From Gonapodya prolifera JEL478 (lineage: Eukaryota; Monoblepharomycota; Monoblepharidomycetes; Monoblepharidales; Gonapodyaceae): a stretch of 64,000 nucleotides of DNA. The translations under genes were made by a program, and so were the position numbers. A model generated the notes under the pieces. It saw nothing but the letters and a program-made list of their open reading frames with translations, had not been told where the DNA came from and did not search any database. The stretch is from the NCBI GenBank assembly GCA_001574975.1, contig KQ965732.1, positions 310,001-374,000 of the forward strand, written 5' to 3'. Below, piece after piece: positions 1 through 64,000 of the stretch. Every line of letters begins with the position of its first letter. Positions within the stretch are counted from its first letter, which is position 1.

Positions 1-953
1 GATTCCGTAGTGTTGTTTTTGACTGCTGGGTTTTCTATGACTCCAGAGGAGGCCGTTACCAAGGGAGTTACCCAGATGATGACCAACTCTGGCCAGTCCT
101 GCAACGCCCCGTCTCGTATGCTGTAAGTCATCCGCTTATCTCGAACGCCCCTACCTAGCGATTATTAACCGGGTATCTATACCCAATTCACCAGTATTCA
201 CCGCCCTCAGTACGAACAAGCCGTCGAAATCGCTAAGAAGGTCGCGTCCCAAGTCAAGGTCGCCACCGACACCAAGGCCGCGGCGCCCGGCGAGATCGGG
301 CCCGTGTCCAACGTGACTCAGTTCAAGAAGATCCAGGGACTTCTCCAGAAGGGTCTCGACGAGGGCGCCAAGGCCGTCGTCGGCGGTCCCGGTCTACCCG
401 ACGGTGTTGAGCGCGGGTACTACATCAAGCCCACCATCTTCGCCAACGTTAACAACAACATGACGATTGCGAGGGAGGAAATCTTCGGACCTGTTCTGTG
501 TCTCAGTACGTCTTTCTGAAGTTACTTGGTCTCTTCATTCTCTCAAATAAATTTTTTTAGTCCCGTACGAGAACGTTGATGACGCTATCAAGATCGGTAA
601 CGACACCATCTACGGTCTCAGTGGATACGTGTACGGCAAGGTAAATTCTCCTCGCTCCTCCCGGCACTTTCACGCCCGCTCACGCTCTCCCAATCTGTAG
701 GATGTCAAGGAGGCCGCTGAGGTTGCCAAGAGGATCCGGGCCGGTAACGTCCACCTCAACGGAGCTGGAGGCGACGTTAACGCCTGCTTCGGAGGGTACC
801 GCATGTCAGGTAAGCGTCGAAACTATTTTCTGTGTCTGGCAAGAGATATCAACCATCTCCGCTCTGCTTTTAGGCAACGGAAGGGAGTGGGGTCCATTCG
901 GATTGGAAGAGTTCCTCGAAATTAAGGCCGTTCTTACAAACGGTGGTCTGTAA
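1..953 (+). CDS. Aldehyde dehydrogenase, C-terminal part (5' end outside window)
   Basis: Oxidises an aldehyde to the acid with NAD(P)+. The visible part starts just before the catalytic motif GQSCNAPSRM, whose Cys is the nucleophile. It continues through the family glutamate motif EEIFGPVL and the C-terminal motif FGGYRMSGNGREWG. Exons are about 47-122, 195-505, 561-640, 701-809 and 874-953, all joined by GT-AG introns, ending in TAA. Bases 1-46 are probably the end of an upstream intron (CCAG at 43-46), because the frame before it does not fit the family and the frame after it does. The GQSCNAP form of the active site is typical of broad-specificity aldehyde dehydrogenases, so the substrate cannot be named. 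The family is certain. Confidence 0.93.
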
Positions 954-967
954 CTTGTCTAATCATA

Positions 968-973
968 AATAAA
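968..973 (+). terminator. Poly(A) signal of the aldehyde dehydrogenase gene
   Basis: AATAAA lies 14 bases after the TAA stop, followed by a T-rich stretch. It fits a polyadenylation signal in position and sequence. Confidence 0.5.
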
Positions 974-1351
974 AAGCATTTTTCTTTCTCTGCCTTCGGT
1001 GTTTCTGTTAGACCCAAATTTTACCGAGGAAACTTTCCAAAAGTCGAACTTTTGTTCCAAAACCGGCGCCACACAAAATCCAGCCATACGCAATTAGCAG
1101 CGAAGAACAGAGTACCCTCCCAATCGGCGCTGGTGAGGATGGCGATCACTTATCGATGGCGTCATCGGTGTCATCCTGTCCCATCTTCTACAATCCCCCT
1201 TCAAAGGAGGGGACAAGGATCACGCGATTGCCGATGAGAAAGTCGATGGGCCTCCACCTGGTACGGAGGTCTCTTGTTGCTCAGACTTGTGACCATTCTC
1301 ACGTTTTTGAGACCGGCAGAAAAGTGACAGTTCCACAAGTCACAGACCCTC
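974..1351. other. Intergenic, no gene seen
   Basis: Holds short open frames without codon bias or family match. It may include upstream exons of the broken coiled-coil copy that follows: an acceptor-like CTCAG lies near 1286. Nothing else was recognised. Confidence 0.4.
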
Positions 1352-2640
1352 TTGGATGGTACTCAATCGCCTAGTTCTGACTTTCTACCGTCCTCTGCCT
1401 CTGCGGCTGAGTGGAGCGCACAAAAACGCACTCGACCAGAATCAACGGCTTGCGAGCTCGAGCTCGCGAGGCTGCAATCCGAAAGTCACACCCTTGAAGA
1501 TTTACAGTCGAAGCTATGTTCTGTCATTTTAGAGCGAGAAGAGCTTCACGCGAAGTTGGCTGTACTTCCATATTTTGAATCTGCACTACGAAGTCTTCGC
1601 GCGGAGAAGGCGGCTCTCACCGCTTCATTAGCAAATGCTCGGGCTCATTAGCAAACAGCGGAAAAGCGAGCCAAAGAGGCTGCAGCAGATTCTCGCATGG
1701 ATCAGGACGCACGCACTACAAACGTCAGGTTGAGAGTACACATCAGCGATCCTTCAAATGAGAACAACATGCTACGAGTCCAGGTGGATCGTCAGAGTAG
1801 ACTCCTTCAGGAAAGCGATACTTTGAGGTCGGCGCAGGAAGCTTACTCGAAGCGCCTCGAGGCAGAGCTGGATCAGCTTCTAGAGGAGAGGACCACAAAT
1901 GCGCAGTCACTGGTGGAAGAGCGCCGATTCTAGCGTGAGAGTCAAACAACGAGCAGTAACATGGCGATGGAAGCTATAAAAGCTAAAGACGAAGAGATTC
2001 GATTGCTTAATACGGAGTTAACAGCCCTTGGCGACGAGAACCGCAAGCTCAGAAAGCTTGAGACAATAGTCCGGCAACAAATAGATGAAATTCTCTCTCT
2101 CAAACACGAGTAAGACCGATTACATGACCAGATGAAAATGTTGAAGTACGGCGAGACACGCCATCCCCCACAATTCAAAGTTTTGACCTCGGCAGAACAA
2201 TATTCAGAGGGGCGCAAAGGCACAAAGCCACCTAGACGAATGTACCCCGACGATGGATCAGAGGACCCCGGCCATACTCGGTCTCGAATTGGGGGGGCTG
2301 GAGAGGATCAGCAAGGCCTTGAGTACGGTGGACCTGAGTCACACTACTACAAACGTCCTCTTTATGATGAGCAAGAGGAACCGTACACGTCAGCTTCACA
2401 ATATGTCTTTGGAGATGGGCACGGGCGTGAAAAATCACCACACTCAGCACCACAATACTCGGATGCTTTACGACCAACCTGGTCCCAAACAAACTTATAG
2501 CGAGGAGGAAGATTTTGGTCCATCTTCTACTCGCCAAAACAAGCCAGAAAGCTATGATACTTCAAGAAATGCTGAAGGCACGAGGCGTGACTCGTCGGCG
2601 AGTCTTCCGGCCCCAGAGGTTCGTTGCTCCTCCTTTTAAC
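1352..2640 (+). pseudogene. Broken coiled-coil paralogue (related to the genes at 2940-5854 and 6556-8407)
   Basis: One frame encodes heptad-rich, Glu/Lys/Leu-rich protein from 1352 to about 2470, but it is cut by TAG at 1649, TAG at 1931 and TAA at 2111. The reading then moves to another frame near 2470-2500, continuing to about 2630. Coiled-coil sequence runs straight through both TAG codons, so introns do not explain them. The TAA at 2111 overlaps a possible donor (GAGTAAGA) where the two paralogues also have an intron. The order coiled coil, then a Gly/Ser/Pro/Tyr-rich tail, matches the neighbouring paralogues. No convincing first exon or C-terminal domain was found. Another open piece at 2683-2830 may be a remnant 3' exon. 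A functional gene with unusual decoding is less likely, because neighbouring genes end in TAG normally. Confidence 0.6.
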
Positions 2641-2939
2641 TTTTTCTCATAGTTTTGAAATTTGAAATTCTCTCAAATACAGAAGATCGGGACTTTACGT
2701 CAACGCCACGCATCATGGCAATACGATTCACTTCTAACGAGTATTGCACCGAATGACTTCGATCCGCGGGAACGCATACGCGAGCAAAGGGAATTTGAGG
2801 ACCAACAACGTTGGTTATCTTCATCTTTCAATGTAGTTTTTCTTCTCTCCATTTTTTTTTCAAAAAGAATCTGCGTTGAATTCCCTTCGTTTGTCACCGT
2901 TGATCACAGCTTCGATTGATTGGCGAACCTTTGAGAAAA

Positions 2940-5854
2940 TTAAACCTGATTAACAAACCACAACGGGGTCGATCGCGAAGATGAAATTACCGTATCCACG
3001 ATCCAAGGTTGAAAATCCATTTGTTCATTCAGAGCATTAAGGCGGTTCTCCAATCTCTTGGGTGGTTCATCCTTGTAAATTGTGAACTTCACTCTGCCTT
3101 TGATGAGTCGTATCTCAGCGATAAACCACACTGCGAACTTGGGAGGCTCCGGTCTGGCTTCGTCTTGCTCACGTTCTACAATGGTGTCCGCCACTGATCT
3201 GAATAAGGATGGATGAAGTCAGCCACACGATCATAAAACACGGTTTAATGTACCCACTCATCGTCGCAAATGGTTGAAGCCCGTCGATCCCGGGGCTCTT
3301 TGGGGTCTGAATCAGTGTAGTTCGGAGTGTTTGAAGCACGAACTGCTCTGTCATCACATCCTTGGGCCGATGTCAATCCGGGTTGCTGAGTTGCGAGGAG
3401 AGGTCGCCTCGAGAAGGAACTGCCTTTTGCCTCCGGCTGCTGGTATGATGTTCCTTCGAATGATTGAGAAGAAGATACTGGTGAGCTGAGTCCCGGTGGG
3501 GGTCCAGTGCGAGATCTTTCAGAGATCTTGCCCTGATATCCAGTCATATTTTGATAAGGATGATCATCTTTCTGAGGTAGAGTCTGAGGAGATGTCGGAG
3601 GAATATACCGATCAATTGATACATTCCCCGAAGTTTGGGCGGTGACTTGCCCCCCAAGCGAGAAAGAGTTTGACGAAAAGTTGTATCTCTCCTTCAGACG
3701 CGTTAGTTCAGCTTCAAGATCATTCCTGGATACTTTTAGCCGTTCGATAATTGCTAAATGAAGCAGAGTTTAAACAAATTCGTGCAGGGAGAACTGCGCA
3801 ACATACCGTCTTGAGCATAAATTCGATCCCTTTCCGTCTCTACAATAGATTCAAGGGATTTCACGTCCTGATTGGGAAAACAAATTGAAAACATTCAACA
3901 CTTCCGTTTCAAGTGTGCTCACACCTACCTCCATTAAACTACGAATGCGAGTTTCAAACTCCCGCTTTTGGCTTCTCCAAAAGCTCAGATCTTCTCCGAG
4001 CCTCGCATTGTCTGTTTTAAGCTCCTTCAATTGGCGCAAACTGAACTTCTCCGTTGCAGCAACTTCCTCTAGTCGACGAATCTCGTCAGATCGACTACCG
4101 AGAATGGTACGCAGCTGTTCGTTCTCAGCGGACCCAGATTGTATTCTCGAGTTGAGGCGATCAACCACCGCTTGTAGTTGGCTACACTCATATCGTGAAG
4201 CTGCCGTGTCCGAGAGCTGTGCTGTGAGATCTTGGACTTCCTTTACGAGTTCGTCGCGTGAGTTCTGAAGTGCTTTAAGCTCCAAATCATCTTGTTGAGC
4301 TTGGTCTTTCAAACGCACAATCTCTTCGTCGGCGGCTCTCTGCTTCTCTAAATACGAGCAACTTATGTCGATTGCACTTCGAAGCTCAACTCGAAGCTGT
4401 TCTACTTCTTGTTTGTGAAAACCCATGTATTGAAGCTCCGCAGCTTTCTCGTCACGCTCTCGCTTCATCAAGTCAAAATCAGATTGTCTTGCCTGAAACT
4501 TTGCTTGCATTTGGTCGAGCTGATTGCTTTGATCCTTGATGAGATCTTTTGCCTTCTGGAACTCTACTGATCGTGTGTTTGCCTCCCTGCGCAAGTTATC
4601 GAGCTCCATGCGAGTTTCGCTGTTCTCTTTTTGTGCTAGATTCAGCTTCTTCTCCATTTCCTGCTTGGTAACAGTGTCACGCCGGATTTGGTTCAAGAGT
4701 GTCTGAATTTGTGCCTCTTTGCGCTGTAACTTGGTTTGCGCGTCATTTTTCTCCGCCAAGGAAAAATCCTACAATTTGAGTAACGCGAAGATGAGTTCCA
4801 AGGTTTGAATGCGACCGCATCCACAGACAAACCTCGGTATCTGTGGGATTGGAAGCTGGGGGTGAAGCTGGCATCACTTGCGCAGAGTCAGCGCTAGGTA
4901 TCTTAGGGACACCCAGAGTTGTGCCCGTCGAATTATGTTGCGTTTGCGCCATCTCTTTCTTCTCGATGGGACTTGGTTTGGAGATGTCGAGCTCTTTTGT
5001 GGGCAAGTAATGCAGCCCCAGATAACAATCAAAAAGTGTCGAGAACTCACCATTTCGAAGTGCATCACCATCGGAGCTGCTTTGCACCCCCTTCTTGGGT
5101 TCTTTCGACTCCGCAATTGGAACTTTCCCCGCTCTGGAAGGCGGCGAACGTCCGACGGTCTGTCTTGCATGTTGCTGCATTTCCGTGGTAGATCCTGTGA
5201 AAGCACCGCAACAGAAGGATCAGTCCACGAGGTTACTCCCGACGAGTTTTTCAACCTACTTGACTTTTGTGGTCCCTCAACGATAGAGTGGGCTTCTGTC
5301 TCTTCATTCACTCCTCCTTCCCCAACAAAAGCTTGAAGCGCATCCATTACATCAGGTAGCCCCACTAGTGTCTTCCGCTCGCCTGCTGAAAGAACCGGTT
5401 GGGCAGGTTTCTCCACCGGCCAACTTTGGCTCTCATTCATGTCATCAAGAACAATATTCGTCCCGAAAGCGTACGAGGAACTTTCGCTCCCATTCCCGTC
5501 TGACTGCTTGACCTCCGCTTCGTGTTGTTGTCGGTCATTCCTTTTGCGAACGTCTAAAGAAGGAGCGGCTTTCCCATCAGTAGGCTTCGACCGAGATAAA
5601 TGATGATATGCTAAATTTCGCAAGCGAAACGTTTTGGTCAATCTGATTTCTCCCAACGATGGAAGCTCGTTTGCTCACCATTGTCAGCCGCCGAGCCTGG
5701 CGCGGACCCCGCTGATGAAAAATGTTTGCTATCAGTTTCGCGATGGCCTAAAGAGGGAGAACATCGTTTGCTAAAACGGACTGGTTCCAATGATCATGTC
5801 ATACCAGTGCCAGTTCCTTCACTTCCATTACGCAATGAAGAGACGAAGAGACAT
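2940..5854 (-). CDS. Long coiled-coil protein with conserved C-terminal domain (paralogue A)
   Basis: Function unknown. Nine exons on the minus strand: 5854-5832, 5770-5679, 5610-5260, 5194-5051, 4993-4833, 4768-3929, 3867-3807, 3753-3258 and 3198-2940. They sum to 2427 bases, so 808 residues. The first 260 or so residues are disordered and rich in Ser, Pro, Gln and Glu. About 280 residues of continuous coiled coil follow, with YMGFHKQEVEQLR in its middle, ending IRSLME at an exon border. Next come a second short coil, a disordered Ser/Pro/Gln stretch, and a compact end with FAVWFIAEIRLIKG. The gene at 6556-8407 shares the YM.FHK.EV..LR motif, the same exon border after IRSL(M/F)E and the FIA..RL..G end, so the two are tandem paralogues. 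The first 23-base exon is the weakest part of the model. A cytoskeletal or scaffold role is possible but only inferred. Confidence 0.72.
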
Positions 5855-5908
5855 AGCGTCACGCGGTAAGACAGAAAGGTTTGATTGATTGGGAGCTGAC
5901 ATCGCAAA

Positions 5909-6145
5909 TCACAGCAACAGTCCAGCAACCCACACAACCCGGGTGTCCTTGGATGCCTTTATGGACTGTTTGTCCTTGTATCCGCCGGGAAGAGTTGGCT
6001 CTGCGGCCTCCGCAGTTTCAATAACTGCCCCCTTGAAGACGTTATGATCGTTTTGGATTGCGTCATTCATTGTCCCAGTTGTTTGGTGCACTCCTGCTTT
6101 CGTGATCGTATAAAGCGTAGACGAGTTGAGAGTAGTAATGGTCAT
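5909..6145 (-). CDS. Small hypothetical protein, 78 residues
   Basis: A single open frame from ATG to TGA lies between the two coiled-coil paralogues. It follows a pyrimidine-rich leader typical of fungal start sites. The product is hydrophilic, rich in Thr, Ala, Lys and Asp, with no signal peptide until a weakly hydrophobic last ten residues (VVWVAGLLL). An intron near its 3' end could change the C-terminus. I recognise no family. It may be a chance frame. Confidence 0.35.
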   Translation of the reverse strand: MTITTLNSSTLYTITKAGVHQTTGTMNDAIQNDHNVFKGAVIETAEAAEPTLPGGYKDKQSIKASKDTRVVWVAGLLL

Positions 6146-6555
6146 TTAGAGGGAAGGTGGCAAAAGTGAATGAAGTCCCTTTGTTTCGCGAAGAGAAAGC
6201 AGCAGGTGCTTGAACCACCACCCACCACCACTGTTCGCGATTCGCTCTTCGTTTCCGTGTTCGTGATTTATTAGAGAGTGGGACTGCGTGCCCGTAACTG
6301 GTCGTTCAACGCTGCCCATTGGGAGCTGAGTGAGAAAGGAATGGGTGGGAACTTCTGACCACAAGAGTTAGTTCGTCATCCTTTCTATTACATTGATTTA
6401 TCTGAAATTAGGACCCGACTTTATTGTAAGATCTCTTCCCTTCTTTTTCCTCTTCTCTTTGTCCCCCAATTAGAAAGCGCGTCTGGGATCACCATTTTTT
6501 ACGGAAGCAACTGCATCCTTAATCTATTCGTTGCGGTCACAAACATCAGGAACAG
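6146..6555. other. Intergenic, no gene seen
   Basis: Contains the probable leader of the small minus-strand frame and the 3' flank of paralogue B. The open frames here are short and show no family signal. Confidence 0.4.
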
Positions 6556-8407
6556 TTACGTGACATCAAAGCATAGAATCTTCACCTTCTCCACTTCCCA
6601 GTCCTCCAACTGGCGCCCCACACGTATGTCAGCTGGAAGTTTCTTGTATCGAAGCTCGTTGAGACGACCTTCGAAAACCTGTATGGACACGTTATGAAAA
6701 ACAGGGATCTTAACAGAGACACCCTCCATGAGGCGTAAGCTCGCTATGAAATGCACGCTGCTGTGTTGTGCTTGCGACTGCGGTGTTGCGAATGAGTTCT
6801 CGGATCTTGGGCTCTGTCGGCTCGATGTTGTGTCTTCTTCTCTCCTATCCATGATGTGAGATAAGCATATAGACCAAGTAAAGAAAGGTACTAACTTTGC
6901 CCAATCATCACTGATCTCGTTTTTGGAAGCATCGAATACACGTGGCGACCCAGCAAGCGATGCGAGCGGTGGCTGGCGAAGAAAGGCGTGAACTCCCTGG
7001 ACCCCCGACCCAATCCGACCTTGGTCAAATCGTGGAGAGGGCGCTGATAGCAAATAAAAGTTGTGATTTTACGGCGACGATACAGATGCTCTGGGAACTC
7101 ACTCGTTGTGGAGGTTCCCACACTCGCACCGAACTGTGGTGACGACACGTCACTGCCTCCGTCAAGCTGCATCTCCAAATCAGACCTATTCCAAGGCGAG
7201 ATGGTACTCGGGGGCGACCGTCGAAGCGGGTCATGCGCACTGAGCGTGAGATGACTAGAACCAACATCTTGGAAACGAGCCTGCTCTTCTCTAAGCTTTG
7301 CGATGGTCCGGTTGAGATGATCACGCTCGGCACAAAGCGCTTCAATGCGGTCTAAGAAGATGTAACGAGTTGTGTCGTTTTCGCGACATAATGATGCAGA
7401 ACAACCGTAACACGCACGATTCTGTGCATCAACCGTCTTTGCCGCCGACATGGCCGATGTCTGAGCAATTTCAACGTCCTAACTTTACACATTGTAAACG
7501 GCACAGACTCGGGAGAACAATGACAACACTCACCTCGAAAAGCGATCGGATCTTTCGTTCGTGCTCGCTCTTATCCGACTCCGTCCTGGCAGCAAGGACG
7601 GCACGCTGCGCCTCCGCATTTTCGTACGCCTGCTTAAGCTGCATCACGATGGTACCCTGCTGCGCCAATTGAAGTTCGAGGTTCACGATGCGCTGTTTCT
7701 GGGCTTCGACCAGTTGCAAGAGCCGACCACATTCTCCATGAGAGCTTTCCAGGGCCTGCTTTGCTTCCTCCATTTCCCGTTTAACCTCCGCTTGCTCTCC
7801 TTTGAGCTCCTGAGCTCGCGCGTCCCGATCGGTGATGCAATCGTTCAGTTCGTCCAACCTCTCTTTCACACCCAAAAGCTCCTCTTCCAATTCTTTCTTT
7901 TCCTTAACGACAGACTCTAGTTCTCCCACTCGGCTCTTAAGCTGGGAGATTTCCTGCTCCATCTCGTCGACTTCCGTCACTCGGGCAGAAAGTTCCAGCA
8001 CACGGCGATCAGAGGCAACTTTGCGACCACGAAGGTTCCATTTTTCCTCCTCCAACTTAGCGAGCTCTTGCCTAAGTGTGGCAACTTCAGTTTTGTGGAA
8101 ACTGTGATGCAAAGAATGTGGTCAGAGGGCTCCTCTTGTTGTTCCGAAGAATCAAAAATCACCTCATGTACGACAATGCTGCCGCGTTCTCATCCCGCTG
8201 TCTCTGAACAATCACCAAATCAGTTTGCATTGTGGCCATTGTGGCCAGTCTCCCCTCCATGTTTTTGAACTGCTCCCTCGTTCCCGACTAAAATTAGATC
8301 ACAGTAGCGTCATGCAAAATTCAGGTAACGGAAACGGCGTGACGTACCAGCTCGGCCTTCGCCTTGAAGATAATAAAGTGGAGGTTAAAGCAACTTGTGC
8401 AACTCAT
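6556..8407 (-). CDS. Coiled-coil protein with conserved C-terminal domain (paralogue B)
   Basis: Function unknown. Six exons on the minus strand: 8407-8348, 8287-8163, 8101-7534, 7478-7103, 7043-6896 and 6844-6556. They sum to 1566 bases, so 521 residues, and every junction is GT-AG. The coiled coil covers roughly residues 30-250 and contains YMSFHKTEVATLRQEL, matching paralogue A. It ends KIRSLFE at an exon border, as in A. A second short helix follows (RIEALCAERDHLNRTI), then a Ser/Pro-rich linker. The C-terminal 70 residues begin HFIASLRLMEG and are less repetitive, so this is probably a folded domain shared with A. B lacks the long disordered N-terminus of A. The chosen ATG lies in a frame that splices cleanly into the coil. 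An internal start in exon 2 is possible. Confidence 0.75.
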
Positions 8408-8665
8408 AGTTCCGGTGGGACAAAAAGTCTTTTCGCTCTGTTTTGGGACCCAAACATGAAGTAACTTCCCCGAACAAACTCAGAGCTCTCATCTCGCCAA
8501 CAAAACCATCACTGTCACTCGATAACCGGATATGGACAGGTGCTATTTTTGAACATACTTTCACTCCATTTTATACTCCGATTTTCAATTTTTTACAACA
8601 AAAAGAAAAGAAAGCAAAGAGACATCCCGGAACTGCTCGACACCGCTATTTACCACCACTCCCGA

Positions 8666-10804
8666 TCAAAACCACCCCCTACCACCCCACCACCCGAAAG
8701 GCCCTGCCCCGGGTCCCCCCCAAGGCGGTGGCGCCATCCCCTCAGGGCCGGCTGGTCCAGGCGCTCCTGGAGGGGGAGGAGGGGGAGGCGGGTGGTGCGG
8801 CCCCCATGGTCCATGTGGGTGTGGGTGCCTGTACGGGTGGGACGCTCCGGGCCCGTGATACCTTCCGCGCCTTTGTGGTCCGCTCCACCAAAACTCTGGT
8901 CCGAATCCGGGTCCCGGGGGCGGAGGTCCCATGGGATCTGCCTCGTCGGATGAAGGAGACGAATTGCCGGTGTCGCGATCGTGGTGGTGGCGGCCCCACC
9001 TCTGGCGGCCCTTGAGCATCTCCTCAATGACTCTCTGGAGGTCGCCCTGGTACCTCCGGAGCAAGTGGCGGGCGACCTTTTCCTGCCTGGCGCGGCGGTC
9101 GGCGGGAGAAGACTCGAAGTCGAGTACGGCGGCGATCTGGGCGAGGTTGGGGGCAGTGGACGACGCTGGGGTACCCATGGCAGTGAAGGAGTGGTCCGGA
9201 TGAATCGCGGATGCGTTAACGTGGCAGGACGAACAGAGGTCATAGTTGGGGCAAGATTGGCACTGGGTGGAAGGGAAAATGTCAAGTTTAAATCAGTTAA
9301 CTCAGAAACGAAAAGGGACCAGAATGAACCAACCTTGAACCTTTCCACCACCCCGTTCTTGCTGCAACCGTCGCATGTCACCGTGCTCCACATTTCATCT
9401 GGCCTTTCGATTCCCACAAACTCGTGTGTCACGTCGTGCAGCTCCTCCTTCTTGGCATTGCAAGTGTCGCAGTGGTCGTAGTCTGTCCACAGAAAAAAAA
9501 GCAACGACACAACATTAACGTCAGGAACAGAAAATCAGCCCTTATCCCGACCGCGAGCTCACCTGGACAGTTCTGGCATCTCCACCTGGTTCCAATCCAG
9601 TCCCGCTTTCCGCATCCGTCGCATGCAACACCTCTCCACCTTTTCTCTTCCTCGGGGTCGGCCATCCTCCTCCACCACCGTCCCCCGTGCCTTCCATGTC
9701 CGTGGCGGTGTTCGTTACCTTCCTCCTGTCCCGCCCCACAACCTCTTCCCCTCGAGGTCCCAAGAAGTTCACCCAAGGGTCCTTCAACCGTAAGGCCCCA
9801 CGACCTTTGCGCCAGAGACGGACCCAAGTCACGAATGAGACGCGGGATGTACGTAGCTGGTGCCGATTCGATGATGGAGAGCACCGTGTCCACTTGAGGC
9901 TGCAGGTTTGCAAGGAAAGCTTGGTAGGCCTCTTCTTCGGCGGCAAGGCGAGCAGCCTCGGCTTGTGCCTCGGCGGCGAGTCGAGCAGCTTCTGCTTCCG
10001 CGGCGGCCTTCCGGGCTGCTTCTTCGGCTTGGATACGCGCAGCTTCGGCATCTGCTTCTGCTTGGCGGCGAGCGGCCTCGGCCTCGGCTTCGGCCTTCTT
10101 GACGGCCTCCGCGGCGGCGGCACGAGCGGCTTCGGCTTCGGCGGCGGAATCAGAGACAGTCTGAGGAATGATGGAGGAAAAAGAGAAATATTATGAGCAA
10201 AAAAGCTGCACGGGTGATAAACGCAATTCATGCCCAATTATCCATGCTTGCGTAACCGTTCAGCCCCCCTCCCGTTCATGTATCAACATACCATGCGCTC
10301 TACGCCCTGCCTGGCCCCCTCAACGACCAAAGTGAATGCGTCCGTGGCTTCCCTGCTCGTCTGAGATGCAGTGTCCCCTGGAGCAGAAGTGACGACCTCG
10401 ACCCGGAATGCGCGCGACCCAGAAGACGCCGTGGCACGTTGAGCATAGCTCGTTAGTTCTTGGAATTCGGAGTTGGTGTCGATGGTGACTTGGTGGTGGG
10501 TGAAATTGAATGAGATGAGACTAGGCAAGACACAAAGGGAAGCAATTGAGCTCACTCTTGTCACCGTCCTCGTCGACATAGGTGACCGAAACTTGGTGAT
10601 CCGACGGAATCGCGTGCGAGGTGCGGATCCGATCGACGAGCTGTGAGGGGTTCAGTGGGTCAGGTTAGCAAAGTGAACCATTCCCAGAAACGACCGACAA
10701 AGAAACCCCATAGCATGGCTACGTACCTCTTCCCATGTCGTCGGGTTGTTTACGAATCTTGTGACTCCGTTGTACGAGACTTTGAAACCGATTGAAGAAC
10801 TCAT
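8666..10804 (-). CDS. PB1 and double ZZ zinc-finger protein, NBR1/p62-like
   Basis: Probable adaptor of the selective-autophagy receptor type. Six exons: 10804-10727, 10640-10556, 10488-10292, 10160-9563, 9482-9334 and 9262-8666. They total 1704 bases, 567 residues. Residues 1-85 form a PB1 domain with the basic N-terminal strand and an acidic VTYVDEDGDK motif. Residues 125-210 are an Ala/Glu/Arg-rich helix. Two ZZ fingers follow, the first with CDGCGKRDWIG and CQNCPDYDHCDTC, the second with CDGCSKNG and CQSCPNYDLCSSC. Next comes a helical segment near APNLAQIAAVLDF, with a following three-helix look that could be UBA-like, then a Pro/Gly/Trp-rich tail. Animal p62 and NBR1 share the PB1-ZZ-UBA order. 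The FW domain of NBR1 is not seen, and two ZZ fingers are unusual. No clear Atg8-binding motif is evident. Cargo and role are inferred. Confidence 0.85.
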
Positions 10805-11324
10805 GGTTCTCGTGACCGATCGCTTTGTTCTGGATGGATGGTTTGTTGCGCTGGTGGTGACTCTTTCCTTCTGCAAAGCGAGTGCTTGAGAGTTGAGGAG
10901 ACGTTTTACGGTTGTTTCCTTGGATTATAAGAGGATAGCTCGCGCAAGCACTCACGCAAGCTCGGGGACCGGAAGAATTTTGTGGCCTTGCTTGTTGGGC
11001 CGCAGGAGCTTACGAATATTTATGTTTGCTTCGGATGCCTTCCAAGGTGTTCTTGTGATTGTTTCCATTCAGAGAGTCCAAAGAAAACGTCATATAAAAG
11101 TTCCTCGTCGTTGGTTCACCGAACTGGTGGAGGTTGGCATTTTCAAACCAACACCGACCTCCCGTCCGTGAGTTCACACAGATGAGCTCATATTTGACTG
11201 TCGAGTAGAGTAATATGCGACGAGGTCTCAAACATATCCGACGTTGATACACAGTCGCGGTTGCGCTATCAGGTCCCCTTGCGACCCAGTATTACACCAT
11301 CATGCCAACTACTTCCCATAACCA
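10805..11324. other. Intergenic, no gene seen
   Basis: Lies between the start of the PB1-ZZ gene and the end of the enoyl-CoA hydratase gene, both on the minus strand. It should hold the promoter of the first and the 3' UTR of the second. Open frames are short and unconvincing. Confidence 0.4.
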
Positions 11325-13092
11325 CTACAACTTCCCTTTCGACTTCCTTTTCGCTGCCAACTCAGCTGCCTTCGCCTGGAACCGTTTCGCAGGCACGCCC
11401 GTCAGGTACCGCTCCATGAGCTCGTTGTTGGCCTCGGTCACCGCCGCCATGCGTGATGGGATCAGCGGTTGGGCGATGAGCTGGGCGTGAGTGAGAACGT
11501 CAGTGGACGCAAACAACCAAACAGGGAAAGGTTTTGGCCATAGCACGATATCAAGGGAGTGACAACGGGTTCGTCGTGCCATCAAACAAATTTGCACGCA
11601 CCTTCTTCCCCACCAACACTGATCCCTCGTCGTTCTCCTTCAGTGCGTCCTCTAAGTACTTCTCTACGTCCGCCTCAAACGTCGCCGATGGGAACACCCG
11701 GTTGGCGAAGCCGCTCGAAATGAGCTCCGAGGCTGTGAGTTTGCGACCAAGTGTGAGGACCTCCGTGGCGAGGCGGAGGCCCACTGGTTGGAGGGTTGGA
11801 GGGAGAGGGTGCAGGGGAGACGTTGGAGGGAGGGGGATGATTGAAATTAGACAAAGGTAGGTACGGTACAAGTGCAGTGAACTGGTGATCAGAATACAAG
11901 GCGCAACAACAACCGAGAGAAGACCATGCGCCAGATCTGGACCGAACTATACTCACTGCCCTGCACAAACGCCACTCCGGCCCCCGCCTCAGGCACGAGT
12001 CCCAAACTCGAAAACGGCACGTGGAGCGTCGCACTGTCAGAAACCAAGAGGATGTCAGCGAACCCGGTCCAGGCCGCTGCGACGCCGACGGCGGGGCCGT
12101 TGAGTGCGATCACGAGGAGTTTGGGGTGGTGGATAAGTTGCTGTGACGATACAAGTTGGCCGCGGTAAGTGCACGGTTGGACCGTCCCTACACCCATCGC
12201 CCGAGATTTCCGTTCAGGTACTCACTCTTTGGTATTCCACCGTGGAGGCAAACGCTGAGTATCGAGAAACCTTCTTCTCCACGTCTGTGGGGAGGTCGGG
12301 GACAGCGCGGGAAGCGCGCACATCGGCTAGGGCGGAGAACGAAAGTGTAAGAAGAGGTGACGATGTTCAATGCAAGCGGGAGCACGATGGAGATGCGACC
12401 ATGATAGGGTTTGCCACACGTGACTTTGTGTTGCGCTAGCTAATCTTTCCTGGCGTCGCGAGCCGTAGCCCTCCAGCCGAGCATTATGGTGAAGCAGCCT
12501 TTGCATTAGCTCCGCTGATGCTTGCGCGTTTCCCAAGCGCAATTGTTGACCGACATGTCCAAATCCCTCACACCAACAACACCCCACTACGTCACACCTC
12601 CAACAAGAATGGTTCCCAAGCCCATCACGCGTCCCCCGCCCCACCTTCCCTACACTACGTGCCTACACCCTTCCGCTTCGATCCCACTCCAACTCACCCC
12701 CTGAGGAGAAAAACCTTCCGACTCCAGTAAGCACTGTGACAACTGTTGTGGGATGGGCCGACAGGTCCGCCAAGGCCCTCGCGAACTCCAAGTTGGTGTC
12801 GGGTGTGAGAGAGTTCAGCGAGCCAGGCCGGTTGATCCTGTGTGTGCGCGGTTGAGGATGGGTGAATGGTACCGACCCAGCGGCCCACATCTTGGAGGAA
12901 TGGGAACGCGGGCAGTGGGGCGACGCGACGGCACTCACTTGATGTATCCAATCTGTTCCGAAAGACCAGTGAAAGCGATAGAGCTGTTATCATCGGTTTC
13001 GGTGTCGAATGCAACGCGCATTCCTGCAGCGCACGCACCTTGCCGTCGCCAGAGACCGTCACGAGCAGATCCTTGTAGCTTCCGTTGGCCAT
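11325..13092 (-). CDS. Enoyl-CoA hydratase/isomerase, probably peroxisomal ECI type
   Basis: Crotonase-fold enzyme acting on enoyl-CoA esters, probably delta3-delta2 isomerisation in beta-oxidation. Seven exons: 13092-13039, 12952-12939 (14 bases), 12837-12698, 12326-12226, 12140-11957, 11783-11602 and 11480-11325. They sum to 831 bases, 276 residues. Recognisable parts are INRPGSLNSLTPD near residue 25, the oxyanion-hole motif FFSSGADVRAS, ALNGPAVGVAAAW, and PFSSLGLVPEAGAGVAF. In that last motif the Glu matches the catalytic Glu of fungal Eci1-type isomerases. The protein ends SKGKL, close to but not a canonical SKL peroxisomal signal, so location is uncertain. The third intron is about 370 bases, long for this window. 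The exact substrate is not readable from sequence. Confidence 0.88.
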
Positions 13093-13375
13093 CGGTGCAG
13101 GAATCGGGTGCGGGCGGGAAAAATCGGAAGTGAGTTGTGCCGATTAAAGATCCGATCCCGCACGTGAGGAGGGTGCAGTCGAACGCACACCACAAGCTGG
13201 AGTCAGCGGCAGCCCTCCCATTTACATTCACGAAGAACAACGTCTCGCCTTCTCGACTCCAGTCACGTCGCCTTGTCGCCACAAAGACCAAACGCTTGAT
13301 TCCAGAAGCTATGAATTTTCTAAGAGCGACATTCAGATGCCTTCCTGGGTGCCCAGACGGTAGAGTCGGCGCTCG

Positions 13376-14418
13376 ATGCGCGTATACATTTCAGATAGCA
13401 GTGATTTCAACGAGCCAGAGGTCCCCACCTTCAATTCCACATTTCAAGTAGTTGAATACAATGGAAGGATGATTTGGACAGCCTTGAATGAGAACCAGCT
13501 CAAGAAAAAGGTTTCTTTGGCAGTCGAAGTATTGATTATCTCATGGAACGACAAAGCGCCTGTCAGCGATGGGCTCACAATCTTGACCCAATGTCTGCCT
13601 TGGTTCGAATGCAACAGATTGCAAACCGTTCATTGGACTTTCACGGACCTGGCACCACTGATGTGCTCTTGCGATGCGTGCACTCCGAACTTACATTTTG
13701 CTCAGCGAAGACTGTATATTGCACCTGTACAGATGCGAAAGAGCTTGAGATGGTGCTCAAGGCGATGCCACAAGTAGACACACTTGAGGTCGAGGAGCTC
13801 CTCATTTTATCTGCAGAGCACGCAAAAACGGTTATCGATCGTATGCCACTGTCACGGAGGTCAATTGTTAGTGCAATTGGCATCGATCACTCCGCAGACT
13901 GTTTGCTGGAGGTGCCTGATAATGAAGTCCCGTTGGTTCTTTCCATTCAAGAGGTATTTCCGGATATTCAAACAGTCAGCACGATTCCTCTCGGGCAATT
14001 CGAGCATCTCTTCGAGGTTGACGACATAAGAGTCGCCCCCGGGATCAAAAAGATCGGAATACCCATCAAACTGAACTCACACCGAAAAGACGACTTATTG
14101 CGGCAGGACGACCTCTTCCCACAGTTCTCAGCTGCGTTCTTTTTGAGCTACCCGAATTTGGCAGCACTCAACTTGGAGTTTTCTCTCGGGAATGCGGACG
14201 ACAACCAACGTGGAGTGATCTTTGTCGACACAAGAATGGGGTACGCTTACACAAACTGCTGCTTCGAGGTTGTGATCCACGGAAGACCGGCCTTCCATCC
14301 ACATAAAATGAACCTGAAACAAGCTTTGGCGTCGGACCTTGAGCTTATTAGAATGTTTGCGGGCGTTATTTTGGATAAGGGCGACGAACACGGGGTCCGA
14401 GTTGTTTTATTTTGCTGA
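13376..14418 (+). CDS. Hypothetical leucine-rich protein, F-box-family-like, frame uncertain
   Basis: No family is firmly recognised. The frame from ATG 13376 gives a leucine-patterned protein to about 13627. From about 13640 a different frame continues to TGA at 14418, with segments such as LEMVLKAMPQVDTLEVEEL and FFLSYPNLAALNLEF that look like leucine-rich repeats. The two frames can be joined by an intron 13628-13710, but its donor (GTTCAT) is weak. A real frameshift is the alternative. A stop just upstream of 13376 supports that start. The gene is divergent from the ECH gene, with about 280 bases between starts. It lies in a patch of degenerate F-box/ankyrin-like genes, so it may be decaying. 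Confidence 0.45.
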
Positions 14419-14808
14419 ACAGAATATTTCTAATACAGAAGAAGGATCGGTTGGATGCCAAATATTAACCATATCAGACCATTCCACTCCATTCCTCCCG
14501 ATCCCGCTGCTCCCAAGTAGACAGATTAAACTTGGAAGATACTCTAGTCGCTTTCGATACCCTGTTTTCCCCAATGTTGCGAAGCCACCTCGTTGCTCCC
14601 GAGTTGCACGACTTGAGGTTCAGCAAGGCAGAATTTTTGAGGATTTTATAAAAGGGAATTCGACATCCCCAGAAGCATGAATTTATTATACAGTGGCGGA
14701 AACTACGAAAAAGCTGCCAAGGGATGACATAGTGACGTCACACAAGGTTTCTTAAAAAAGCGCATCCTCGCCCCCGTCCACCCGGAAGATTGCCCCAGAG
14801 CCCACAAG
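14419..14808. other. Intergenic, no gene seen
   Basis: Contains the 3' flank of the preceding leucine-rich gene and the 5' flank of the next. Short frames only. Nothing recognised. Confidence 0.35.
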
Positions 14809-15814
14809 ATGTCACTCGGAGAACTTTCCCTCAAGACGATCGAGTCTATTGTCAAAGACTTCGGTGCAAGAGATCTCTATCAGCTCCGCCGCGCCTCCAA
14901 ACCTCTTCGCCATCTCGTCGATGGCATCCTCTCCATCCTCTCGGACGAGGCCGCCGATGCACACATCCCATGTCCATTTTGTTCCTGGCAGTCGAAAGAC
15001 ACGGAATGGCGACTGCGCGCGACCTTTTGAAGAAGAACCGATGCATAATGAAAATCAGCGGATCCCAACGATTACTGTCCTCCCCCGCCCCTCTGCCGCA
15101 TCGACGCATCGGGGAAAAAACAACAGCCGTCTCAAAGTCGTGGCAATCAGTGGTCTTGCGCGTGCGTGGAACGTTCCGGTGTATCTCCTCGATTCCGTCT
15201 GTCCGAACGTCACAAACATATTTCGTCGGAAAGAGACTTTCATTTTTGAGATTTCTGGACGCGACATTATATCCATACCTGAAGGGGAAAGGGACGTTGC
15301 TAAGTTCTCAGGAAGTTGGCTGCAGTCGAGGAGAAAGGAAAGCCGACCGGTCTGGACCTCAGCTCAGAGGAGGATAAGCTTTTCGTGCTCAAGTGGTCAC
15401 AGAAAGCAGGAGCCAGCGCTGCTACTGAAAGCCCGGGAAAACTTCAAAGGTCGGCTCAGAAAGGTGCTGGCTTGGCGTGCGAAGTACAAAGTGGACGCAT
15501 CCTCGGTGGACCCTGACGACCCAGAGGCAGAGACTTTGCGCGCCGAAGCACCAGATGATGAGGCTCTCCTCTCCCTCGCGGATGGTACAGTGGGCACAAG
15601 CATTCCCGCTGTCCCACTCCCCACAAAAGCCGATAAACTTCGCCCAATGGAGAATTCATTCGTTCAACACCATGATAAGAGAGAAGTAGATATGGAGGAC
15701 TTTTATCCGAAGTGGGCACATCGGTTATATCTGGAGAAGAGACGCGAAGAGGATCAGAAACTCGAACTGGAGCGGCTTCAGTACGGATTGGCGCACGGGA
15801 AAAGGGTGAAATGA
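14809..15814 (+). CDS. Hypothetical F-box-like protein with frame changes
   Basis: Residues 1-40 (LSLKTIESIVKDFGARDLYQ, then LRRASKPLRHL) have the look of an F-box helix set. CPFCSW follows. A donor at 14991 and acceptor at 15126 join this to a second open stretch containing LKVVAISGLARAWNVPVYLL. Between about 15304 and 15410 the coding-like frame differs from the frames before and after it, which implies two compensating frame changes. These could be mutations, sequence errors or introns that I cannot define. The last part is strongly acidic, then helical (DFYPKWAHRLYLEKRREE), ending at TGA 15814. A pseudogene is a fair alternative. Function cannot be assigned. Confidence 0.4.
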
Positions 15815-16417
15815 CATTGCCGGGGCAGCAGTTGGTGTTTGACGCAAGAAATGTAGAAGTTCGACGATAGAAGTATTTTCTTGGTTCGCATACTCACATT
15901 GGATAAAATGACTGTGCTGTTTTTCGAATGTTTACAATCGTCCTTCACTATGATTCGGATACAACGACGGGGAAAGAAGCACGTCTTTGGGCAATTGAAC
16001 ACGGGGCCGAGCTGTGTAAAAAAGCAAGTCATTTTTCAATACAGAACGACGAGTGGGGGTGAGAAAAAAGAGATTGTTATTGGGCCAATCCGGTCCGTTC
16101 CACCCGGTCCCGATGCGGTGGCGTCCCTCTTCAGTTGGGGGCATGGTGTGGTGGAAATTTTGCACTAATCAAGTTGAGAGACTCAGAAGGTTCCCCCGGT
16201 CACAACAATATCAAGCCCTCACAAAACTCGACGTTGTTGTTTGGATATTTGGAAGCGTAAACGAAAAACTTAGTTACGGGGTAAAAATAATATCTAATAA
16301 CTGTTTGTGTATACACTCCGTCACCGTCAGGTGCGCCTTGTCACACTGACAAGTATGCCACCAATTCCAAAAATCGCTTTTAAAATCGCACGTATGTCCG
16401 GCTAGCACCACACGTAA
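15815..16417. other. Intergenic between converging genes
   Basis: Lies between the 3' end of the + strand F-box-like gene and the 3' end of the minus-strand F-box/LRR relic. The bases are mixed, with small frames only. No RNA gene or repeat recognised. Confidence 0.4.
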
Positions 16418-17825
16418 TCATCCGTCCTGTCTCACTAGACTGTCATAGCGCCGTCTGCAAAACCCGCATGCGTCGCGTTTCTCAATCTCTGTGTGTTTCC
16501 CACACTGCCTGCACCGTACTTTTTGCTTATGTGACCTGAGCACATCGCTGTCCGTCATGAAAATGAAAGGCCCACTCTGCACAAGGATCGTCCTCAAATC
16601 TGAAAGAGCATCCTCGTCACTGTGGGTGGCGATCCGTAGCGAATCCAGTTCCAATTGCTTGAGGCGGGGAAGCGCCAAGACAATGTTCACAACGACGCGA
16701 TAATTTTCTGTACCGCAGGCAAGAACCAGATTGGTCAGGTTTCGGCAGAGCTTGGGGAGGATTGTGTGAAACGAAGGGAAACGGTAGTTGCTGCTGGAAA
16801 TTCGGAGCGACTCGAGGTTCGCGCCCACGGACTCGAGAAGCGGCTGAAAGTAACGCTCGAATGGCTCGCACCAGCCGTTAAAGTCCAGCACGGTCAGTCT
16901 GGAGGCAAGTCCTTTCAAGATGTCGAGCTTTGCGCCTGAGTCTGGGCCGTTTGTGTCGGCCCAGATTTTAAGAGATGTGAGCATTGGAAGCTGCGCGTCG
17001 CTCTTGCAGAGCTCCACACTGAAGGGAGCAGCGCCGAGCAAATGCAGCGTTACAGATCGCAGACTGTGCACTTTGCGCAGGTTCTCTAGCACCAAGATCG
17101 AGTCCGCGTCTAGTACATGCAGCGTTGTCAAACATTGCGCCGACCCAGAATGCCGTCCACCCACACCGCGACATCCGGGCTGGGGACATCGACCTCCATG
17201 AACCGCAGCGTGTCTCCGCAAAACGACGCCGCGAGGATACTGCACCCCTGCAGCGTCTTCTTGCCACAATCGCGCACGCTCAGACGACGTGCAAACCGGG
17301 ACGTCGCCGCGAAAAACCGCTCCGTCACGGCCTGGTTGAAGCGACACTCGAGATAGTATCGAAAGATGACTGTACTGGGCCGCACAAGCGACCTGCTTTC
17401 CGCGCCGAAGGCCCTGGAACCGCCGAATCACGTCGGGGAGCTAATCGACTCTGCACGCAATGTCCACTTCCGCCCAGCGCGCCGCCGTCGCAGGGCCTGT
17501 CCACGCCTTGCTACCCGCCCGGGGGATGCGTGACGGATGCAAAAGAGCGCACCGATCGTGGAATGCGGCGGTTGACTCCTCATTCTAGAGCATACTCCGC
17601 GGGATTCCTGGCCACGTCGACAAAGTGAAGGATTCGGTCGAGAATCTCTGGAATAGACGTGCACAGCGCGGCGGGGATGCAGCGAGATGGGGCATGCGAG
17701 CGGCAGTGGACAGGCGGTCGACCATCGACGATGTCTGCAACAGATCTCCGTTTGCACACCCGCCAAAGTAGCCACAGCGGGAGAGCCGCCCTCAAACACA
17801 TTACGACGAGTCGCACGATCAACAA
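16418..17825 (-). pseudogene. F-box and leucine-rich repeat gene, frame-broken
   Basis: Read on the minus strand, 17825-17585 gives an F-box-like N-terminus (SIPEILDRILHFVDVARNP). 17385-17130 gives a repeat-like middle (RLSVRDCGKKTLQGCS, FMEVDVPSPDVAVWVDGIL). 17130-16418 gives leucine-rich repeats with regular spacing (LTVLDFNGWCEPFERYF, NLTNLVLACG, LPRLKQLELDSLRI). The protein would end in a C4-type finger-like segment, CRQCGKHTEIEKRDACGFC. These parts sit in different frames, with at least two shifts (near 17130 and 17570) and a TAG at the equivalent of CRVD/LPDV, and no plausible introns reconcile them. F-box proteins recruit substrates to SCF ubiquitin ligases, and such families expand and decay quickly in fungi. 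I call it a pseudogene with moderate confidence. Confidence 0.55.
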
Positions 17826-17879
17826 ACAACAGATCGACTGTCAGCCAGCCTTGATGCACAACCCGTTGGCGTGGTGGAA

Positions 17880-18213
17880 GCCGGGCATGTGGCCGGCGTG
17901 AAGCGGTTGCTCGAGGTCCGGGCTAGTCCAAACGCGCGCAAGAAGGTGACGCTCAGGGTCAAGGTGGAGAGCATTCAAGTAGCTTGAGGATGCTGTTGAG
18001 TGTGAAAGTGCGCTGGCACTGGCCGTGCTGCACAGGAGGGTCGGTGTTGTCTCGCTGTTGCTGGACAAGGGATCAGAGCCGATGGTGACGTTGAACAGAA
18101 AGTCAATGAACGAGGAGATCGTTCACATCCTTCTCACATTCGCTGCTGGCGTCATTGACGCCGAGCTCAACGCCGCCCACAAAAATAAAAAACCGGCATT
18201 CTCACTATCCTAG
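17880..18213 (+). pseudogene. Ankyrin-repeat fragment
   Basis: Two repeat-like units are visible. GHVAGVKRLLEVRASPNAR lies near 17884-17942. In another frame LALAVLHRRVGVVSLLLDKG lies near 18007-18070, matching the ankyrin consensus of paired helices followed by a loop. A frame change and a TAG near 17980 separate them. The reading ends at TAG 18213 without further repeats. It overlaps nothing functional on the other strand. Most likely it is the remnant of an F-box/ankyrin gene. Confidence 0.45.
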
Positions 18214-18786
18214 AGTCCCCATCAGCATGGTGTTGCAACTAGATTTTGACGGAGTCTAGGCGTTCTTTTGAGTTAACTTCTTGTATCATTTTCAAGGGAT
18301 TCATTACATCGCTTTTACAAGCTCTCCTCTCATTTCGGCACATTCCTGTCCCACACAGGCTGGAATATGGCACTCTTTTCAGAGCGTCCAGTTCGAAACA
18401 CATTCGCGTTCGTGCGTCGCGCGACGGGTTCTTGCCTCCCTTCGGTTTGCCGGCAGTCACTACCTCTTATGCATTTGGCTCACATCATTTCCGATCGAGT
18501 TTCCGAGGCACTGCACTTCACAAAATCACGTACAATCACTCTATTCGCTCCATTTTTTTCAAACTGCAAAGCCAATACTACTCCTTCTCTCGTGCACCCT
18601 GCCTCAGCTCTTGCGTTCTGCTCCTACTCCTACTCCTGCAACTGTTCTTGTTCTTGCTACTGTACACTAAACACATACGCCCCCACATTCCCACGCCCGC
18701 ATGCAGCGGCGGGTTTTGGGGGTGGGGGGAAATGTTCCAAAGAGGTGAGAAATAAATGATGATGATGACGATCTTGAAGGCGAGGT
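18214..18786. other. Intergenic, no gene seen
   Basis: Several overlapping low-complexity frames occur on both strands, including Leu runs caused by CTC/CTA repeats near 18615-18650. An AATAAA lies at about 18752 on the + strand. None shows a family signal. Confidence 0.35.
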
Positions 18787-19866
18787 TTAAATGAGGCTGG
18801 CGAGGATGGACGAGGCCGTAAGGGTTGCTGACCAGGCCAGGCCGGTCCACTGCTCGTTCTCCGGAACCTCGGAGGACTCGGTGACCGATTTCGCGCACAA
18901 TGAGTCGGACACGGAGTCAGACCGCGACGACGAGACGGGCGCGTCTGGACAAGAGGGAAGGGAGAGAGTGTAGGTGCCCATGAGGAGCGCAGACGGGAGG
19001 TAGAGCGTCGGGTCTTGTTCTTCCGACGTGGTGGAGGCGGAAGAGGAGAAAGAAGATGGGATTGCAGGCTGGTAGGTGTCCTCCTTGGACGATCCCGCCA
19101 ACTCGACAGTTTCGACCGCCCGTGCCAACACCGCCTCACGTGCGTTTACTGCAACATCTGGGACTCCTCCAAGGACCGTCTCCTTGGCTGTACAGCACGC
19201 TCCGGCGCCCGTCTTCGAAGACGGAGCGCGGCAGGGGTCCGATGTGCGGAAGAGGCGCACGCGACACCGCTCCGAGTATGATACACGGCGTGCCCTGCGG
19301 AATAAGGGGGCGATGGATTCGAGGATTGCGTCGAGGTCGGAGAGTGTGAGGGGGTGGGATGGTGTGCGTGGGGAGCGGGATGAGCGGGAGGAGGCGAGGG
19401 AAGAGGAGGAGGCAAGTGAGGAGAGTGAGGTTGTGGATGAGGTGGATGATGTGCGGTGTAGGTTGTGACGGTGCGGCGGTGCGGTATCGGATGCAGAGCT
19501 TGTGTGGGTATCATCTGTGTGCTTTTGTTCGAATTCGAGTTCGGGTTCGGGTCGCAGTTCCGATTCCGAGTTGGGATAAGATGCAAGAGAAGGGGGGCAT
19601 ATTAGCGCTCTCGGATGCGTCTGTGCCCCCTTCGAAGAAAGCGAGGCGTGCTTTGCGGCCAGGATACGAGGCGCGATCGACGGATGTGCGAGGAGCGATA
19701 GGGAGATGAATGATGGTTCGAGTGCAGGTGGGAGTAGGGATGCATGTGCGAGTGATGCGAATTTGAGGAGAGGAAGAGTTTGCGAGAGCGGAAATTGTAG
19801 CGAGAGGGAATGTGAGTGTGGATGGAAGTGGTGGGAGTGGTGATGCGGATGGGTGTGGAACAGCAT
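18787..19866 (-). CDS. Ser/His-rich hypothetical protein with hydrophobic C-terminus
   Basis: The minus strand is open for 430 codons from 20079 to the stop at 18787. The first ATG in it is at 19866, giving 359 residues. If an upstream exon exists, the open part before this ATG would add a strongly hydrophobic Leu/Ser stretch, a possible membrane anchor. The product starts with a His-rich run (HTHPHHHSHHFHPHSHS). It then has an acidic Glu/Pro segment, a long Ser/Thr-rich stretch, a basic stretch near LFRRARRVSYSERC, and ends with a short hydrophobic tail (WTGLAWSATLTASSILASLI). No family is recognised. Codon-biased low-complexity DNA can stay open by chance, and other frames here are also open. 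Confidence 0.35.
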   Translation of the reverse strand: MLFHTHPHHHSHHFHPHSHSLSLQFPLSQTLPLLKFASLAHASLLPPALEPSFISLSLLAHPSIAPRILAAKHASLSSKGAQTHPRALICPPSLASYPNSESELRPEPELEFEQKHTDDTHTSSASDTAPPHRHNLHRTSSTSSTTSLSSLASSSSLASSRSSRSPRTPSHPLTLSDLDAILESIAPLFRRARRVSYSERCRVRLFRTSDPCRAPSSKTGAGACCTAKETVLGGVPDVAVNAREAVLARAVETVELAGSSKEDTYQPAIPSSFSSSASTTSEEQDPTLYLPSALLMGTYTLSLPSCPDAPVSSSRSDSVSDSLCAKSVTESSEVPENEQWTGLAWSATLTASSILASLI

Positions 19867-20778
19867 CGAGAGGCGATGGGAGAGGAGAGAGAGGAGCGAG
19901 AAGAGCGAGAGGGATGCGATGAGGAGAGAATTGCAGGCGAGAGTGAGCAGAGAGAAGCTGAGGGTGCGATGGGAGTGCAGTGATGGAAGTGATGGATGAT
20001 CAATGGTAGGTAGAGCACCAGTCAGCAGTGAGCGATGCGGTGAGGAGAGGCAAAGCACGGTCAGCACAAGCAACGGCAACAGTTACTCGAGTAACAGTTG
20101 CAGTAGAAACAGTAAACAGAAGCTTCGCCGATCACTCCCTCCACAACGCACCGACCTTCCCTTCCAACCCACCCACTCACCACACCCCAGCCACCCCCGC
20201 TCTCTACCCACCTCCCATCATCTTCCCGCTCCGGTCTCCACTCCCCTGCCTCCCGCGCACTCCCTTCGCTCGCTGCTCCAACGTCAACCCACCCCCTCCC
20301 GCCTGCGCTCCCGACAGGATAGCTCATATTCGCCACGCCACTCATCGTCCCGCTCTCCTTTCCTTCGCCTTCTCCTTTGCTGCGCTTCCGTCCGCGTCCG
20401 CGTCCTCGCGCCGACAGCCGACAAGGCGAGTGGTTTCCGTGTTTTCTCGCTTCCGAGGGCCTCAGTCAGTTGGGAGGCACACATCAATTGTTCCTTCGCG
20501 TAAGGTTTGCTCTCGCCACCAAAAGTTCAATACTACTATTATTGATCATTTCCCTTACTTTGCGCACTTTCTCTCTCACGCTCATGCAATACATTGGGCC
20601 CCCAAAATTTAAAATCTCATCCGGATCATCTCACCATCCTTCAGCGTCGTACATTCCACCACTCAAATCAGATTGTACTTTCCATCTAAGCTAGCGCATT
20701 CAATTACAGCCGTCGTCCACTTATGCCGTCGCATCATACACCATTGTCAACCTTTAGTGTCACCATCACACCCTACAA
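19867..20778. other. Pyrimidine-rich intergenic region
   Basis: Bases 20140-20480 of the + strand are strongly C/T-rich with overlapping Pro/Ser/Arg-rich chance frames. There is no splice or family evidence for a gene. It may contain the promoter of the minus-strand Ser/His-rich gene. Confidence 0.4.
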
Positions 20779-21570
20779 TCGACTACCATGAACATCCCAA
20801 CATCGACACACTACCATATCGCTCCAGATCTACTTTCCGCGCGCCTTCACATGCATCCCCCCCGCTACCTTGCGTCCTACCACCTGCCATCGCCACCAGG
20901 TTTTGCAGCACCATGGTCCGTCTCCTTCCCTGACTTGAAACCTTCCGCCCCGCCCTGCGCCATCTTTTTCGTACGCCACAATCCTGCTGAGTGCTCTATG
21001 AACGACAACGTGCTGGACGCCGGGGTCCGTATGCCACGTATGACGTGATCGAGATTCTTGACAGCACTTCGAAGTGGCAAAGATCTTCGCACGGGTCCAT
21101 CGCGGAAGCTAGCCTTTGGTAGTCAATGCCTTGCATTGCACCCGGCAGGCACCCAGACCTCTCTCTACAAAGTCGCGCCGTCCAAGGCTCATTTACGTCG
21201 AGCATCCGGCACCCGCTCGCGAGGTCGGATGATGGCGCTTTGAAGAACGCACTCCAGCCCACACAAGGGTCTATGGCTCCAGACGCGCTCCACATTTTCT
21301 GTGCTGTATCGCTGGTACATGTCGGGAGATTCAAGCATAACTGGACCACACACTTGTGACCCTTTCGATCTTCGATGAAATTCTCTTCCGGCCCCATTTT
21401 GGAACATGAGCGCCATGTGAGACGGCGTTCATTGACTTTGGAATTTCGCTCCTTTGTCTACTTCCCGGTGGTGCTGAGAACATTATACTCATGTAAACGT
21501 CGACAATGTCTGTCGGTATGACTTCGGTTTCTACACTCTTTCTTGCTTCTCGTTGAGACTCTTTGCAACA
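20779..21570 (+). repeat. Dispersed repeat, copy 1
   Basis: Aligns by eye with 34808-35455 in the same orientation. The copies share the opening TCGACTACCATGAACA, the block GCCCCGCCCTGCGCCATCTT, and GGGAGATTCAAGCAT followed by GACCACACACTTGTG. Copy 1 carries about 140 extra bases near 21030-21170. Divergence is roughly one difference in six bases. On the minus strand both copies keep an open frame ending TSVWSS(Y/H)A, so the repeat may carry a degraded coding region. The family is not recognised, and neither terminal inverted repeats nor target duplications were found. Confidence 0.7.
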
Positions 21571-21928
21571 ATTGGTTTTCCATCTCCCGGTCCTCTTACA
21601 TGTTGATCCGTTAAGCGACACCTCCGGTTTACCAGTATATCGGGAAGGTACTTCAGACACAAGAACTGCAGCAGATTTGGCACTCTTTTTAGTGTGCATG
21701 GAGGGAGGGCAAGAGCTGGAGCGAATGTTGATGATCCGCTTCCTTCCCTCTTCAACTTTTTTGAAACATGGCTGACATCGTTACCTTCTGATAAATTGAA
21801 TAAATAAAACTGAATAAATGAAAGAAAGGGTTCATTTGCGATTGGTTGGCCGGTGTGGCGCTGACTTTCGTACACTTGACCCGACCACCTCAGCTCACCC
21901 ACTTTCACCCCTTCCAACCCCGCCGGCC

Positions 21929-24900
21929 ATGTCCGCCGAGCTGACGATTCTCGGTTCGTGATGTCGCACTTCCCGATTCGTCTTCCCCCTGTCTGATTCG
22001 GATCGTCCTCGTCCCGGCCTTCACTGTCAACCCCACCCTGCTTCATTTAGGCACCATCATCGGCCTCGCAAAGGATATTGGACAACTCGCTAGCAATGCT
22101 CAGGTGCGTTTTCCCCCGGCTTGCTTCGTTGGACCGGTTCGGGGGGTAAAATGTGGCCACTCTTTCCTCCTTTTATCGCATCGCCATAAACATCGCTGTT
22201 TGACCCAACCGGAACCAAACCAAACCAAACCTCAAAATCATATACGGTCGACATGCCATGTACTTGCCGCACTGCTCACCGTCTTTGGTGTCCGATGTTA
22301 CAGGCATGCAAGAAGCAATGTGGTCGGCTAGGTGGGGCCCACCGTCGTGATTATTCGAAGAACACACCATCTGACTGCATCTTTTCTTTTCATTGGGGAT
22401 ATTATCGCCTTAATTTGCGGCGCCACCGTCGTATCCCCTTCTCAACCACTGGCATGGCGAACATGTTTCTTTCTACTCCTCTAGCAACTCGATGCCAAGG
22501 CGTCGTCAATCTTCTTGAACCCCTTCGGGGACGGCTTTCCAACCCCAACAGTCCTCCTCCCAACCCGCATCTGCTCGTTAACCTGGAGCAGGTTGAGCGA
22601 GCGCTTCTGCAGTGCCAGGACCAAGTAAAACTATATACAACGCGTAACTGGGCCAAGGAAGTGTTTGTCGACGCTGCAAACCCACAGAGGTTTGAGAAAC
22701 TGAACAGGGATTTAGGAGATGCGGCCGACCAATTGAGCGTGAGTGGATATGCAAGCTGCGAAACTGATTCTTACGGATGTTCTGATCACCAATATGACTT
22801 GTTGCGCACTTCGGAATTGACAATGCTATTGCCTTGCGACTACATCTTCGTCATGTTCGCTTTCAGCTTGGCCCAAGTGTCAGCACCTTATTTAACCGGG
22901 CCGACGACGTTGCCGACCTCACCGCTGACATTGCGGCCATCGGGGACCGACAAGAGGAGATCATTCGTCTTGTTCTCTCGCTGGAAGGACAAGGAGACGC
23001 GACGGAAATGCAACGCCAAATGGCCAACAGTCTCTCATCGTCCAAGGCGTTTTTGCCCAAACCAGACATGCTTGTCAAGGATGCCATGCAGTCACTCGTG
23101 GAGGACTTTATCGTCCCGTGGTCTGAGTTGAAACTTATGAAGCGTCTCGGAGGAGGAGCGTTTGGAGAGGTGCATTTGGCGAAGTGGAGAGGGATCGACG
23201 ACGTCGCTGTCAAGATTCTCAAAAGCTCAACAACGCTGAGCATGAAACGGGAGATTGCGGGACAGCAAGGAGGCGCTTCCTTCGCACCGGGTGGCAAGGA
23301 AGACCAGAAGGCGGTGGAGGAGTTTATGAACGAACTGAAGCTCATGGCGAAGTTGAGACATCCCAACGTTGTTCAGCTGATGGTATGTTCTCTGACTACA
23401 CTGCTACTCGATTTTGATGGAAGGGCTACCACGGATATCGGTGGATGGGTGTGAATTGGGCCGTGAGACAAGGGACCTAATGTCTCCTTTATCCCTTCCT
23501 TTCCAGGCTGTTGTTCTCGAACCTAACCGAAAAGCACTGATTATGGAATATATGCCAGCGGGATCTCTCTTTGATGTCATCGGCAAGAGGTCCCTGTCTT
23601 GGCCCCAGATCATTTCCATCGCCAACGACATCGCGAAGGGCTGCGCATACCTTATTCGAATGGGCGTGTTGCACAGAGATCTTAAGAGCGGGAACGTGAT
23701 GGTTCGAGATGATTTGGTGGGTTATCTATGATTTTTCCAAGCACTCCGGTTCGCTCAAAGCGCAACATATTGCCTGAACAGTCTGCGGCGAAAATCACGG
23801 ATTTCGGTCTGTCGCAAAATCTTCGCTCTCAATCCAAGGACGTTGTCGGATCCATTCGGTGGATCGCCCCAGAACTGTTCTCGTGAGTCGCCACTCTATT
23901 CTCGCCATTGATTACCATCAGGCCTGAGCAGAACGTACAATTTTCGCATTAGATTGACGCCAAATACGGAAAAATCCGACATGTTTGCCTTCGGCATGAT
24001 TCTCTACGAGCTGGTCAGTCGACGCCTTCCCTTCCACGTGAGTGGTGCCTTGCACGAAAAAGTTGCTTCTTGGATCCTTCACCATCTTTTTTTTTTGTGT
24101 GTGTGCGGGGTTTCTACAACAGGAGCTTAACGACGAGCAGGTGGAAAAGGCTTATCGCTCAGGTCAAAGACCTCAGATTCCCCCGGGCGTTCCGCGTGGC
24201 TTTGCGGCCATCATTGAGCATTGCTGGGCACAAGATCCAGCGAAAAGGTGGGTGTTGATAGTACAATAGTAGTTGGGTTGTCCCGGTACCGCTGTCTCCC
24301 AGTGGGACGAGGCCATTTCTTGTATCGAAAAACGAGAATTCCTGATCTAATAACGTCTCATTTCTTTCTAGACCCACGTTTGCGCAAATGATTGAACAAG
24401 GCTGGTTCAACCCTCCAGAAAATCAGCCTGCTTCCCCTTTCCCAAAGGCTGACATGCACATGCGGGGTCCTGTGCCAATCGGCGGTCAATCAGAGCACGG
24501 TCATGCCTCGGCCCCATCGGTTATACCCCCGCCTCGCGCTGGGTCCATGCCCGTGGAAGCGCTGGGTCGAGACTTTGCAAACTTGAGCGTGCACGGCAAT
24601 CCCAATTATCCTGCGCGGGATCCATACGGGAGACCATTATCGTATTACGGAGACTACGGTTCGAATATGGGAAGGTCTAACTCGATGCAGCCCCAGTTGC
24701 GGATTCCACGGAGGGTTGAAAGCAAGGTGTGTATGGCGCTCCTCTCAAGCACAGCTCTCTCTCAACGCCATCCCCTTTGATTCTTGCTTCAGGTGATGGC
24801 TCTCCCTCCGGGAGGCCCCCAACAGATGCCAGGAAGTGCATATCCAACACGACAGATGATGCCTCAAATGCACCCCGCTTCAATGCCCCCGCAGGGTCGA

Positions 24901-24975
24901 GTAGCACCGGCAGCTATGCCACCTTACCCAATGTATAACCCTCAAATGCAACCTCAGCAGCAAATCCGTCGATGA
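21929..24975 (+). CDS. TKL-type protein kinase with MLKL-like N-terminal helical domain (kinase 1)
   Basis: Predicted active Ser/Thr or dual-specificity kinase of the tyrosine-kinase-like group. Exons begin 21929-21953 and 22051-22103, then a 16-base exon 22304-22319, then 22485-22738 and 22867-23382, and continue to 24975, giving 640 residues. Residues 1-155 are helical and line up with the MLKL N-terminal four-helix bundle: ACKKQSTRCQGVVNLLEPL matches its CKKQCRRL helix, followed by RFEKLNRDLGDAADQLS. Residues 210-500 are a kinase domain with LGGGAFGEV, VAVKIL (Lys), HRDLKSGNV, DFGLS and APEL all intact. The tail is Pro/Gln/Met-rich, like a scaffold-binding region. The next gene is a tandem copy. 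The role is unknown. By architecture it could be an upstream kinase in a membrane-damage or stress pathway. Confidence 0.88.
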
Positions 24976-25355
24976 AAAGATGGCTCCTGGGGAACGGGAC
25001 ATTGGCATATTTGAAGTGTTGGATGGATGTTGAGACTGTTTTTTTTTCAACCACAGAGCATTGAGGAAGAGCACGAGGGACAGCAGGCGGTGGGGACGAG
25101 AACTTTACATGTGGAGCAGGATATAATTTGAATTGCATATTCCCCATGATATCTTCTTTCTCTTAATCAATCTTGGGCAGTGGTGTACTGATTGTACAAA
25201 TATAGTTTTCCGGGAGTTTTCCGGGAGGGCGGATCAGTTTGTTGTTTGAGATGGGTTTTGGGTCAAGTGAATTGTGCACCTTCACAGGCCAAGTGGAAGG
25301 GATCCTTGAAAATTCGCCCGAAGTTTCCGCCCGCAGAACCTACCGAACGAGGGAG
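24976..25355. other. Spacer between the tandem kinases
   Basis: Should hold the 3' UTR of kinase 1 and the promoter of kinase 2. No further open frame with support. Confidence 0.4.
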
Positions 25356-27925
25356 ATGGAGCTTTCTATTCTCGGTGCGTGACAGAAGCTTTCCCTTTCG
25401 GAAGCATTCCCCGTCTGGCAATCTCAACCAACTTGGGTTACCGCCACGCACCCTCACCAACAGGATCGGTCAAGCAACGCACTCGGGACATCACGAACCT
25501 CTCTGTGGCAGCACAGGTACGACTTTTTTGACCTTCGTGGACGTTTGGGGGCGTCAGGAATCGTGGTGGCCGCTTTGTCTTACTGAGGTCTTGCCCTTTC
25601 CTTTTCACTCCTTTGGGGAATCAGGCGAATAAGAGACAGTGTGTAAGGCTAGGTATGCCACTTATGGCTTTCTGCGTTCTTCCGATGGTTAAGACGCTTG
25701 CTGTTTCTTGGATCGTCTGGCAACAGCCCAACGCTGTCAGTCCATTGTGACACTGCTGGACCCATTGGCGCAACGGCTATCGTATCCAAATCAATACACG
25801 GACCCTACCCTTGGGAACAATCTGCGTTTTCTGGAAAGGGTTCTCACCGAATGCCAAGATCACATTGGACTGTATGCTTCGAGAAACTGGGCGAAGGCTG
25901 TCTTCACGGATGCTGCTAATCCACAGCAGTTCGACAAACTCAACCGGAGTTTGGCGAGTGCAGCAGATCAGCTCAGTGTAAGTGCTCCCTTTGTGGTGTA
26001 CAAGTGGAACTGTTCTTTTGACCATGTCGGACACCAAATTGTGTGATGCTTCCTGATGGGGCCTCAACGTATTCCTCTACGCTTCGCTACCACAAAACCA
26101 TCATACCATGTTGATTTTCATTTGTGTGCACCGTTCGGTTGGAAATCAGCTCGGAAGCGCTGGAAAGAACCTTTTCAACAAGTCCGACGATGCAACGGAT
26201 CTGAACGCAGATATCGCTTCCATTGGTCAACAGCAGGAGGAAATTATTCGGCAGGTCATGGCGTTTGAGGCAAACCCAGGAACAGGCGACGAGCTTCGCC
26301 GCCAGTTTGCCATGGTGGTTTCCGCATCCAAGGCATTCGTGCCCAAGACTGACTTGATTTCGGAGGCGATGCGAGCTTTGGTGGATGACTTCATTGTTCC
26401 CTGGACAGAACTGAAGCTGCTCAAACGGTTGGGTGGAGGGGCGTTTGGAGAAGTGCACCTGGCCAAGTGGAGAGGAATCGATGATGTTGCGGTCAAAATT
26501 TTAAAATCGAACACCACATTCAGTATGCGACGAGAAATTAACGGGGACGGCACTGCCATACCCAACAACTACAGAGGGATGAGCAAAGAGGACCAAAAAG
26601 CTGTCGAGGAATTTATGAACGAACTTAAGTTGATGGCAAAGTTACGACACCCAAACATTGTGCAGTTGATGGTATGTGATAGCGCGTTGAAGCGTTTGCT
26701 CGAATATCTCACAAAGAAAATTTCTTCAAGGCGGTCGTGTTGGAGCCCAACCGCAAAGCGCTTATTATGGAGTACATGCCCGCTGGATCTTTGTTTGACG
26801 TGATCACGAAGAAGAGTTTGACGTGGCCGCAAATCATCTCCATTGCGAACGATATTGCGAGGGGATGTGCTTACCTCATCAAAATGGGAGTCCTCCACAG
26901 GGATTTGAAAAGTGGAAACGTTATGGTTCGGGATGACTTGGTGAGCAATCTTGATAAATCCTCATCTTGACATCCGCAACTAACGTACGGAAACTATCTG
27001 CATAGTCTGCGGCCAAGATCTGTGACTTCGGTCTCTCTCAGAATCTCAGAGCGAAATCAAAAGATGTTGTCGGATCCATTCGGTGGATTGCGCCAGAACT
27101 TTTCGAGTGTGTAATTCTTTCCAAGAGTTCGCGTCTCTCCATTCATCTTTATCTGTTCGAAGCCTCACCCCAAACACCGAGAAATCAGACGTTTTTGCCT
27201 TCGGAATGATTCTCTACGAACTCGTTAGTCGGCGCCTTCCTTTCCATGTGAGAATCGAAATCTAAGAAAATCGGAGCGGATATACTGACAGTTCCATCGT
27301 TCAACAAGGAATATAACGACGACCAAGTAGAGCAAGCGTACCGTCGTGGCCTTCGACCTGTTATTCCTGAAAAGGTTCCTGCCGGCTTTAAATCTATTAT
27401 CGAGCACTGCTGGCACCAGGATCCATCCAAACGGTAAATATTACAATTCCCTTCAATTTGATGTGGATGGTTCTTTGACCTTGTACCTACCATTTTATCG
27501 TCCTCCTTTCAGTCCTACTTTTGTTCAAATGATTGAGGAAGGATGGTTTGAATCGAACCCCACACCGGCCGCAACCACCCCGGTCCGAGCTCCCACCATG
27601 CAAGGCCGGTACCCGTCGCAGGCAGGTGCTCACAACCAGAGCTGGCCAGGCGCTGGTCCCCAGCAAATGCCAGGGAGGAGGAATGTATCCCAGCCGCCTC
27701 TCAAGATTCCTCCCCGGATGGAGAGTAAGGTGCGTCTACTTGAGGATTATTCACAGCCGTTTTGCTTTCTGTGATACCATCTCCGCCTTTTCATCCCGCT
27801 CTTAGGCGTTGGGAGCGACCCCACAACCTCACATGGCTCCTGGACGTCCAATGCCCCCTCCTAATCAACCCTATTACCCGCCAAACCCACCTCAGCCCCA
27901 GTGGCCGCAGCAACAATATCGATAG
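25356..27925 (+). CDS. TKL-type protein kinase with MLKL-like N-terminal helical domain (kinase 2)
   Basis: Tandem paralogue of kinase 1 with the same exon plan, including a 13-base exon at 25640-25652 where kinase 1 has 16 bases. The start is 25356-25374, then 25464-25516, then the micro-exon, then from 25727 onward. The N-terminal domain reads QRCQSIVTLLDPLAQRL, NWAKAVFTDAANPQQFDKLN, and NLFNKSDDATDLNADIASIG, matching kinase 1 and the MLKL four-helix and brace region. Kinase motifs LGGGAFGEV, VAVKIL, HRDLKSGNV, DFGLS and APELF are intact. The C-terminus is Pro/Gln-rich and ends QWPQQQYR before TAG. Divergence from kinase 1 is greatest in the tail and in the first helix. Predicted to be catalytically active. 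The substrate is unknown. Confidence 0.88.
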
Positions 27926-28133
27926 ATTGGTATAAAAATGCAGGGCGGAGAAGTATTTTGGGAAGGATTGTGTGAATGCTGACAACAGTTTGAATTACGG
28001 ATGGCGATACCCATAGTCACTCCTATCTGTCCGTAATATATCATTTCACCTTTGACGGAATAAGCGAATATAAGTCTCTATTTAAACCCTGTTCAACGGT
28101 CTCTGAAGTCTACTCTTCGAGTACTGAGGAAGT

Positions 28134-29765
28134 TTAACGCTTCCAGAAAAGAATGTCGCCTGCAGGGAAATTAGAGAAGGTAGAAATCGGGTGAATATGG
28201 CACCAGAATCGTACTCACCCTCGTCCTCGACGAATCGGCAACGCTGGAAAATTCTCCAGACACTGGTCACAACTGGGGTGTTGTCGTAGTAGTATTGGCC
28301 AGCAGGTTCCAAGATCTTTTTCAGGTGCTCGGTAGCTTCACCCGCGTTGTAGTGTGGCATTGTGGAGAAGCAGTGGTGAGCGACGTGGGTGTCGGTGCTG
28401 AATTTGGAACATGAGATGTGATTGTTAAAACTCATTCAGTGCGAAGTTTGAAACAAAACACTGACATGCGATGGAACACGTGATTGAGGAGACCAAAGTC
28501 GCGATCGACGGTACACAGCGCGCCTCGGAGAAAGTTCCATTCACCCTCGCGGTAGTGGGGAATTCGGGAGTCACTGTGCTACTCACATAAGGTTTTCAAG
28601 GAGCGGTCAGTTATATGTTTACTCGCAAAAGAGGAGACGCTGATAGCTCACCTGCAAGTATGTAATGGTCACGAGCCAGAAGTTCACCCAGAGGTAGGGC
28701 ACAAAGTAGTATCGGAACACGACATCGAAGCCCTGGTTAGCGCACCAGAACGCCAAAGCTCCGATCGTGATGAAGACCCCAATGTCGGAAAGGATGACTT
28801 TCAGCCATTGTTTGGGCTCGAAAATGGCAGAGCTGGGGTGGAAGTGCGAAGTCCACCTGAATTAAGAGTGATTCGTCAACTCTTTGATGCTCCACCTGTA
28901 CGGCACATTAAGCACCTACCGTCCATAGTCCTGACCAGCCGCATTGTAGATAATGTACGCCGGCCATCCCAAAATCCACATAAGCAGGACACCGAGCAAG
29001 CGACCGAGCGGGCTTCCGCCCAAAAGCGTGTCATCCTCAGCGGGGTAAGCCATGAACTCCTTGTCATTGTTGAAGTACTGGGGCTCCTCAGTAGCGACAG
29101 GCTGGTCCTTTGCGGGAGGAAGGCCGGTTTCTGAACGGGTGTGGGGCACAAACACCTGGTCCTTGGTCATGTGGTTGGTGTGGTGGTGGTGGCGACCGTG
29201 GCTGATTTGCCACGAGAAGTAGGGCACGAGCAGGGCGGAGTGAAGGACCCAGCCGACGATGTTGTCGAGGAGGGCGTAGTCGGAGAAGGCGTGGTGGCCA
29301 CACTCTTTGGTAGTCGCAAATACAATGAAGCTCCGCAAATTATGTCTCGACACACTTCCGGGACTCACCATGTGCAATGACCCATACTCCTGTCAGCACA
29401 CATCCAAGCACGAACTGCCACGCCGCCCACACGGCCCAACGGGCAGGTGCAGGGACACCGTTGGCCACCATCCAGCTGTCCGTTCCCGCCACACTGCCAC
29501 CATCCAAAACGCTGTAAGCGAAGTACCAGAGGGCGCTGGCGATTGCGAGATCTTGCACGACGTAGGAGAACGACGTGATCACCGATCGTTTAAAGCAGTG
29601 TTCCGGAATCGCATCGCGGAGCACTTTGAGGGAGATGCCGTGTGTCTCGGGGAGTGAGAAGTTCCGGGGGACGTGGCCCGAGTATGTGACTTTGTGGGGC
29701 TTGGTGTCCACCGTTGTTTTCTTCGACTCCGCAGTCCTGTTTGTCGCGGAACGTGTTGCCGGCAT
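28134..29765 (-). CDS. Delta-12 (oleate) fatty acid desaturase
   Basis: Membrane di-iron enzyme of the endoplasmic reticulum that inserts the delta-12 double bond into oleoyl chains to make linoleate. The three histidine boxes are intact: HECGHH (spanning the first splice junction), HGRHHHHTNH, and HVAHHCFSTMPHYNA. The protein begins MPATRSATNRTAESKK and then FSLPETHGISLKVLRDAIP, the usual fungal N-terminal pattern. It ends RFVEDEGDILFWKR, also typical. Several hydrophobic spans separate the boxes. The ATG at 29765 is the first in frame after a TAG-bounded leader. Delta-12 versus delta-15 specificity cannot be settled from sequence alone, but the length and boxes favour delta-12. The gene converges on kinase 2, about 210 bases between stops. 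Confidence 0.93.
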
Positions 29766-30035
29766 CTCTACCCTAAAACGATCTAGAAAAAGTAGCAAGA
29801 TAAGTGTGTGAACAGCATTTAGACAAGACATCTTGATACAGAAGGAAACATGAGGGATCCAGTTTGCGAGGGTCCGACCTTAATCCACATTCAATTCTTC
29901 GCCCACAACGCCATCTCGACGTCCTCTCCAAGTGACAAGCGCTCCGGATGGCACCTTGGTGGAGTGCAGCACCGATCCGGTTCTCCAACGATGAAGACGC
30001 ATAGTTTGCATTGAGGACCTCCCACTGAGGACAGC

Positions 30036-30660
30036 TCACCTCACACCGTTGACGATTGACAATCCCCTGCTGCAGTCGCGCGACGCTGAGTCTGGCGTCG
30101 TCCTTCGTTTATTTGACAGGAACGAGACGGGTGAACCTGAGGCTACGGCAAAAAAAGCGGGTTGCCCCAAAAGTTGGCGAAGATTTTTATGCTACACATT
30201 ACAAACAACCCTTTGGACTGCACCGCCGCGATCTCCGACCGGTGGCCGGAACAGCACGAACACGTGCAACGTGCCGCGCTGTTTATTATTGTAAAAATAA
30301 ACAAAAGGGGGGGGGGGGGGGGCGCCGGGCAATCCAATGACCTGACAACAGAATACGGTGGAACCATTAGGACATTGATGCTGGTAACAATGAGAAGAAA
30401 TAAAGAAACTTACCCCGCGAGGGATCCCTGAGATTGACGTACGAGTCGCCAGACTCTTTGGTGTAGTCCCGTGACCTCCTTTCGGGGGTTGCCCGAACTG
30501 GAAGCGTCAAGGATGTCGGCGATTGGGGGGTTGTTGATATGGTTGGTTAAGCAGGGTGGTAGTAGGAGGATAAAGTATCGGCACATGGTGGAAGCAAAAA
30601 GTAACAAGGTTTCAATCAGTTTACAGGTATCGAGGTAGTGAATGGAGAAATTACTCACTT
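30036..30660 (-). CDS. Possible 3' exons of a small unrecognised gene
   Basis: Three minus-strand stretches are open in one phase-consistent reading and bounded by good splice sites. One ends at 30659 before GTGAGT. The second is 30497-30414 (acceptor CTTCCAG, donor GTAAGT) and encodes RATPERRSRDYTKESGDSYV. The last runs from 30136 (acceptor CCTCAG) to a TGA at 30036. The predicted peptide is basic, Ser/Arg-rich and disordered. The intron between the last two contains the poly-G run. The upstream part of the gene is not resolved: another minus-strand open region to about 31290 shows splice-like sites but no confident frame. It may be an upstream non-coding leader of the desaturase gene instead. 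Confidence 0.25.
30307..30322 (+). repeat. Poly-G run of 16
   Basis: Sixteen consecutive G on the + strand, between an A-rich and a GC-rich flank. The length in an assembly is uncertain for homopolymers. Confidence 0.8.
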
Positions 30661-31204
30661 TCATCGGGGCTCACAGTCCTGTGTCTTCCACACCTCTCTT
30701 TGCAGTTTGGTGCGGCGTGTCTGCGAAATGGAGCTCAAACTCGGCTGCGTAATGGTGGGTGGCCAAGAACACGCGCCGGGATCTGGAACGGAGTACATAC
30801 TTTTCAGAGAGTGTCGGAGAGAAGCCAGGGAGAGGGAAACACTCACGTTGGGAAGAGTACGTACGTACGGGTGAGGTAGGTGAGAGAGAAATTTTGGGAG
30901 CGAGAGGATGTGTAGGAGAGGCGGGGGAGTTCTGAGGAGCGACAATAAGAGAAAGTTGTGAGAAATGAGAACGAGGATCAACCACAAGAGACAATCCGAA
31001 TCACGGAACAACTCACCATAACCACATAATAAAAAAATCTGAGAACGGAAAGATGATTCAGATGAAGTGCCCAGAATGAAGCCGAGAGGATTCGACGACA
31101 CAAGCAGGGTGACGGCCCCAGAAGCGTTGAAGGCGGACAGGAAGGGAGACAAATGCCCCGGAGAATGAAGACAGGTGATGAAAGCCAAGTCGAGGATCGA
31201 TAGG

Positions 31205-33795
31205 ATGAGGATGGAAGGAAAAAAAGAAGGGATTCGGGTAGCCGAAGCTTCAGGAGAGTGATGCTGCGAATTGAGAACACAGAGCAATGTTTACGGTGAA
31301 CTGTTGGAATGGGCAAAAAAGTTTGCAGATGTTGTTACCCCTTTGACAACGACCCAGGATCGTGAGGACAGAGTGAAAGCAGCGTTTGCAGAGCTGGTAT
31401 TGCTCAGTCGTGGTGCTACGTTCTGCTTCATCCTCGACAAAGAAGACTGCCCATTGGGGCGTGTTGCTAAACCGTTTTCAGAGATACAACGCATGCACCA
31501 AATACCGCAACTAGTGAATTGCATTGTTTCGAATGCTGAAGGTTACTCCCCCGCTTTCCAAGTTTTAGACAGGGAGCTCATGGAGCTTCCTATGCGAAAC
31601 ATAGCCATGACATCGTCATGGAAGGAGATTGGCCAAGGGTTTGGTACTTCTACAAGAACAATGGTCCAAGAACACTTTGTACGCATTCTTACAAACTACG
31701 TCAACGTCCTACTTGAGAAGACTTTCAGGGACTTTCTCGCGTCCGTCATCCCTAGCGCTAACCCGTTGAGAGCCTCCAAGGGCTCAAAGGAGCTCACTGC
31801 GTTCTACTCAGACTTGTTGGCCTACGCGTCGCAACAGCAGCGCACCACCAGTGTCCGCGACCGGATAAACGATACACTGAAAAAGCATACTTTCTGGCTG
31901 CCTGCAATGACAGCATCTACTAGTGCTGGACAATCCTATTCATCTCTGACCATGGATGAAATCGAAGCGGGGGACATGGAACAGGCCATTGCGTTTGTTC
32001 TGTGCTTGGCCGCAAACGAACTCGGCAGTGTGGGGACAATCCAGGCTCTGAGAGGGGCATTGAGACACGAGATAGTGAAATTTCTCATCACTCCATATGT
32101 GCCCAAGAGTCCTGGAACGCGTTGGAACGTCTGGCAAGCACAAAAAGCGAACCCCTCGCAGTCGTGCAGCAGGTGGAGATGCGAGTGACAGCTCCAGCGA
32201 TGATGGCCAGAGTGGTGACTCCGAAGACGGGATCTTGGAAGAGGAGCTTAAATGCGGTGAAGATGAGGATGGTAAGGGAAACCCCCAGAGCAACAGGTCG
32301 ACTGGTGGTACTTGTGCTGCGACAGTCTATTCTTTGACGGAACCTCCAAATGAGCTCCGCCACCACGTTTCTGCTATGGGACCTCTTGGTGATGCCGCTT
32401 GGGACGTTGCATGTGAGCTACCTCCCCACTTGTTGCATTGTTTGCTCCGTTTAGATGTCAGTGAAAAGCTCGCAGAATGGCGTTTAACCTGGTGTGCGAG
32501 AAGTTTCTTGCGGAGGGGGTCAGTGTCCCTCAAAGCTCCGTCAAGCTCGGAATTCACTTTTTCAGGATTATTGGCTGTCGCTCTTATCCTCCAGGAAGTT
32601 ATCACAAGCTTCCTCGCAGCATCCAACTCCAGTCGACGAGAAAGGCGGGACCCCGTGGTCAACAGCCAATCTCGAAACAGAACATCCTGTACATGATCCA
32701 TGCGTTTTGGCGAATTATTGAGGCGACTAGGACAGTAAAGGACAAGTGCCCATGGATTACGACAGCAACCAAACTTCGGAACTTAGCCCCCGCAAAGCAC
32801 GCCGATCCCCAGTCACCTATTCCGATCACGTTGAGGTGTCTCTTTTACCTTGCAAAGGAATATTTGCCCTCGTTCGCTGCACCTCCAGAGGCTGACGCTC
32901 TGAATATCGTCAGTACTTTAGGTCTCAAAACTGTGGAAGCCCTATGTTACTCGTGATGGGAGGATTTTACAGCAAAAGCTATTTGACGGGCTGTTTGGGC
33001 TGTAGGAACTCCACTTGGGTGCAAACTTGTCGACCTATGTCAAGGTCTCCCCCTCTTTGCGGTATGTGGTTCAGGAACGGCCACGCGTGAAGCATCTTCC
33101 AAAGGAAGGCAGTCAGGCGGAGTGGAGGCCATCGAGCGATGACGTAATCCCTTATTTGCCTACGTATCTCGACGACGGGAAGAGCATTGTCAGTGTGGAT
33201 GTGGGATATGATGGGTGGGACTGTAAGTCCACGAATGGGATGGAGTACAGTGTCAACGTCCACGAGCTTAACAAGTGGCGAGGCATGCAACGCCGCACCA
33301 TCGATGCCAAGGTACGACGGCTGGGTGATCCCCATGGTTCCTGGGCCAACGCCCTTCAGCAGCCTCGCGCTGGAAATGGAGTGGTTGGTGCCGTCGTTTC
33401 AATTTACCAGGTACTGCCTCTTTCTTCTTTCACTTTCTTTCTGGATGTGACATTTTCAAACATTTCTGAAACTATAGGACATGTATGCCTACGACGACCG
33501 CACCACGCTGGAAAGTAGGCCTGTGTTCGCCCGGGAAGTTGTCACATGTTCGGTCCAGATGCAGTACGGCGTCGAACGTGCGCACAAATTGTTAGTGATG
33601 GGTACTGGCATTGCGTCCTGCGCACTGTTCTTGGAAAATGGGCCAGAATGTGTCCGGCCCGGCCAATATGGTATGCCGAACAAGGACCTCGCCAGGTGAG
33701 TGGTTCAATAAAGTTGCGCGAAAAAGGGCGTCCACATGACATGAGAGAGTGAATAATGTGAATGTTGTGGTTACAGGCGGGTCAGGCGTCTTTAG
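31205..33795 (+). CDS. Orphan multi-exon gene of unknown function
   Basis: Not recognised. The reading can be kept open through about eight exons: a short first exon from ATG 31205; a large exon from about 31253 to 32108; introns 32109-32169, 32272-32325, 32413-32468, 32909-33005 and about 33412-33478; and a last intron before 33777. Donor 32109 is weak; 32272 (GTAAGG) and 32413 (GTGAGC) are strong. The first half is helical and Leu-rich (YGELLEWAKKFADVV, AFYSDLLAYASQQQ). A very acidic linker follows (GDASDSSSDDGQSGDSEDG). The second half is mixed alpha/beta with VSVDVGYDGWDCKS and REVVTCSVQMQYGV. No transmembrane segment, signal peptide or known motif is evident. The first exon and the exact stop are uncertain. 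It could be lineage-specific. Confidence 0.45.
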
Positions 33796-34083
33796 CTGTT
33801 CCGGGGCGGTTTTCTGGGGCTTGTGGACCGGAACAGGACCACAAAACAGAGCTCCGACCCCATGGACGCGAACCGCCGCTGTGATGCTTTTGTCCACCGC
33901 GTCCACAAGAAAAACAAGAAGGGCTTTTAGACGGTTTCACATCCACATAATAAGCACGTTTTCTTTCACAGAGATCACGGCCACTCTACCGGGAACATCG
34001 TGTGGTTAGGACATCGTCGATTGAGTGGTCCCCGATCGTAACCAGCATCCCTTCCCTTTTATGAATGTGAACCAATTTCAAAT

Positions 34084-34118
34084 CTTTGTAGAATCATTGC
34101 CAGAATGATTCTACAGAG
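34084..34118. other. Perfect inverted repeat (hairpin)
   Basis: TGTAGAATCATT at 34087-34098 and its exact reverse complement at 34104-34115 flank a 5-base loop, GCCAG. Three more pairs, one of them G-T, extend the stem to 15. No U tract or gene end is adjacent, so it is not an obvious terminator. It could be a small transposon remnant, a protein site or an RNA hairpin. Confidence 0.7.
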
Positions 34119-34807
34119 GGTAGCTGTTGGGGCAAACTGATTTATACAATGTGTTACAATGCGATTAAAATCGATGATCGACCAACATCTGAATGCCGAA
34201 ATAGAAATAACTTTCTTCGGGTGACCATCCCAATCCTCCAGGCTTCGCCGACGCTATCCACCACATCCACCAACGCACACCAATACCTCCATGTCATGTT
34301 CGACAATAACTGGAGCCGAAGACGACATTGGACGCTTGCCAGGAACAATAAACTTGGACGGTGAAGGAGGAAGGCGAAACCTTACTGTTAAAGGTTGGTC
34401 GTCCATCTCATTGTTTAGTATAACGCCAGACTTGGTGTCCATAATCTCACCACCAAAGCAGATTAATGGTCGCCGTCAGTCCGACGACATATCCCTCTTT
34501 ATCAACAAGGGAGTGTGATGGAACGATGTTTGTGACATATTATGAGTACAGTAGTCTATTCTATGGGAACCCAAGGCTTGGTAGATCCCAACACGAATGC
34601 ACCTGATCCTAACCTTGGACTCATCCCACGACACGCGTTCCTCTGCAGGAGATATTTGGGATCCTTTGCTTGGCAGTAGCTCCTGGTTTCGAAATGGGTA
34701 TCCCCGACCGCTTCCAGCGTGCCACAGCCTTGGCATGCTTTATGTTAGCGCTCAGTGCATAAAGACGATCTTTACGCTCCCCACTCAACGCAGATGACAC
34801 CTTCGGT

Positions 34808-35455
34808 TCGACTACCATGAACAACCCCCACATCGACACACTACACACTATGTCGTATCAGATCAACGTTCCGCGCCTTCACATGTATGACCCACCGCAC
34901 CACCTTGCGTCCAACCACCTGTCATTGCCACCAGGGTTTGCACCACCAAGATCTTTCCTTCCCTGACTTCAACCCTTCCCGCCCCGCCCTGCGCCATCTT
35001 TATCGTACGCCACAATCTCACTGAGTGCTTTATTGAAGACAACGTACTGGACGCGACGCCGGGTCCGCGCCGTCCAAGGCTTATGTATGTTGGGTACCTC
35101 ACACGGTCAGATGGTGCTTTAAAGAACATCCTTCAGCTCGCACAAGGACCTAGGACAACAGACGTGCTCCAATTTTTGGTGCTATATTCACTGGTTCATG
35201 ACGGGAGATTCAAGCATGACTGGACCACACACTTGTGGTCCCTTTCGTTCTTCGACCAGATTCCCTTCCGTCCCATATCAGAACATGTGAGCTATGTGTA
35301 CCGACATTTGACTCTGGAATGTTCGTTGCTCTTTTGCTCCTTTCTGTATTTTGCAGTGGTCCGGTGAAGATCGTAGTCATGAAGACGTCTGTCGACATGA
35401 CCTCGGTTTCAACTCGCTTTCTCTTCCTTGCTTCTTCGAGGCTCTTGTAAGTCTG
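34808..35455 (+). repeat. Dispersed repeat, copy 2
   Basis: Second copy of the repeat at 20779-21570, same orientation and shorter by about 140 bases. The shared blocks are named under copy 1. Its minus strand keeps the frame ending TSVWSSHA. It lies about 14 kb from copy 1, so the two copies flank the tandem kinases, the desaturase and the orphan gene. Confidence 0.7.
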
Positions 35456-36409
35456 GGTTTCCTTTTCCAGTGGCGTTGGCAAAGATCTACCAGGGGCGCC
35501 GATGGCGATGACTCTTCCATCATTGTTTGGCTTTTTTCTGAGCTGCAGTAACCAACAAAACACCGTCCATCTCTCTAAAATCTGCAATTATTCTCTGAGC
35601 TCGCCTTTTGATAGGTCATCATAATCAATTTGAGAAAGACGAATACGGTGAGATTGACAGGGAAAAAAAATGAATACTGACAATAATAGCCTAAAAAAAT
35701 ATATATGCAAATTTCGAATTCCTTTTGTAGAACCATAACTCAGCTGGGAAGTGCAGGCGCACTGACCAGGGGAAGTGAAGTTCGAATCTAGGCTGTGACG
35801 ATTTAACGCCCCGCGCTTTGTCCTGTTCCTGCGGGACTCTCATACCGACGCTTGCGAAGGTAGACCTAGGGGTTTCAGATGCCTTTTTTTCTTGTTTCTT
35901 CTTCAGAGCGATGGGGTGTCTCTCTCTATGGGCATCATCGCGCTTCTTCATGTTCCACCCACTGGGCGAGACTTTTATCTGTTCTGCTGTTTTCTAATTG
36001 AGTTATTCAACAATAACATCCAAGCTGAAGCTAAGCACTGGAGTGCACGAAGGAAAATGTCAAACGAAATGCTTGTAAGCAAATTGTGGCGCAGTTCAAC
36101 GTGGTCCGCACTTTCGACTCCTTTTAGCTCCGACAATCGAATTTCCTTTGATCCAGTACGCTCGATTTCCAATCGACTAAGCGCACGACCACACGAGTTG
36201 CGCAACAAGTCGTGGGTCGACTGGACATCTAATTTCAGGTCGGCTGAATCCACATCCATGCGGGGTTCCCATTTTCCATCCCGACACTTCCGCTCACTCT
36301 CAGTTTATTTTTCAGGAGCGTTCCGACTAATCCTCGTCTTGAGTGTTAATTCTGTCGGTCCCTCGATTGTCGGCGGTATCAAACTCCTTTTGCGACAACC
36401 GAACCTACG

Positions 36410-38220
36410 ATGACAACCACCCCTGGAGTTGCATCGGGATACGCTTTTGTTAAATCCGCAGAGGACCGAAATACGGATGGCGATGTTTCGGCAACTGTAG
36501 AGCGAAGCTCCCTGTACCAGACGATGCAAAGAAATCCCAATGCCGGCTACCGGCTGATGCTTGTGTCGGACACCTTCAGTCCTCAGGTGAACGGAGTCGT
36601 AACGACGATCAAGAATTTGATTGCGTTCTGTCAGCGACTAGGGCTCGAAGTGGACATCATTGAGCCCTCGCAGTTCATGAATGTTGGCTTCCCAATCTAT
36701 CCCGAGGTTCGCCTCTGTATCAACATGTGGCATGTAAGTATCTAGTTGCTCTTTATTTCCGTCTACGGTCGATTCAAGCTTCTTTTGGGATTAGGTTGGC
36801 ATCCGCTTGTGTGAGTTCCGTCCACACGCCGTCCACATTTTCACCGAGGGACCCCTCGGTGTCTCCGCCCGCGTCTTTTGCGGTGGTCGGAACATTCCTT
36901 TCACAACCTCGTACCACACCCGATTCCCTGGTAGGTTGATGTCACTGTTGGTACTCCTATCTATTTTTCCAACTCTTCTTTCCAGAATATCTCCACGCCC
37001 TCGTTGGTCTTCCCGTTTCCGTCTCCTACCCATTCTTACGTTGGTTCCACGCCGAAGCGCAGAGCTGCCTGGTTCCCACACCGACCGTTCGAGCGGAGCT
37101 CACGCACCGTTTCGGGCCCGCATCAAAGTTGTACAACTGGACTCGTGGCGTCGACATCTCCACTTTTGACATGGAACTTCGTCGACAGGAGGCTTGGCGA
37201 GAGATCGAGGACCTGGTACGGATAAAGGCGACGGGAAGGAAAATTCTGCTGTGGGTTGGAAGAATCAGTCGTGAAAAGAACGTAGAAGAGTTTTGTGAGC
37301 TGGGAGAGGAGTTTGGAGCGAAGGTGCTCGTGGGAGATGGACCAATTGTGAGTCGAGTTCTGTTCGATCAATTGCACGTCTTGAACCAACACCTTTGTTC
37401 TTGGAAAGCGACCCAAAATGGAAGCTAAATATGGAAAGACGGTTCACTTTGCTGGATTCAAGCGCGGACGGGATTTGGCACTCTATTACGCTGCAGCAGG
37501 TGGGACTTCACGCAATCCAAGTCACTGTTCTTTAGTATTCACCAAGCACGAATTTCTACAGATGTGTTCGTTTTCACGAGCAAAACGGACACTTTTGGCA
37601 ACGTGATGATCGAAGCAATGGCTTGTGGAACCCCCGTTGCGTGAGTATCAAGTAATCCTTAGACTTGCCCCAAAACCGGTGCAATATGCTGATAAAATTT
37701 CCACGTCGATAGTGCGTTCCCGGTTACTGGACCGATTGACGTCGTGGAGCACGGAGTGACGGGGTTCATCCACCCGAAGTTCAATGACGATGAGCCAGAT
37801 GGCGTCAGCTTGGGTGCTTCTATCCGTTCATGTCTCACCCTTTCACCCGACGATGTCGCGAGGCGATGTCAGGAAGTGTGGACCCTCGACGCGATGGGGC
37901 GTATCTTTGTGGACAACTTGGTCGTTCTTGAACATCCTGAAGATCGCTTCAAAATGCGCCGAAAGAAGCACAAAATTAACTACTGGACCGCACTCCTTGC
38001 GCTCATCATCTACAGGTTGTACATGGATTCGGGGTTGGAGTCGCATCAACGGTTTGGCCCTGGATCTAAGAGTTCCTTGGCGATCCCAGAGAAACCTGCC
38101 AAGCCCGAAAATGAGGAAGAGAAGAAGGCCGCGACGCAGACTCTCTGGAGTGTATGGAGTTCTGTTATCATGACCATCTACCTACTGAGTGTAATCCCAC
38201 AGATGTCTTCGTTCGGCTGA
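36410..38220 (+). CDS. GT4 glycosyltransferase, bacterial MgtA-like mannosyltransferase, membrane-anchored
   Basis: Predicted retaining glycosyltransferase of family GT4 using a nucleotide sugar, by family GDP-mannose. Motifs in order are LMLVSDTFSPQVNGVVTT near residue 50, HIFTEGPLGVSARVFC, FTTSYHTRFPEYL, VPTPTVRAEL, LLWVGRISREKNVEEF, KVLVGDGP, and the donor-binding end DVFVFTSKTDTFGNVMIEAM with CGTPVAAFPVTGPIDVV. This series is that of bacterial GDP-mannose-dependent alpha-mannosyltransferases. The C-terminus adds two hydrophobic spans (YWTALLALIIYRLYM and SVWSSVIMTIYLLSVI) with a charged loop between, so the enzyme is probably attached to a membrane. The start follows a leader with no other ATG in frame. 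Acceptor and product are unknown. Ancient bacterial transfer is possible, but the gene now has introns. Confidence 0.87.
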
Positions 38221-38308
38221 GTTGAAAATGTCATATTATAACGGTATCATAAGCATTTCATTCGTATGTACAAATTGATTGAATCTCCCAAAATTGAATT
38301 AGTCCAAA

Positions 38309-40059
38309 TCACCAGACATATGGTATCATCTTTCCACGTCCTTCGGGGTAAATGTCCTTATACCGCTTCTTATACCACTTGTGCGTGTTCTCGGCAGTTA
38401 CTCCAAGGTTTGCCACAACCCAAACCCAACACAGCCACAAGGTAGCACTGCGCGAGGTCAATGGCAAGCAAAGATAAGCTACGATCTCGAAGAAGTAGTG
38501 TGGGGAGTCTACAAGGCTGAACCAAGATGCCGTCGGTAAGGGGTATGTTGGCGGTGCTCCGACAACAGAAACTGAGCCGCGACGTCGAGACGGTGTCATT
38601 CCAAGCGGGTGGGGTCCTCCCTCTGTTTCCGTCACGTTTCCAGTCGAGTCAGTTCGAGGTCGTAACGGAATACCCGTAAATTCGCCCGTGGGTAGGACCA
38701 AGTTGTCCGAGGGGGTGAAATTGAGCGTTTGCTCACTGACGCTGATGCGGCGAGGTTGAGGTGAGGCTGGTGCGACATTTCGGCGCAGGGAGGCGAGATA
38801 GGCATGACAGCGATTCTGCTCCACCGAAGCGTAAGCGAAAAGGCCAGTCGTGAAAATATAGGTTGCTATTGACGTGGTAGATGGTCGAAGGGAGATGGAA
38901 GGATCTGGGCAAAGTGTGTTGGTGTGATCGTAGGCCATTTCGAAGAACGAAACTCACCTGTAGCGTACTTCTTAAGGGCTGGCGCTGCTTCAATCCAGCA
39001 AGCAACTCCTGTAACTCCGTAAAAGCTCAATCCAAGAAGGTAGTGGCCCACGTGCATTTGGGCCCCTTTGGAAGGGTTGAGGAGGAACAGTTCCTCCGCA
39101 AGTCGGCGCAACATTTGCGCAAGCATGAGTGTGGTGCAGATTGTTGCTTCGAGCGGAGATTCGGTGAGGGGCAATGCCGGAATTTTTCCACAGAAGTAGC
39201 CGCTGAGTTTCGATACTGTGTCGTTTGGAGGAAGACACGTTCCCGTGGAATCTGCAGTGGACATTACAATTGACATCAAGGGGCCAAATGCTTTCCGCCA
39301 TACGAGAAGAACAAATAGCTCGAGTAGAGTCCAGGTAAACCATAGGGTTCCCACGGCGTAGAAGTGTGTGAACCATCGTTTCGGAACCCTCAATTCCGCA
39401 ATCGTGTCCACGCCCTTCTGGATTTCTCGCGAAATGTTCTCTGGAAGTAAATGGGCCGCGTGCTCCAACTTCCCCGGTTCCTCCGACAGTGCCACGAGTG
39501 AAAGAAAGGGTTTGTCGATTCCAAGGGCTGCTGAAGTTGGACGTGTGCTGAACGATCGAGAATTAGATCGTGACCGTGATGATTCTCTCCCAGAAGCGCC
39601 AGAGCTCTCGTAACCGGGCATGGTACCCGTGGTGAACGCCTGACTCAATCTGATGGAGGATTTCGCGGTCGATGGAGACCTCTTCTTGTGTCGCATCGGA
39701 GATGAAGTTCCCGAGGGATTAGAGAGCAGCTTCCCATAGAGGGCAACTGTGGAGCGAAAAAGGCCCGAGTAGCTGCCCAGGAGGGCAACCGTGGTTGCGA
39801 CCACATAGTACAGCCTGGTGAGGGTGAGGACGAGGGCTGCAGATGGAACTGGGATGGAGACACCTCCAAGCACGATAGTGGACATTCCGATCCTCCAGCC
39901 CGCCAGCTTTCGCACGTGTCCACCGTGCCGATGTCCAAGGGTTTTGGGGGGAAAAGGGAGTTCCGGAGGGACCAACTTCGGCCGACCGGACGGAACGATT
40001 TTGACGATCTCATCCCACGATGGAGGATTTAGCGAGAAAGTACATAGACCATTACTCAT
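38309..40059 (-). CDS. Polyprenol reductase (SRD5A3/DFG10 type)
   Basis: Reduces the alpha-isoprene unit of polyprenol to dolichol for N-glycosylation, in the endoplasmic reticulum membrane. Two main exons are seen. The first (from ATG 40059) carries several transmembrane spans and the family motif KRWFTHFYAVGTLWFT, then the pattern LRRLAEELFLL and MHVGHYLLGLSFYGVTG. The second holds SPHYFFEIVAYLCLPL and the steroid-reductase C-terminus WVWVVANLGVTAENTHKWYK ending GRGKMIPYVW. The Asn/Thr/His/Tyr residues of that last region are family hallmarks. Two long Ser/Arg-rich insertions, one of about 60 residues after the first spans and one before SPHYFFEI, make it longer than human SRD5A3. The latter may be loops or partly intronic. 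Confidence 0.88.
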
Positions 40060-40244
40060 TCAAATCTACAATTTCTGGCAAATATAATCTCGTCGCAGCC
40101 ACAAGTCATCGTCTGTGCGCTCCCATGGTGCAGCGGGTGGTGCTCAATGATCACGTCTGTCGGCACAGTTGACGTGAAAAATGAGCTCATTTCTACATGT
40201 TCGTCCAAGCGAAGTGACCAAGAGTAGGTAAGTGTATCAGAGAA

Positions 40245-41582
40245 TCAGCGAATCCATTTCAGTAGCCAAATTTCTCTACGAACACCGCCGCTACCACGAT
40301 TATGTTCATTATCTGAAGACCACACCTTCGACGCTTTTAATTTGCCCCTTGCCTCAACCTCCCCGGAAAACGTAAAGATGCTCCCACTGAGACCAAAATA
40401 GTTCGTTTTGGCAGCAACCAGACAGATTCCGGACGGGTGCAGTGCGTGCTCGATTAGATTCAGAAGATCTTCATGATGCGAAATATTGTATATGGTCTCG
40501 GACGTTAGTATGACTCTATAAGAACCCGGTGCAATGAGGGGCTGCATCGCAACAGATGTCATTTGAATGCTAATGCCGCCAAAAAGGGGATACTACCAAC
40601 CGAAAGGGTAGACCAAGATCCTGAATAGAAATGTGCACGCCCTCCAAAAGTGGGGTCAGGGGGTGCAACATCCTCTCCTGAAATATCAGCGCACTCCTTC
40701 GTTTGTCCAGACGGTAGGTCGACTTCAAATGTTCCTGTTGATTCATCCACCGACTCTGCTGCGGGGCGATGCGTTGTGTTGAGGAGAACGTTTGGAGCTG
40801 TTACAAGAGACAGCACAGCAGGGTTCTGCCATTCAGGACCGGATGAGTTCAGTGAATTCCGTAATCGTGTGAAGGACACTCACGTAATCCTGCAAATCTA
40901 CTCTCGCAGCTCCGTGTAGAAGGCAGTAGATACCGGGCAGCGCCGCACCGCATCCAATCTCGAGAACGGTTTGGTCTGTGATTGTGAGGTCTGGTGACGA
41001 TCCGTTGAAAGTCCTGGACAAGTAGTCCACAAGGTCCAAGCTACACTCCCAAGTTTTAAGTCCTCCTTCATACACTCCTGGTATCAGATCCGTCCTGTCA
41101 GTCATCGACCGCACAAGTGCTGACGTCTCCAACTTTTCCAAAGGTTGCGATACATCATGGCTCTGGGAAACTTCAGGGTCGTTTTGGGCTAATTGAAACT
41201 TGATGTCTGAGATTTCACGACGAGCTAATGTAAAGCGAGAAGGGATTGGAGATGAAGAGTCGCTAAAGTTTGGTCGTGGAAATGTGAGCAGCTCTCCGAC
41301 GATGGTGTCCGCTGTGATGACCTTTGATGAATGCGTGTGACCGTCACATTTGACTTGACGATTGGGCATGGGACCAGGTTTGAAACTCGCCAAATCTTCG
41401 ACCTTCAACTCTCTAGCATGAAACCCATGATTGGGTGGCGAAATTGTCCCAGATTCACTAGGATTCACGTCCTCCATCATCCTATCCTCGTCCTCCTGAG
41501 GGTAGCAGGCTTTCCTGAACACATGAGTTGCTCGTGTGCAAAGGAAGGATCAACGCACAGGCTGAAAGTTGAATTTGAACAT
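40245..41582 (-). CDS. HPM1: Protein-histidine N-methyltransferase, METTL18/Hpm1 type
   Basis: S-adenosylmethionine-dependent enzyme. In yeast and animals it methylates a histidine of ribosomal protein uL3. Four exons, 41582-41559, 41495-40884, 40825-40601 and 40541-40245, sum to 1158 bases, 385 residues. The first exon encodes MFKFNFQP, matching the F.FNF start of the family and fixing the start codon. Family signatures are DLIPGVYEGGLKTWECSLDL, VLEIGCGAALPGIYCLLHG (SAM-binding), RVDLQDY, APNVLLNTT, and VILTSETIYN. The middle exon carries a long variable region between residues 10 and 150. The third donor (GTTGGT) is weak but is the only one that keeps phase. Substrate identity is by homology. 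Confidence 0.9.
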
Positions 41583-42191
41583 CGCCGTCCTTGCCGTGAG
41601 AGCAATAGCACGTAGGGAGCGAGCAACCGCTGGAAGTGTGCGATCGTTGTGATGCCGTGGTCCCCGACGTGAGAAAACTTCTTTGATCACTGGCTAAACT
41701 GTTTAGCCGAATGACCGCAGCACTACCACCTTCCCTCGCTGTGGGACTTTGTATATGATTCAAAAGCACAGACCGAAGTGCATGTAATATTCAGCTTGCT
41801 ACAGGATGCTACCACGCCACACATCAAAGACTCCATATGTGCTGCCAAACGCTATTCGGGTCTTGAAATAATAGTTCATGCTTTTTATAGTACGAATTGT
41901 AACGCCAGGTCCCGAGGGCGAGCTCAGAGCACAGTTCCAGGGGAAATTTTCGTGCGGGCGAGGCAGGCGAGGTGAAGACAGAGCCGTGCCCCACATCACA
42001 ACCGAAAAACGTCTGCCTCCATTTCGGCTCTCAGAAGCGGTCGCTGGACTTCACGTCTACCCGCAGTACTCCTCCTGCCCGTCGGATCGGACATTCGGCT
42101 GACCCCCTTGCTCGCTGAACAAACTTCATTCATCACCAAACGTTTCTTTCGTTGCACGAAACCACCTCAACTGCACATCCGCACCACCGTA
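41583..42191. other. Divergent promoter region
   Basis: Lies between the starts of the METTL18-type gene (minus) and isoleucyl-tRNA synthetase (plus). It has no supported frame. Both promoters should be here. No TATA-like box stands out. Confidence 0.45.
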
Positions 42192-45100
42192 ATGGCGGCG
42201 CAAACGAAAGAAAATCCTGTTGATAATGGAGATGCTGGTCTCGATGGTGTGTTTTCCCTCTGTTCGACGTGCATCCTCGTGTTTCTGTTGTCAACTTCCA
42301 TCTGTCAACGCATGGAAAGACGATCTCGGGATCGCGTCAGCTAAAATCAACTTCCCGGAAGAGGAAATGAAAATCCTCAAGTTCTGGAAGGAGATTGATG
42401 CGTTCAAGACCCAACTTGAGATCACGAAAGATAAACCTGCCTACACATTCTATGATGGACCACCGTTCGCCACGGGTCTGCCGCACTACGGACACTTGCT
42501 TGCTGGAACAATCAAGGTGTGTGGCCATTGATCGTCAAACGGAATGTTCCAAATGAGTTCTACTGTTATCGCTTGAAAGGACATCGTGACCCGGTACGCC
42601 GCAGCTAAAGGGCACTACGTCGAGCGCCGCTTCGGTTGGGATTGCCATGGGCTTCCAGTTGAGCATGAGATTGACAAGAAGCTTAATATTCGCGACCGGA
42701 ACGATGTCATGGCGATGGGCATTGACAATTACAATGCCGAGTGTCGCGCCATCGTCATGCGGTACTCTAGTGAATGGGTCTCGACTGTCGAGAGAATTGG
42801 GCGCTGGATTGACTTTGAGAACGATTACAAGACCCTCAACCTCTCGTTTATGGAGAGTGTTTGGTGGGTTTTCAAGCAGCTTTGGGATAAGGACCAGGTC
42901 TACCGCAGCTTTAAGGTGAGGGCATATCCCATAGTCTCCATTATCGGCTTCTTACAGAGAGAGCTCTTCGTTTTTCATAGATCATGCCGTACTCCACCGC
43001 TTGCACCACACCATTGGCCAACTTTGAGGCAAACCAAAACTTTAAAGATGTGATCGATCCTGCGGTCGTGGTCTCCTTCCCACTTGTTACCGACCCAAAG
43101 ACTGCTATTCTTGCGTGGACAACGACTCCGTGGACCCTCCCGTCGAACCTGGGACTTTGCGTAAACCCCGACTTTGATTACGTCAAAATCAACGATCAGG
43201 AGACTGGCCAAAACTGGATCTTGCTGGAGAAGAGGCTCGACACGATCTACAAGGACCCAAAGAAAGCCAAGTTCAAGGTGTTGGAAAGGATGAAAGGTTC
43301 CGCACTGAAAGGCCTGGAGTATATCCCACTCTTTGAATACTTTGCCTCGGTGAGTTCAGCGTTTTCATGCTCTCCAGCAAGGGTTCTTTCGCTTATCGTA
43401 AACGTTTACAACCAGAGAAAAGCGACCCGAACGACCTTCCGCGTCCTCACTGACTCCTACGTAACCGATGAGGATGGTACTGGTGTTGTACACCAGGCGC
43501 CAGGCTTCGGTGAAGACGATTTCCGGTGAGTTTGCTTTAATCATTACGGCGCTCATCTGCGTTTTGAGACACGGTGCATTTGTTAGTGTCGCCATTGCAA
43601 ATGGCGTTGTTGACCCCGAAGGCAGTGACACTCCCTGCCCGGTTGACGATAAGGGATGCTTCACGGCAGAAGTTACGGACTTTTTCGGGCAGTATGTTAA
43701 AGACGCAGACAAAGTGATTTCCAAGACCTTGAAGGAGAGGGGCCGTCTTATCCGCCAAGGAACCTTGAATCACAGTTACCCTTTCTGCTGGAGGTGAGTT
43801 TTTTTTTTTTTTGGAGAACTTGATCTCGCATTCCCTAATCACGATGGAGCACAGATCAGACACTCCTCTCATCTACCGTGCGATTCCGTCATGGTTTGTT
43901 CGCGTCGCCAACATCCGAGACAAACTTCTCGCTGCGAACAAGGAAACGTACTGGGTACCTGACTTCGTTCAAGAGAAACGTTTTGCGAACTGGTTGGAAA
44001 ACTCGCGTGATTGGGCTATTTCGCGTAACCGATATTGGGGCACTCCTATCCCCCTTTGGACCAACGAAGATTTTTCTGAGATTGTATGCGTTGGCAGTGT
44101 TGAAGAACTTCGGCAACTTGCCGGTCTACCGGATGAGATTACGGACATACACAGGGAAAGGTCCGTCCAGGGTTTCTTTGACTTTTCGGGATAACTTCGA
44201 ATATTTACATCGCAATGTATGTCTCAGCATCGACCACCTGACGATCCCGTCCAAAACGCCGGGTGCACCTCCACTCAGGCGTATTGAGGAAGTATTGGAT
44301 TGTTGGTTCGAGTCAGGTTCCATGCCATATGCGCAACAACATTACCCATTCGACAACAAGGACAAGTTTGCGAATGGATTCCCCGCTGACTTCATCGCTG
44401 AGGGGCTCGACCAAACTCGCGGGTGGTTCTACACACTGCTCGTGCTTTCAACGCACTTGTTTGGAACTGCCCCTTTCAAGAACGTTATTGTGAACGGTTT
44501 GGTGCTTGCCGCGTGAGTACCCCTCATGCATTCGCTCGGCATCGAACACTTCCCAACCTTACGTGATTTGCACAGTGATGGCAAGAAGATGTCCAAGCGC
44601 CTCAAAAACTACCCCGAGCCAAACATCATTATTGATGTTTATGGTGCCGATGCCCTCCGCCTCTACCTCATTAACTCCCCCGTGGTTCGCGCCGAGACTC
44701 TTCGCTTCAAAGAAGAAGGAGTGAAGGAACTTCTTGCTCAAGTCTTTTTGCCCTGGTACAACGCCTACCGATTCTTCACTGCTCAAGTTGTTCTCTTGAA
44801 GAAAGTACGCTATTGGCACGATTGACTCAGTGGGCTTATGTATCACAGTTTTGATTCTTCATTCGTTTTTAGAACCACGGAGTCAACTTCAAGTACAACC
44901 CTGATCAGGAAGTAAGCTCCAATGTCATGGACAGGTGGATTTTGGCGTCATGCCAAAGCTTGATTCAATTCGTCCGACAAGAGATGGAAGGTACGACTCT
45001 GTCTGTCCTCGTCTGTCTGCTCTTCACATCTAAGCCATCCTGAAACTCACTGAAGCCTATCGCTTGTACACGGTCGTTCCTCGTCTTTTGAGGCTCATCG

Positions 45101-46363
45101 ATGATTTGACGAACTGGTACGTTCGGGCAAACCGAAAGAGGTTAAAGGTTTGTGTGCTTTCCTTTTTAAGGAACAAGCTCAGTTGATTAAATTGGTGGTG
45201 ATGCAAAGGGTGAGAATGGTTCGGAGGACGCCCAGATTGCCTTGAATGCACTGTTCGAGGTCTTGTTCACCCTCTGTCGCACAATGGTTCGTTTCTCTCA
45301 TGATTTGCATCGTTGTTTCTCGATCTCACCTCATCAACGCAATAAGGGTCCCTTCACTCCCTTCATCACCGAGCTCATGTATCAAGGGCTCCGACCTTTC
45401 TATTCCGCTCCCAGTGGTACCGACGTTCGCTCGGTGCATTTCCTTGAGTTCCCCGAACCTAACAAACGCTACTTCGATGATGTGATTGAGCGTAGAGTAT
45501 CGAGAATGCAAAAGGTTATCGAGCAGGGAAGATTGATTCGTGACACCAAAACCCTTCCTCTCAAGGTCTGCCTTTTCCTTTCAACGTTGACAAGATATGT
45601 AGTTTAACTGCGGGCTTCATTTTCAGACCCCATTGAAGGAGTTGGTAGTTGTATGCCCAGACCCCGAGTTCCTGGAGGACGTCCGCACACTGGAGTCCTA
45701 CGTCACTGATGAGCTCAATGTGAGAACCCTCACATTCACTTCGGACGACGACAAGTACGGTGTGAGATACCGTGCAGAGCCCGATTCCAAAGCGCTTGGG
45801 CAACGACTCCGAGGAGCATTCCGGGAAGTGGACAAAGCATTGAAGAGTAAGCAAAGACTTAATCAGCATCGCTGAACGATATCCTTACTTCATACATAGC
45901 ACTGACAAGTGCTCAGATCAAAGCCTTCATGGAGACCGGCAGCATCACCGTAGCGGGTGCCGAACTCTCCGCCTCGGACCTCACAGTTACTCGCGAGTTT
46001 GACCCCGCGTCGGGCTTGTCACACTACGCACCGGGAACTGATAAGGAAGCACTCATCTTACTCGACGTGACGTTGGACTCTTCATTGGAGAAGGAAGGTT
46101 TGGCGCGGGAGATCATGAACAGAGTTCAGCGAATGCGGAAAGAGGCTGGTCTGAACCCCACTGACGCTGTAGAGTATTACTGGGAGCCACTGGAGGACCC
46201 TGCTGGAGTGTTAGAAAGCGCCTTCGTCTCGCAATCCGACTTCTTGGAAAAGAACTTGAAGCAGAAAATCAAGAGGATGTCAGAGCTTCCAAAAGACGTG
46301 AAAATCTTTCACGAAAACAAGCAGGAGGTGGGTGCCATTGGAATGTTCGTTCCATCAATTTGA
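42192..46363 (+). CDS. ILS1: Isoleucyl-tRNA synthetase, cytosolic
   Basis: Charges tRNA-Ile with isoleucine. The first exon (ATG 42192, [19 protein letters not shown]) splices into [15 protein letters not shown]. The class I HIGH motif appears as [12 protein letters not shown] and the KMSKS motif as [31 protein letters not shown] and [16 protein letters not shown] are typical of the eukaryotic IleRS. The anticodon-binding part has [17 protein letters not shown]. Twelve or so short introns interrupt it. The protein ends [12 protein letters not shown] before TGA, close to the usual end of the cytosolic enzyme. No frameshift was needed, which speaks for good sequence quality in this stretch. Confidence 0.96.
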
Positions 46364-46773
46364 AGTTTGAAAGTATTTGCGAATTGGTAGATAAAGGGCG
46401 TGACGTTCCTGCTCACATTCACAAAACAGTAGCACTGTTATTTGTCTCTATTTCCTGTAATACATGCCCAAATGAGTTCGAAACTCGTTCGGCTTCCAAC
46501 TGACCTTCGGATTCCCATATTAAGTTTGCCAATGAAAAAGCATTGACAAGCGCATGGGTGCACATTCAAATTTAGATCTGCATTTAGCGTTTAGCGCGCA
46601 TCAGGAGTACAACATTCCTTCAACGTTGTTCATTGAGTGATAAATCAAATGTCGTTTCTCAACCCCCTCCTCCCGGCTCCTCTTCATCATTTTCCCGCCC
46701 TACAAGCACCTCTCTTCTTTCTTACAAAGTCGCAGTGAGAGACATTGAGCTCTCATCCAAGACTAAAATGCAA
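46364..46773. other. Convergent 3' flanks
   Basis: Lies between the ends of IleRS (plus) and Ste24 (minus). Nothing coding is supported. Confidence 0.45.
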
Positions 46774-48618
46774 TCAATCTGTCTTGTCCAGCGCCTCCAG
46801 TCTTTCCACCAGAGGGGGGTGGCTGTAATGATACGTAGAGTACCATTTGTCCGGATTCAAATTCTGCATTTATGAAGGTTTAGTTGGTATTGTCCACCGC
46901 ACCATTGAAGAGATTAAAACTCACTCCCAAGTTTTCAATATGGAGCTTCACCAACGCCCCTCGCAGCTGCTCCCCTTCTCTCAACGACTTTGCGTACGCA
47001 TCCGCTTCGAACTCATTCTTGCGCGAGAGTAAGTTGAGGAGCAGTCCTGCGACGGAGTCCCACGGACCCAACACGAACGAGAAGAGAAGGAACGCGATGA
47101 GTGTGGGGTAACTCGTGGAATTTGTGGGCGCCGGGAAGTTGAACGATGCAAACAGTGGTGGGTGATGTGCGAAGCTTGAGAGAAACGATCGTTCAGTGCG
47201 ACAGACGAAGCCCAAGGGGGGTGCAAAACTCACTGTGAAAACGTGTAGAACACTAAAAACATATTGATTTGTTGTATGGTTAGGAGAACAGGTACTTTAA
47301 CAGGAAAAATGAATCCTTCACGGATGTCTGGATACTAATTACATGACAAGGCTTACCGTGGTTACGCTTCCAGTGGCCAATTTCGTGAGCTATCACGGTA
47401 GGTGAAGTATTGGGGATTCCCGGCAGATGCCCTCGGTAAGCAATCGAATCCCTTCCCACAAACCCAAAGGAAAAACTTCGACGTACCAAGAACCGCTATG
47501 ACTTCTTCCTCATCTGCTTTTTCAACGAGCGTATCGAACAAAACGATCCTTTTGTTGTTACCGAATCCATACATGTAGGCATTTGAGTGGGCACTTCGCC
47601 TACTTCCATCGACAACAAAGACCTTGTCCATTGGGAACGAGGCGCGTTCCGCAAGAGCTCGGATTTTAGCGTGGAGAGATGTGGTGGGCGAGAGTGGGGT
47701 GAGTGTGTTGAAAAGCGGTTGGATGAAGTTGGGGTATATGTGCATCATTGATAATTGAAAGAGGAGCCTGGAAGTGCGTTGGGAGTCGTGGTGGGGAATG
47801 TAGTGATGAAGGTGTGGAGCGAAGCGAGGGAACAACGAGATTGACACTTACAAGAAGCCCCATAAATAGAAGTAAAATTGTCTCCCCGATTTTTGAACGA
47901 TCCATAGAGCCGCTGCAAGTACTGGGCCTCCGAGTCCGGCGGCGAGAAGGAGCGTTTTTACCTGATCGCCAATCCACGTCCCGAAAGTTGATTTGTTGAA
48001 TCCGTGGCGTTTTTCCACGACAAAGGTAGAGTAATAACTAAGCGGCGCGGAAAGGATCTGGTTTGCGATGATGAACGCTCCCGTGAATGCCAACGACGTT
48101 GCGATTTCGGGCACCGCAGCTGGGTCGGCGAAAGGTGAGGAGGTCAAGGCAGTTGTCAGGGCAGGAGTATTATCGCCAAATCGGATGCGAGACACGTAAA
48201 CGAAAACGCGAGAGACGACATGGGCGGATGAGGACCACAGTGCTGGTAGAAGGTCAAAGCCAAGTATGACGGCCGTTTGAAGTTGAGAATACGCAGATGA
48301 TACGAAGAGGAAGAGCGATCTATCGCGCCCGTAGGCTACATAGCAAGAGTTGAGCGTGAAAGAGTGAACGCCAGTAGAAGTGCATCGTTGGGATGTTGCT
48401 CTCACATTGTGATTTGTCAAATGTTTCTTGCGTTACGATCTGACTGAGAGCAGTGGGGACATGCTTCTCGGAGAGCTTCTTGTGTTGTCTGTATTGTATG
48501 TACGTCTATGGTGGATCGGACGTTGGCAATGTTCTAATGTGCAGGATGGACAATCGTGACTCACCTCGAATGAATAAACGAGGAAAGAGAAGCCCAGGAC
48601 AGCGCTTTTGTATGCCAT
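46774..48618 (-). CDS. STE24: CAAX prenyl protease 1 (Ste24/FACE1)
   Basis: Zinc metalloprotease of the endoplasmic reticulum and inner nuclear membrane that trims prenylated CAAX proteins. The first exon starts MAYKSAVLGFSFLVYSFE and splices into YIQYRQHKKLSEKHVPTAL, the family start. Hydrophobic spans follow, then EKRHGFNKSTFGTWIGDQVK. The catalytic motif is VIAHEIGHWKRNHG (HEIGH), followed by SRKNEFEADAYAKSL with the third zinc ligand Glu. The last exon gives NPDKWYSTYHYSHPPLVERL, ending at TGA 46774. All these are diagnostic. Introns are short GT-AG. A yeast homologue acts in a-factor maturation. Here only general CAAX processing can be stated. Confidence 0.95.
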
Positions 48619-49124
48619 CGCGGCGCGTGGACAATCGGCTGATAAACCGCCGAATGTTCACCTCCAGCCCCTCCTTCAGCTTCAGCTTGCCTCGGATTGA
48701 CGTGAGCCAGGTTCATCCGAATAAAATGACCACAATGAAAACAAAAACATATTGCATCTATGAATGTGTTCGAACGTTGACCGTGTTCGAAATTGGTGGG
48801 CTCAACGAAAAATCTCGTTCGCATCAGCACGTAGCCATACATTTGAGTTTTGAGTTGTTGAGATAAGGCGCGCCTGAGCTCACGCCTGAGCTCAAAATTT
48901 TGTCAGCGGCGTTGCTGTATTTTTCGAATCACGTTGGCATGGGGAGCTGGAGACCATGCATTTGGGCGTGAAGATTCCCGTTTGCCACGATTAGCCGAGG
49001 AGTTCAGCCGCAAAACATTTCCAGGCAGCGACGGCGGACGCAGAAGAGCCACAGGCGTAGGACGGATCCCAGCAAGTAAGCGTGTTGAGTCCCAGCGGCC
49101 AGCGGGCGAATCTCGGTTGACCTT
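48619..49124. other. Divergent region between Ste24 and the syntaxin
   Basis: No supported frame. The direct repeat GCGCCTGAGCTCA/ACGCCTGAGCTCA lies at about 48869-48893. It may hold an unresolved first exon of the syntaxin. Confidence 0.4.
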
Positions 49125-50504
49125 GTGTGGCTATCTCCTCGCGATGGCGTTCGCTCTGGCCGTCTGCCCCACTCAGTGTACTCCCCAGCCCTTCGCGGTT
49201 CTCCGACTCCCTCGCGGGCATCCACTCCCTCGGCACGAGCCGCGTCTCCCTTCGCCGTGCCGCAGTCTGCAGACCCACAACCACGACCTTCCTACCACGC
49301 ATTCAAAGACAGAACGAACGAGTTCTTCACGACGGTCGAATCCATCGCTTCACGTTCCTCGAATGGACCGATGGAAACTCACGCCCTGCTCAGAACTTCG
49401 CGGAATGACTCGAATGGAAAGCAACAGCTCTCTGGAGGTCCTCCCAACAGTCAGTCCGCTTTCACCCGGGAGGCGGCGTCCGTTGGCAAGGAAATCAATT
49501 TAACGATGGAAAAACTCTCTCGGCTTGCCAAGCTTGCGAAAAGGCGCACGCTGTTCGACGACCGTCCGGAGGAAATAAACCAGCTCGTGTTTCTGATTAA
49601 ACAGGACATTGCCCGCGTCTCTGGCCGTATTAGCTCGCTTCAACAATCTCTCAATGAAGCCAAACGCCGGGGGCCTTCGCAGTCATCCCGCTCCCCCGCG
49701 TCAACCTCCACACCCGTGCCCTTGGCCGCAAACCGTCACGCCGCGGACCATGCCTCTTCTGTCCTCTTTTCCCTTCAATCTCGATTAGCATCTACGTCTT
49801 CGGAGTTCAAGGACGTTCTCGAGGTCCGAACGCGTAACCTGCGGGAACAAAAGCAGCGGAGAGACCAGTACGGATTCGCTGGTGCGCCGACAGATGGTAC
49901 CGCGGGTGGTGGCCCTGCTGCCCCCGGAAGCGGCACGCTTGGCGGCATCGCACCCCCCGCTCCATCACCCTCTCCTTTCCCCTCCGTCGCGTCTGCCATA
50001 CCCCCATCATCAGACTCTCCTCTTTACCGCTCCTCCCCGCTCGCCGAGTCTGGACTTCTCCACCGGCACAGCTCCGCCTCCGCCCGTGCATCACCCATCC
50101 CAAACGGTGGCTCCCCCACCCCCCGCGACTCCTCTGACCATGTCATTGACATGGGGTCCTCAGGGGCCAACGCCCCGTACACCAGCACGGCGTATGCCCA
50201 ACAGCAACTCCTCGCCCCGGCGTCCAACGCCTACTTGGACTCCCGCCGTGATGCCATCGACTCGATCGAATCCACCATCGCCGAGCTGGGCCAGCTGTAC
50301 CAGCAGTTTGTCCAGGTCCTGGCGGGACAGAGGGACCAGGTGCGCCGGATCGACGAGGACGTGGCTGCGGCGGAGATTAATGTGGACAGGGCCGGCGCGG
50401 AAATCGCGAGGTACTATCAGAATTTGAGGGGGAACAGGATGCTGATGGTACAAGCATTTTTAGTGGTGATGGTGTTTGTCCTGCTGTTTGTGTTGCTGAT
50501 GTGA
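49125..50504 (+). CDS. SED5: Syntaxin-5/Sed5-type Golgi Qa-SNARE (start not resolved)
   Basis: Membrane-fusion SNARE of the ER-Golgi and intra-Golgi steps. The N-terminus contains FKDRTNEFFTTVESI, the Sly1-binding N-peptide of Sed5. A helical Habc region follows (EINLTMEKLSRLAKLAKRRT, DDRPEEINQLVFLIKQDI), then a long Ser/Pro linker. The Qa SNARE motif is RDAIDSIESTIAELGQLYQQ with the central zero-layer Gln in QQFVQV. A C-terminal membrane anchor reads MVQAFLVVMVFVLLFVLLM. The open frame starts at 49125 without an ATG. The true start is probably in an upstream exon, since the N-peptide usually begins within a few residues of Met. The Pro/Ser-rich lead (49180-49270) may be partly intronic. Confidence 0.88.
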   Translation: MWLSPRDGVRSGRLPHSVYSPALRGSPTPSRASTPSARAASPFAVPQSADPQPRPSYHAFKDRTNEFFTTVESIASRSSNGPMETHALLRTSRNDSNGKQQLSGGPPNSQSAFTREAASVGKEINLTMEKLSRLAKLAKRRTLFDDRPEEINQLVFLIKQDIARVSGRISSLQQSLNEAKRRGPSQSSRSPASTSTPVPLAANRHAADHASSVLFSLQSRLASTSSEFKDVLEVRTRNLREQKQRRDQYGFAGAPTDGTAGGGPAAPGSGTLGGIAPPAPSPSPFPSVASAIPPSSDSPLYRSSPLAESGLLHRHSSASARASPIPNGGSPTPRDSSDHVIDMGSSGANAPYTSTAYAQQQLLAPASNAYLDSRRDAIDSIESTIAELGQLYQQFVQVLAGQRDQVRRIDEDVAAAEINVDRAGAEIARYYQNLRGNRMLMVQAFLVVMVFVLLFVLLM

Positions 50505-51025
50505 GAGGATGGCGGTCGGCGCGGTGTGCAGCCGGGCGAAATGGGGACGAAGTGTCCAAGCGTTGTAGAGGGAGTCTGGAATGTGGAATAAGTTATTGCC
50601 GAGCCGATTGTGGCTCCTCGATACCCTTCCAGGAACGGCGAACGCGGTGCTCTTTTCGGTAACTACATTCTTCTCTACCTCTGCCGCGTTGCGTCTAGTC
50701 GGCACCGTAAAGACTTTGACCGAGCATTGAGTGGCAATGGGGGGACGTTGCAGCAGTATTGATACCTCATTTTCTTTGCAATTTTTGAGCCAAATAACGA
50801 TGCTGCTGCTACTCAATATACACTCTCTCACTTGACAAATGGGCGCTTGCTTTAGTGGAATGCTTTGGTAGTTTTCGCAAGTCCGTGGATATGCCTCTTG
50901 CAGCACCTACATTCGAAGAGTCATCAATGTTCCATACGATACAAATAAATCATTATTTCTATGTCTGGTCACAGATATCACCAAAATAGCCTCCCAGTGC
51001 CTCATTTCCGAAGATGATTTACCGT
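50505..51025. other. Convergent 3' flanks
   Basis: Lies between the syntaxin (plus) and the HemG-like gene (minus). A 148-codon minus-strand frame at 50460-50906 starts without ATG and overlaps the syntaxin end. I do not support it. Confidence 0.4.
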
Positions 51026-52533
51026 TCAATCATCCTCCGAAGCCGTGGCAAACAGGTTCCGGCCCTTGGTTGCAAAGAGGTCCTCCCTCGAGGACTTGGC
51101 CTCGTAGTGCTCTTGAGCCTCGACTACGAAGTCCCGGGCGAACTGTGATGGGGATTAGGCGGGGTAACATGAAGTAGACGAGTGTTGTGGGAGGGATGAG
51201 GCCAGATGAATTGAATGGAAAGGGGGGAGTGGGGGTAGGATCATTTGGCGGAAGGAAGAGGTGGTAAAACAACATGTTGACATCGTCACCGGACCAACTC
51301 ACGTCATCGATCTCGTTAAGGTTCGTGTATTCCCTATCACCTTTCTTCGGGTCGCTCGGATCATCACCTGTAAATGACGGACTTTGGAGGTTCACACGGT
51401 GCGGCGCGAAAACGATTGAATTCGACAACGCACCAGCCTTCACGTATTTCGGATTCCACCCCAGATCATCCACGCTCGAGAGCACCTTCTTCACGCGAAT
51501 CTTATCCACCAGGGAGAACTTGCTCCAAGGGATGTGGCCCGGGACCACTGGTCGAGATGTATCCAACCGCTGAAGCCAATCGTTGCGAGGTACTAGAGTG
51601 CTACAAGTCCTTCCTCACCTTTTACAATTCGTGGCTTCAAACCGGTTGCCCGCAGGAAACTCTTGAGCCCTCGGTCGTTCTCCTGGCTGTAGCCCTTCCC
51701 AAGTGGTGACATCGAAATCACTAACAGGGCGTGCGGAATGCTGTTCAATCAACCAAAGGTAGAGTGTCAACATCGCTTAGCATCGCCAAGACGTTCACTC
51801 GTCAGAGGCGGCCCACACGCACTTGTTGATTCTGCTGAGGTTGTGAGACAGGAAGGACGTGATTTTTGAAGACGCACCGTCATTGTTGTAGAAGGGGATT
51901 GCAAGGGCGAGCGCCTTGTAGCGCTTCCAGTTAAAGTCTGCGGGAAGCCCTCCCTCGATGTTGAAAAGCTCAGACGTGCCGTATTCGGGGTGCGAGAGCT
52001 GGAGAAATGATTGTCACTACCCTACTCCTGTTCCCGCTCCCGCGTGGGCAGGGTAAAAACGGTGGAGCGTACCTGGAGACCATCAGCAAGGTGCTTAGCG
52101 AGGCGGACCGTCTAGTAAGTGTCGGGATTGAGTGGCGAGTCCCATGGTTGTATCCAGAGAGAGCGACAGCGTCATGACATTGGCGATGGCATGGTACAGA
52201 TGTTGGTGAGAAAAAGAAGACGGAGAAGAACGAAGATGGGGCGAGGCGCGGGAGGAATGCGGGGAGAATATTACGAAAAGGTCTCCCAAATCCATATGTC
52301 CGCAGGATGATGTATGAAAACTTACCCCTCCAGACTTGGAGGCGTAGATGATGGCGCTAGGGCGCCAGGCGATTCAAGATAACAGAGTTTGGAGGATGTG
52401 GGAAGGGGAGAAAGGGGGCAGTAGCAAGCCGGCCACGAATGAGGGTGCCGAAGAAGGGAGGGAAGGTTGGAAGGAGGCGATGGGCGGTCGACGGAATCGT
52501 GCGAGCTTACACGTGCTCCGGGTTAGACGACAT
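51026..52533 (-). CDS. Flavodoxin-fold protein, HemG-like
   Basis: Probable FMN-binding flavoprotein. Seven exons, 52533-52511, 52356-52326, 52111-52073, 51998-51823, 51740-51626, 51569-51303 and 51142-51026, sum to 768 bases, 255 residues. The N-terminus, VAIIYASKSGGTVRLAKHLA, has the flavodoxin phosphate loop. Next come FNWKRYKALALAIPFYNN and INNIPHALLVISMSP, where bacterial HemG has the strand and RLNSMPSAFYSVNL. Then come SFLRATGLKPRI and VVPGHIPWSKFSLVDKIRVK, which parallel the HemG C-terminal half. HemG is the menaquinone-dependent protoporphyrinogen oxidase of gamma-proteobacteria. An extra 50-60 residues with SPSFTGDDPSDPKKGDRE are inserted before the last helix. Fungi normally use Hem14 for that step, so the true role is open. 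Two donors (GTAAAA and GTGCGT) are only fair, but phase is kept. Confidence 0.68.
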
Positions 52534-52613
52534 GTGAAACGAAGGCGAAATAACGTTTGCGTTCGTTTGGGACTGCGGACAGATCCCTGAGCCGTAGCTG
52601 ATATATTAGAAAT

Positions 52614-53429
52614 CTAATCTACGAACGTCGCCTTCTCATTTGAGCTCTCAATGTTGTAGCATGTTTTTAGCGGCCTCAGTTCGAAATGAGGTGCGGAGCT
52701 CGTTGTCCAGGGAAAGAACGATTGGTATGTATCGTTCTTCGCGAAAAAAATCGGAACGTCGATTACGGTGAGGGGTATTGTCTTGCTGAAAATGGTGCGG
52801 TACAGTGCTAACAATTCTAAAACAAACGACCACCACGTAGGTATGCAAAGTATGCCGCTGTTGACAACAGACTCGAAAGGTCCACCAAAAGGTTCCCCTA
52901 GGGGGTTGAGAGAGTGTGGATAGTCAGCTACAAGCTCGTCAGTCCACGTGCGACCAGTATGACGAACCTGAATGATGCAATACACCCAAATGACAGCGAC
53001 ACCTGGAAGGATGGAAGTTCATGAGATTCGTAGCTCCATTCCGTCACAGCATTTCGACACTGAGACAGGTCGTTTACTTCTCGGTGCTACTCACGCGTTC
53101 CAATCAAGGCCGCTTCCAGAGTCTTGTCGACTTCGGCGAAGTACACCAACGTGCATCCTGCCCCCGACGCGACACCCGCGAAGAGCACCTGCATCCAAGT
53201 CTGTTCTTTACGCGAGCTCGTGAAGTAGATCATGGCCACAACAAACGCATACACGGCCACGGAGCGTAAAATGGCGCCGGTCATATTGTAGTCGCTCCAA
53301 TGCTTAAAATTGTCCAGTACTATATGGTGGAGCGTCGCCTCGGCGATGGTTAGGGGTACTGCATACACGATGGCAGAGAAGGCCTCTGACTCCCTGATCG
53401 CTTCTTCGTTTGGGTCGTGCTCTTCCTCC

Positions 53430-53465
<36 letters not shown>

Positions 53466-53708
53466 GACAACGGAGCATCATCCTCCGAGTCCGAACCTTC
53501 GGCAGCAGTCCCGGGTCGCTGAAACCGAACTTTGTTCAGCTTTGCACCGTTCAAGATGCCGGTTTGGTCTACGATCTGCAACGGTGGGTATTGCAACGAG
53601 TGGACCCACCCATGATTGACACGTGTGAGTACATTGGCAACGTACCTCCTCAATAGTGCTTCTATCCATCTTGCCCTCAGGCGCGCCTCCCTTCCGCTTT
53701 CTCGCCAT
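52614..53708 (-). CDS. Membrane protein with HD repeat, conserved fungal type
   Basis: No firm function. The start MARKRKGGAPEGKMDRSTIEE splices over the intron 53643-53580 into IVDQTGILNGAKLNKVRFQ. An acidic stretch then holds alternating His and Asp (HDHDHDHDHDH). Three or four hydrophobic spans follow (AFSAIVYAVPLTIAEATLHH, ILRSVAVYAFVVAMIYFTSS, MQVLFAGVASGAGCTLVYFA). The second exon begins VAVIWVYCIIQ and stays open to TAG at 52614, though its second half looks less protein-like and could include an intron. The order basic start, acidic linker, helical hairpin ending in a W-V-aromatic motif resembles the fungal DUF7719-type proteins, but this is from memory. The HD repeat could bind metal. 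Confidence 0.6.
53430..53466 (+). repeat. Tandem hexamer (GTGGTC)n
   Basis: Six units of a 6-base repeat, encoding the His-Asp run of the membrane protein on the minus strand. Copy number is likely to vary between strains. Confidence 0.85.
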
Positions 53709-53787
53709 ACCGCGCACCCGACTCCGTTGTATTCGTTGCACCGCAGGGCACCGCTGCTGCGGTCAACCGCTCCTCCCCCCCCAACAC

Positions 53788-55837
53788 ATGTTTTCGATTC
53801 CGTCCACTCGCCTGGCGTCAGCGGCGTCGAAGGTTGGCGCGCGCACTCTGCCGGCGCTCTCTCGTGCGGCTTCGGGTGTCGCGTCGTCCGTGCAGGTGTG
53901 TACTGGTCACGATGCGTGAAGCAGTCCTTTCACAAGTCTTACAACTCCGCCTGTTTCGCACGCATTCAATTGAATCGCTCGCAAATATGTCTGGTAGAGC
54001 CTCAATCGTGCCCTCAAAGATGAGGACCCCGAAATCGCCAACATTGTCGAGCTGGAGAAGCAGAGGCAGCGTGATTCCATTGTCCTGATCCCCTCCGAGG
54101 TGAGCACGGGAGAAACTTGCCAAGTTTATAATTTCTCGTGTAACTCGCACCCTTGAACGTACCCAGAACTTCACGTCCCGCGCTGTTTTCGATACCCTGG
54201 GATCTGTCATGCAGAACAAGTACTCAGAAGGGTACCCGGGAGCCCGCTACTACGGTGGAAACGAGTACATTGATGCGGCTGAATCCTTGTGCCAGAAGCG
54301 TGCCCTCGAAACGTTCCGGTTGGACCCGGAACGGTGGGGAGTGAACGTTCAACCCTTGTCCGGCGCACCGGCGAATCTGTACGTGTACTATGGAGTCGTT
54401 GGACCAGGAGGGAGGATTATGGGCCTTGACCTTCCCCACGGCGGACAGTGAGTGACGTTGTCGAACCACATATAGATTGGTATCTTTTCCACCAACCCGC
54501 ACTCCAGCCTTTCGCACGGGTATCAAACGGACACTAAGAAAATCTCTGCGATCTCGGCTTACTTTGAGCAAATGCCGTACCGTTGCGACGAACGGACGGG
54601 ACTGGTGGACTACGACGCCCTTGAGAAAACATCCCGCCTCTTCCGCCCCAAGCTCATCGTCGCGGGTGGTTCGGCCTACGCGCGCAACTGGGACTACGAA
54701 CGGCTCAGGAAAATCGCGGACGGGTGCGGTGCCGTGCTGATGGTGGACATGGCCCACATCAGTGGTGAGTCCACGCATGTCAGAGCAGTTTTTGGGCGAA
54801 ATTGTCTTACAATATTCAATCTGATTACCACGCGCACGCTTAAAGGCCTCGTCGCCGCCTCTGTCCTTCCCGACCCATTCCCGCACGCCGACGTTGTCAC
54901 CACCACGACACACAAATCGCTCCGCGGTCCCCGCGGCGCCATGATCTTTTTCCGCCGGGGTGTCAAGAACCTCGATAAGAAGGGTCAACCCGTCCTGTAC
55001 GACTTCCAGGACCGCATCAACGCCTCCGTGTTCCCGGGCCACCAGGGGGGTCCTCACAACCACACCATCACGGCCCTTGCGGTCGCCCTGAAGCAGGCCC
55101 AGGGCGAGGCATTTAAAGAGTACGGGAAGCAGGTGCTGAGAAACGCCAAAAGGATGGAAGAAGTTTTTGGGAAAATGGGGTACACAATGACTTCGGGTGG
55201 CACCGACACGCATCTTTTGTTGCTCGACTTGCGAGACAAAGTGAGTAGCATGTGGTTGACGCTCCTCAATAGATCCGGTGTATAGCAGAGGACGCCAGTG
55301 GTCGTATTATGTTGGGCATCCTAACCCGATCCCTACATATAGAAAATTGACGGTGCTCGTGTTGAGCGCATTCTCGAACTGGCCAAGATCGCTGCCAACA
55401 AGAACACAGTGCCCGGCGACAAGAGCGCCCTGATTCCCGGAGGGCTGCGGATGGGTGAGATCTCACCTCGGGACCATGTTTGTCACATGCGTTCCTTACT
55501 CATTCCATCTTGCAATGCCGACCCCAGGCTCTCCTGCAATGACGTCCCGCGGGTTGATGGAGGATGACTTCACCCAGATCTGCGAGTTCGTCGACCGCGC
55601 TATCAAGGTGACCGTCGAGTTTAACTCTGGTGTTGCTGGTTAGTACATCCGTACTGCAATCAAATTGTGTTGGACGTGGGATCTCATACCTTTTCTTCAT
55701 GGCCGCAACGTGCAGGTTCCAAGCTCAAAGACTTCAAAGAGGCCCTTGGCGATGGTGCACAGCTGTCCCAGCTGGGAGGTCTTAGGGACGAGGTTGTGTC
55801 GTTTGCGAGGAAGTTTCCTACTGTTGGGTGGCAATGA
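53788..55837 (+). CDS. SHM1: Serine hydroxymethyltransferase, mitochondrial
   Basis: PLP enzyme converting serine and tetrahydrofolate to glycine and methylene-tetrahydrofolate. The N-terminus [20 protein letters not shown] is basic, lacks acidic residues and looks like a mitochondrial targeting peptide. Then follow [89 protein letters not shown], and the PLP-lysine motif [20 protein letters not shown] (Lys). The C-terminus has [15 protein letters not shown] and ends [11 protein letters not shown]. About eight exons. The start ATG at 53788 is the first after a pyrimidine-rich leader, divergent from the membrane-protein gene with about 80 bases between starts. Confidence 0.96.
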
Positions 55838-55996
55838 CGAAAAATAAATGTTGATTATACGGCGAAGAAATGACCACTTGGTCACCAAGGGTGGGGGCGA
55901 AAATACCGAATTATGTTGAAATCCCTCGGGTTAGGGGTTTTCGTTGCTCCAGATGTGAGGAGCGGGTGAGGCCACAACTGGTCAACACAATCGACG

Positions 55997-58531
55997 ATGC
56001 TCGCATCCCAAGCCCGCGATGGGACGCCGCCGAAGAAATTCTTGGAGAAGGCCCTCCCTGTTGTTCAGACGGGCTTGGAGGTAACGATCGCAGGGATGGG
56101 CATCGCCCAAATGTTTCTGCCTCCACTTGTGGCGGTCACACAGGTTCTCAGCGCGGTGAACCAATTTTTGCAAAAGGTGGAGTCCCGCAAATGCATGCAT
56201 TGATTGTCCAAGGATTGCTCCCTGACCGTGGTTCGCTCCTAGGTCGAAGTCAACACAACGAACAGGGCATCCCTGAGAAATCTTATTAAAGGCTGCGAGA
56301 ATCTTTCCAACCAGCTTGCGGATTGTGCTGTCAGACTGTCCCAAGATGGGGCGGATGCGCAGCTTAAAGTTGAGCTGAAGCAGCGCCTGGATACACTTGC
56401 TGCGTGAGTCGTTTATCCGTTGAGGTTTCGTTGGTTCCAGAAGTCTGTCGATGTCACATTTGGATTATTCTTGTTGTCTATTCGGAAAAATGGCGTGAAC
56501 CACAAAATTCAAAGCTAATCTCGATTGCACAGCTTCTTAGAGAAAATCCGTAATGCCCTGCGGTTGGATGACTCGATCGTGAGCGCCACCAAACAATGGG
56601 ACAGACTCGCGAAACCGATCGTTGCCCTGACGTGGTTCAAAGAAACCAATAACGCATATGCGATCGACAAGAAGATTCGAGGTTTTTGGGAAGAGTATCG
56701 TCAGATGATGCTGGATGTCACAACCGTGACAGGAGTAAGTGTCAGCTCAACAGCGAACGCATTATTTGCAATTGACAAACGTTTCTAACCATTGTATCTC
56801 CGCCAAAAGCTGTTCACAACTGCAAAAGTAACGGAGCTCAATGTTTTTTTGCGGGAGTTGGAAGAATCCCAAGCGGCGGCGTGGGAACAAGTCAGTGCTG
56901 AGCTCGCCAAAATCCACAAGAACAGCGATGAATTGCTGAAGCAAACGGCTGTTATCGTACAAGAAGAAGGAAAGCAGACTGAAATGCTCAGTTACATCAT
57001 CAATCGCTTGGAGGAACAGGAGTCCCATCGAGCTGCGAAGAGGGAGGGAACCAGTTCGGGGCGAAGTGACATGAGACTGAACACTGGTAGTAGAGCAAAC
57101 TCACAAGATTCAGACACTTTTGTGGTTGATGCGATGGACGATGCTGTCGAAGGCATACCTCGAAGTGTATTTGTCAACGGTGAGCAAGAACAGAACCTAT
57201 ATCAAACAGGCTAATTACCTTTGGGCGCTTTTTGTTTGAATCTGCAGCGCTCTACCTCATCGATTTTAAGCACTGTTCCTTCGTGGCAAAGGACGTGAGG
57301 GACGCACCACAAGCACTTCAAGCGTCGTCAGCACGAAGGTGGCAGGCTGTGCTCGGGCGCTGGCAGGGAATTGATATCATGGTTAAGTTGACACAACCTG
57401 ATGCTCTAAACGAGAAGGCGGAGGAGGAGAGGCAGGAAAGTGCAGTTCTCGTAAGTTTCTAATCGTTGTTCGTTTCGCGCATGGAATAGGAGACTAATGT
57501 ACGCTTGTTCTTCACTTCGCAGACATCGTTTAATGAGCTTTATATCTGGTCTATGCTTCATCATCCTTGCATACACCGCCTCTATGGTATCGGAACTATT
57601 CCAGGGACATCCATCAGCTTTGCTGCAGCTGAAGTAATAAATTTTGATCTCATGAGTTATTTGGAGAAGCATCCAGATCTGACACTGGTACAGAAAGTTC
57701 GCTTGGTATTTATGCTGTGATTGAATTGAAAGTCTCTTCGAGGTGCTTACCTCTTGGCTCTTCCCCTGCAGATGACTGATGTTGCTCGAGGGATGAAACT
57801 GTTGCACGACAAGGAGTTTGTTCACACAAACCTCAAACCGAAAAACATTCTCGTTTCAGACAACGGCAACGCCATGATTTCGGACTTTTCTCTAGCGAGG
57901 CCGTTCTCAGAGGCTGCAGACCTTAGTGCGGAAGATGGGAGTCGTTTGCTTTCTCTTGCCTATACTTCCCCTGAACGAATCGAGCAATGGAAGTCAGTCA
58001 AGGGTCTATGTTCGAGTTCAGACATGAGAAGTGGAATATTTCCTTCTGACGATGTGTTTTCATTTGGAATCGTGTGCGCAGCCGTGAGTGAGATCTTGTG
58101 AAATGTGATTTGCTCGACGCGACCATGTTAATTATCTTATTGCACACCAGATTTGGCTGCCCAAGCAGGACCCTCCTCCTCTAGAAAGTAACCCTTCATA
58201 CCCTGACCCTCCGTACCCTCATGAGTTTGATTATGACGTGGCCATCGATATATGCGATTACAATTACCGTCCTGACACGCCAAAAGGAGATGCGAACGAA
58301 TTGAAGGATATGCCGAAATTGCTACTTGACCTTATCCGAAAATGTTGGGCTAAAGAGACCGAAGAGACGTGCCGACCTACCTTTGCCGCAATAGTGGAGA
58401 GCTTGGAGGCGATACTTGGAGTTCTCGAATATGGGAAGGCCCGAGAACGCAGCAATAAGGCAGAAAAGAATCAAAAGGAGAAGGAACTTGAAAAATTTAT
58501 CGGCTTTCTTCGAAAGGAAATCGTTTCATAG
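55997..58531 (+). CDS. MLKL-like protein: four-helix bundle, coiled coil and pseudokinase
   Basis: Not an active kinase by sequence. Residues 1-55 have a hydrophobic helix (VTIAGMGIAQMFLPPLVAVT). Residues 55-200 are helical with NRASLRNLIKGCENLSNQLA, FLEKIRNALRL and NAYAIDKKIRGFWEEYRQMM, the pattern of MLKL N-terminal and brace domains. A coiled-coil/linker follows, then from about residue 310 a kinase-like domain. It has a Lys in IDIMVKL, HTNLKPKN in place of HRDxKxxN (catalytic Asp replaced by Asn), and SDFSLARP in place of DFG. No glycine loop is evident. The C-lobe (DDVFSFGIVCAA, ELKDMPKLLLDLIRKCWAKE, RPTFAAIVESL) is intact, so it is a pseudokinase. About nine exons. Architecture matches animal MLKL, an effector of necroptosis. 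Function here is inferred. Confidence 0.82.
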
Positions 58532-58618
58532 ATATAACAATTACAGTGATGTTAGGCAATCTTTACTCAAGAACATACACATATGTTATTTAACGAGAAA
58601 ACCCTTCCTACAACTCGC

Positions 58619-59214
58619 TCATGCCACATGAGCAGCGCCGCGCTTGGCTGTTGTACCTGTCGTCTTCGATCCAATAGCATCCTGCAGAAAAATAATCATC
58701 GGGCAGTTGAAAAATTGAGAGACGCTGACAGCATAAGGGGAAGTAGTACGAACACTCAGTCGAACCGCCTTGACCTTCCCTTGTTGAATCTGGTCAAGCA
58801 TTGTCTGTACGAATTTGGCATCTTATTTTCGTGATACGCGGAAATAACGCTTTCAGCGTGTGTTGGTGTGCAAGAAGAAGATGGCAAAGAGCAGACTCAC
58901 CGTTCGGATCCGGCCTAACCCATCCAGCTTCCCCTTCAATCTTGTACTTGATGGTTAGTGTTGCAAACTTTGGAATTTCATTGTGCTGAATGAGTGCGGT
59001 TCCTTGAGGCAGCGATGTTTTTGGTATGAAAACGAGGGGGGTTTGGTTGCAATTGCACCGAGGTTTTGGAATGAACACGAGAGAACGCCCAGTCACGGTT
59101 TGATCATTACATACTGAAGTCCTGCAGCCCGTGCGGCCAGTCTGGGATGGGAAAGGAAGCCGTAGTTTGGTGTGTGGTAATACCCAGATATAAACGGGTG
59201 GCGATCACCTTCAT
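58619..59214 (-). CDS. Small hypothetical protein, 118 residues
   Basis: Four exons, 59214-59115, 59002-58901, 58821-58730 and 58681-58619, sum to 357 bases. Every junction is GT-AG (donors GTATGT, GTGAGT, GTCAGC). An in-frame TGA sits just before the start ATG. The protein has PDWPHGLQDF, IPKFATLTIKYKIEGEAGWV and FVQTMLDQIQQGKVKAVRLS, an alpha/beta look, then a short Thr/Ala tail. No domain is recognised. It converges on the MLKL-like gene, 88 bases between stops. Confidence 0.6.
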
Positions 59215-59379
59215 TCAGCACAACGGATCGCTGATCGGGTCCATCACCCCAAGAAAACGTCACGGGTATGGGCGCCATTGATTTATTGCAGGAAGGCTGG
59301 AGCAGGAGTCAAGGACCTTGCTGTCAAGGGCTGGGCATAGCAACCCTCAGTCAATGCCTGGTAAATACATTTTTACAAA

Positions 59380-60598
59380 CTACGTTCGCTTTCTTTTATC
59401 ACAGGATCCTTTACCCTCACTCTCATCTTCTTCCTCGTCGCTGGCACTCGCTGTTCCGTCCTCACCTTCTTCTTCTTGTTTACCGTTTTTCGCTGCCGTT
59501 TTCCGCTTTTTCGAAGGCCGAGATTCCTTTTTCTCTTTCGGCTCTTTTGCTTTCAATGGTACCTCCCCGTCCGGTTCACGCCCTTCAAGGCAATCATCGA
59601 CGTACTTTCGATGGTCTTCCGCAATGGATTCCCAGCCGGTTAACTGCTTGATAGAAGTTATCGGTTGTACAGATTTTGCATTAATTTTTTGGAAACAAAG
59701 TGGGTGATCTGGATGAGAGTGCAGATTGGAGTGGTTGATGTGAGAGTTCAGGCAAAAGCCTAGGACGAGTGAACTTACACCACCGAACAATGACAAACGA
59801 TTTGCCTTCTTTCTGGCTGGTATTGGCGCCGATGGAAATGCGGAGCTGACCGGTTGGAATTTTGTCTTTGCAATCGTGACACGAGGAGCGGCTAGAAGCG
59901 GCGTACTGAATGCCGTATTCTGATAAACAAATTTTGATGATATCTTATCGCGGAGACTGTTCCATGACTTGAGTAAAGGGTGCTCACCTGGGTCAGATTC
60001 GACCTCATCGCCATCGGCATCAGCCGCATCATCATTCGATCCAGAATGTTCAGCGTCTGCCTTTGAGTCAAAAAGCTTCACCAAAGTTTCTTGATCCTCA
60101 GTTGACAGCGTGGTGAACCCAGATACGTCCTGACAGCCATTCGATAAATCAACGCAGTTGGCCGTTACTTTTACAATCACGAACCTTGATCTTCAACTCT
60201 CTGTTCTTCTTTGTCTTGGCAAAGCACTCGGCGTGGTACCAACTTGTCAACGTTCCTTCAACTACATTAAGTTATGTTGGCCACAATGTTCATGCCCCAA
60301 AACGCATATTTCCGATTGCCATACTCACATTGGACACTGTCGACGTGCCTTCCGAACCGGATAGCTTTATTTGCTATTAGTCCCTCCTTGCATCCAGAGA
60401 ACTTGCATTTTGCCCGCCCGCTCTGGTGCCAAACAGTGTACAATGTGGAAGCGTGAGTTATAGATTTCCCAAGAGCAAGTATTTGGAACCAATCTGGTCT
60501 TGGTTGGCTTGCATTCTCTCCGCTAAACATTGTGCAGGAGGCCTGGCGATGCTCACTTTCGCGTACTCGACCGTAATGTGTCCAGACGGATCGCTCAT
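59380..60598 (-). CDS. Double PARP-type zinc-finger protein
   Basis: Probable DNA-nick-binding nuclear protein. Six exons, 60598-60557, 60422-60329, 60261-60185, 60129-59988, 59919-59779 and 59708-59380, sum to 825 bases, 274 residues. The first zf-PARP domain has VEYAKSGRAKCKFSGCKEG, FGRHVD and SWYHAECF, giving C-C-H-C ligands. The second has IQYAASSRSSCHDCKDK, LRISIG and RWYHPLCF. The rest is Lys/Glu-rich with a likely nuclear signal (PSKKRKTAAKNGK) and acidic runs, ending KRKRT. No ADP-ribosyltransferase or ligase domain follows, unlike PARP1 or DNA ligase III. Fingers of this class recognise DNA breaks. Its ATG is two bases from an ATG of the next gene on the other strand, so the two share a promoter. 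Confidence 0.88.
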
Positions 60599-60684
60599 CG
60601 ATGGCAGGAGGCGACGACTTCGTTGGGAAAGGTGAACGGATAAACTGCTGCGGTCGTAGTCGGCTGTTCTTTTGTCCATCGACC
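60599..60684. promoter_or_regulatory. Very short shared promoter
   Basis: Lies between the start of the zf-PARP gene (60598, minus) and the favoured start of the fusion gene (60685, plus). An ATG at 60601 in the plus frame would leave two bases only, which is why I prefer 60685. Confidence 0.45.
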
Positions 60685-62781
60685 ATGGACCTCACAGACC
60701 TCCGTGACGCAGAGGACCAGGGTCCGTCCATTTTCAATTCCCTTTCTGCAGGGTTCGATGAATGGCTGGAAGTGAACGCCCCGATTCTCGCAGAGACAGA
60801 CCTCCCGACATTCTTGATTCCCCGCCTCCATCACAAAGTCTCCAACTCTGTCTACGATCTCGGTTCGTTTGTGGGACTTGCAAGAGATGAAGATGAGCCA
60901 GTCGGGTGCCAACTTTCTGCAGTTGCCCTGCAAGATATCGAGCGAGAAGGAGATGTATTTCTTGTCGATCACTGCTGGACATTCGCGGACCCCGTGGAAG
61001 CACGAATCCAGCTTAAAGCAATACCAGCACTGCGTGAGAGGATTGAGGGTCTTCTGGAGATGGAACCCCTGTCTGATCCGACTGATGGTGAGGTGCGAGC
61101 GCGGTTGGACGAAATGACGGCGCGATTGTGGACCATCACGGGATCGTACGAGGACGAAGCCGGGAACAAGGCATATTTCATTTTGGACGAACTTGGATCG
61201 CGACTTGTCCCTCCGGTGGACTCGTCAGTGACGTCAGCATTCACTCAAACAGTCCTGGTGGACGCCAGCTCGGGAGAAGCCTATAGCATAATATGGGCAC
61301 AACGAGACGTCAGTGAAGGCGAAACTGTCACATGTGGTAAATTGCCAAACGGAAGAATGAGACTCAATCGTCTGAGAAGTGCGCTGTGGGCATTTGAGGT
61401 TGAGGACCCAAATTCGGCAGACAGCGATGACGAGGAGGAGCGGGCGGGAAAGACTGCCACTTTGCAACCACACCCAGAGCACGGAAAAGTCCACCCAACC
61501 CTTATCCCGGTCCCTCCCTCTCCCGCACCCTCCTCCGAGATCCACCTCAGAGCCTACCACATCTCAGCACTTCGCGCCAGACTGACTTCTGTGGGATACA
61601 CCGCGCCAGCTCTTGCAGAGCTTTTCCGCGCTCCCCGTGGCTACGGTCTGCCCGCAGAGTCCCTGAGCAATCCCGCGACAAGGATGGACACCGATACCAA
61701 AATCTTGGCCCTGGACACGCCATCAAACTCCAACTTGGTGACGTTGACCCGCTTTTTCCTGATCGGAACATCGCTGGCCCGTTCTGTCCTTGAGCCGGCC
61801 TTGACTCCAGAACTGCTAGCGTTCTGCGAGGATCAAAACATGGTGTTTGCTCGGGATGACGCGACAAAGGATCCAATATTACACCCGCTTGTCCAGCTCA
61901 ACCCTGTCACACTCCCATCCGCCTCAACCACCCTTTTCATCGTGACCGACTTCTCCCACTCTTCTGCTGCCTCGGTGGGTGGAGCATTCGACCCCGTCAT
62001 GCACTTGGGAATGGACTCGCTAGCCTTGGTGGGCTCCCTCTCCCGACTCACCTCCGACCTCCACCTATTGGCCGATCGTGCAGCCTCAGAGAACCGCCCC
62101 TTGCGCGCGCTGGACCTATGCACGGGGTCGGGCATTCAGGGTCTCACCGCAGCTGCACTCCTCCGAGAGCAGCAGATCCAGGGCGGGGCCGGTGTTGAGA
62201 CAACACTCGTGGACACGAACCCGAGGGCCGGCCGGCTCGCTGCGTTCAACTCAAGCCTTAACGGGCTCCACGTTGCAGTCCATATCGGGGATGGATACAC
62301 GCCACTGCCCGTTGGCGTCAAGTACGACCTCATTCTTGCCAATCCACCTTACATACCCACCGGTGGGAGCGCCGTGCGGCTCGAGGCGTACGGAGACGGT
62401 GGAGCGAAGGGCGACGACGTGATGGCGGCGGTATTCCGAGGATTACAGAGCCGTCTTGTGGATGGTGGCATGGTGTGCGTGGTGGGCAACATTGTGAATC
62501 CTGAGCAGTTTGCAGAAAACGTCACGTCGTGGGTCGGAAATGATGTCGGGCTGAACGGCACGTTGAAGTACGGGCGGGTGTGGACGGTGGACGAGTACTC
62601 GGCCCTGATTGTTGGAAAGGAAGACCCGGATTACGCCAACGCGCTGCGCCAGAGCGGTGTTCAGGGTGTGGCGAATGGGTTGTTCGTAGGGAAAAAGGTT
62701 GCACAGAGGGACGTCAGCGTTGTTCGGGGTACGGATGAGCTTTGGCACGAGATGAATCTGGTCGAGGGCGAAAAAGCATGA
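60685..62781 (+). CDS. Fusion of TTLL12-like N-terminal domain with NPPY methyltransferase
   Basis: One intron-free frame, 698 residues from ATG 60685 (open upstream to ATG 60601). Residues 1-240 match the N-terminal part of TTLL12: LHHKVSNSVYDLGSFVGLA, GDVFLVDHCWTFAD, YFILDELGSRLVPPV, EAYSIIWAQRDVSEGETVT. Instead of a tubulin-tyrosine-ligase domain, the rest resembles bacterial methyltransferases with an extra N-terminal module (RFFLIGTSLARS, TTLFIVTDFSHSS). They carry the SAM site ALDLCTGSGIQGLTAAALL, VDTNPRAGRLAAFNSSLNG and NPPYIPTGGSAV, the NPPY motif of N-methylating enzymes acting on glutamine, adenine or guanine. The C-terminal 100 residues add a small alpha/beta end. Substrate unknown. 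Lack of introns is unusual in this window and may point to retrotransposition or late bacterial origin. Confidence 0.82.
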   Translation: MDLTDLRDAEDQGPSIFNSLSAGFDEWLEVNAPILAETDLPTFLIPRLHHKVSNSVYDLGSFVGLARDEDEPVGCQLSAVALQDIEREGDVFLVDHCWTFADPVEARIQLKAIPALRERIEGLLEMEPLSDPTDGEVRARLDEMTARLWTITGSYEDEAGNKAYFILDELGSRLVPPVDSSVTSAFTQTVLVDASSGEAYSIIWAQRDVSEGETVTCGKLPNGRMRLNRLRSALWAFEVEDPNSADSDDEEERAGKTATLQPHPEHGKVHPTLIPVPPSPAPSSEIHLRAYHISALRARLTSVGYTAPALAELFRAPRGYGLPAESLSNPATRMDTDTKILALDTPSNSNLVTLTRFFLIGTSLARSVLEPALTPELLAFCEDQNMVFARDDATKDPILHPLVQLNPVTLPSASTTLFIVTDFSHSSAASVGGAFDPVMHLGMDSLALVGSLSRLTSDLHLLADRAASENRPLRALDLCTGSGIQGLTAAALLREQQIQGGAGVETTLVDTNPRAGRLAAFNSSLNGLHVAVHIGDGYTPLPVGVKYDLILANPPYIPTGGSAVRLEAYGDGGAKGDDVMAAVFRGLQSRLVDGGMVCVVGNIVNPEQFAENVTSWVGNDVGLNGTLKYGRVWTVDEYSALIVGKEDPDYANALRQSGVQGVANGLFVGKKVAQRDVSVVRGTDELWHEMNLVEGEKA

Positions 62782-62811
62782 AGAAGCATCTCTTTCTTTT
62801 GTCTGATTTTG

Positions 62812-64000
62812 TCAATATCGCAATTCTTTCGGTCTCAGCCCCTTGAGTTTACAATACGACATGATCTGGTCCGGAATTTCTTCCAATACCGTGCGCCTGA
62901 ACGCCTCCCTGTCCGCCTCGAAGTCGCTCATCTTCACAAACTGCAGCACATCCCTGACGGCCTTGTCGCCACGGTCCGTCTGCAGAACCTGCCCGTCCGC
63001 GTCCAGCTTCTCGAGCTCCTCCCACTCCACGTCGCGTTTGCCGATCCCCACGACGACCACGGACATGGGGAGGCTCGAGGCGCGCACGAGCGCCGCGGTT
63101 GTGGGCTTGAGGTCGGTGATCTGTTGGGGGTGGGGGTAGTATGAAAGAGGTCATTCCGAGGTGTTGGCGTCGTAGAAACCTCGCGAGGGCAACGAACCTC
63201 GCCATCGGTGAGTATGATAAGCACGCTGTATTTCCCGAGAATGTGCGGTCGGTACTTGTCCACCTTCTTCTTGGCCCACCCGGCGACAAGTTCCACCAAC
63301 GGCGCCATGTTGGTGGGACCGAAGAAGGACACCTATGACAAATGGGCACGTATGGGTCCAATCCGAGAAGCGCACGGTCGATTTGAAGCAAGTTCAACGC
63401 GACCAGTGCTCACCTCGGTCAGTACTTTCCGGTACGACTCCAACAGCCCCTCCAACCCTACGCAATGCGAGTCCTTAAAGTTTCCATTGAGCGGGAACAT
63501 GGGCGGGGCGTTCCCGTCGGGGAACCGCGCGCCGAACCCAAACGCCGTGATCTTCCCGTCGTGGTTGAAGTGCGTGAGGGGCGTGTCGGCCAGGAGGAGG
63601 TTCAGGGCGTCTTCGTAGGCGCTGCACAGGCCCAGACCCGGGTCCGTGTGGTGGAGCGAGGCCGGGTCGGAGGGTTTGCCGTTGGAGCTCGTGAAGTCGA
63701 CGGCGATGGAGATGGCGAGGTCGAGGTCGCGAAGGTGTTCGGAGAAGTGGAAGGTGGTGCGGCCAAGGTATTCGATGGGTTCGAAGACGAGCCGGCCGCT
63801 GTTGGTGTAGTCGCTGTGTTTTGCCTTCTTTTTTTCGTTGGTGATCTGCGAGGGGTGGGCGGGTTCCTTGTCGTGGTTGTGAAGAGATTACATGGCGGTC
63901 TCTGAAGACGAACCTGCAACTCCAGTGGAGAACTCTCCTCGATTTGACTCAGAGTTACGAGAGCCGATCCGATGTAGTCGTGTGAGCTCGCCATGTCCCA
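62812..64000 (-). CDS. Copine, 3' part (start lies beyond the window)
   Basis: Calcium-dependent membrane-binding protein. The visible part begins in the second C2 domain (HDYIGSALVTLSQIEE, SDYTNSGRLVFEPIEYLG) and continues into the copine vWA-like domain: DLAISIAVDFTSSNGKPSDP, then LTHFNHDGKITAFGFGARFP, FPLNGNFKDSHCVGLEGLLE, GPTNMAPLVELV, VLIILTDGEITD, and SMSVVVVGIGKRDVEWEELE. The end, ADREAFRRTVLEEIPDQIMS, is typical. It ends at TGA 62812, only 30 bases from the converging fusion gene. Four short introns are visible. Copines move to membranes when calcium rises and in several organisms are linked to membrane trafficking and repair. The first C2 domain must lie outside. Confidence 0.94.

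What the first reader, a model, noticed from the sequence alone, without database searches (positions are those of the whole stretch)
21929..58531. A kinase/pseudokinase set with MLKL-type domains in one 37-kb stretch
Two tandem TKL kinases (21929-27925) have an N-terminal helical domain that lines up with the MLKL killer domain, down to a KKQ..RC helix, and intact catalytic motifs. A third gene (55997-58531) has the helical bundle, brace and a kinase domain with HRD changed to HTN and DFG to DFS. In animals the active kinase RIPK3 drives the pseudokinase MLKL to break membranes. The architecture suggests a fungal cell-death or stress system of the same logic. The 28-kb distance means it is not an operon-like unit, so the functional link is inference.
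Basis: partly seen in the sequence, partly recalled or inferred. Interest (0 to 1): 0.8.

Follow-up and report, generated by a model that had tools for sequence, protein, structure and literature searches.

The report
Fungal MLKL-domain kinases plus separate pseudokinase
A fungus carries two neighbouring, apparently active kinases fused to the cell-killing helical domain of the animal death protein MLKL, and 28 kb away a dead kinase of another family; the parts are real, but nothing shows that they work together as an animal-style death switch.

Summary
All three genes are real. K1 (644 aa) and K2 (576 aa) are 63% identical tandem copies; both match Pfam MLKL_N (E 9.4e-16, 7.1e-11), K1 also matches solved MLKL chains, and their kinase motifs are intact. 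K3 (663 aa) is a pseudokinase (HRD to HTN, DFG to DFS, glycine loop lost); two paralogs elsewhere in the genome share HTN and DFS.

The RIPK3-to-MLKL reading is not supported. The demonstrable MLKL domain sits on the active kinases. K3's helical N-domain shows no clear MLKL homology. The two kinase families form separate clades. The 7 of 19 intervening ORFs that Pfam recognises look like housekeeping. Chance linkage is about 0.7%, before allowing for post-hoc choice.

Closest known to K1/K2 is plant Pm13: MLKL_NTD, brace, predicted-active kinase (passages, PMC10951266). A 2025 review already notes fungal HELL-kinase/pseudokinase fusions. Best reading: K1/K2 and a third paralog are fungal Pm13-type kinases; K3 belongs to a separate pseudokinase family. 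Any functional link is untested.

The parts
21929..24975 (+). K1 gene: 11 coding exons, 644 aa; MLKL_N domain + linker (brace position) + TKL kinase with intact motifs + Pro-rich tail
   Evidence: spliced model, GT-AG, open frame; Pfam; tail composition
21929..22738 (+). K1 MLKL_N four-helix-bundle domain (residues 1-120, exons 1-4)
   Evidence: PF22215 E 9.4e-16, residues 8-121; MLKL chains 6d74, 2msv E 4e-5; exon-4 AF2 model gives helices 2-17, 27-42, 53-63, 66-83 at pLDDT 63
23116..24408 (+). K1 kinase domain (residues about 204-478), HRD starting at 23672, catalytic motifs present
   Evidence: PF07714 1.8e-59; motif list; best solved chains are CTR1, with tyrosine kinases, MLT/ZAK and TAK1 further down
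25356..27925 (+). K2 gene: 11 coding exons, 576 aa; same architecture, tandem duplicate of K1
   Evidence: 63% identity; same ten intron phases
25356..25977 (+). K2 MLKL_N domain (residues 1-117, exons 1-4)
   Evidence: PF22215 E 7.1e-11, residues 16-118
26399..27549 (+). K2 kinase domain, HRD starting at 26896, catalytic motifs present
   Evidence: PF07714 2.3e-60
55997..58531 (+). K3 gene: 8 coding exons, 663 aa; helical N-domain + helical linker + pseudokinase
55997..56734 (+). K3 helical N-domain (exons 1-3); no significant family match
   Evidence: negative or weak; K2-K3 pair, 8 of 2000 shuffles; helices only, pLDDT 49, introns read through
56810..57179 (+). K3 linker (brace-like position), exon 4
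   Evidence: sequence; alignment with two paralogs
57248..58531 (+). K3 pseudokinase domain: beta3 Lys kept, glycine loop lost, HTN at 57823-57831, DFS at 57883-57891
   Evidence: PF07714 1.8e-26

Best explanation
Two separate things lie in this stretch. (1) K1 and K2 (with a third paralog on another contig) are MLKL-domain protein kinases: an N-terminal MLKL four-helix domain, a linker and an apparently active TKL kinase in one chain, the layout of plant Pm13. Proposed mechanism: the kinase domain holds the helical domain in check; an upstream signal clusters the protein, the kinase phosphorylates itself or its neighbours, and the helical domain is freed to oligomerise on membranes, causing regulated cell death or membrane-based stress signalling. 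Shown: domains and intact motifs. Inferred: activity, autoinhibition, membrane action. (2) K3 is one of three paralogous pseudokinases with a helical N-domain and linker, from another clade of this genome's TKL-like kinases; it may act as a non-enzymatic switch or executioner. No functional link between (1) and (2) is shown.
For: MLKL_N above cut-off in K1 and K2, and E 5.4e-5 but below cut-off (23.2 bits against 27) in the C7 paralog. MLKL chains are the only PDB hits of the K1 N-domain below E 0.1. K1 against the human MLKL stretch scores 97, reached by 0 of 2000 shuffles that keep the hydrophobic pattern; K2 scores 59, reached by 1 of 2000. Catalytic motifs intact. Kinase domain best kept between K1 and K2: 84% identity against 58% in the 4HB, 54% in the linker, 43% in the tail. 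K3, C16 and C131 share HTN and DFS and form one clade (100/98); K1, K2 and C7 form another (95/90). The same N-domain precedes these three pseudokinases, and two searches at E<=10 found it at no other place. Pm13 gives the precedent for MLKL_NTD + brace + kinase with all key residues.
Against: No activity, membrane or death data for any of the three. The Pm13 paper itself says that it is still to be tested whether Pm13's MLKL_NTD regulates cell death or senses effectors. The K1 exon-4 model finds MLKL only at insignificant E-values (6zvo rank 2, E 1.9; 4btf rank 7, E 2.5). The K1 kinase's solved relatives fit ordinary signalling too. None of K2's three most hydrophobic 18-mers within residues 1-120 lies at the N-terminus, which fits membrane insertion poorly. 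The tree rests on 74 columns, is rooted at the midpoint, and the branch that parts the two families is 92/91, just under the program's mark.
Confidence: 0.6

Rival explanations
1. A fungal necroptosis-like pair: active K1/K2 phosphorylate pseudokinase K3, whose N-terminal helices then break membranes.
For: K3 has helical N-domain, linker and pseudokinase, the MLKL order; its activation segment holds several Ser/Thr; K2-K3 N-domain alignment reached by only 8 of 2000 shuffles in each of two tests and 0 of 300 in each of two; chance linkage about 0.7%.
Against: The other five cross pairs are not significant (145 to 1269 of 2000 shuffles reach them), K2 against the reversed K3 domain still scores 46 against 57, and profile tests are negative. 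Separate kinase clades. The two other K3-family members (C16, C131) and the third MLKL_N kinase (C7) are on separate contigs. No RHIM-like core by a simple pattern. No MLKL chain among the 60 shown of 624 PDB hits of the K3 kinase domain.
Confidence: 0.07
2. K1/K2 are ordinary MAP3K-like signalling kinases in which the MLKL-type bundle serves only for oligomerisation or membrane docking, not killing.
For: Solved relatives of the K1 kinase include CTR1, MLT/ZAK and TAK1; recognised neighbours are housekeeping; K2's N-terminal helix is weakly hydrophobic.
Against: [quoted passage not shown]).
Confidence: 0.3
3. The K3 family is on its own a set of fungal MLKL-like executioner pseudokinases, fired by other kinases or receptors, unrelated to K1/K2.
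For: Three paralogs keep the same helical domain, linker and doubly altered pseudokinase; the most hydrophobic 18-mers of the first 120 residues lie at residues 29-48; weak SesA matches in two of three (E 0.03, 0.037).
Against: The same two proteins match Dynactin_p22 better than SesA (E 0.012, 0.0016); no MLKL_N match; low-confidence model.
Confidence: 0.2

Closest known systems
Pm13 and other plant MLKL_NTD-kinase proteins (PMC10951266; passages read)
   Same: N-terminal MLKL_NTD, brace, C-terminal kinase with all key catalytic residues, as K1/K2
   Different: plant; confers mildew resistance; K1/K2 have a Pro-rich tail and their function is unknown
Animal MLKL
   Same: K1/K2 share the 4HB family; K3 shares the order helical domain, linker, pseudokinase
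   Different: MLKL's 4HB is on a pseudokinase; K1/K2 kinases look active; K3's N-domain has no demonstrated homology
Fungal HeLo / HELL / BaMLKL domains (HET-S, HELLP, NLR N-termini; PMC9815663, PMC12881547, passages read)
   Same: MLKL-related helical bundles in fungi; the review states that some HELL domains are in proteins with a kinase/pseudokinase domain
   Different: those treated in the passages read are mostly on NLRs or on effectors under amyloid control
Fungal TKL expansions (Laccaria, PMC2838846; FslK, PMC3937382; passages read)
   Same: this genome too has many TKL-like kinases (144 exon-wise PF07714 matches), and the K3 family groups with some of them
   Different: the passages read describe no HTN/DFS pseudokinase family with a helical N-domain; kinship to those fungal families was not tested

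Membership tests
MLKL_NTD-kinase proteins (Pm13 type): K1, K2 | N-terminal MLKL_N domain | tested here: met
   PF22215 above cut-off in both
MLKL_NTD-kinase proteins (Pm13 type): K1, K2 | kinase domain with the key catalytic residues | tested here: met
MLKL_NTD-kinase proteins (Pm13 type): K1, K2 | helical brace between the two | tested here: inconclusive
   about 80 residues between the domains, 54% identical between K1 and K2; structure not predicted
MLKL (executioner pseudokinase): K1, K2 | catalytically dead kinase domain | tested here: not met
   HRD and DFG intact
MLKL (executioner pseudokinase): K3 | pseudokinase with lost catalytic motifs | tested here: met
   HTN, DFS, no glycine loop
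MLKL (executioner pseudokinase): K3 | 4HB/HeLo domain homologous to MLKL | tested here: inconclusive
   no MLKL_N hit, profile tests negative, 1 of 6 cross pairs borderline
MLKL (executioner pseudokinase): K3 | membrane permeabilisation on phosphorylation by an upstream kinase | not testable with these tools
   needs wet work
RIPK3-like kinase: K1, K2 | RHIM in the tail | tested here: not met
   no RHIM-like core in K1, K2 or K3 by one four-residue pattern, a crude test

The most novel reading that the evidence does not exclude
The genome holds a fungal counterpart of necroptosis built from two families, MLKL-domain active kinases (K1, K2, C7) and a three-member HTN/DFS pseudokinase family whose N-terminal bundle is a diverged MLKL/HeLo domain, with the former driving the latter.
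Probability: 0.06. Interest if true: 0.85.

Novelty: new member of a known kind. Interest (0 to 1): 0.42.

Why it matters
If K1/K2 act as death kinases, the MLKL-domain-plus-active-kinase design known from cereal immunity would also operate in fungi, making the origin of MLKL-type death signalling testable in a genetically simple host. The K3 family gives a defined set of fungal pseudokinases that share the loss of the catalytic motifs, to be tested as non-enzymatic switches.

Tried and rejected
Sequence search of the K3 N-domain against the PDB with one sequence (two chance hits, E 0.76-0.77) and with a three-paralog profile (three hits at E 0.02-0.24, haemagglutinin and a GCN4 chimera). hhalign of the two families (probability 0.31%). 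Profile of K1, K2 and a human MLKL stretch against K3, C16 and C131: reached by 317, 295 and 486 of 2000 residue shuffles and by 511, 682 and 664 of 2000 block shuffles. Pairwise scores in the same call, nine pairs: K2-K3 reached by 0 of 300 in both shuffles; the next lowest count is 18 of 300 (K1-K3, blocks). AlphaFold of K3 with its first two introns read through: pLDDT 48.9; its fold search had 319 matches, none at E<=0.001, no MLKL in the 50 listed; treated as no evidence. AlphaFold of K1 exon 4 with K2 as the only other row: pLDDT 62.9; of 121 matches, 50 listed, MLKL at ranks 2 and 7 and plant NRG1.1 CC-R at rank 13, all insignificant. SesA as the identity of K3's N-domain: rejected because Dynactin_p22 scores better in the same two proteins. 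dN/dS of K1 versus K2: synonymous sites saturated in all four regions. My motif survey (23 catalytic loops, 3 with N for D) used a pattern that missed at least two further pseudokinase units, seen later by eye. The tree used 18 of those 23 loops plus K1 and C7; L034, L040, L059, L060 and L081 were left out; calling L008 and L070 an outgroup was my own judgement. No fungal relatives are held, so synteny could not be tested. The own-genome search for PF22215 found only K1 and K2 exon 4 (one of 14 control genomes also rang, below cut-off), but exon-by-exon matching undercounts, as the C7 paralog shows.
Full report
What is there. Splicing by GT-AG and frame gives three intact genes: K1 21929-24975 (11 exons, 644 aa), K2 25356-27925 (11 exons, 576 aa) and K3 55997-58531 (8 exons, 663 aa). 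K1 and K2 share all ten intron phases and are identical at 375 of 599 aligned columns (63%), so they are an old tandem duplication; synonymous sites are saturated. The kinase domain is the best kept part (84% identity over 275 codons), then the N-domain (58% over 118), the linker (54% over 81) and the tail (43% over 98).

K1/K2 N-domain. Pfam's MLKL_N model matches K1 residues 8-121 (E 9.4e-16) and K2 residues 16-118 (E 7.1e-11), both above the curated cut-off. Against the PDB sequences the K1 N-domain's seven best of 13 hits are MLKL chains (E 3.8e-5 to 0.0019); the next is at 0.14. K1 against the human MLKL stretch scores 97 and none of 2000 shuffles that keep the hydrophobic pattern reaches it; K2 scores 59, reached by 1 of 2000. 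A model of K1 exon 4 alone shows helices 2-17, 27-42, 53-63 and 66-83 at pLDDT 62.9; its fold search puts MLKL chains at ranks 2 and 7 without significance.

K1/K2 kinase. Glycine loop, beta3 lysine, HRD, DFG and APE are present in both. The best solved chains for K1 are CTR1; tyrosine kinases, MLT/ZAK and TAK1 fill most of the rest of the 60 shown of 1077. A third member lies on contig C7 (757107-758590, minus strand): intact HRD/DFG and MLKL_N at 5.4e-5, 23.2 bits, below the cut-off of 27.

K3. Its kinase domain is recognised (PF07714 E 1.8e-26), but HRD is HTN and DFG is DFS, and the glycine loop is gone while the beta3 lysine stays. No MLKL chain is among the 60 shown of 624 PDB hits of this domain. 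Two paralogs on C16 and C131, 49% and 46% identical in the best kinase stretches, carry the same HTN and DFS and the same helical N-domain and linker (29% and 27% identity to K3). Searches with the K3 and the C131 N-domain at E<=10 found this domain at these three places only (7 and 6 matches); they work exon by exon and may miss distant copies. In a tree of 20 catalytic cores (74 columns) the three form one clade (100/98) and K1, K2 and C7 another (95/90); the branch that parts the two families is 92/91, just under the program's mark, and the root is the midpoint. A shared double loss in a retained family points to a pseudokinase role rather than a decaying gene. A caution: in a motif survey of fetched loci 3 of 23 catalytic loops had N for D, the three of this family, but the pattern missed further pseudokinase units next to intact kinases at C135 and C34, so pseudokinases are not special to the K3 family in this genome.

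Is K3's N-domain MLKL-like? Not shown. No MLKL_N match, no meaningful PDB match, hhalign negative, and a profile of K1, K2 and human MLKL scores K3, C16 and C131 no better than shuffles. SesA matches in K3 and C16 (E 0.03 and 0.037) are in the same register, but Dynactin_p22 matches the same two better (0.012, 0.0016), and C131 matches neither. Of six K1/K2-by-K3/C16/C131 pairs only K2-K3 stands out (57; 8 of 2000 in each of two shuffles; reversed K3 scores 46), about 0.02 after correction for six pairs and 0.04 for the nine. The alignment runs collinearly from the second helix into the linker, so a distant relation stays possible. The low-confidence model (pLDDT 48.9) shows only that the region is helical.

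Are the three linked? The distance from K2 to K3 is 28,071 bp. With three K3-type and two K1-type loci in 47.56 Mb the chance that at least one pair lies so close is 0.7%, before allowing for the fact that the stretch was picked because both were in it. I scanned 30 of the 80 ORFs with Pfam; 19 of the 30 lie between K2 and K3. Seven of those 19 match: DUF3474 (below cut-off; a desaturase-associated domain, from recall), a lysine methyltransferase (just above cut-off), a class I tRNA synthetase, DUF5915, a CAAX protease N-domain, a SNARE and serine hydroxymethyltransferase. None of the seven is an NLR or death domain; the other 12 of 19 had no match, so an unrecognised partner there is not excluded. 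The other family members sit on separate contigs. Synteny in relatives could not be tested.

How it most likely works. K1/K2: MLKL-type helical domain and apparently active kinase in one chain. This is the layout of Pm13 in a wild wheat relative, where mutants in MLKL_NTD, brace and kinase lost resistance; [quoted passage not shown] By analogy, clustering and autophosphorylation would release the helical domain towards membranes. That is inference. K3 would be a non-enzymatic switch or executioner of its own.

Novelty. [quoted passage not shown] PMC9815663 (passages read) counts about 600 basidiomycete MLKL-like sequences at NLR N-termini; PMC8778642 (passages read) reports MLKL-family homologs in Glomeromycotina; PMC11476962 (passages read) names a fungal MLKL from Basidiobolus. 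In seven searches of the open-access library (listings) I saw no title or abstract start on this pair or on an HTN/DFS pseudokinase family; subscription papers are not covered. I therefore call it a new member of a known kind, with the K3 family as the less familiar part.

Noticed in passing
L078 (contig C135) and L080 (contig C34), reverse strand: A pseudokinase unit (HCN or HTN, SSFG in place of DFG) lies just upstream of an intact TKL kinase unit, a JAK-like tandem arrangement.
   Followed up: partly
L081 (contig C41), L079 (contig C3), L077 (contig C82): TKL kinases followed by stretches that look by eye like Sel1-type repeats; PMC8778642 mentions Sel1 repeats in MLKL-family homologs of Glomeromycotina.
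   Followed up: no
window 60577-62781 +: One 734-aa open frame with a tubulin-tyrosine-ligase SET-like domain (2.3e-12) and a small methyltransferase domain (3.4e-6).
   Followed up: no
window 47848-48432 - and 49089-50504 +: A CAAX prenyl protease N-domain (2.2e-38) next to a SNARE protein (4.8e-10), ordinary genes between the two kinase loci.
   Followed up: no
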